In this document: positions 1-30,938 of the stretch, piece after piece
How the letters are laid out: each line of letters begins with the position of its first letter
Numbering within the stretch: position 1 is the first letter of the stretch
Assembly (NCBI GenBank): GCA_934454435.1
Contig: CAKSGA010000012.1
Span: 1-30,938 of the forward strand
Source of the DNA: an uncultured Oscillospiraceae bacterium
GTDB lineage: Bacteria > Bacillota > Clostridia > Oscillospirales > Ruminococcaceae
DNA: 30,938 nucleotides
Direction: 5' to 3'
Notes under the pieces: generated by a model
What the model was told of the DNA's origin: nothing
The model's input: only the letters and a program-made list of their open reading frames with translations
Database searches by the model: none
Made by a program: the position numbers and the translations under genes

Positions 1-2
1 GC

Positions 3-398
3 GGAGAGGTTATTCCCGGTATTCCGCTTATCAATATAAAGAAGAACGGCGAAATTGTAGGCGATCTGGGGTTCTATTCGTTCGGCACAACGCAGTCTGA
101 CGAACTGGCGCAGGTGGACCCGATGGGGGAGGGATTCCCCATGCAGATCTACTCTCAGATCGGGCTTTCTAGCCAGGTCGATTACTCTCATGGATACCAT
201 GTCGTTTCCGGAAGTGAAACGGGCAGTTCCGCAGTGGCGGAACCTGTTTTCGGTGATGGGACCCAGGCTTATCAGTGCATATATGCATTTGACAGGTCTG
301 TAGTTCCATACTTTCTGATGCTTAGCCTGACCCCTGACACGGTTACTGATGAGGAACTGACCAATATGGCACGTGAACTCACCCTGAGCATAAACTAA
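3..398 (+). CDS. C-terminal part of an unidentified protein (5'-truncated)
   Basis: An open frame runs in from the left edge in the third frame and stops at TAA 396-398. The visible 131 residues include a start-like Met at 114, but the frame is open and protein-like upstream of it (for example the stretch GEVIPGIPLINIKKNG), so the true start lies outside the window. The visible part is rich in Gly, Ser, aromatic and acidic residues, with no membrane segment or recognisable catalytic motif. It ends just before a strong hairpin terminator. I do not recognise the family. Lying next to a type VII locus, it could be an accessory surface or lipoprotein, but that is only context. Confidence 0.7.
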   Translation, partial: GEVIPGIPLINIKKNGEIVGDLGFYSFGTTQSDELAQVDPMGEGFPMQIYSQIGLSSQVDYSHGYHVVSGSETGSSAVAEPVFGDGTQAYQCIYAFDRSVVPYFLMLSLTPDTVTDEELTNMARELTLSIN

Positions 399-404
399 AA
401 ATAA

Positions 405-438
405 GACCCATGAGCGGGAAACTCATGGGTCGTTTTTT
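405..438. terminator. Intrinsic terminator, probably bidirectional
   Basis: A perfect 10-bp stem (GACCCATGAG 405-414 with CTCATGGGTC 422-431) and a 7-base loop are followed by six T (433-438). On the minus strand the stem is followed by an A/T-rich stretch, so it can also end the convergent regulator gene that stops at 440. Confidence 0.92.
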
Positions 439-439
439 G

Positions 440-1180
440 TTAAATGAATTGTGCGATGGGAGTGTTGAAGCCTGAGGAAGCGAAACTCTCTATCCGGTCC
501 ACGAAATCTTTCCGGTAGTTCCGGCTGGCATAAATGCTTTCTCCGCAGGTGAGGTTGATGACATTCTGCTGCACGGAATTGACCTTTGCGGCATTGACTA
601 TCAGGCTTTTGGAAGCGTGTATAAAGAACAGCTTCGGCAGCGTTTCCTCAAAGAACTGTATAGGCTTTCGGCATTGTATCACATCATTATCGGTGTGTAT
701 ATAGGAAATGCGGTTGTTGTGCTCGATGTACTTGATCTCGGAATAACGAAGTGTTATCAGTTCACGGCTGCTGTTCTTAATAAGAAGAGTCGCATGGCAT
801 CTGTTTTTCAGCGACTGTGACAGCATGCTGATTATATGCTGCATGAAGATCCTGCTTATTGGTTTGACCAGCAGAGCAAAGGGCCGCATGGTGTCCGCAT
901 GTGAAAAGATAAGCTGCGCATACCTGTCACATTTATCTGTCGTGAAGATTATTTCGGTGCCGGGCTTGCTGGTTACCAGCTCACAGGCTACATCTATACC
1001 GCTTTCGCCGTCGATCTCAGCATTGATTATTACAGCGTCAAAAGGTATAATATCAAAATCCGATGCGAGCTTATCATATGTGGTGTAGCATACAAGGGAA
1101 ATGGAAGGGTCCAGCCTGAACAGCTCTGTTCTGAATGCGCTCAGGAACTTTGGGCTGTTATCGCAGATTGCCAGTTTCAT
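440..1180 (-). CDS. LytTR-family response regulator with degenerate receiver
   Basis: This 246-residue protein has an N-terminal CheY-like receiver (about 1-120) and a C-terminal LytTR DNA-binding domain (about 135-235), the architecture of AgrA/LytR-type regulators. The receiver keeps an acidic start (CDN, 6-8), a Thr pair (80-81) and K106-P107. However, the phosphoacceptor position, in the stretch VIINAEIDG, is Asn53; the codon at 1024-1022 reads AAT. The LytTR part contains the typical IKYIEH and ASRNYRKDF segments. The start is ATG 1178-1180, preceded by an AGGAGG ribosome site. No histidine kinase lies beside it. It is transcribed divergently from the type VII cluster, which is its most likely target. 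Phosphorylation-independent control is an inference from Asn53. Confidence 0.93.
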   Translation of the reverse strand: MKLAICDNSPKFLSAFRTELFRLDPSISLVCYTTYDKLASDFDIIPFDAVIINAEIDGESGIDVACELVTSKPGTEIIFTTDKCDRYAQLIFSHADTMRPFALLVKPISRIFMQHIISMLSQSLKNRCHATLLIKNSSRELITLRYSEIKYIEHNNRISYIHTDNDVIQCRKPIQFFEETLPKLFFIHASKSLIVNAAKVNSVQQNVINLTCGESIYASRNYRKDFVDRIESFASSGFNTPIAQFI

Positions 1181-1197
1181 AACGTCCTCCTGATCAA

Positions 1198-1217
1198 GCC
1201 CGGCGGGTCAGCCGGAC
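1198..1217 (-). other. GC-rich leader hairpin upstream of the LytTR regulator
   Basis: On the minus transcript, GTCCGGC and GCCGGGC can pair (one G-U) around a 6-base loop, just upstream of the ribosome site in an otherwise AT-rich leader. It could modulate translation. No terminator run follows it. Confidence 0.4.
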
Positions 1218-1278
1218 AAGATTAACGATGCATAGATCCATATATTTTTTTGTTTTGAATGTGCTTCGTTATGAATAT

Positions 1279-1287
1279 ATTATATCA
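1279..1287 (-). promoter_or_regulatory. Extended -10 promoter of the LytTR regulator
   Basis: The minus strand reads TGATATAAT: a perfect TATAAT with the TGn extension. No good -35 hexamer lies 16-18 bases upstream, as is common for extended -10 promoters. Initiation near 1272 would give a leader of about 90 nt. Confidence 0.6.
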
Positions 1288-1564
1288 TATTATTTGATGA
1301 CTTTGAGTGCGTGATACATAAATGGCATGTTTTGCGTCAGAAATAGACTTGCAGCAATGCAAATGACGCCAAAATGGCTAAATTGACTTATTTCGTTATG
1401 GGAACTTATGTATTTTGATACAATGCATATAGATACGAAAGTTTTTTCAAGTGTCAATATTAGTTGCACAATGTGATAGTTTTGTGATTTTTGGCATTGT
1501 TTTGTACCAAAACAGACATGAAAAACAACTTTTCCCTCATAATGTGCCAGTTCTGCGATAACAC

Positions 1565-1593
1565 TTGAATGATGGCAAAGGATGTGGTATGAT
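1565..1593 (+). promoter_or_regulatory. SigA-type promoter of the type VII/pilus cluster
   Basis: TTGAAT (1565-1570), a 17-base spacer, then TATGAT (1588-1593) preceded by the extended motif TGG. Transcription would begin near 1600, giving a leader of about 35-40 nt to the first WXG100-type gene at 1637. Confidence 0.75.
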
Positions 1594-1636
1594 AGTGACA
1601 GAAAGAAACAGACAACCACCGCAGAGGTAAATCGAT

Positions 1637-1948
1637 ATGCCAAAGACAATAGTTGACTCAGGGGAAATGAGGCGCCTTGCTGACAGGCTCGAGCGGCTCG
1701 CCGATGAATACCAGTACCTTTATGAGCGTGAGCTCTACGGGACGATAGTTGAAAATATTCGGCGTGCTTACAAGGGCATTGATGCAGAAGCGATGATACA
1801 TGGTCTGGAGGAATTCAGAAATGACTTCGCCCGGATAAAGTACACCGTTGATCAGTATGCTTCACATCTTAGGTTCGCCGCCAGAACATATGACGATATG
1901 CAGGCAGAACTTGCAGCAAAGGCAAATCAGCTGACCCGGGACGTCTGA
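1637..1948 (+). CDS. WXG100-type small protein, WXG replaced by YKG
   Basis: A 103-residue, mainly helical protein with the size and two-helix layout of ESX/WXG100 substrates. Its turn reads A-Y-K-G-I-D (near residues 44-49), where the paralogue at 2018 has A-W-I-G-V-D, so the signature Trp is replaced by Tyr. The two proteins align end to end without gaps and are about 50 percent identical by my hand count. A run of charged and hydrophobic heptads supports helices on both sides of the turn. I see no canonical C-terminal YxxxD/E export motif. It is the first gene after the cluster promoter; the start ATG has AGAGG upstream. WXG100 proteins are usually exported as helical dimers by an EssC-type ATPase, and one is encoded downstream. 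A heterodimer with the next gene's product is plausible but inferred. Confidence 0.85.
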   Translation: MPKTIVDSGEMRRLADRLERLADEYQYLYERELYGTIVENIRRAYKGIDAEAMIHGLEEFRNDFARIKYTVDQYASHLRFAARTYDDMQAELAAKANQLTRDV

Positions 1949-2017
1949 TCTTTTTGTAAAGTATCAAAGCGGCGCCTGCCGCAGAACAATAAAACACATC
2001 TAATGGAGGTAATTATC

Positions 2018-2329
2018 ATGGCAGATACCATAGTAACCACTGAATCCATGCGTTCTCTCGCAAGCAAGATCGAAAATCTTGCGTCTGAGTACCAGACACT
2101 TTACACGAACCAGCTTTACGGAACCGTAGCTTCCGATGTCAAGAAGGCCTGGATCGGTGTAGACGCAGACGCAGTTATAACACGTCTTGAAGGTTTCCAC
2201 AATGACTTCGACAACATCGTAAAGGTACTGAACCAGTATGTTGAGCACCTCAGAAAGGCTGCCCAGACTTACGACGACCAGCAGGAAAAATTAAGACAGG
2301 CAGCTAACACCCTTACACAGGACGTTTGA
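2018..2329 (+). CDS. WXG100-family protein with intact W-x-G
   Basis: A 103-residue paralogue of the preceding protein with the WIG form of the WXG turn (near residues 45-47), helical on both sides. An in-frame ATG at 2003 is part of the TAATGGAGG ribosome site. The real start is therefore ATG 2018, seven bases after GGAGG. It is expected to be an ESX-type secreted substrate or chaperone partner handled by the EssC-like ATPase at 9847. A 69-base gap separates it from the first gene, and a 21-base gap containing a strong AGGAGG site leads to the third. Equal length and gap-free similarity point to tandem duplication. Confidence 0.9.
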   Translation: MADTIVTTESMRSLASKIENLASEYQTLYTNQLYGTVASDVKKAWIGVDADAVITRLEGFHNDFDNIVKVLNQYVEHLRKAAQTYDDQQEKLRQAANTLTQDV

Positions 2330-2350
2330 TATTAAAGGAGGAAAACAACA

Positions 2351-2668
2351 ATGGCTAATTTAAGTATAGATTATAACGCCCTCAGCGCATGCGCAAGCTC
2401 CATGAAGGACGTAAACAACAAGCTCACCGAGAAGCTCCGCACCATTCAGACCGAGATGGGCGCAGTAAACACAGAGGACGTTTACTTCTCCACCGACGCT
2501 CAGGCTTGCAGGGAGAAGTTCGAGCAGATGGCAAACAAGCGTGTCCCCGAGTTTGAGGCAGTCATCAACGAGTACGTGAAGTTCCTTGAGGACGCTATCG
2601 CCGCATACCGTGAGACAAACAAGTCCCTCAGCAGCAATGTTGAGAGCAATGTAGACGCTTTTGTCTGA
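2351..2668 (+). CDS. Divergent WXG100-like small protein
   Basis: A 105-residue, all-helical protein, third of the small-protein set. It lacks Trp. At the hairpin position it has VYFSTDAQACREKF, resembling the W/F-x-S/G-x-A-x(6)-F pattern of WXG100 relatives. The N-terminal half starts with a short polar stretch and a helix containing many Asn/Lys/Thr. The C-terminal helix is followed by a Ser/Asn-rich tail. A very strong AGGAGG ribosome site, 9 bases upstream, suggests high translation. It is followed by a hairpin and T-run that may lower expression of everything downstream, which would suit a protein needed in excess. Membership of the WXG100 superfamily is inferred from length, helicity, position and the weak motif. 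Confidence 0.78.
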   Translation: MANLSIDYNALSACASSMKDVNNKLTEKLRTIQTEMGAVNTEDVYFSTDAQACREKFEQMANKRVPEFEAVINEYVKFLEDAIAAYRETNKSLSSNVESNVDAFV

Positions 2669-2691
2669 TAAATGAACATATGGTATCTGCC

Positions 2692-2745
2692 CGGCGGTGG
2701 TCAGTCCGCCGCCGTGGGTGGGTATCCTGAGATAATATTTTTTTT
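2692..2745 (+). terminator. Hairpin plus T8: possible attenuator after the WXG100 genes
   Basis: CGGCGG (2692-2697) pairs with CCGCCG (2706-2711) around an 8-base loop. Eight T follow at 2738-2745, about 26 bases beyond the stem. The wide gap makes this a poor classical terminator. Partial read-through would set a high WXG100 to machinery ratio. Confidence 0.4.
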
Positions 2746-2824
2746 GAGTAAAGGCAAAGGAGCAAGGCGCAGTTAGGCGTCAGAAAATTTGCTGAGTCAG
2801 AAATGACTTATAAAAATAGGAAGG

Positions 2825-2840
2825 GTCCGCATAAGCGGAC
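2825..2840 (+). other. Leader hairpin upstream of the lipoprotein gene
   Basis: A perfect 6-bp stem, GTCCGC/GCGGAC, with an ATAA tetraloop ends a few bases before the GGTGAGG ribosome site. It could control translation or mark a 5' processing end after attenuation upstream. Confidence 0.45.
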
Positions 2841-2854
2841 ATCTGGTGAGGTTT

Positions 2855-5560
2855 ATGATAAAGAGGATAATTGCGGCAGTGCTCGCAGGTTCCCTGTGGG
2901 TCGGCTGTGTGCTGCCAAGTCTTACGGGCTGCTCCGGCGGCAAGAGTGATGACAGCTACACAGTAGCCGAGTGGCTCGACAAGGTAGAAACAGACTTCAA
3001 CATGCTGTATTTTACAAGTGAGGAGCCTTATTTCGCCAATGTCACAGCTGAGAACGAGGACTACGACACGGTTCAGATAGCCGCTGAATGGGGACTTGTA
3101 GATCCCAGCCAGGGGATCAGGCTCGCTGACAAGGTGACAAAGGAGTTTGCAGCTGATACGCTGGTAACTGCGATGGCGTTCGATTATGACGTTGACGCTG
3201 GCATTACCGACGCTGACAAGATTTCCGACCCGAGGGCTGCGGCGATAGCAGTCAATGAGGGCGTTTTCACCCTGGATGGCAGCGGTAAGTTCGACCCGAA
3301 AAAGACCCTTACCCGTGAAGAGGCAGACGTTGCAGCTGCGACTGCTCACGATAAGTGGACGCACCTTACATATGATGAATCTTTTGACAAGAGCGTTGTA
3401 AAGGAAGATATTATCAATCTGGGTGGTATTCCTGCAGAAAAATCAGAAGTAGCTCCTGCCATCTATACCATTGAGTATAGTGGCAATCTGAATGTGATTG
3501 ATGAAAATGGTCATTATGCAGACAACTCGACGAAAACACTTACATTTGCACCCGGACAGAATATAGGCCTAAAGGTCGGTTCTACCCTTACACTTCCAGC
3601 AGATTCGCAGACACCTACACCCTTTGCTGTAGTTGTTGACAGTATCACTGAAAATGCAGACGGTAGTACGACGGTTCAAACTCATAATGCTGACATGACT
3701 GATGTATATGAAAGCATAAATGTTCAGTTCAGTCAGCAGCTTAATATGGACGATGCTGTTGTATATGACATGGACGGAAACAGGCTCTCTGGCGGCGTTG
3801 AGCAGTCAGAAAATGTGAGGTATGCTGGAGGTAGTGTTCTTTCAACTGGTACAAGTGAGTATTCACGTGATTACCTTAAGGTGGATGCCAAAAGTTCCGC
3901 CAGTGGTAAAATCCAATTGATGGATGGTCTCTGGGTAACCTTTGGAAAGTCCGACAAAACAATTTCCGTGGGGGTCGAGGCAGAGAAAAAGGATGGCACA
4001 GGAAAAATAAAAGCTTCAGTCTGCGATGATCTGACAGTTAACCTGGATTTTGAGATAAGAGATGTTTCCATTGACGACCTGTGGAATGGTGGCAAATTCT
4101 ATGCCAGAATGGTGGCTTCTTTTACTGATAAGAAAACAGACTCTGTTGAATTTTCTTTGGCAGGTAATACCCTGGGCAAAGACAAAACAAAATTTGGGTT
4201 TGATGACCTTTCGCAGCTTTATGAGATGTGCAATGAGTTTGTTCAGACCGAAAAGAGCGCATTTGATAAGCTGAAGATTGAAAAGAATATTTATACGTTT
4301 GTAATTCCTACACCTTATGGTGATGTTCAGATACCGATCTCAGTTAAGGTATCGGTATCCGGAAAAATCACAGTAACAGTTGAAAATAAGGTCAGCAGTG
4401 GACTTGAATGGAATTACGGTAAATTCAGACCAATCACTGATCATGAATCATCTGCTACCACCGAACTTGAAGGTAAGTTTGAAGCATGCCTGTCTGCTGG
4501 TGTGGGTTGGGGCAAGTTTAATGTTCAGGTTATTAATCTTATGCTCGATCTTGGCATAGGCGGAAAGATCAATACTAAGATTTTCAAGCTTGATGCAGCC
4601 ACCGGCGGAATTCTTGAACAATGTGCGCTTGCAACTGGAATATTTGGCGGCGGATCAGGTGTAAATCAGGACGTTGTATCTTCTCCCGAAAATAATGTAC
4701 AGGCTTGCGTGGATGGCAAGTTGTACCCTGTAGTAAGATTGACTCTTTGTTCTAGTGAATCTCTTCTTGGTAAGCTTGGGTGCAGCATCTCCATCGACAT
4801 TGTCGGCGAATCATCACCGTTCCTTAATTGGCACCTTGAATCTGATAATGGGTTCGTTGATAATTGTACCAGAGAGCCGGGTATGAGTTATGACATTAAA
4901 GAAGGCAGCAATATTGAACTAACAACTCCTACTGTTACGCTTGCGGTGGGTCAGGATTATGATCAGCTTAGAGTAAGCACTCTTCCGAAGGGATATTCTG
5001 CTAAGGATTTGGTGTTTGAATCTGAGAATTCAAATATTGCTTCTGCAGAAAATCTTATCGGCACTGAATCCAAGCAAAAGGCTGAAATGAAGCGGTCAAT
5101 CAAGATCTTTGGTAACGAGGTTACTGATAAGTATTCCCTTACGATGTACAAAAAGTATGGTCACGATGATAATGCACAGGTTAAACTGACCGGCGTTGCA
5201 GATGGTGTATCCATTTTGAAGGTTTCTACTAAGGACGGCCTGTACTCTACCGAGTGCAAGATACTTGTAGGCAATGGCGGTATCAAGGAGCGTACTGCAA
5301 ATGCATTCGTGATCGAAACCTATTCATTGGTTCTCACACCTGGAGCAAGCAGTCAGATAGTTGTTAAGGCTGCCCCTGATGGCTACGATATGACAGATGT
5401 AACATTCAAGTCCAATGATGAGAGTGTTGCGACAGTTTCCACCAGTGGTACAGTTACAGCGTTAAGTACTGGCCAGACTTCGATCACAATTTCTACGACA
5501 GATGGTAAGTATACATCGTCGTGCATGGTATTTGTGAACGGTGGGGACTCTGCAGTATGA
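2855..5560 (+). CDS. Large surface lipoprotein with SLH-like and Big_2 domains
   Basis: A 901-residue protein beginning with a lipoprotein signal (MIKR, hydrophobic core, lipobox LTGC, lipidated Cys26). Residues about 35-165 resemble two degenerate S-layer homology repeats, the second ending in the typical F-D-P-x-x-x-L-T-R-E-E-A. The centre (about 170-680) is beta-rich and unrecognised. The C-terminus has two bacterial Ig-like (Big_2) repeats, including SNDESVATV. It is probably anchored outside the membrane and spans or binds the wall. I prefer ATG 2855 over the in-frame GTG 2846 because it gives the clean lipoprotein signal; GGTGAGG then sits close upstream. Base composition drops abruptly near 3365: 33 of 60 G+C before, 20 of 60 after. 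It is located inside the type VII cluster, so it may be a surface part of the machine or a cargo; its function is unproven. Confidence 0.82.
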   Translation: MIKRIIAAVLAGSLWVGCVLPSLTGCSGGKSDDSYTVAEWLDKVETDFNMLYFTSEEPYFANVTAENEDYDTVQIAAEWGLVDPSQGIRLADKVTKEFAADTLVTAMAFDYDVDAGITDADKISDPRAAAIAVNEGVFTLDGSGKFDPKKTLTREEADVAAATAHDKWTHLTYDESFDKSVVKEDIINLGGIPAEKSEVAPAIYTIEYSGNLNVIDENGHYADNSTKTLTFAPGQNIGLKVGSTLTLPADSQTPTPFAVVVDSITENADGSTTVQTHNADMTDVYESINVQFSQQLNMDDAVVYDMDGNRLSGGVEQSENVRYAGGSVLSTGTSEYSRDYLKVDAKSSASGKIQLMDGLWVTFGKSDKTISVGVEAEKKDGTGKIKASVCDDLTVNLDFEIRDVSIDDLWNGGKFYARMVASFTDKKTDSVEFSLAGNTLGKDKTKFGFDDLSQLYEMCNEFVQTEKSAFDKLKIEKNIYTFVIPTPYGDVQIPISVKVSVSGKITVTVENKVSSGLEWNYGKFRPITDHESSATTELEGKFEACLSAGVGWGKFNVQVINLMLDLGIGGKINTKIFKLDAATGGILEQCALATGIFGGGSGVNQDVVSSPENNVQACVDGKLYPVVRLTLCSSESLLGKLGCSISIDIVGESSPFLNWHLESDNGFVDNCTREPGMSYDIKEGSNIELTTPTVTLAVGQDYDQLRVSTLPKGYSAKDLVFESENSNIASAENLIGTESKQKAEMKRSIKIFGNEVTDKYSLTMYKKYGHDDNAQVKLTGVADGVSILKVSTKDGLYSTECKILVGNGGIKERTANAFVIETYSLVLTPGASSQIVVKAAPDGYDMTDVTFKSNDESVATVSTSGTVTALSTGQTSITISTTDGKYTSSCMVFVNGGDSAV

Positions 5561-5606
5561 TCAGGGTAATGACAGAAGTTACGGCATAAAATATTAATAC
5601 ACATCA

Positions 5607-5636
5607 GCCTGCGCAAAAATGAACTTTTGTGCGGGC
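5607..5636 (+). other. Strong 12-bp hairpin between lipoprotein and membrane protein genes
   Basis: Bases 5607-5618 pair with 5625-5636 (two G-U pairs) around loop ATGAAC. The stem contains AAAA/TTTT next to the loop and no T-run follows, so it is more like a processing or stability element than a terminator. Confidence 0.55.
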
Positions 5637-5675
5637 GTGATGTGGTTTTCAGTGAAGAGTTCAGGAGGAAAATAT

Positions 5676-6575
5676 ATGAACAAGAAGAAAGATGAGATAA
5701 AGACAAAAGTCGATGAACTTGAGAAGACCGAGCAGAAGTCTGCACGTCAGGATAAGGTCAAATACGGCCCCGGCCGCCGTGGAGTTACTGTCGGGGTAAC
5801 AGTCGGAGCATGCGCTGTACTTGTTGTCGGCGGATATTTTCTTGTTGGCAAGCTGGTGGACAGAAGCGCAGAAAATCAGACGTCAAATGCACCTGCGTCA
5901 AGCTATGACAGCGGAAGTTTTGCTCCGGGAGGAGTTTCTGGCAGTTCTGGTTCAGCGGACGATAATGTCAGCGGTGGGAATTCTTCTGATAACAGCAATA
6001 ATTCCTCCATTGCTCCTGATGCAAATAATGACTCCCCGAATGATGGGGAAATCATGACAGGCGCAGATGGTCTGCCCATCGATGCCCCTGACGCAGATCC
6101 GAATTCTCCTGCGAGCACGTCTTCACGAGATACCGGCGCACTGACCGATAGCGGTGCAGGCGCAGATCCTGACGAGTATGATCCGTCAAATCCTGGCTGG
6201 AGCGGCGGTTCGCTTATAGCACCGGACTTTGATAATGACATAATTCCTCCGTCCGATGGTGAAATAACGATGCCGACGACCTCCGGCTGGAATATTACGG
6301 TCCCTACAACAGGCTCATACACTGACCCTGACTATACTACTTCTCCCTCTACATCTGGTACAGGTTCATGGACGACTGCTGCGCCGCATACTACTGCGGG
6401 GACTACTAGGGCTTCAACTACTAAGGCTACAACAAAATCTCCATCGACAACCAAGGCAACGACAAAGTCTACGACGGAAAGCACTACATTTAGTGGAAAT
6501 CCTGCGCTTAAACCTCCTACTCATATAGTTATTGATGGCACGTTTGAGGGTAATATTGATGATTTTTTTGATTGA
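5676..6575 (+). CDS. Bitopic membrane protein with long Ser/Thr/Asp-rich outer region
   Basis: A 299-residue protein with a Lys/Glu-rich cytosolic N-terminus (about 1-35) and one membrane helix (about 37-58, valine/glycine rich). A long low-complexity outer part follows: first Ser/Gly/Asn/Asp/Pro, then a run of Thr with repeated TTKAT-like units. It closes with a short acidic tail ending in Asp-Asp-Phe-Phe-Asp. ATG 5676 is chosen because AGGAGG lies 7 bases upstream; the in-frame ATG at 5619 lies in the hairpin loop. No family is recognised. The layout is like a wall-spanning stalk or tether, and the Thr-rich segment could be O-glycosylated. It may occupy the place of a bitopic type VII component such as EssA or EssB, but no sequence similarity is visible. 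Confidence 0.82.
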   Translation: MNKKKDEIKTKVDELEKTEQKSARQDKVKYGPGRRGVTVGVTVGACAVLVVGGYFLVGKLVDRSAENQTSNAPASSYDSGSFAPGGVSGSSGSADDNVSGGNSSDNSNNSSIAPDANNDSPNDGEIMTGADGLPIDAPDADPNSPASTSSRDTGALTDSGAGADPDEYDPSNPGWSGGSLIAPDFDNDIIPPSDGEITMPTTSGWNITVPTTGSYTDPDYTTSPSTSGTGSWTTAAPHTTAGTTRASTTKATTKSPSTTKATTKSTTESTTFSGNPALKPPTHIVIDGTFEGNIDDFFD

Positions 6576-6593
6576 TTTGAGGACGTTGATGAT

Positions 6594-8717
6594 ATGAGAA
6601 ACTTCAAATTTATAAAGTTCCCATTAATAATTATGTTATTAATATCTATCATGCTTGGTTTGTTTCCACTGAGTATGTCTGCCAATGCCAAATTTACCCT
6701 TTTTAATTCAGGAACCTGGTGGGATACCCGTCAGGCTATTAGAATTTCTGTATATAACTTAACTGATGGTGTTTGTGAGGCTACAAGGGACTTCTTTTAC
6801 AATGGAAAGAAAAGGAAAAATACCAGTGGCGTACCGATGGGCTCATATGATCAATTTGATAATGATTTTACAAAAGCTCAAAACAATGGATATGATATTA
6901 TCCTATGTCAGGGTTGCAAGATAGACTACCTAAATGACTATTATCAATCAGGTCGTGATCTGGATAGCCTTGAATATTGTCAGATCGATAGCAACCAAAT
7001 GTCTACTTCATATTCCGATACTTCTGATGATATTTTTGATAGTCTAATATACTCATTGTCCCCCTTGAATTGCTTTGATCACTTCGGTGATGAGTATTAT
7101 TATGACGACTCTACTAGTTATACAGGGCGTCTTCATTCAATTGAAAATGCCAAAGTAATACAATCGTTGATAAATTGCTTGGGATATTATTTGGTTGAAA
7201 CAAAGTATGCTAAGGAAAACAATTTAACATTTCTTGATTCAAATTATATTCTGGTTTTTGAGCCAGTTTATTGGTTTTTAGACGCCTATCGTACAGAAAA
7301 TGATAAAGAAGTGCTCTTTTATGGGTCTGCAACTGAATGGGCTATCTATGCTCAAAAAAATATAGGGCATTATCAGATGGGAACGACTCGGAAAGGGCGT
7401 TCAATACATTCCACTATGGGAACACTTACTGCTGTTGCAGGTCCATTAACCTGCTATAGCCCCAAAAAACGATTTATTCCTATGAATAATGGAACTGATT
7501 ATATAACAATACAAGCTCACCCTGATAAGAAATCTTTTCAGACATGGTGGAATACAAAAAGCATATCCATGGATGCTAATACTGTTTCAGAAATCAATAA
7601 AAAGATTATTGAGGAAACAGGGGCTGACTATTTATTACCCAAGGATTTGTATGATATGTCATTTGAAATACAGAATTCTTCTTTTTTCACTGACACACAA
7701 GTTTTGCTGTCCTTCAAAGCCGAGTCTGACGGAAAACGTGCTTTGATTCCTTCATATGAGGATATGGAGAGCGGTGATTACTATGGTATTAAACTGACCT
7801 TAGAAACTCTGCCTGGAAGTGATATAAACCCTGGCAATATAGTGCTATATAGTGATGGCATGCCAGATAGCGAAACAGGCGGACAGATAGTTACTTATAT
7901 TTACGATAATTGGTACACTGGTACAAAAGAGGGCGTTTGGCAATTTGCTCTTCATGCTGAATCACCAGAAGGAAGGATTTCCTATAAATCAAATTCGGGT
8001 ACTCCAATTGATCCCGAAAGCGAAGATACCGATTATTCATTCGTAATAAAAATATCTGATCTTCGCTCTATGGTCGTTGTACCAGAAAACACCAAATCAA
8101 GCGACAAAGCCCCAAGCGGTTTCTGGCAGCCTTCAGGTGACATGTCCGGCTACTCGCCAAAACATGAAGCCAGCTGGAATACATATGTTGCCAACGCCTG
8201 GAAAACAGCGGAAGGCAAAGAAATGGTTTTCCTGACAAAGAAGGATTTCACTAAATCCATCACCATGTCAGGAACCAGCCCCGTATGCTACCCTAACATT
8301 GCGTCTGCGTATATGGACAGCAACGGCGAGCTGGTAACGAAGTCCGGCTACGGCATAGGAATTGACGGACATTATACTGTTGACGGTTCTTATGGTGATG
8401 TACGTGGAGGTTTCCAGAACGGCGTTGTGCTGTATCCTGAGTACGGATATGGGCTTGTGGGGTCCCTGATGGAACCCGATGGCAGCAGCGGAATGTACCT
8501 TGAGCAGAACAGCTACTCAAAGTACTATCGTGACGCAAGGAACTCTCTGTACAGCAGGGTGCATTTTACTCCGATATGGTACCCGGACGGCGAGTATAAC
8601 GTTCAGGTGTTCATGTTTGACTGCTGGACGCCGGTCGGTATGCTCTGGGACTGCCAGAAGTACACGGTACACATTAACGGCACCATGTACGACGACTGGT
8701 ACGTTACCAGAAATTGA
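6594..8717 (+). CDS. Secreted 707-residue protein, unknown, compositionally mosaic
   Basis: The protein has a clear signal peptide (MRNFKFIKF, hydrophobic core, likely cleavage after SANA near residue 32) and no other membrane segment, so it should be exported. The mature protein is rich in Tyr, Asp, Asn, Ser and Trp. I recognise no enzyme family. The gene is two-toned: the first 1.5 kb is strongly AT-rich (13 of 60 G+C at 6601-6660), and after about 8100 it matches its neighbours (36 of 60 at 8101-8160). This indicates replacement of the N-terminal three quarters by recombination, or a recently acquired module joined to a conserved C-terminal part. GAGGACG lies upstream of the ATG. It is followed after 26 bases by the pseudokinase gene. 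It could be a secreted effector or surface protein of the locus; function unknown. Confidence 0.8.
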   Translation: MRNFKFIKFPLIIMLLISIMLGLFPLSMSANAKFTLFNSGTWWDTRQAIRISVYNLTDGVCEATRDFFYNGKKRKNTSGVPMGSYDQFDNDFTKAQNNGYDIILCQGCKIDYLNDYYQSGRDLDSLEYCQIDSNQMSTSYSDTSDDIFDSLIYSLSPLNCFDHFGDEYYYDDSTSYTGRLHSIENAKVIQSLINCLGYYLVETKYAKENNLTFLDSNYILVFEPVYWFLDAYRTENDKEVLFYGSATEWAIYAQKNIGHYQMGTTRKGRSIHSTMGTLTAVAGPLTCYSPKKRFIPMNNGTDYITIQAHPDKKSFQTWWNTKSISMDANTVSEINKKIIEETGADYLLPKDLYDMSFEIQNSSFFTDTQVLLSFKAESDGKRALIPSYEDMESGDYYGIKLTLETLPGSDINPGNIVLYSDGMPDSETGGQIVTYIYDNWYTGTKEGVWQFALHAESPEGRISYKSNSGTPIDPESEDTDYSFVIKISDLRSMVVVPENTKSSDKAPSGFWQPSGDMSGYSPKHEASWNTYVANAWKTAEGKEMVFLTKKDFTKSITMSGTSPVCYPNIASAYMDSNGELVTKSGYGIGIDGHYTVDGSYGDVRGGFQNGVVLYPEYGYGLVGSLMEPDGSSGMYLEQNSYSKYYRDARNSLYSRVHFTPIWYPDGEYNVQVFMFDCWTPVGMLWDCQKYTVHINGTMYDDWYVTRN

Positions 8718-8743
8718 TTTCACTTTAGGTATGGGGGAATGGT

Positions 8744-9850
8744 ATGCTGTACTGCAAAAAATGCGGCGCTGTCGTGGGTGAGAACGACATGTTCTGCACC
8801 TCATGCAGCGCACGTCTGGACAGCAGTTCAGTAGTAAACAAGTCCGGCTTGCGCCAGATAGCAGCCGAAAGACAGGAGTTCAGTGCGGACGCTGCTACGT
8901 CTGAAACTGATCTTACCGGCTTCAGCGTGATGGGAATGCGGCTGACTGACAAGCTGTTTTCACTGATGGGCTCCGACTACTACCGTGCGGTCAACGCCAA
9001 CGGTGAGGAGTGCATCCCGCTGATGATGCGGCACATTATCTTTCCGTCAGCGGTAGACTGCGACTGTGCGATGCTGAATAACGGCGCCGACCCTTCGGCA
9101 GCAGGTGCACTTTCCAGACAGTTCACTGAGATGCTCTCAAAAGAGTGCCTGTCGTTTTCGGCGGCGTGTGCTTCTGCCGGTGTGCCTTCGATTAATTACC
9201 GCTGCGAGGTAATGTATTCGGAGCTGAACAACATCTATCACATTTTCATTCTGATGAATGACGCTGTACCGCTTCCGCTGTATCTCAGAAAAGAGCAGCT
9301 GACTGTCCGGGACGCCCTGATGATGGGTGGAAGCATTTCGGAAGAGCTTATCAGACTCGACAAGAACAACGTGCATTACGGTGCTTTTTCCGACTGCATG
9401 ATCTTTGTTTCCGGCACCGGAAATCAGCGGAAGATCTACCTTGACTGCCGCCTGTCGATGTGCTATGACAGATTTCTGCCGATGAGCAGCTACATGTCAT
9501 ATTTCCGGCAGTATTTTTCTCCAAGACGCAGGAATTACGAGGTCTACAGCCTTGGAATGCTGTTGTATCGCATGCTGAGCCAGTTCCGGCACCCGTACAT
9601 AAATCACCGTGGAATTGCGACATCTGCGGAGTTCCTCCAGGCAGAAAGACTGCGTGGCTCGATGGCTGAGCCTTACCCTCCGGACTGCCTGCAAAATACA
9701 TTCGGAACGGTGATAAGGGACGCAATATCAACGTCGCAGCATGAGCTCACGATGAGTGAGTTCAGCCGTGTGCTGATAAATTCGCTCAATTATGTTCAGG
9801 CTGGTGAGCTGAACAGAACAATAAAACTTGATGGGACGGTTGGTAAATGA
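8744..9850 (+). CDS. Zinc-ribbon pseudokinase of the type VII locus
   Basis: A 368-residue cytosolic protein. It starts with a zinc ribbon (C4-x2-C7, C18-x2-C21), then a linker, then a Ser/Thr-kinase-like fold (about 65-350). In the kinase C-lobe the helix motif YSLGMLLYRML is clear. The catalytic residues are gone: HRD is H-Y-G (211-213), the catalytic-loop Asn is Cys, DFG is D-C-R, and the N-lobe VAIK-like strand reads IPLMM. It should therefore be catalytically dead. T7SSb systems carry a pseudokinase domain in EssB/YukC, but that protein also has a membrane helix, which is missing here. A role as docking or scaffold partner of the adjacent EssC-like ATPase is inferred from the fold and the ATGA overlap (stop 9848-9850, next start 9847). 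A run of five G provides the ribosome site. Confidence 0.8.
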   Translation: MLYCKKCGAVVGENDMFCTSCSARLDSSSVVNKSGLRQIAAERQEFSADAATSETDLTGFSVMGMRLTDKLFSLMGSDYYRAVNANGEECIPLMMRHIIFPSAVDCDCAMLNNGADPSAAGALSRQFTEMLSKECLSFSAACASAGVPSINYRCEVMYSELNNIYHIFILMNDAVPLPLYLRKEQLTVRDALMMGGSISEELIRLDKNNVHYGAFSDCMIFVSGTGNQRKIYLDCRLSMCYDRFLPMSSYMSYFRQYFSPRRRNYEVYSLGMLLYRMLSQFRHPYINHRGIATSAEFLQAERLRGSMAEPYPPDCLQNTFGTVIRDAISTSQHELTMSEFSRVLINSLNYVQAGELNRTIKLDGTVGK

Positions 9851-12800
9851 GATTAACGCTTATCCAGGAGAGAAAGGTACACTTCCTGAACCTCCCCGCT
9901 GAGGTGACAGGGCAGTACATAATGCCTTTTTCCAAAACAGACGGCTCCGAGGAAGCCCTGCTGATCATTCGCCCTGAAAAGGGAAGATGGTTCGCTGAAT
10001 GCGGCATGAACGCATGTATCACGATCGATGGCAAGAATTACCGTGCATGTGCGCTTGACCGTCCGGGACTGTCGCTGAATATCATGATAAGGACAAACGG
10101 TGAAACTGCGCTTCTCCTTGCTGAGGACGACAGTGCTGACATGTCAAGGTTCTACAAATATTCTGTCAGGGGTGCGGTGACTGTCGGCAGGGCTGCGGAC
10201 TGCGACTTTGCACTGACCAGTGCGCACGCTCCTGCCAGGTGCGCTGTTTTCACCGTTGACGAAAAGTCAATGAAGGTGGCAGCCAGCGAGGGCGCTCACG
10301 TTTTTGTGAACTGTGAAAGGGTAACTGAGTGCGATCTGCATCCGGGAGACGTTGTGTTCATCTGCGGTCATTCGTTCATCTGCGGTCAGCAGATACTTGC
10401 AGTGGACCGTGCTCCGCTGATGAGAGTGAAGCAGAACGGCTCCGCAGTTCCGTATATGCTTCCGCCGGAGGAAACCGGCGAGATGTCATATTTCTTTGAC
10501 GATGTAAAAAATGAAAAGTATATCTACGTTGCTCCCAGGTTTATCAGAAAACCGGAGCATTATGATATCGCTATAGCAAACCCTCCCGCTTCGCATGACC
10601 TTAACAAGCAGCCTGCAGTGCTGTCGCTGGGTCCTGCGTTCACTATGGGTATGGCTTCGGCTGCTACCGGAACATTTACCGTAATAAATGCCATGGACCG
10701 TGGCAGTGAGATCACTCAGATACTCCCGACCATGATAATGACAGGCAGCATGGTGGCAAGCTCGCTGCTGTGGCCGGTGATCAACAAGGGCTACTCCAAA
10801 ATGAAAGACCGCCGGGACGAGCGCAGGAGGAAATCCGTTTACCTGCGGTATCTCCAGAATATTGAAAAAGAGATCAACTCCGGAATGGAGAAGCAGCTCA
10901 GTCTGATGAACGAGAACAATCCTGACATCGAGCGGCTGGAGGACAGAGTGAGATTAAGCGCCAGCAGCCTCTGGGAGCGTTCCTCCGGGGACGACGACTT
11001 CCTCAGTGTCTGCGTGGGACTTGGCTCAGTTCCGTTCGACTGCACGATCAAGGCTCAGATTCCAGAGGTAGAGGTAAAACACGATATCCTGTCAGATGAG
11101 ATGCGCAAGGTCGTAAACCGTGAATATAAGCTGGAGAACGCTCCGGTCACGCTTGATCTCCGTCAGGACATTGTCTGCGGTATCGCAGGCGACCGTGTAA
11201 AGTCCGCCGGACTTGTGGACGGTATACTGCTTCAGCTTGCGTCACTTTACAGCTATAAGGACCTGAAGATAGCCCTCATATGCGACGAGGGCGAGGAGCA
11301 GCTCTGGGCAAGTGCAAGATGGCTTCCGCATACCTGGGACGACAAAAAGGAGACTCGTTACATCGCTGCAAATGTCGAGGAACTGAACGCCCTGAGCTCA
11401 GCGCTTGAAGCCGAACTTGCGGAGTGCGGCGACCCGCAGAAGCAGAACCTGACAAATGCTGAAGCGGCCGGCAGACACTACGTGATAATCTGCACCAGCA
11501 GGACTCTTGCGGGAAAAACGAGTCTGCTCCCTCACATTGTACAAAAGGGGAGATATGCAAATTTCTCTTTCATTGCAGTTTACCCTGAGGAGCGTCTGCT
11601 TCCAAAGGACAGCACGGCGGTAATGCGGTTCTGCGGCGAAAAAGAGACCATGGACCGTACCGGCGGAACGGAGCGCTGCCTGATGTTCAGGAGCAGGAAT
11701 GCAGTCGAGCCGCAGATGCTTTCCCCCATGACTATCTCCCTGGAAGATTTCACAGAGAGCGCAGTTTCCCTTGCGGACAAACGTCTTGGTTCCGAAGAGA
11801 GCGGTTATGACATGCCGGATATGCTGACATTCCTTGACATGTACGGCGTCAGGACGATTGAGGAGCTCAACTGCCTGCAGCGCTGGCAGAAGAACAGCAG
11901 CGTCCGCAGTCTGGCGGCGCCCCTCGGCGTGGACTCCCGTGGAGATCTGTTCAACCTTGACCTCCACCAGAAAGCGCATGGTCCCCACGGACTGATCGCT
12001 GGTACCACCGGTTCTGGTAAGAGTGAGTTCATCATGACCATGATACTTTCGCTTGCGGTGAACTACAGCCCGCATGACATTTCGTTCCTGCTTATCGACT
12101 ACAAGGGCGGCGGAATGGCGGTAGCATTTGACAAGCTTCCGCACGTTGCAGGAATAATCACCAACCTTGACGGTGCGGCAGTAAACCGTTCCCTTATTTC
12201 TATCCAGAGCGAGCTGAAGCGCCGTCAGGCGCTGTTCCTGGAAGCAGGAAGACAACTTGGCACCAACATCGGCGACATCTATAAGTACCAGAAGCTATAT
12301 AAAGAGGGCAGGGTGAGCAAGCCGCTCCAGCACCTGTATATCATCTCCGATGAGTTCGCCGAGCTGAAGAGCCAGCAGCCTGACTTCATGAGCGAGCTGA
12401 TCTCCGCCGCACGTATCGGACGTTCACTGGGCGTTCACCTTATACTTGCGACCCAGAAGCCCAGCGGCGTTGTAAACGACCAGATCTGGAGCAATTCCCG
12501 CTTCAAGATCTGTCTGAAGGTCCAGGAGCGTGCCGACAGTATGGACGTTATCCGCTGCCCGGACGCAGCTGCGATCACCCAGACCGGTCGCTTCTATATG
12601 CAGGTGGGATATAACGAGATATTCGAGATGGGGCAGTCAGCATGGGCAGGCGCCAAGTACGACCCCTCAGCGGACAGCTCCGCCCAGGTGGACGACAGCA
12701 TTGAAATGATAGACAATGCCGGCAGAGTCATAATGCAGGCAGAGAATGAGAAGCGCCGCAGCCTTGAAAAGTCCAGGGCTCCCGCCGATAATGTCGAGCA

Positions 12801-14538
12801 CGACACCCAGCTCCAGGAGATCACAAAGTACCTCACCACCCTCTGCGAAAAGGAGGGAATGGCTGCCGACAAGCTGTGGCTCGATCCTATTCCCGGTGTT
12901 ATCTACACCTACGATCTGGAGAAGAAATACGAATTCAAGCCGGAGCAGGGCAAGCTCACCGTTGTTCTCGGCGAGTACGATATTCCTCAGAAGCAGGCTC
13001 AGCAGCTGCTCGCATTGTCGCCCCAGGACGGAAATATCCTGGTTTACGGTTCCGCAGGCAACGGCAAGACCACATTCCTGCTTGCGTACATTTATGGAAT
13101 GCTGAAGCGCTATTCCGCAAAGGAAAGTGTGTTCTACATAATAGACTATTCCTCGGAGACACTGCGTGCCTTTGCAGGGTATGATGCCGTTGGCGCTGTC
13201 TGCACGTCTCAGGATCCAGACATGACCAGAAATCTGTTCAGTTATATCAGTTCTGAGATGACACGCCGTAAGGAGATACTTTCCGCCCAGGGTGGCGACT
13301 TCATAAGCTATTGCCGTACACATGACGACATGCCTGCGATACAGATAGTCATTGCAAATATCGGCGCATTCTGCGAGGATATGGAGTATGATACCCAGCT
13401 TGAGCAGATCGCCAAGGAGGGCTCCAAGCTCGGTATCTATATGATAGCTTCGCAGCTGAATGCAGTGGTAAAGCACAGGCTTGCCATGAACTTCAGCCAG
13501 GTATTCTGCATGCAGCTGAACAATAACGCCTATTCGGACGTTATACCCTCAGCGGGAAGAATGGTACCTGCGAAGTTCAAGGGCAGAGGTCTGTTCAAGA
13601 GTGAGTTCGTAAGCGAGTTCCAGACCGCATACATCACGGATAAGGAAGACGTTTTCGCATTTGTCCGTGAGCAGGCTCAGGAGATAGGCAAGGCACACGG
13701 CGGGGTAAAGGCACGCAAGATAAGGGTGCTCCCGAAGGTACTCACGCCGCAGGCTGCGCTGGAAATGAGTCCAGATCCCATGCATCTTGTCGTTGCGCTT
13801 GACCGCACCAGCATTGAACCGGTGGTATTCGACCTGCACAACAGGGTCACTGTATTCTCGACCCAGAGCACGTCGTTCAGCACCACGGCGGACGCACTCT
13901 GCACCATCGCAGCCGACTCCCACAGAATGTTCATATTTGACGAGATCGGCGAGCTGGATCCCAATGCTTCCGGCTATTATACCGGTGACCGTATCGGCGA
14001 TGGTATCCGGGAGCTTTACGCCCTTGCCCGGGAGCGCAATCTCAACGCAAAGGCGCTTTCGGACGCAGGTCAGACCGTGGACTTCTCCGGCGACCAGTAC
14101 GTATGCGTTATCACCGGTCTGAGCAGGCTGCTCTCAAGGCTGCATGCCCTGTCTGAGGAAGAGCGCATTTCCGAGGACAAGCGCATAATCGCTGCTACCG
14201 AGGCGGGCGAGGAGGACATCGTTCCCATCAAGACCATGCGTGACATCGAGCGTATGCTCGTACTGCTTCTTACCGGCGGAACGTATGATTTCGGTATCAG
14301 CTTCGTCATATTCGACCATGCGGCGAAACTGGTGGAGTATCGACAGGAAAAGTGGTTCGTGCAGCACATCAAGCTCAAGAATTACTTCTGGCTGGGCGCC
14401 GGGCTTGGCATGGAGAACAGGTTCCCGCATCAGGTGATAAACGATATGCGTGTTGATTTTGGCGACGACCTCGGTTGGAGCGTTACCAACGGAAAGGCGC
14501 ACATGGTGCGTTTCATCAGTACGCTGACAGAGGATTGA
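9847..14538 (+). CDS. essC: EssC-type FtsK/SpoIIIE secretion ATPase with FHA domains
   Basis: This 1563-residue protein is the motor of the type VII system. It has an FHA-like N-terminal region (about 1-95) and a second FHA domain (about 105-195, with G114-R115 of the VGR motif). Two membrane helices follow (about 258-312), and then three FtsK/SpoIIIE ATPase domains. Domain 1 is complete: Walker A GTTGSGKS at 719-726 and Walker B ending in D835-E836. Domain 2 keeps Walker A (GSAGNGKT, 1068-1075), but its Walker B strand reads IQIVIANIG, lacking the acid. Domain 3 (after about 1310) has lost Walker A. Length and domain order match Firmicutes EssC/YukBA. ESX substrates generally bind the last domain. 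It overlaps the pseudokinase gene by 4 bases and is followed 13 bases later by the YukD-like gene. Confidence 0.95.
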   Translation: MRLTLIQERKVHFLNLPAEVTGQYIMPFSKTDGSEEALLIIRPEKGRWFAECGMNACITIDGKNYRACALDRPGLSLNIMIRTNGETALLLAEDDSADMSRFYKYSVRGAVTVGRAADCDFALTSAHAPARCAVFTVDEKSMKVAASEGAHVFVNCERVTECDLHPGDVVFICGHSFICGQQILAVDRAPLMRVKQNGSAVPYMLPPEETGEMSYFFDDVKNEKYIYVAPRFIRKPEHYDIAIANPPASHDLNKQPAVLSLGPAFTMGMASAATGTFTVINAMDRGSEITQILPTMIMTGSMVASSLLWPVINKGYSKMKDRRDERRRKSVYLRYLQNIEKEINSGMEKQLSLMNENNPDIERLEDRVRLSASSLWERSSGDDDFLSVCVGLGSVPFDCTIKAQIPEVEVKHDILSDEMRKVVNREYKLENAPVTLDLRQDIVCGIAGDRVKSAGLVDGILLQLASLYSYKDLKIALICDEGEEQLWASARWLPHTWDDKKETRYIAANVEELNALSSALEAELAECGDPQKQNLTNAEAAGRHYVIICTSRTLAGKTSLLPHIVQKGRYANFSFIAVYPEERLLPKDSTAVMRFCGEKETMDRTGGTERCLMFRSRNAVEPQMLSPMTISLEDFTESAVSLADKRLGSEESGYDMPDMLTFLDMYGVRTIEELNCLQRWQKNSSVRSLAAPLGVDSRGDLFNLDLHQKAHGPHGLIAGTTGSGKSEFIMTMILSLAVNYSPHDISFLLIDYKGGGMAVAFDKLPHVAGIITNLDGAAVNRSLISIQSELKRRQALFLEAGRQLGTNIGDIYKYQKLYKEGRVSKPLQHLYIISDEFAELKSQQPDFMSELISAARIGRSLGVHLILATQKPSGVVNDQIWSNSRFKICLKVQERADSMDVIRCPDAAAITQTGRFYMQVGYNEIFEMGQSAWAGAKYDPSADSSAQVDDSIEMIDNAGRVIMQAENEKRRSLEKSRAPADNVEHDTQLQEITKYLTTLCEKEGMAADKLWLDPIPGVIYTYDLEKKYEFKPEQGKLTVVLGEYDIPQKQAQQLLALSPQDGNILVYGSAGNGKTTFLLAYIYGMLKRYSAKESVFYIIDYSSETLRAFAGYDAVGAVCTSQDPDMTRNLFSYISSEMTRRKEILSAQGGDFISYCRTHDDMPAIQIVIANIGAFCEDMEYDTQLEQIAKEGSKLGIYMIASQLNAVVKHRLAMNFSQVFCMQLNNNAYSDVIPSAGRMVPAKFKGRGLFKSEFVSEFQTAYITDKEDVFAFVREQAQEIGKAHGGVKARKIRVLPKVLTPQAALEMSPDPMHLVVALDRTSIEPVVFDLHNRVTVFSTQSTSFSTTADALCTIAADSHRMFIFDEIGELDPNASGYYTGDRIGDGIRELYALARERNLNAKALSDAGQTVDFSGDQYVCVITGLSRLLSRLHALSEEERISEDKRIIAATEAGEEDIVPIKTMRDIERMLVLLLTGGTYDFGISFVIFDHAAKLVEYRQEKWFVQHIKLKNYFWLGAGLGMENRFPHQVINDMRVDFGDDLGWSVTNGKAHMVRFISTLTED

Positions 14539-14551
14539 CAGGAGGTGCCGC

Positions 14552-14803
14552 ATGAATAAGATACTTACTGAAGTCTATTTCCCGTCGCTTTCCTGCTCAT
14601 ATGACATATACATTCCTGACAGGGTGAGGTTTTACCAGGTAGCGGACATGATAGAGCGTGCCGCTTCCCGGCTCACCCATGGGCGGTATATCGTCACCGG
14701 CTGTGCAGTTCTCTGCGACAGGGACACAGGGCTCGTTTATGACTCTAACCGCACCGCCGAGGAAGTCATGCTCCACAGCGGGTCAAGGCTCATGATAATA
14801 TGA
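14552..14803 (+). CDS. yukD: YukD/EsaB-like ubiquitin-fold protein
   Basis: An 83-residue protein with the beta-grasp pattern of the WXG100 ubiquitin-like family. An N-terminal strand with an expected ubiquitin-like turn is followed by a helix (about 27-43) and a C-terminal NRTAEEVMLHSGSRLMII segment, typical of the last strands of YukD/EsaB. In T7SSb this small cytosolic protein is essential for, or regulates, secretion and works beside EssC. A strong AGGAGGTG ribosome site precedes the ATG. Its presence right after the EssC gene confirms the type VII identity of the left half of the cluster. It contains Cys residues and no C-terminal diglycine, so ubiquitin-like conjugation is not suggested. 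Confidence 0.85.
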   Translation: MNKILTEVYFPSLSCSYDIYIPDRVRFYQVADMIERAASRLTHGRYIVTGCAVLCDRDTGLVYDSNRTAEEVMLHSGSRLMII

Positions 14804-14868
14804 TGAAAACCAGAGTGCCGGATCTTCCGGTCTACCTGAAATAAAAAAGAAAGAACAGGAGAAAGGTA

Positions 14869-15741
14869 ATGAAAATACTGAAAAACCGTCTTGTCATCGG
14901 CTGCATCTGCATAATCATGGCATTTGCGATCGGATTTCTTGCCGTGCCGAAGATCACGGAAATGCTCAACGAGAAGATATCTGTTGTAGTAGCTAACCAG
15001 GACATTCCCAAGGGAACAGAGCTCACCGTTGACATGTTCAGGAATATCCGTATGAGCAAGGGCGACCTGCCGTATGCAGAGGGCGAGTACTATAATTTCA
15101 AGTCCAGCGCCGAGGTCCCCAGCAACATGATCACCAATATCAAATCACTGTTTACTGAGCAGGGCGGGAAGTACTATGCTTCCACCGAGATACGCTCGAA
15201 CGATATCATCACCACCGGAAAGGTTTCCACGTCCAATGTCTACAAGGACGAAAACCTGCGTGAGCTCGGTGCTAACCAGTATGCGGTGGCAGTTAGCGTG
15301 AATACGATAGCCGAGGGTATCGCTGCAAAGGTCATGGCGGGAGACATCGTAATGCTGCTTATCTACGACAAGGACACAGGAATAGAGAAGGTTGACCCGT
15401 CCCTGATGTATGTTGAGGTGCTGAATGTAATCAACTCAGACGCTGCCGAGATCAACGATTCCCAGAGCGGCGCTTCTACCGGCATACCCAGCGTCGTTAC
15501 GTTCAAGGCGAATATCGACCAGTCCATCTACCTGGCAAAATACGAGAACACGGCGAATATCCACCTGGCACTTGTTTCCCGTGGAGATGAAGCCAAGAAG
15601 GCAGAGCTGCTGAAAAAGCAGAACGAGTACCTTTCCAGGAACTCCATCGTAAACCGTGAGGAGTATCAGGCGTTCCGTGACATGCTCTACAGCCCTTCGG
15701 AGCAGACGCAGGCTCCGGCAGGAGAGGAGGCTGCTCAGTGA
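14869..15741 (+). CDS. cpaB: CpaB/RcpC-like Tad pilus assembly protein (SAF domain)
   Basis: A 290-residue protein with a short cytosolic N-terminus and one membrane helix (about 8-27). The outer part begins with a SAF domain (about 38-105; VVVANQDIPKGTELTVDMF is the family signature). Flp pilus CpaB/RcpC proteins have this layout; in Gram-negatives they help the secretin, and in monoderm Tad loci they are kept with a less clear, outer-face role. It has a good AGGAGAAAG ribosome site and lies 65 bases after the YukD-like gene with only a small hairpin (CCGGA-TCT-TCCGG at 14818-14830) between. Its stop overlaps the next start as GTGA. It is the first pilus gene after the type VII genes. Confidence 0.88.
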   Translation: MKILKNRLVIGCICIIMAFAIGFLAVPKITEMLNEKISVVVANQDIPKGTELTVDMFRNIRMSKGDLPYAEGEYYNFKSSAEVPSNMITNIKSLFTEQGGKYYASTEIRSNDIITTGKVSTSNVYKDENLRELGANQYAVAVSVNTIAEGIAAKVMAGDIVMLLIYDKDTGIEKVDPSLMYVEVLNVINSDAAEINDSQSGASTGIPSVVTFKANIDQSIYLAKYENTANIHLALVSRGDEAKKAELLKKQNEYLSRNSIVNREEYQAFRDMLYSPSEQTQAPAGEEAAQ

Positions 15742-16487
15742 GCGCAAGGATCATCTGTATCTGGGGAAGTCCCGGGAGCGGAAAAAGTACGACGGCGCTT
15801 GCACTTGCGGCGGTTCTTGCGGAAAAAAAGCTGAACGTTGCAGTGTTCAACGGCGACAAGCTGGTGCCTGCGCTTAAAATGTACTGCCCGACCCTCCAGA
15901 TAGACAGCAACACTTCTATCGGGCCGCTGCTGATGTCGGGACGTTATGACGATGCAATTTTTGCCGGCAGACTTATAGTCCACCCGAAATGCGAGTACAT
16001 CAGTTTTCTCGGCATGGCGCCCACGGACACCTACATAACCTACAACGAGTTTGAGCGTTCCAACACGGTCGCAATGCTGAACAAGATGGCGAAGCTGAAC
16101 GACTATGTTATTATTGACGGCACATCTAACCCTCTGGACGACTCCATGACGCTGCTTGGTCTGGAGCTCGGCGATGTGATAATTCGTCAGATCACCGCCG
16201 ATAACAAGGGCATTCTGTACCAGGACTGCGCACGAATGATCTATCGTGAGGACAAGTACCGCTACGACTCCCACATAACCATACTCGGAGATGTAACGGA
16301 GATAAGCCCGGTTTCCGAGGTCATGTCGGTGAGCGGCAGATATGAGTATGTACTCAACCATGCAAATGAGGTCGCAGACAAGTTCATAGCCGGCGAGTTG
16401 CTGAAGGATATGCGAAGCATGGCTGGCAGGGCGTTCGAGAAGCAGATACGTGCGCTGGCAAAACAGGTGGAGGGTAAGAATGGCTGA
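15738..16487 (+). CDS. CpaE/TadZ-like ParA/MinD-family ATPase
   Basis: A 249-residue P-loop protein with Walker A GSPGSGKST near residues 10-18 and hydrophobic strands typical of the SIMIBI ATPases. In Tad systems the CpaE/TadZ protein is a ParA-like factor that places the pilus machine; many carry an N-terminal receiver domain, which is absent here. The Walker A lacks the usual deviant first lysine (KGGxGKT), so dimer-dependent ATPase behaviour may differ. The start is GTG 15738, overlapping the CpaB stop by 4 bases and preceded by GGAGAGGAGG. It overlaps the TadA gene by 8 bases. Position between cpaB and tadA supports the role; sequence alone would allow another MinD-like protein. Confidence 0.82.
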   Translation: MSARIICIWGSPGSGKSTTALALAAVLAEKKLNVAVFNGDKLVPALKMYCPTLQIDSNTSIGPLLMSGRYDDAIFAGRLIVHPKCEYISFLGMAPTDTYITYNEFERSNTVAMLNKMAKLNDYVIIDGTSNPLDDSMTLLGLELGDVIIRQITADNKGILYQDCARMIYREDKYRYDSHITILGDVTEISPVSEVMSVSGRYEYVLNHANEVADKFIAGELLKDMRSMAGRAFEKQIRALAKQVEGKNG

Positions 16488-17820
16488 TCTCCAGAGCTTT
16501 CTGCGTGCAAAGCAGGGAATAAACAGTTACAATGACCTGCTTGTCACGGTGCAGAATTACATGTCAAACACCTATGAGAATCTGCTCTCCTCAGAAATGA
16601 GCGAAGCGGACTCGAAACTGGTAAAGGACTACATCAGGCAGTACCTTGTCACCCATACGATAAAGCTGGGCGACATGACGGAGGACGAGCTCACCGCCAA
16701 GCTGTACAGTGATATGGCGGAGTATTCGTTCCTGACCAAGCTGCTTAAAAACGCAGAGAAAATGCACCTTGAGGAGATCGACATAAACTCCTGGGAGGAC
16801 ATCGACCTTATCGTTTCCGGGCACCGTTACAAGTCGCCGGAAACGTTCAGCTCGCCGCAGCATGCAATAGATATCGTAAGAAGAATGCTCCAGGCGAACG
16901 GCTCGGTCATTGACGACGGAAAGCCGCATGCGCTGGGTTCCCTTGCGAAGAACATTCGTATCACGGCGCTGAAAACGCCGCTGCTGGACGATGAAGTCGG
17001 TATCGCCGCTTCAATAAGAGTGGTAGGGAAAAGCACTCTTTCAAAGACCAAGCTAGCCCAGGATACGGCGACCGTGGGAATGCTCGACTTCCTTTCCATC
17101 GCAGTAAAATACGGAATAAGCGTCTGCATAGCCGGTAATACGGGCTCAGGTAAGACATCGACCGCAAGCTGGCTGATGTCAACGCTGCCGGACTCAAAAC
17201 GTATCTACACCATTGAAGAGGGAAGCCGTGAGCTGGACCTTGTCCGCCGTGACGCTAACGGAAAGATAACGAACAGCGTTGTGCATACCCTTACAAAGTC
17301 CAGCCTTGACAAAGCGAACGAGGTAACACAGGAAAACCTGCTGGACTATGCCCTGAGATTTAACCCCGATGTTATCTGCGTCGGAGAGATGAGAAGCCGT
17401 GAGGCGTTCGCCGCACAGGAAGCAGCGAGGACCGGACATACGGTTATCACGACCATTCACTCCAAGACCGCCGCCGGCGCCTATATGCGAATGACGACTC
17501 TTGCAAAGCGTGCGTACGAATTCTCAGATGAAACGCTGATGAAGATGATGGTGGAAGCATTCCCTGTTATCGTCTATCAGCGCCAGCTTGAGGATACTTC
17601 GAGAAAGATAACCGAGATAATCGAGGGGGAGGACTACGTAAACGGTGTGCTGAAATACCGTGTGCTGTTCAGGTACGTGGTCGATGATAACTCCCAGGTA
17701 AATGCAAACGGAAAGGCTGTCATTGTAGGACATTTTGAGAAGGTGGAGGGAATTTCAGAGAAGCTCCGCAACGAAATGGTACAGAATGGCGCCCCGAAGC
17801 GTTTCGCAGATTTTTTCTGA
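16480..17820 (+). CDS. tadA: TadA/CpaF secretion ATPase
   Basis: A 446-residue member of the VirB11/GspE superfamily, the hexameric motor of Flp pilus assembly. Walker A is GNTGSGKT (219-226). Walker B is VICVGEMRS, followed by the His box G-H-T-V-I-T-T-I-H-S. The N-terminal part (about 1-200) is the usual TadA N-domain. I chose ATG 16480, with GGAGGG 7 bases upstream, rather than the in-frame GTG at 16450. The gene overlaps the CpaE-like gene by 8 bases and is followed by tadB after 15 bases. It acts at the inner membrane face with TadB and TadC. No secretin is expected in a monoderm and none is seen. Confidence 0.95.
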   Translation: MADLQSFLRAKQGINSYNDLLVTVQNYMSNTYENLLSSEMSEADSKLVKDYIRQYLVTHTIKLGDMTEDELTAKLYSDMAEYSFLTKLLKNAEKMHLEEIDINSWEDIDLIVSGHRYKSPETFSSPQHAIDIVRRMLQANGSVIDDGKPHALGSLAKNIRITALKTPLLDDEVGIAASIRVVGKSTLSKTKLAQDTATVGMLDFLSIAVKYGISVCIAGNTGSGKTSTASWLMSTLPDSKRIYTIEEGSRELDLVRRDANGKITNSVVHTLTKSSLDKANEVTQENLLDYALRFNPDVICVGEMRSREAFAAQEAARTGHTVITTIHSKTAAGAYMRMTTLAKRAYEFSDETLMKMMVEAFPVIVYQRQLEDTSRKITEIIEGEDYVNGVLKYRVLFRYVVDDNSQVNANGKAVIVGHFEKVEGISEKLRNEMVQNGAPKRFADFF

Positions 17821-17835
17821 AGGAGGTATGAACAG

Positions 17836-18801
17836 ATGTTCTGGATCGAGGTCCTGGTCACAGCGTTTCTTGTAGCCGGGATAATTCTGGTGTTCGGGCT
17901 GAACCGTAAGACGTTCAGGGATTTCTTCTACGATGTCAAGACCGACACTAAACAACAGATAAAGAAGATCCGCCAGAATAAGCATATCTCCATGAAAAAA
18001 CAGGTGGATATGCTCCGGGGAAAGAACCGCAAGAACTTTCTGGTGCGCAGCTTCAACGAGGCGTCCTCAATATTGAAAGACACTCACCAGGAGCAGCGCA
18101 TAAAGGGAATTTACATTCTCAGTGTGATATGCGGTGCTTTCGGGCTGGTCATCTCGGCGATATTCGGAAACCCGTTCCTGGCTCCGCCGCTGACTATCGG
18201 CGCTGCACTGGTACCTGTGTGGCTCGTCAAGCTGACGGCCGCCCAGAACATGAAGCAGCTCAACGATGAGCTCGAGGTTGCCCTGTCAGGAATTACGATG
18301 TCGTATATCCGTAACAGCAACATAATCATGGCGGTAGAGGAGAATATCCCCTACATGAACGGCACGGTCAAGTACGCATTCACAAGGTTCGTTAATGAGA
18401 GCCGACTGATCAACTCAAATGTTTCGATAGGCATACAGAAGCTGCGAATGGCGATAGATAACGACACGTTCCATGAATGGTGCGATGCTATATATCAGTG
18501 TCAGAGCGACACGGCGCTGAATGTCACGCTGTTTCCGATAGTAAATAAATTCTCTGAAACAAAGAGCATTCAGGCGGAACTTGACACGCTGATGATGGTT
18601 CCATTCAAGGACACCATCTCCGTGGTGGTTCTTGTAATTCTGAGCATTCCGCTGATGTACCTGATAAACCCTGAGTGGTATGCGCTGCTTACGGAAACTG
18701 TTGGCGGCAAACTGGTGCTTTCGGGGGTCGCAGTAATAATCATATTTGCAATAAATAAGGCAATAGGGCTCACAAAGCCTATCAAACACGGGGAGAAGTG
18801 A
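17836..18801 (+). CDS. tadB: TadB-like pilus platform membrane protein
   Basis: A 321-residue protein of the type II secretion F family. It has one N-terminal membrane helix (about 2-22), a basic cytosolic stretch, a hydrophobic hairpin (about 95-135), a cytosolic helical bundle, and two C-terminal helices (about 255-310). TadB and TadC form the platform that couples TadA to pilin extraction. AGGAGG lies 9 bases before ATG 17836; a nearer ATG at 17828 is in another frame. It is separated from tadC by one base. Assignment to TadB rather than TadC rests on order (tadA-tadB-tadC) and the length of the basic N-terminal region. Confidence 0.9.
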   Translation: MFWIEVLVTAFLVAGIILVFGLNRKTFRDFFYDVKTDTKQQIKKIRQNKHISMKKQVDMLRGKNRKNFLVRSFNEASSILKDTHQEQRIKGIYILSVICGAFGLVISAIFGNPFLAPPLTIGAALVPVWLVKLTAAQNMKQLNDELEVALSGITMSYIRNSNIIMAVEENIPYMNGTVKYAFTRFVNESRLINSNVSIGIQKLRMAIDNDTFHEWCDAIYQCQSDTALNVTLFPIVNKFSETKSIQAELDTLMMVPFKDTISVVVLVILSIPLMYLINPEWYALLTETVGGKLVLSGVAVIIIFAINKAIGLTKPIKHGEK

Positions 18802-18802
18802 C

Positions 18803-19768
18803 ATGGCAGATCTACAAAATCTAAATGCCAGGGTAGTCCTGCTGCTGCTCGTGGTTTCGGCGCTTCTGGCGTACGGGCTGTACCAGGTCGCAACCGAGTT
18901 CATAAGCATACCAAGCTCGGCGGCACGCAAGGCCATTCTTTCAATGAAAAAGACCCGCAGCTCCATTTCCGAAACGCTGACTATTCCGGCGGCAAACTTC
19001 CTTGCGGGCAGAATTCATCTTAATGCTGAAAGGCACAGCACTCTTGAAAAGAAGCTGTATTCCGCTGACATACAGTACACGCCGGAGTTCTTCGTGGCAA
19101 AGTCCATATCAGAGGGAGTGCTTGTTTCGCTGTTCTCGATACCGGTTTATTTCATCGGACCGCTTATGGGCTTTGTTTTTGGTCTGCTTGGAATTGATCA
19201 GACGTTCCTTGCCGTGCTGAATGTTATCATGCCGGTGGTTGCAATGCTGTGTATTGTCATGGGAATTATGGTGTATGTCAAGAGAATTCAGGAGCTCGAT
19301 GAGATCATACGCAAGAAAAGTGAGAAGATCGATGGCGACCTGGTCCTGTTCTCCAGCACGATAAAGCAGCAGCTTGCGGTTTCACGTGATGTCATGAAGA
19401 TACTCCAGAGCTACCGCAAGGTATGCAGCCCGGAATTCACTCATGAGCTCGACAAGACGATAGCCGACATGAAAACCGGTAACTATGAAACTGCGCTGCG
19501 CCACCTTGAATCCAGGGTGCCGAGCGTTGGGCTTTCTGAAATAATACGGGGACTTCTCTCTGTAATGAGAGGCGACGACCAGCGTGGATACTTTGAAATG
19601 CTGACCCATGACCTTTCCGTAAAATCCAAGGAGGAGCTGAAGCGTGCTGCGCTGAAGCGTCCTGACAAGCTGAAACCGGTTACGGTGCTGCTGATGGTCG
19701 GGTTCATGGCGATGTACCTTTATGTCATCATCTTCCAGATTGTGGAACAGATGCAGACCCTATTCTGA
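18803..19768 (+). CDS. tadC: TadC-like pilus platform membrane protein
   Basis: A 321-residue protein, second T2SSF-family member, equal in length to its neighbour. It has an N-terminal membrane helix (about 10-30), a central pair (about 110-160) and a C-terminal helix (about 300-320). The cytosolic region between them includes the helical bundle typical of the F domain. It starts one base after the tadB stop, with GGGGAGAAG as ribosome site. It probably forms the hetero-complex with TadB over the TadA hexamer. It is followed by a 61-base gap before the pilin genes. Confidence 0.9.
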   Translation: MADLQNLNARVVLLLLVVSALLAYGLYQVATEFISIPSSAARKAILSMKKTRSSISETLTIPAANFLAGRIHLNAERHSTLEKKLYSADIQYTPEFFVAKSISEGVLVSLFSIPVYFIGPLMGFVFGLLGIDQTFLAVLNVIMPVVAMLCIVMGIMVYVKRIQELDEIIRKKSEKIDGDLVLFSSTIKQQLAVSRDVMKILQSYRKVCSPEFTHELDKTIADMKTGNYETALRHLESRVPSVGLSEIIRGLLSVMRGDDQRGYFEMLTHDLSVKSKEELKRAALKRPDKLKPVTVLLMVGFMAMYLYVIIFQIVEQMQTLF

Positions 19769-19779
19769 CAGAATTCTCT

Positions 19780-19796
19780 CGCCGACTAGAGCGGCG
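19780..19796 (+). other. Small hairpin between tadC and the first pilin-like gene
   Basis: CGCCG and CGGCG pair around a 7-base loop in the 61-base gap; no T-run follows. It could protect the 5' end of a processed pilin mRNA. No convincing promoter is seen here. Confidence 0.35.
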
Positions 19797-19829
19797 TTGG
19801 AATATATAAATTAAGTGGAGGTTCTTATT

Positions 19830-20072
19830 ATGAAGCAAAAGCTGACAACAAAGCTCTGCATGCTCCGGGCAGCAGCAGAGAAAAGACTTATTCCCAACAG
19901 GGGCGAGGGTTATGTTGATACCCTTATCAAGATACTTATCGCAGTAGTTGTAGGCGCAGTTTTACTGGGTCTGCTGGTTGCGCTTATGAATGCTATATTC
20001 CCTGAGCTCCAGACCCAGATCATGCAGATGTTCAACGGCGGCGGTTCATCAGCTCCGGCATCTTCGACATGA
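19830..20072 (+). CDS. Small pilin-like membrane protein (DUF6133-like)
   Basis: An 80-residue protein with a basic leader (about 1-26) followed by RG-EGYVDTLIKIL and one long hydrophobic helix, then a short Met/Gly/Ser tail. The Gly followed by a hydrophobic helix with an acidic residue at +5 resembles the cleavage site of type IV/Flp prepilins (G before position 1, Glu5), here with Asp5. It matches my memory of the DUF6133 family of Clostridia. ATG 19830 is used; the earlier in-frame GTG 19815 is part of the GTGGAGG ribosome site. Its position directly after tadC and its small size make it the best candidate for the major pilin. It ends with an ATGA overlap into the next gene. Confidence 0.82.
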   Translation: MKQKLTTKLCMLRAAAEKRLIPNRGEGYVDTLIKILIAVVVGAVLLGLLVALMNAIFPELQTQIMQMFNGGGSSAPASST

Positions 20073-20527
20073 TAAAGCGCCGCAGTTCGCTCCGCAGACT
20101 ACGGCAGAACTGCGGAGAAATGTACATCGACACCGTGATAAGCGTTTTTGTTATAATGGTATTCATGGCGCTTATCATGGCGTTTCTGCCGGTCTTTATG
20201 CAGAAATATCAGCTTGACATGGCGGCTCAGGACATCGCCCGGAGCATCTCGGTTTCCGGCGTCATAACTCCGCAGGACGCAACTGCGCTCTCGCAGGAAT
20301 ACAACATGACGATAGACCGTGTAGAGATAACTCCCGCCGCAGATGCAGAGCTAATGACTGTGGCTGACGGTCAGCGAATTCAGCTTGCAGACAGCTTTAC
20401 GGTCACTGTCTATTCTCACAGGGAGGTCGGCGTCGGCGGAATTACCGGACCGGCTTCAATAGATATTTCTTCGACGGCAAAGGGAAGGAGTGAGGTTTTC
20501 TGGAAAGAAATGGCGATCACTCCATAA
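20069..20527 (+). CDS. TadE/DUF4320-like minor pilin
   Basis: A 152-residue protein with a basic leader ending in NCG, then EMYIDTVISVF and a single hydrophobic helix (about 25-47), followed by a mixed alpha/beta outer domain. The G-E-x-Y-x-D pattern copies that of the preceding small pilin-like protein, so both are likely cut by the same prepilin peptidase. The family appears to be DUF4320, TadE-like proteins of Firmicutes. The outer part contains a region with beta strands and a GVGGITGP loop. It overlaps the previous stop by 4 bases. An AAGGAG site near its end (20485-20490) probably serves the next gene. Confidence 0.8.
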   Translation: MIKRRSSLRRLRQNCGEMYIDTVISVFVIMVFMALIMAFLPVFMQKYQLDMAAQDIARSISVSGVITPQDATALSQEYNMTIDRVEITPAADAELMTVADGQRIQLADSFTVTVYSHREVGVGGITGPASIDISSTAKGRSEVFWKEMAITP

Positions 20528-21036
20528 GGGCGGTTCTCAGAAAGCTCCGCCGAAACACCGGCGCAGCGATGATGAAAACGCTGATAATACTTATGTTCCT
20601 GGCGATACTGGTGGGGTTTACCTATCAGATATTCGTGGTGTATACCACGGCTAACAACGTAAGCACAGCAGTTCAGCGTTCCATCATGACTGTGGCGTCT
20701 GTGAACATGCCTGATCTGTTCGACTCTTTCAAGGAGGGCGGCGCAGAAGTGTCCGACCTTACAAAGCTGGTCACTGCAAAGGAACTGAGCGAAGATCTCT
20801 GCGAAGAACTTGGGCTGGAAAGTACAGCAACGGAGCTCATAAAGCCATCTTCAACCGGTGGCTGGTTCTACCGCATTCTGGACCTTGAAGTCAAGGCGGA
20901 GAACCTTGCGGCAGGTTCTGGTACGGTGCATTACACAGCGGACTTCACACTGGAGATCCCGGTTGCAGAGTACTGGAGCTTCGGCTCGTTCAAGATACCG
21001 ATGCACGTTCAGGCTAAGTACACGAACAAATACTAA
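20500..21036 (+). CDS. Third pilin-like protein (TadE/TadF-like), probable CTG start
   Basis: From the first ATG (20569) the protein is 155 residues and begins inside the pilin core helix, leaving no leader. The frame stays open back to 20494 and encodes a basic stretch, V-L-R-K-L-R-R-N-T-G-A-A-M-M-K-T. This aligns with the leader of the previous protein, S-L-R-R-L-R-Q-N-C-G-E-M-Y-I-D-T. The only reasonable start in that stretch is CTG 20500, nine bases after AAGGAG, giving about 178 residues. The rest is one hydrophobic helix and a helical/beta outer domain, as in TadE/TadF minor pilins. The +5 residue is Lys rather than Asp. The conservative start is 20569. The gene is followed immediately by the cluster terminator. 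Confidence 0.72.
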   Translation: MERNGDHSIRAVLRKLRRNTGAAMMKTLIILMFLAILVGFTYQIFVVYTTANNVSTAVQRSIMTVASVNMPDLFDSFKEGGAEVSDLTKLVTAKELSEDLCEELGLESTATELIKPSSTGGWFYRILDLEVKAENLAAGSGTVHYTADFTLEIPVAEYWSFGSFKIPMHVQAKYTNKY

Positions 21037-21038
21037 AA

Positions 21039-21073
21039 AACACCGGAATTGGCTAAGCCCGTTCCGGTGTTTT
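21039..21073. terminator. Terminator of the type VII/pilus cluster, bidirectional
   Basis: AACACCGGAA (21039-21048) pairs with TTCCGGTGTT (21062-21071), flanked by A-runs on the left and T-runs on the right. Its loop contains an inner GGC-TAA-GCC stem. It can also end engB, which converges from the right. Confidence 0.93.
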
Positions 21074-21093
21074 TGTTTATTGATGCTTCCGCA

Positions 21094-21681
21094 TTATTCA
21101 CTTTCTGCGATTTCCTCGATAATGGAGCGTATCTCGTCACGACCCTCACCGGTCTGTGCGGAAAACTCGACTATCGTGATGTCCTCGGCGCAGGGGAGTT
21201 CCGTCAGCAGAGCCGCACGGCGCTCTTCACGCTGCCTTTTGGAGAGCTTGTCAGCCTTGGTCAGTATCACGACAAAAGGTATCCCGCTGTCGATCAGGAA
21301 GTTGACCATCATGATATCGTCAGCGGTCGGCGGGTGACGGAAGTCTATCAGCTGGAACACCAGCGCAAGCTGACGGTCGTCATGGAGATAACCCTCAATC
21401 AGCGAACCCCAGCGCTCCTTGTCAGACTTTGCGACCTTTGCGTAGCCATAGCCCGGCAGATCAACGAAATACAGATCTTCCAGGCTGTAGAAATTGATGG
21501 TGGCGGTCTTTCCGGGAACTGCGCTGACCCTCGCCAGTGACTTGCGGTTGAAGATCTTGTTTATCAGCGAGGATTTGCCCACGTTGGAGCGCCCGGAGAA
21601 TGCGATCTCGGTGCGCTCTGACGGGGGTATCTGCTTGAAATTTCCGTATGATGTATAGAATTCAGCGTTGTTGTAGTTCAT
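21094..21681 (-). CDS. engB: EngB/YsxC ribosome-biogenesis GTPase
   Basis: A 195-residue GTPase of the YihA/YsxC family, needed for assembly of the large ribosomal subunit. The G1 motif is GRSNVGKSS, G3 is DLPGYG and G4 is TKADK; size and order are standard for the family. The ATG at 21681 lies 8 bases after the lon stop, with AAGGTGA as ribosome site inside the junction, so it is translated from the lon message. The lon-engB order is common in Firmicutes. Confidence 0.97.
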   Translation of the reverse strand: MNYNNAEFYTSYGNFKQIPPSERTEIAFSGRSNVGKSSLINKIFNRKSLARVSAVPGKTATINFYSLEDLYFVDLPGYGYAKVAKSDKERWGSLIEGYLHDDRQLALVFQLIDFRHPPTADDIMMVNFLIDSGIPFVVILTKADKLSKRQREERRAALLTELPCAEDITIVEFSAQTGEGRDEIRSIIEEIAESE

Positions 21682-21689
21682 GTGTCACC

Positions 21690-24104
21690 TTAGTTGGCGG
21701 TAAGAGCCGGTATTTTTTCTGCTTCCTTTGTCTTTGCCGAGGTACGGCGCTTCAGTGGAGCCTTGTTCCGGGGCTCGCAGTTCGGGAGCACCAGAGCCGT
21801 TTCAAGAACGGTGTTGATGTCCTCGGCGATAACGAATTTCAGGCTGTTCTTTACTACATCGTCAAGCTCGTCGATGTCTGGTTCGTTTTCCTTAGGAATG
21901 CAAACGGTCTTGACCCCCGCCCGGTATGCCGCCATCGTCTTTTCCTTCAGACCGCCGATAGCGAGCACCTTGCCACGCAGGGTTATCTCGCCGGTCATTG
22001 CAACGTCCCTGCGCACCGGGGTGCCGGAAAGCGCAGAAACAAGCGCAGTGGTAAGCGTAACGCCGGCTGAGGGTCCGTCCTTCGGGACAGCGCCCTCGGG
22101 AGCGTGAACGTGGATATCCTTGTTCTTGTAGAACTCAGGGTCGATGTTGTATTTCTTCGCAAGGGAACGGGTCAGGCTGACTGCGATCTTCGCAGACTCC
22201 TTCATGACATCGCCAAGGCTGCCGGTGAATTCCGTTTTGCCTGTGCCGTCCAGAACAAGGACTTCCAGCGGCATCATCACGCCGCCGACGGAGGTCCAGG
22301 CAAGTCCGTTCACCAGACCTACTTCATCATGTGCTTCCAGGTGTTCAGGAAGGTACTTCTTTACGCCCAGGAAATCCGTGATATTTGTGTCGGTAACAGT
22401 TACTTTCTTCTCGCCGGTAATGAGCTTCTTCGCCGACTTTCTGCAGATGTCGGCGATGCTGCGTTCCAGCTTTCTGACGCCTGCTTCACGTGTGTAGAAG
22501 TCGATGATGGAGTAGATAGCCTTGTCAGTAATTTTAACTGTCGAGTGCTTTTCGCCGTGCTTTTTCAGCTGCTTTGGCATGAGGTGCTTCTTTGCTATGT
22601 TGAACTTTTCCTCACGTGTGTAGCTGGAAAGCTCAATGACCTCCATTCTGTCCAGCAGGGGAGCAGGAATGGTGTCAAGACTATTTGCAGTTGTTATAAA
22701 GAGAACATCGCTGAGGTCCAGCGGGATCTCAAGGTAGTGGTCGGTGAAAGTGGTGTTCTGCTCGCTGTCGAGGACCTCAAGCATAGCGGAAGCGGGGTCG
22801 CCCTTGTAGTCGCTGCCCATCTTGTCGATCTCGTCCAGCAGCATTACGGGGTTCATGCTCTTTGCCTGCTTGAGCGCCGCAGCGATACGTCCGGGCATAG
22901 CGCCGATGTAGGTCTTTCTGTGGCCTCTTATCTCGGCCTCGTCATGAACGCCGCCGAGGGAGATGCGGACGTACTTTCTTCCCAGTGCTTCAGCAATGGA
23001 GCGTCCTATGGAGGTCTTGCCGACTCCAGGAGGTCCGTAAAGGCAGATGATCTGCCCCTTTACCTCGGGAGAAAGCGCACGCACGGAGATTATCTCTGTG
23101 ATACGCTCCTTGACCTTTTTCAGGCCGTAGTGATCCTTGTCAAGCTGCTTCTGCACCTTGTCGATGTCAAGCTTATCCTTTGTATAAACATTCCACGGCA
23201 GTTCAAGCACAGTGTCGAGATAGCCACGGATAACGCCTGCTTCCTGGGAGGAATAGGACATCTTCACGAGCTTCTGCGCTTCGCCGACGAGCTTTTCGGT
23301 TATCTCATCGGAGAGCCTCAGAGCCTTTATTTTTTCTATGTAGCCGTCGGCTTCTTCCTGGGGATTGTCACCCTCGCCGAGCTGCTTATAGATGGCACGG
23401 AGCTGCTCCCGTAGGTAGTATTCACGCTGGTTTCTGTCTACCTGGTCCTTTACCTGCTCCTGAATATCGATCTCAGTTTCGATTATTTCGATCTCAGTTT
23501 CCAGCATGGAGATGAGCATTTTGATGCGGTTGAGAAGTCCGTTCGTTTCAAGCAGTGCCTGCTTGTCCTCGACCTTCAGCACCACGTTGAACACGACCTT
23601 GTCGAACAGCTCGGAGCAGTTTTCCTCGGTCATTATACCCTCAAAAAGCTCTCTGGGCATTTTGGGAGAAATCTGTGCGTATTCTGCAAAGATATTCTTG
23701 AGCGCACGGGAAGCCGCAGCAGAAGTAGCTTCGCTGAGCTGCATGCTTCTGTTCGGGAGCTCCTTTACCTCGAACTGGAGGTAATCCTTGTTGGTGACTG
23801 CCCTGACTCTGCGGGCACGGGTCAGACCCTCCACCAGCACTCTTGTTGAGCCGTCGGGGGTGGTAAGAAGCTGGCGCACCTCAGCGATAACGCCGACCTC
23901 GTACATGTCCGAAAGCTCCGGTTCGGTCAGAGAAGCGTCCTTCTGAGCCACCAGGAAAATCCGCCCGGAGTCCTCGGCAGCCGCCTTGAGAGCGTTTACT
24001 GAACGTTCTCTTCCAACGTCGAAGTGAAGCACCATCGACGGAAATACCACAAGTCCCCTGAGGGATATAGCAGGGATGATCTCGTTAGTTGTCTTTTTGT
24101 TCAT
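21690..24104 (-). CDS. lon: ATP-dependent Lon protease
   Basis: An 804-residue LonA-type protease: N-terminal substrate-binding domain (about 10-205), helical linker, AAA+ domain with Walker A GPPGVGKT, and a C-terminal serine protease domain. The catalytic dyad is Ser679 (in DGPSAG) and Lys722 (in GGLKEK). It degrades misfolded and regulatory cytosolic proteins. It has its own SigA-type promoter, and GGGGGA precedes the ATG. I see no CtsR or CIRCE heat-shock operator upstream. It is followed by engB in the same direction. Confidence 0.98.
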   Translation of the reverse strand: MNKKTTNEIIPAISLRGLVVFPSMVLHFDVGRERSVNALKAAAEDSGRIFLVAQKDASLTEPELSDMYEVGVIAEVRQLLTTPDGSTRVLVEGLTRARRVRAVTNKDYLQFEVKELPNRSMQLSEATSAAASRALKNIFAEYAQISPKMPRELFEGIMTEENCSELFDKVVFNVVLKVEDKQALLETNGLLNRIKMLISMLETEIEIIETEIDIQEQVKDQVDRNQREYYLREQLRAIYKQLGEGDNPQEEADGYIEKIKALRLSDEITEKLVGEAQKLVKMSYSSQEAGVIRGYLDTVLELPWNVYTKDKLDIDKVQKQLDKDHYGLKKVKERITEIISVRALSPEVKGQIICLYGPPGVGKTSIGRSIAEALGRKYVRISLGGVHDEAEIRGHRKTYIGAMPGRIAAALKQAKSMNPVMLLDEIDKMGSDYKGDPASAMLEVLDSEQNTTFTDHYLEIPLDLSDVLFITTANSLDTIPAPLLDRMEVIELSSYTREEKFNIAKKHLMPKQLKKHGEKHSTVKITDKAIYSIIDFYTREAGVRKLERSIADICRKSAKKLITGEKKVTVTDTNITDFLGVKKYLPEHLEAHDEVGLVNGLAWTSVGGVMMPLEVLVLDGTGKTEFTGSLGDVMKESAKIAVSLTRSLAKKYNIDPEFYKNKDIHVHAPEGAVPKDGPSAGVTLTTALVSALSGTPVRRDVAMTGEITLRGKVLAIGGLKEKTMAAYRAGVKTVCIPKENEPDIDELDDVVKNSLKFVIAEDINTVLETALVLPNCEPRNKAPLKRRTSAKTKEAEKIPALTAN

Positions 24105-24151
24105 AATAAATCCCCCATTCTAAATGTATCTGTAATTGTGAGATAGCTATT

Positions 24152-24180
24152 ATTATATATCATTTTCACCAAAAAAGCAA
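24152..24180 (-). promoter_or_regulatory. SigA-type promoter of lon
   Basis: On the minus strand TTGCTT (24180-24175), a 17-base spacer and a perfect TATAAT (24157-24152) lie about 50 bases before the lon start. Confidence 0.8.
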
Positions 24181-24186
24181 GCCCTT

Positions 24187-24210
24187 ATTTGTGGCAGAAC
24201 GCTCACAAAT
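24187..24210. other. 7-bp inverted repeat upstream of the lon promoter
   Basis: ATTTGTG and CACAAAT face each other across 10 bases, just beyond the lon -35 box and 9 bases after the stop of the upstream gene. It may be a weak terminator or an operator; neither is proven. Confidence 0.4.
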
Positions 24211-24219
24211 TACCGCTTA

Positions 24220-24999
24220 TCAGTGAAATATCAGGCTGAATATGAAGTAAATAACCGGCTGGTGGAGAACATATATCCATATAGTATACCTGCCGACAGT
24301 CGCCAGCCATCTGATGTGGGTAGGGTAGCAGAATTTTGGCAGCCTGCCGTCTTTGGCGATAATTCCGAAATAGCTTCCTGCTATGAAGAGGAAGAACCAC
24401 GGCATCATCGGGAAGTAGTCCGCCGAAGCGAACTGAGCGTCATGAAGCCCCAGCGGGAACAGCACGCCGACGTTGTACGCCGCCATCGGGAAATGAAGCT
24501 GGAACAGGTGCGGAATGCCGAAGTACCCTGTGACGAGTACTCCGTCAGCGTAGGTCAGGCGGACGTTCATTGTAAGAATGAACAGCAGCACGCTCACGGC
24601 GATGCCGACCCAGGATGGCAGCAGGTCGAACAGCTTCTGCCCGAGCCCGAACAGTATCATGCTGATACCGAGGAAATGCAGAATTCCGAACAGGATAGTC
24701 CCACTGGAGAAGAACGGCATGATAAATGTCATCATCATGCCTATTAGAAAGCATTGAGCGCCCCGTTTGATGTTGTTTGATGAGTAGCGGCAGACGGTTC
24801 CCGAAATAAAGATGAAAAGCCCGGCGAAGATATCCCTTATCACATCGAACCAGCTGTCAAAGAAAACCGGTACATCAAGTCCGAATATGTATTTAAGATC
24901 GTACATTGCATGGTAGACCACCATGCAGATTATAGCAAAACCTCTCAGCTCGTCAAGAATGCCGACACGGCTGCCGGATTTTCTCTTTTCATTATCCAT
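24220..24999 (-). CDS. Polytopic membrane protein, HGSNAT-like/DUF1624 acyltransferase family
   Basis: A 259-residue protein with about seven membrane helices. The N-terminal segment DELRGFAIICMVVYHAMYDL is the hallmark of the DUF1624 / heparan-alpha-glucosaminide N-acetyltransferase catalytic family, whose members move acetyl groups across a membrane to sugars. The His in VYHAMYD is the conserved active-site candidate. The Arg-Gly pair near the start of helix 1 is also typical of membrane acyltransferases. The substrate cannot be told, but a cell-wall or surface glycan is plausible. ATG 24999 is preferred; an in-frame TTG at 25008 is too close to the GGAG site. It is divergent from dusB. Confidence 0.85.
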   Translation of the reverse strand: MDNEKRKSGSRVGILDELRGFAIICMVVYHAMYDLKYIFGLDVPVFFDSWFDVIRDIFAGLFIFISGTVCRYSSNNIKRGAQCFLIGMMMTFIMPFFSSGTILFGILHFLGISMILFGLGQKLFDLLPSWVGIAVSVLLFILTMNVRLTYADGVLVTGYFGIPHLFQLHFPMAAYNVGVLFPLGLHDAQFASADYFPMMPWFFLFIAGSYFGIIAKDGRLPKFCYPTHIRWLATVGRYTIWIYVLHQPVIYFIFSLIFH

Positions 25000-25031
25000 T
25001 ATCTGCAATTCTCCATTTTCATATTTAATTT

Positions 25032-25060
25032 ATTATAGCACATATTAAAAAAAAAAACAA
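25032..25060 (-). promoter_or_regulatory. SigA-type promoter of the DUF1624 gene
   Basis: On the minus strand TTGTTT (25060-25055), a 17-base spacer, then TATAAT (25037-25032) preceded by the extended TGC. It is back to back with the dusB promoter. Confidence 0.75.
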
Positions 25061-25067
25061 GAAGAAC

Positions 25068-25096
25068 TTGAACTGTTTTGAAAAATGTGATACAAT
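25068..25096 (+). promoter_or_regulatory. SigA-type promoter of dusB
   Basis: TTGAAC (25068-25073), a 17-base spacer and TACAAT (25091-25096) with extended TGA just before it, about 45 bases from the dusB start. Confidence 0.8.
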
Positions 25097-25142
25097 ATAG
25101 AATGAAATTCTGATGAAAACTGACAAAATGTGAGGATAACTG

Positions 25143-26138
25143 ATGGAATACACCGAGATCGGCGGAGTGAGGATAGAAAAGACCGCCGCCCTTGCGCCCA
25201 TGGCGAGCGTTGCTGACCGTGCCTACCGTATCATGGCGAAGGAATACGGCGCCGCATACGTGGTAGGCGAAATGGCAAGCTGCAAGGGACTTTGCTACAA
25301 CGACAGAAAGACCGCCGAGCTGCTCGGCGTTACCTCCGGGGAGCGCCCGATGGCGGTGCAGCTTTTCGGCTCCGAGCCGGAGTTCGTGACCGGCGCCGTG
25401 AAAATTGCCGAACAGTTCAGCCCGGACATTATCGACATAAATTCCGGCTGTCCGATGCCGAAGATAGTTTCCGGCGGAGCCGGCAGCGCCCTGATGAAAA
25501 CGCCGGAGCTTTTCGGGGAGGTAGTACGTGCGGCGGCAGAAGCTGCGCATGTTCCCGTCACAGTGAAAATTCGTGCAGGCTGGGACGAAACGAGCATAAA
25601 CGCAGTTGAGATCGCACAGATAGCCGAAAAGAACGGCGCAGCGGCTGTCGCAGTCCACGGCAGGACGAAAACGCAGCTCTATTCCGGCAAGGCTGACTGG
25701 GACATTATCCGGGAGGTCAAGCGCTCGGTGAGTATTCCGGTGATCGGAAATGGCGATGTCACAACGCCGGAACTCTGCCGGGAAATGTACGAATACACCG
25801 GCTGCGACCTCGTGATGGTCGGCAGGGGGAGCTACGGCAGACCCTGGCTTTTCCAGCAGATCAGGGACTTCCTCACCACCGGCAGCTATCAGCCCGACCC
25901 TGACCCGGAACAGCGCCTGGAGATCATGCGGCGTCATATCCGGCTCATAGTCGAGGATAAGGGAGAGCGGGTCGGAATGAAGGAAGCCCGCCGTCCGGCT
26001 TCGTGGTACCTTAAAGGCATGAAGGGGGCTGCACGCTTCCGTGACCTTTGCAGTGAGCTCACTGCGTTCGACCAGCTCGAACGCCTTATAGAGATAATAA
26101 AGACAGAACAAGGAGAAAAAGACAATGAAACTTTGTGA
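25143..26138 (+). CDS. dusB: tRNA-dihydrouridine synthase, DusB type
   Basis: A 331-residue FMN-dependent enzyme that reduces uridines in the D-loop of tRNA. It shows the TIM-barrel signatures LAPMASVADRAYR, the active-site DINSGCPMPKIV with catalytic Cys103, VKIRAGW, VHGRTKTQ and the phosphate-binding IGNGDV and VMVGRGSYGRPW. GAGG precedes ATG 25143. Its last 14 bases overlap the DUF815 ATPase gene, so translation is coupled. Bacterial DusB-like proteins in Firmicutes are also written as NifR3-like. Confidence 0.96.
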   Translation: MEYTEIGGVRIEKTAALAPMASVADRAYRIMAKEYGAAYVVGEMASCKGLCYNDRKTAELLGVTSGERPMAVQLFGSEPEFVTGAVKIAEQFSPDIIDINSGCPMPKIVSGGAGSALMKTPELFGEVVRAAAEAAHVPVTVKIRAGWDETSINAVEIAQIAEKNGAAAVAVHGRTKTQLYSGKADWDIIREVKRSVSIPVIGNGDVTTPELCREMYEYTGCDLVMVGRGSYGRPWLFQQIRDFLTTGSYQPDPDPEQRLEIMRRHIRLIVEDKGERVGMKEARRPASWYLKGMKGAARFRDLCSELTAFDQLERLIEIIKTEQGEKDNETL

Positions 26139-27327
26139 AGAAAAGATCCCGCCGCTTATGGTTTTTCAGGAGATAACACAGCACAACAAGCTGTTCGCTG
26201 ACGGTATCTGCTGGCTCGACTCCGGCATGACCGAGGATCAGCGCCTGAGGGGCTACGCCAATATCTGCTCAGAACTGCTCATGACAGGTCAGACCCTGGG
26301 CGAGTACCTGACGGACGCCGTTATGTATTCGTCCTCGCCGCTGTTTGCAAAGGCAGTCAAGGAGCCTTCCGCCGCACGTTCTGCTGCTCTTTCCTACGAC
26401 ATTGCACTCATCAAAAAGGTCGTAAAGGAGTTCACTGCGTCTGCGGTAAAGAAGGCGCTTGCTGCCCTGCCGGACGCTACCGCTGATTATTCCTCGCTGC
26501 CGGATTTTGAGAGCGGAAAGTTCACCCTGACCGCCGACCGCCTTGTGAAGCGTGCGCAGAAATACGGCACCGGCGAGTTCGCAAAGTACAAGGCGTTCAC
26601 GTTCCGTGACAGAAAACTTGTTCCCGTGGACAATGTTGACCCCATCAGACTCACCGACCTCAAGAACTATGAGTTCCAGAGGAACCAGGTAGTCGAGAAC
26701 ACGCTCGCATTCCTGAACGGACTGCCTGCGCAGAACGTCCTGCTGTACGGCGACCGTGGCTGCGGAAAGTCCTCCACGATAAAGGCAATTCTCAACGAAT
26801 ACGAGGAGCTCCGCATGGTAGAGCTTCCGAAGTCCGAAATAAACGGCCTGCCGGATCTTTTCGGAATGCTGAAGGATATCCCGCTGCATTTCATAATAAC
26901 TATTGACGACCTTACGTTCACCGAGGACGATGAGCGTTTCGGCGTACTTAAGGCGACCCTTGACGGCAGCCTTACCGCAAGACCCGACAATGTGCTGATA
27001 TATTCCACGACTAACCGCCGCAAGCTCATCAAGGAAACCAACGCCGACCGCTCCGTTGACAGTATCGGCAGGAGCGATGCAGTGGATGAAAGCATGTCCC
27101 TTGCCGACCGTTTCGGATTGTTCATCACGTTCACGCAGCCCAATCGTGAGGTTTATTTCGATATCGTTATAAAGCTCGCCGAGGACCGTGACATAGAAAT
27201 AGACGAAAACGAGCTCACCCAGGCGGCGGAGCGTTTCGCACTGAAGCGTGGCGGACGTTCCCCCAGAATTGCACGGCAGTTCGTGGACTGGCTCAGCTCC
27301 AGAATAGAGCTTGGATTGGATTACTGA
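26125..27327 (+). CDS. DUF815-family AAA ATPase
   Basis: A 400-residue P-loop ATPase. The N-terminal helical half (about 1-190) is followed by Walker A GDRGCGKSS (from 209), Walker B ITIDDLTF, a sensor segment with STTNRR, and a C-terminal helical lid. This matches DUF815, a widespread but poorly understood AAA family. It starts inside the end of dusB, with AAGGAG 9 bases before the ATG, and its stop lies one base before the next gene's ATG. Co-transcription with dusB does not by itself show a role in tRNA modification. Confidence 0.92.
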   Translation: MKLCEEKIPPLMVFQEITQHNKLFADGICWLDSGMTEDQRLRGYANICSELLMTGQTLGEYLTDAVMYSSSPLFAKAVKEPSAARSAALSYDIALIKKVVKEFTASAVKKALAALPDATADYSSLPDFESGKFTLTADRLVKRAQKYGTGEFAKYKAFTFRDRKLVPVDNVDPIRLTDLKNYEFQRNQVVENTLAFLNGLPAQNVLLYGDRGCGKSSTIKAILNEYEELRMVELPKSEINGLPDLFGMLKDIPLHFIITIDDLTFTEDDERFGVLKATLDGSLTARPDNVLIYSTTNRRKLIKETNADRSVDSIGRSDAVDESMSLADRFGLFITFTQPNREVYFDIVIKLAEDRDIEIDENELTQAAERFALKRGGRSPRIARQFVDWLSSRIELGLDY

Positions 27328-27328
27328 C

Positions 27329-28225
27329 ATGAAAAAGATCTTTGCGACTTTTGCAGTGCTGCTTACTGCGGCGCTTCTCACCGGCTGCGGGAAGGACAGT
27401 TCTTCGGTCCCGACAGAAATAATAGTTGATGGCAGCGGCACTAAAGAAGAAAGCACCGTTTTCCCGGTAATCCTGGCTGACGGTACGGCAATAGACCATG
27501 CTCCGGAAACCGCTGCGAGCCTTTCTCCTGCGGCAACTGAGATAATAGCGGAGCTTGGCTTCGGGGATAAGCTGTGTGCGGTCAGCAGGTACTGTGACTT
27601 CCCGGAGAATGTCTGCTCAGTTACCGCAGGAAGCAGTGAAAATCCTGACATTGACAAGCTGGCGGAACTTGCCCCTGACGTTCTGTTCACGCTGACCCCT
27701 CTGTCCGAACGGGAACGCTACGCCCTGGAAAACTCAGGCATAACGATAGTTGAGCTGAATTCACCTGAAACTGTAAGCGATTACGGCGCTCTTTACGGAA
27801 CCGTCACGACAGTCTTTGAGGGCGAAGAAGCCGGAAAAGCAGCCGCCGAGAAAGCGGAGCAGGAGCTGAAAAAATCCGCTGCTGAGTGTGCTTTTTCGGG
27901 CAGCTATATCTACGTGACCCCCAAGCTGACCGCCGCCGGAAGCAACACATTTGAGAACGCAGTGCTGTCCCTCTGCGGGAGGAATGTATGCACCGCTGAC
28001 GGCTACAGTTCTGCCGCCGAGGACATCAGTGAAGCGCCGGAATACATCATCGCTTCCGACACCCTGACAGCCGCTGACATAACTGGCAGCGAGCTTTTTG
28101 GAAGCTATGCAGCGGAGGCGAAGATAGTATTTGTTCCCTCCGACAGATTTGAGCGTCCGTCAGCGAGGATAACCGGGATCTTCACTTCACTGAGCAACTC
28201 TGAAACGCACTCAACAGCCGAATAA
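27329..28225 (+). CDS. Periplasmic-binding-protein-type lipoprotein (FecB/BtuF/TroA class)
   Basis: A 298-residue lipoprotein. The signal ends in lipobox L-L-T-G-C with Cys20. The mature part resembles class III binding proteins that capture iron chelates, haem or cobamides: SPAATEIIAELGFGDKLCAVSRYC near the start, APDVLFTL before the long helix, and two lobes. ATG 27329 begins one base after the DUF815 stop and gives the proper signal; a GTG/ATG-type start at 27311 would overlap the previous gene. No permease or ATPase lies beside it, so it is an orphan, and its ligand is unknown. It ends before a strong hairpin. Confidence 0.85.
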   Translation: MKKIFATFAVLLTAALLTGCGKDSSSVPTEIIVDGSGTKEESTVFPVILADGTAIDHAPETAASLSPAATEIIAELGFGDKLCAVSRYCDFPENVCSVTAGSSENPDIDKLAELAPDVLFTLTPLSERERYALENSGITIVELNSPETVSDYGALYGTVTTVFEGEEAGKAAAEKAEQELKKSAAECAFSGSYIYVTPKLTAAGSNTFENAVLSLCGRNVCTADGYSSAAEDISEAPEYIIASDTLTAADITGSELFGSYAAEAKIVFVPSDRFERPSARITGIFTSLSNSETHSTAE

Positions 28226-28230
28226 GACGA

Positions 28231-28261
28231 CCCCTGCTGAATATTTCAGCAGGGGCATTTT
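28231..28261. terminator. Terminator shared by converging genes
   Basis: An 11-bp perfect stem (28231-28241 with 28245-28255) with a 3-base loop is followed by CATTTT. It sits between the plus-strand lipoprotein and the minus-strand pdaA. The T-run is short, but the stem is very stable. Confidence 0.85.
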
Positions 28262-29016
28262 CACATTGGAGTTATCGTGTAGCCGGAATTTCTCCAGTAG
28301 TCTATGACACGTGGAAGTATCTCCGCATTCGTTTCTGACACCGCATGAAGCAGGTATACAGCGCCGTTGTGGGTCTTTGAGGTGATCTTGTTGAACGCCT
28401 GCTCCGGGTCAGGCTGGGAATTCACGTCCCAGTCCGGGTAGGCGAAGCTCCACAGTACCGTTGTGTAGCCGAGCTCCTTTGCACATGCGAGTACCCTCTC
28501 CGAGAATTCCCCCTTTGGCGGGCGCATGACGTACATGTCATAGCCGAATTCATCGTGAACGTAGTCGTGGAGCAGTTTCAGTTCCGAGTACAGCTCGTCG
28601 GGGGAGCATTCCGGCAGGGAAGGGTGGCTCCAGGTGTGGTTCCCGACCGTGTGACCTTCGTCGATCATTCGTTTTACAAGTTCCGGGTTTCTCTTGCAGT
28701 AGTCATAGGTAACAAAAAATACTGCACGGACATTTTTATCTTTCAGCGTGTCAAGAATTCCAGCGGTACAGCCGTTCTCGTAGCCCTCGTCAAAGGTCAG
28801 CCAGAGCTGCTGTCTGCTTCCGTCGCCGATGAAAAGTCCGCCCATGCCGCCGTATTGCTGCTGAGCCTGGAGCGCTCCCAGCGGGCGGTTCTCGCTGTCG
28901 GTTTCCACGCCCATTCCGTAGGCTACCTTTGTGTTGTTATAGTTCTCGAACCGTGAGTATTCTGACACGGAAAGCGATAATGACGCCGCAAGAAGTGCCG
29001 AGATGATCTCGTTCAT
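28261..29016 (-). CDS. pdaA: PdaA-like polysaccharide deacetylase
   Basis: A 251-residue NodB-homology deacetylase. It has an N-terminal hydrophobic segment (signal or anchor), then the catalytic domain from about residue 68. Motifs: LTFDEGYE with Asp76 as the probable base and Glu77 in the second metal position; H127-x3-H131 for metal; RPPKGEFS for the floor of the site; LLHAVS near the end. The sequence follows B. subtilis PdaA closely, an N-acetylmuramic acid deacetylase needed for muramic delta-lactam in the spore cortex, so the organism may sporulate. It is transcribed with the dehydrogenase gene upstream, with AAGGAG lying in the last codons of that gene. Confidence 0.92.
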   Translation of the reverse strand: MNEIISALLAASLSLSVSEYSRFENYNNTKVAYGMGVETDSENRPLGALQAQQQYGGMGGLFIGDGSRQQLWLTFDEGYENGCTAGILDTLKDKNVRAVFFVTYDYCKRNPELVKRMIDEGHTVGNHTWSHPSLPECSPDELYSELKLLHDYVHDEFGYDMYVMRPPKGEFSERVLACAKELGYTTVLWSFAYPDWDVNSQPDPEQAFNKITSKTHNGAVYLLHAVSETNAEILPRVIDYWRNSGYTITPM

Positions 29017-29020
29017 ATAT

Positions 29021-30001
29021 TCAGCTCCTTTTTATTTCATATTTCAGTTCATTTCCGGCAAAATAGTCGTGAATACTCTCAAGCGTGGTGGAAGCGATGG
29101 CCTGTAGCGCTTCCCTGGTCAGGAACGCCTGGTGAGATGTGATCAGCACATTCGGGCGTGACACCAGAAGCGAAAGGACTTCGTCAGTCACGATCTTGTC
29201 GGAGTTGTCCTGGAAGAAGAGGTCGGTTTCCTCTTCATAAACGTCAAGGGCTGCACCGCCTATGCGTTTTTCGTTGAGGGCATTCAGCAGCGCCTCGCTG
29301 TCAATAAGACTGCCACGGGAGGTGTTCACAAGCAGAACACCGGGTTTCATCAGCGAAAGGGATCTTTCGTTTATGATGTACCTTGTTTCCTCGGTAAGAG
29401 GGCAGTGCAGCGAGATGATGTCCGAGTTACGGAAAAGCTCGTCTGGCTCGACGTAGCAGATATCCGAGTTCTTTGCCGGAAATGGGTCGCTGGCAATAAT
29501 GTTCATTCCAAAACCACGGCAGATGTCAATAAAGGTGCGCCCTATTTTTCCGGTTCCGACCACTCCGGCGGTCTTTCCGTGGAGGTCAAAACCCACGAGA
29601 CCGTTAAGGCTGAAGTTAAAGTCCCTTGTTCTGATATACGCCTTGTGTAGCTTCCTGTTGAGCATGAGTATCATACCCACGGCATGCTCAGCGACCGCAT
29701 ACGGCGAGTACGCAGGAACACGTACTACCTGCAGTTTTCCCTCTGTAGCGGCGAGAGAAATATTGTTGTAGCCCGCACATCTCATTGCAACGAGCTCCAC
29801 GCCCAGTTCTGCCAGGGAGTTTATAGTATCCTTCCCGAGATCATCGTTGACAAATGCACAGACGACACGGCAACCCTCGGCAAGTCGTGTGGATTCCGGA
29901 CGCAGACGGCTCTGGAAGTACTTTATCTCAAATTCAGTATTCAGCCTGTCGAACCATTCCTGTTCATAAGGCTTGGTGTCAAAAAACGCTATCTTTTCCA
30001 T
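29021..30001 (-). CDS. D-2-hydroxyacid dehydrogenase (D-lactate dehydrogenase-like)
   Basis: A 326-residue NAD-dependent dehydrogenase of the D-isomer family. It shows the split substrate domain, the nucleotide-binding GVVGTGKIG, NTSRGSLID carrying the catalytic Arg, and a C-terminal TSHQAF with the catalytic His. Overall it resembles D-lactate dehydrogenases (pyruvate to D-lactate). D-lactate or a related 2-hydroxyacid is likely, but the substrate is not proven. AAGGAG precedes the ATG. Its stop is 5 bases before pdaA, so the two form a unit. Confidence 0.92.
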   Translation of the reverse strand: MEKIAFFDTKPYEQEWFDRLNTEFEIKYFQSRLRPESTRLAEGCRVVCAFVNDDLGKDTINSLAELGVELVAMRCAGYNNISLAATEGKLQVVRVPAYSPYAVAEHAVGMILMLNRKLHKAYIRTRDFNFSLNGLVGFDLHGKTAGVVGTGKIGRTFIDICRGFGMNIIASDPFPAKNSDICYVEPDELFRNSDIISLHCPLTEETRYIINERSLSLMKPGVLLVNTSRGSLIDSEALLNALNEKRIGGAALDVYEEETDLFFQDNSDKIVTDEVLSLLVSRPNVLITSHQAFLTREALQAIASTTLESIHDYFAGNELKYEIKRS

Positions 30002-30096
30002 AGTTCATCTCCTTCGCATGAAGCTATTTTTTGCTAAGCAGTACGCTTTATGCAGGAGAATTTGTGGTATATTTTCGTAAATGCCGGTTTCACTAC

Positions 30097-30125
30097 TTGA
30101 CAAACTCTTTTTTTTGTGGTAAAAT
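30097..30125 (+). promoter_or_regulatory. Promoter of tRNA-Leu
   Basis: A consensus TTGACA (30097-30102), a 17-base spacer and TAAAAT (30120-30125) with extended TGG. It is the strongest promoter in the window, placed about 15 bases before the tRNA. Confidence 0.88.
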
Positions 30126-30140
30126 ATTTATTGTTGTAAT

Positions 30141-30227
30141 GCCGCTGTGGTGAAATCGGCAGACACAAGGGACTTAAAATCCCTCGGTAGAAATACCATA
30201 CCGGTTCAAGTCCGGTCAGCGGCACCA
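30141..30227 (+). tRNA. tRNA-Leu (UAA anticodon)
   Basis: A class II tRNA of 87 bases with encoded CCA. Acceptor GCCGCTG pairs with CAGCGGC, discriminator A. The anticodon stem AGGGA/TCCCT closes loop CTTAAAA, giving anticodon TAA at 30175-30177. It has a long variable arm, and the T arm contains GGTTCAAGTCC. Confidence 0.96.
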
Positions 30228-30247
30228 GTCGAGTGCCTCGACACGCA
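30225..30247 (+). repeat. Copy 1 of a 23-base direct repeat
   Basis: A 23-base sequence that begins with the CCA of the tRNA and includes GTCGAG-TGC-CTCGAC recurs exactly at 30316-30338, offset 91 bases. Similarity continues loosely to a GGTCG about 10 bases further on in both copies. Confidence 0.85.
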
Positions 30248-30274
30248 TTACGTGGGTCGGGGCACTTTACTTTT
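30233..30274 (+). terminator. Terminator of tRNA-Leu
   Basis: GTGCCTCGAC (30233-30242) pairs with GTCGGGGCAC (30256-30265), one G-U, followed by TTTACTTTT. Confidence 0.85.
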
Positions 30275-30315
30275 GCATTTTCTCCCGAAGAAAAACCTCA
30301 TCATACCGAAAAGCG

Positions 30316-30338
30316 CCAGTCGAGTGCCTCGACACGCA
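30316..30338 (+). repeat. Copy 2 of the 23-base direct repeat, with a second weak hairpin
   Basis: This is identical to 30225-30247. Its CTCGAC can pair with GTCGAG near 30348-30353, followed by T-rich sequence, so it may be a second, weaker terminator. No tRNA body precedes it. Confidence 0.85.
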
Positions 30339-30400
30339 ATTCATTGGTCGAGCTGATTAATTTTATTTCCTGCGATATTCCACAAAAATGTATTATATAC

Positions 30401-30429
30401 TTGACTTGTCAGCGTAAATATTGTATAAT
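30401..30429 (+). promoter_or_regulatory. SigA-type promoter of the right-edge gene
   Basis: TTGACT (30401-30406), a 17-base spacer and a perfect TATAAT (30424-30429), about 38 bases before the GTG start. Confidence 0.85.
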
Positions 30430-30466
30430 TAATGCAGAAGTAGTTGATTTGGAAGGAGGAATTATA

Positions 30467-30938
30467 GTGAAAGTAAAGTGCGATTATTGCGGCGGAATGA
30501 TCGAAGACACCGAACCGACCTGCCCGAACTGTGGCGCCGCAAATAATCATATGAGCCGAGTGACTGATGGCGTCCCGAAAACTCTTGATGAGCTGAAAGC
30601 GTTTTGCCAGGCGAAAAAACTTCCGTTGGAGCAGATGCGCTTTTATATTGGTGAAGATTTCAGGGAGCCCCGGGCTTTCGGAGTTTTCAAGGACACCGAC
30701 GGGAATTTCGTTGTATACAAGAACAAGGCGGACGGAACACGTGCTGAACGGTACCGTGGTCCCGATGAAGCTCATGCAGTGAATGAACTGTACCTTAAAA
30801 TGAAATCCGAAGTGGAGCTCCGGAGAAATAAGTACGGCAGCAGTGGAAGCGGTGGAGGACCCAGGAAGAAAAAATCACTGTGGCAGAAGATTTCGTTCCC
30901 TGTGACCATGGCCGCAGTGGTGGGAGGAATTCTTGCCT
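30467..30938 (+). CDS. Zinc-ribbon membrane protein, 3'-truncated by the window
   Basis: The frame opens at GTG 30467, 8 bases after GGAAGGAGG, and is still open at the right edge (157 codons visible). The N-terminus is a zinc ribbon (C-D-Y-C, then C-P-N-C). A mixed charged region of about 100 residues follows, with a repeated FxVF/VVYK-type beta pattern. A Gly/Ser-rich linker and a Lys cluster precede the start of a hydrophobic segment (FPVTMAAVVGGILA), which looks like a membrane helix. The family is not recognised. The zinc-ribbon start is similar in style to the pseudokinase at 8744, though the bodies differ. Confidence 0.85.
   Translation, partial: MKVKCDYCGGMIEDTEPTCPNCGAANNHMSRVTDGVPKTLDELKAFCQAKKLPLEQMRFYIGEDFREPRAFGVFKDTDGNFVVYKNKADGTRAERYRGPDEAHAVNELYLKMKSEVELRRNKYGSSGSGGGPRKKKSLWQKISFPVTMAAVVGGILA

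What the first reader, a model, noticed from the sequence alone, without database searches (positions are those of the whole stretch)
1637..21036. Type VII (ESX/Yuk) module and Tad pilus motor joined in one apparent operon
WXG100-type genes, an EssC-type ATPase and a YukD-like protein are followed without a terminator by cpaB, a cpaE-like gene, tadA, tadB, tadC and three pilin-like genes. All lie on one strand between one good promoter (1565-1593) and one strong terminator (21039-21073). The standard T7SSb membrane parts EsaA, EssA and EssB are not visible. This suggests a hybrid machine in which a pilus platform replaces or serves the missing channel, for example to move WXG100 proteins or the large secreted proteins across a thick wall. 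I cannot say whether this arrangement has been described.
Basis: partly seen in the sequence, partly recalled or inferred. Interest (0 to 1): 0.9.

Follow-up and report, generated by a model that had tools for sequence, protein, structure and literature searches.

The report
Secretion and pilus genes joined
A Clostridia-like bacterium carries one run of genes in which a protein-export machine (type VII secretion) is mixed with a pilus-building motor (Tad); such neighbours were already known from other versions of the export machine, and this further version, with an adaptor-like protein of its own, makes a working link between the two machines more likely.

Summary
In detail: 17 co-directional genes (1637-21036) encode three WXG100-like proteins, an EssC above its NCBIfam cut-off, a YukD-fold protein and a Tad set, with no terminator at the junction. 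The pairing itself is published: Garrett et al. 2024 report Tad genes always next to T7SSg and T7SSh, link unknown; I re-found T7SSg-like loci in five sampled genomes. The window is not T7SSg: its EssC has an FHA-like part and sits in another clade, and no DUF5050 protein was found. New here: (1) a Ruminococcus MAG (G442) carries the same Tad lineage (100/100 support) with an EssC from a different clade (joint clade rejected, p=6e-42), in permuted order; (2) both loci share a zinc-ribbon pseudokinase without a membrane helix, related to kinases of T7SS loci and recalling EssB's kinase domain; (3) a Tad-type secreted protein lies among the T7SS genes. Tad neighbours occur on three separate EssC branches, yet in 79 of 87 EssC loci none was seen in the stretch checked. 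Best reading: a new T7SS variant with a dedicated, functionally coupled Tad apparatus and a pseudokinase adaptor. Physical fusion of the two machines is untested.

The parts
1637..1948 (+). WXG100-like protein A
   Evidence: WXG100 13.9 bits, below cut-off; TIGR03930 18.5, below cut-off
2003..2329 (+). WXG100 protein B with a W-I-G motif
   Evidence: PF06013 28.0 bits, cut-off 27.3
2351..2668 (+). WXG100-like protein C
   Evidence: NF035934 55.6 bits, below its cut-off of 100; relatives lie in many EssC loci, often behind essC-yukD
2846..5560 (+). 904-aa ORF (start perhaps 2855): hydrophobic N-terminus with LTGC (lipoprotein-like, by eye), SLH and Big_2 domains; T7SS-type companion
   Evidence: relatives in 7 EssC loci, one weak (27 bits) and one by the Big_2 part only; none in the Tad-only loci shown
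5676..6575 (+). single-helix protein with a long Ser/Thr/Pro-rich part; function unknown
   Evidence: helix at 58-76 of the longer ORF; no Pfam match
6594..8717 (+). 707-aa protein with N-terminal hydrophobic helix whose C-terminal 125 residues recur in proteins of Tad loci
   Evidence: hits in 12 of 16 Tad-only loci fetched with surroundings (matched region shown for 9), in no Tad-free EssC locus
8744..9850 (+). zinc ribbon plus pseudokinase (called KinL here), no membrane helix by hydropathy; shared with G442
9847..14538 (+). EssC/TsxC ATPase with N-terminal FHA-like part
   Evidence: TIGR03928 909 bits; FHA at E 0.05 or better in 9 of 11 members, the window itself at 15.9 bits, below the cut-off of 20.7; profile matches B. 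subtilis YukB 9qks
14552..14803 (+). YukD/TsxB-type ubiquitin-like protein
14869..15741 (+). CpaB/RcpC
   Evidence: PF16976 33.3 bits; 30% to G442
15738..16487 (+). TadZ/CpaE-like ATPase
   Evidence: 43 related clusters down to E 2e-47; 50% to G442
16480..17820 (+). TadA-type ATPase
   Evidence: PF00437 92 bits; 68% over 66-455 to G442
17836..18801 (+). TadB-like platform protein
   Evidence: 42% to G442; no family model
18803..19768 (+). TadC-like platform protein
   Evidence: 48% to G442, whose protein shows a weak T2SSF match, 16.7 bits
19830..20072 (+). Flp-type pilin-like protein, GEGYVDT
   Evidence: PF19629 56.9 bits
20069..20527 (+). pilin-like protein, GEMYIDT
   Evidence: PF14208 60.5 bits
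20569..21036 (+). pilin-like protein with N-terminal helix
   Evidence: weak similarity to genes in place (about 20-30 bits)
21031..21075 (+). intrinsic terminator, read by eye
440..1180 (-). LytTR regulator beside the operon; possible regulator
   Evidence: PF04397 55.6 bits; the G442 locus also begins with a LytTR protein

Best explanation
This is a further type VII secretion variant of Clostridia in which the T7SS core (WXG100 proteins, FHA-bearing EssC, YukD) is encoded together with a dedicated lineage of Tad pilus apparatus. Shown: gene content, order, the second locus, the tree conflict. Inferred: the two machines are made together and work at one place. The pilus parts build a short filament or piston through the wall that makes contact or clears a path, and EssC exports WXG100 proteins and any partners. 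KinL, a cytosolic pseudokinase, is taken to hold the FHA part of EssC, as the EssB/YukC pseudokinase domain does in T7SSb, and to tie it to the Tad base, in place of the missing EssB.
For: One strand, mostly tight spacing, no terminator at the junction. G442 has KinL-cpaB-tadZ-tadA-tadB-tadC-pilins-kinase/DUF5050-EssC on one strand. Tad of window and G442 form a clade, 100/100, while their EssC do not (AU p 5.9e-42): two EssC lineages beside one Tad lineage. KinL in both has lost the HRD and DFG motifs kept by the related kinases of T7SS loci and is predicted to fold as a kinase. The YukC pseudokinase binds the YukB FHA region and is called the hub of T7SSb (PMC9600267, passages only). A Tad-type and a T7SS-type accessory gene stand in one run. 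Tad was found in 8 of 87 distinct EssC loci, on three separate EssC branches (fewest changes of state 3). Exact shared contig lengths for 3 of 7 close EssC clusters; chance mean 0.002.
Against: In 79 of 87 EssC loci no Tad gene was seen in the stretch checked, so T7SS cores usually seem to do without. In one order sample EssC (28 of 394) and TadA (53 of 394) co-occur in only 4 genomes, as chance would give (about 3.8). KinL partners were not tested; the two KinL are only 26% identical. In two of the eight loci (L212, L213) Tad is convergent, so not co-transcribed, and in one (G818) EssC stands about 9 kb from the Tad-YukD-DUF5050 block. Only one other genome with this Tad lineage was seen in context. 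Intermediate TadZ relatives at 33-36% (L204, L205) have no EssC in the 20 kb fetched. The window lacks the DUF5050 protein of the other Tad-linked loci.
Confidence: 0.5

Rival explanations
1. Two independent machines under one regulator. Tad pili hold the cell to a neighbour or surface, and T7SS exports toxins or other cargo at that time; they share a promoter and a niche but no parts.
For: Most sampled EssC loci and most TadA-bearing genomes show the halves apart. LytTR regulators flank both KinL loci. Garrett et al. name shared regulation as an option (PMC11217815). Convergent Tad in L212 and L213.
Against: A Tad-type gene inside the T7SS part and a KinL beside EssC in one locus and beside cpaB in the other fit closer coupling better.
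Confidence: 0.35
2. Physical hybrid: the Tad platform replaces the missing EsaA/EssA/EssB parts, and the pilus piston drives T7SS substrates across the wall.
For: No EssB family match among the operon's proteins, and 0 of 5 Tad-linked genomes over cut-off; one Tad lineage beside two EssC lineages.
Against: Several T7SS subtypes are described with neither these parts nor Tad genes (PMC11217815). In most EssC loci sampled here no Tad is in sight, though their other parts were not catalogued. No prepilin peptidase was found in the window.
Confidence: 0.15
3. Chance neighbours: a Tad cluster landed beside a T7SS operon more than once.
For: Only 8 of 87 loci; Tad clusters are patchy, and one (L204) lies next to a very large ORF of the kind that I recall from conjugative elements (inference).
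Against: From 53 of 394 TadA-bearing genomes and a 15-kb neighbourhood in about 2.3 Mb some 0.1 case is expected in 87 loci (my rough estimate; genomes of the class sample are larger and may hold more Tad), against 7 within the stretch first fetched; permuted order with the same partners in G442.
Confidence: 0.08

Closest known systems
T7SSg (Garrett et al. 2024, PMC11217815; own sampled loci L215, L216, L217, L219 and, with EssC set apart, G818)
   Same: WXG100, YukD-like protein and EssC encoded beside a Tad set; in L216 all on one strand
   Different: the T7SSg ATPase lacks FHA and TsgL (DUF5050) is present; window EssC has an FHA-like part and lies in another clade, no DUF5050 found; order of genes differs
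T7SSh (same paper, Results part read)
   Same: Tad genes adjacent; kinase-like TshM
   Different: by the paper TshC lacks FHA, TshM has a C-terminal membrane helix and an EspG-like TshG is present; KinL has no predicted helix
T7SSb (Yuk/Ess)
   Same: FHA-bearing EssC, YukD, WXG100, a pseudokinase
   Different: EsaA, EssA, EssB families not seen in the locus; pseudokinase without membrane helix and with a zinc ribbon; Tad genes present
Tad pili of Clostridia (e.g. L098-L105)
   Same: cpaB-tadZ-tadA-tadB-tadC order, DUF6133/DUF4320-like pilin genes, P707-type secreted protein
   Different: no EssC or KinL in the ordinary loci shown; TadZ only 20-28% identical, 33-36% in L204 and L205
G442 locus (L203, Ruminococcus sp. 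MAG by the name of P0167)
   Same: KinL, same Tad lineage, EssC, one strand
   Different: EssC of another clade, order permuted, extra kinase-DUF5050, prepilin peptidase and two-component genes in the locus; the contig ends just after EssC, so YukD and WXG100 genes could not be sought there

Membership tests
T7SS in general | EssC/EccC ATPase | tested here: met
   TIGR03928 909 bits over cut-off 778
T7SS in general | WXG100 protein | tested here: met
   one of three over Pfam cut-off, narrowly
T7SS in general | YukD-like ubiquitin-fold protein | tested here: met
   through relatives and model, not by the window protein's own Pfam scan
T7SSb | EssB/YukC, EsaA, EssA | tested here: not met
   no such match among the 17 operon proteins in Pfam, nor in NCBIfam for 16 of 17; the rest of the host genome is not held
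T7SSg | Tad genes adjacent | tested here: met
T7SSg | ATPase without FHA | tested here: not met
   FHA at E 0.05 or better in 9 of 11 members, best 8e-8; the window's own match is below cut-off; profile positions 109-180 match Rv1747 chain 6cah, an FHA domain by recall
T7SSg | TsgL DUF5050 protein | tested here: not met
   no match in six frames of the window
T7SSg | ATPase in the T7SSg clade | tested here: not met
   well separated from the T7SSg-like loci in the trees
T7SSh | EspG-like TshG | not tested
   no model of TshG was searched
T7SSh | ATPase without FHA | tested here: not met
   as above
Tad pilus | TadA ATPase, CpaB, pilins | tested here: met
Tad pilus | TadB and TadC | tested here: inconclusive
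   homology to genes in place, no model above cut-off
Tad pilus | prepilin peptidase | tested here: inconclusive
   none found in the window (two of six queries were wrong ORFs); present in the G442 locus; host genome not held
Tad pilus | filament on the cell surface | not testable with these tools
   needs microscopy
EssB-like pseudokinase | kinase fold with lost catalytic motifs | tested here: met
   relation to EssB itself was not tested
EssB-like pseudokinase | membrane helix and outer domain | tested here: not met
   no helix by hydropathy

The most novel reading that the evidence does not exclude
A composite secretion machine: a Tad platform and pilus are structural parts of a type VII secretion system, held to the FHA part of EssC by a zinc-ribbon pseudokinase, so that more than one EssC lineage can be plugged onto the same Tad base.
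Probability: 0.2. Interest if true: 0.92.

Novelty: new variant of a known kind. Interest (0 to 1): 0.62.

Why it matters
How T7SS substrates cross the thick wall of Bacillota is, to my knowledge, open, and the authors who noted Tad genes beside T7SSg and T7SSh left it undecided whether that was coincidence. A further pairing, with different EssC lineages beside one Tad lineage and a shared pseudokinase, argues against coincidence and names a protein (KinL) on which the link can be tested.

Tried and rejected
A genome-contig scan with EssC gave only two loci, 36% and 34% identical, without Tad in the stretch. A scan of viral contigs with the TadZ alignment found no relative. The host genome is not held. 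A search for repeats upstream of the operon gave only short two-copy or imperfect matches. I first took the small ORFs before EssC in L215 and L219 for TshM-like kinases; alignment and Pfam showed DUF5050, so I call these loci T7SSg-like. That the ATPases of L215-L219 lack FHA I infer from their length and from matches that begin at query residue 217 or later; no FHA scan of them was run. One further length match (7215, P0184 with P0122) I set aside as chance, since that EssC is only 31% identical to the window's. The DUF5050 count (8 of 8 records against 0 of 80) used a profile built from four of the Tad-adjacent loci, and rests on two EssC lineages. L218 (G818) first counted as Tad-free; a wider fetch showed cpaB to DUF5050 some 9 kb upstream of EssC on the same strand. 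This was the only Tad-free locus that I checked farther out, so 79 of 87 is an upper limit. Rescanning all 88 records with T7SSg-type Tad queries added no locus. The TadA-only tree gave the window-G442 pair 0.97 support, so I joined four proteins per locus. The group tested was named after a first tree had been seen; its model was the simple one (LG+G4). The TadZ search finds only relatives sharing exact words, so the gap below 45% is partly a limit of the search: relatives at 34-36% exist.

Rows dropped: L138 is the same place as L203; L162 is G002, and not from the samples, and entered the tree as L002; L234 and EssC ORFs under 1200 aa were left out of the tree (110 rows); one search used 36 of these. 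One search used the window and 16 Tad loci; the short Tad loci L042 and L163-L171, the cut L207 and the distant T7SSg-type Tads were left out, as were the TadA hits that I did not fetch.
Full report
What is there. Seventeen genes run in one direction from 1637 to 21036: three WXG100-like genes, a 904-aa SLH/Big_2 protein, a single-helix protein, a 707-aa protein with an N-terminal helix, a zinc-ribbon pseudokinase (here KinL), EssC, a YukD-like gene, cpaB, a tadZ-like gene, tadA, tadB-like and tadC-like genes and three pilin-like genes. EssC passes the NCBIfam cut-off (909 against 778 bits), CpaB and two pilin genes pass Pfam cut-offs, TadA matches T2SSE at 92 bits. The YukD-like protein has no Pfam hit of its own, but 18 of 23 aligned proteins match PF08817, and the model (pLDDT 95.6) fits ubiquitin folds, EccD domains among them. 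kinL-essC, cpaB-tadZ, tadZ-tadA and pil1-pil2 overlap; yukD-cpaB is 65 bp with a ribosome site and no terminator. A 186-bp gap after the third WXG gene holds a hairpin and a later run of T, so expression of the WXG genes may differ.

What is known. Garrett, Higginson and Palmer 2024 (PMC11217815; I saw the abstract, found passages, part 2 of 3 of Results, its first subsection and the Discussion) describe T7SSc to T7SSj. They state that a full set of Tad genes lies next to T7SSg in all organisms, that T7SSh too is next to Tad genes, and that it is unclear whether this is linkage or coincidence. Seven searches of the held library showed no other paper on the pairing in the listings that I saw; I opened only two papers, and only open-licence papers are held.

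Survey. With window EssC as query I found matches in 28 of 394 genomes of one order, 35 of 297 of one family and 30 of 391 of one class; the samples overlap. I fetched surroundings of 87 distinct loci (88 records, up to about 8 kb on each side, some cut by contig ends; 86 from the samples and G002) and found Tad genes in 7: G442, four loci with a short ATPase (L215, L216, L217, L219) and two with convergent Tad (L212, L213). A wider look at G818 found the same set some 9 kb upstream of its EssC, making 8 of 87, and confirmed full cpaB-tadC sets beside L212 and L213. L216 shows cpaB, tadZ-like, tadA, tadB, tadC, three pilin-like genes, YukD, DUF5050, EssC and WXG100 on one strand, as T7SSg is described; L217 and L219 show the same order up to EssC. 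In the order sample TadA occurs in 53 of 394 genomes; four genomes have both, about what chance gives, three on different contigs and one (G191) some 1.2 Mb apart. So pairing is not general but recurs in certain lineages. On the EssC tree the pairing needs at least 3 changes of state (4 when G818 was coded as Tad-free); gain and loss cannot be told apart.

The second locus of this kind. In L203 (G442; its EssC is P0167, named Ruminococcus sp. at NCBI) the order on one strand is LytTR regulator, GHKL kinase, prepilin peptidase, a Ser-rich single-helix protein, KinL, cpaB, tadZ, tadA, tadB, tadC, pilins, a kinase-DUF5050 protein, EssC. Its TadZ, TadA, TadB, TadC are 50, 63, 43 and 52% identical to the window's in the trimmed alignments, above all 15 other Tad loci compared, and the pair forms a clade with 100/100 support. 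Its EssC is only 32% identical and lies elsewhere in the EssC tree; holding both EssC groups together costs 736 log units, p-AU 5.9e-42 (36 of 110 rows, simple model). Thus one Tad lineage stands beside two EssC lineages. The TadZ search gave 43 clusters down to E 2e-47, then three at 24-32%; intermediates at 34-36% exist, in L204 and L205, without EssC in the stretch fetched. The same search of 396 genomes of the family met a TadZ of 50% or more in G442 alone, so this kind is rare among the genomes held. Among the seven closest EssC clusters and the seven closest TadZ clusters, three pairs share an exact longest-contig length (23613, 20373, 23854; chance mean 0.002), which I read as shared contigs.

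Mixing of genes. The last 125 residues of the 707-aa protein recur in proteins of Tad-only loci: 12 of 16 such loci fetched with surroundings give a hit, the matched region being shown for nine; no Tad-free EssC locus has one, and neither has G442. The 904-aa protein has relatives in seven EssC loci, one weak and one by the Big_2 part alone, and none in the Tad-only loci shown. So a Tad-type gene stands among T7SS-type genes in the first half of the run.

How it most likely works. Shown: gene content, order, recurrence, tree conflict, loss of kinase motifs. Inferred: joint expression; KinL as link between EssC and the Tad base; a filament or piston that makes contact or a path through the wall while EssC exports WXG100 proteins. 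The rival of two machines under one regulator remains strong. That EssB-family genes were not over cut-off in 5 Tad-linked genomes is no proof of replacement, since several T7SS subtypes are described without EsaA, EssA and EssB and without Tad.

Verdict. Real, partly known, and a new variant: not T7SSg by FHA, DUF5050 and EssC clade, not T7SSh by FHA. The new evidence is one Tad lineage beside two EssC lineages and the shared pseudokinase.

Noticed in passing
window 2846-8717: G+C falls to 0.40 in the 707-aa gene and 0.45 in the 904-aa gene, against 0.49-0.54 from kinL onwards; possible later arrival of these genes.
   Followed up: no
L212, L213, L240, L241: An FHA-type, full-length EssC, sister to the T7SSg-like clade, with PP2C phosphatase, kinase-DUF5050, YukD and WXG100, facing a convergent full Tad set of the T7SSg kind; I could not match it to a named subtype.
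   Followed up: partly
88 EssC locus records: DUF5050-like proteins occur in all 8 Tad-adjacent records (7 distinct loci) and in 0 of the 80 others; G818, counted among the 80, has both farther upstream. The window has none: a possible but not universal marker of Tad-linked T7SS.
   Followed up: partly
window 440-1180 and L203 2-553: LytTR regulators lie at the start of both KinL loci.
   Followed up: no
G301 C2 and C3, G138 C32 and C33: Like TadA matches at like places on two contigs of one genome, one of them only 3273 bases long, suggesting several Tad copies that assemble poorly.
   Followed up: no
window 405-431: Strong hairpin with T runs on both sides, a likely two-way terminator between the ORF at 114-398 and the LytTR gene.
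   Followed up: no
window about 30147-30225: Short ORFs on both strands read like a translated tRNA gene (impression from recall; ARAGORN not run).
   Followed up: no
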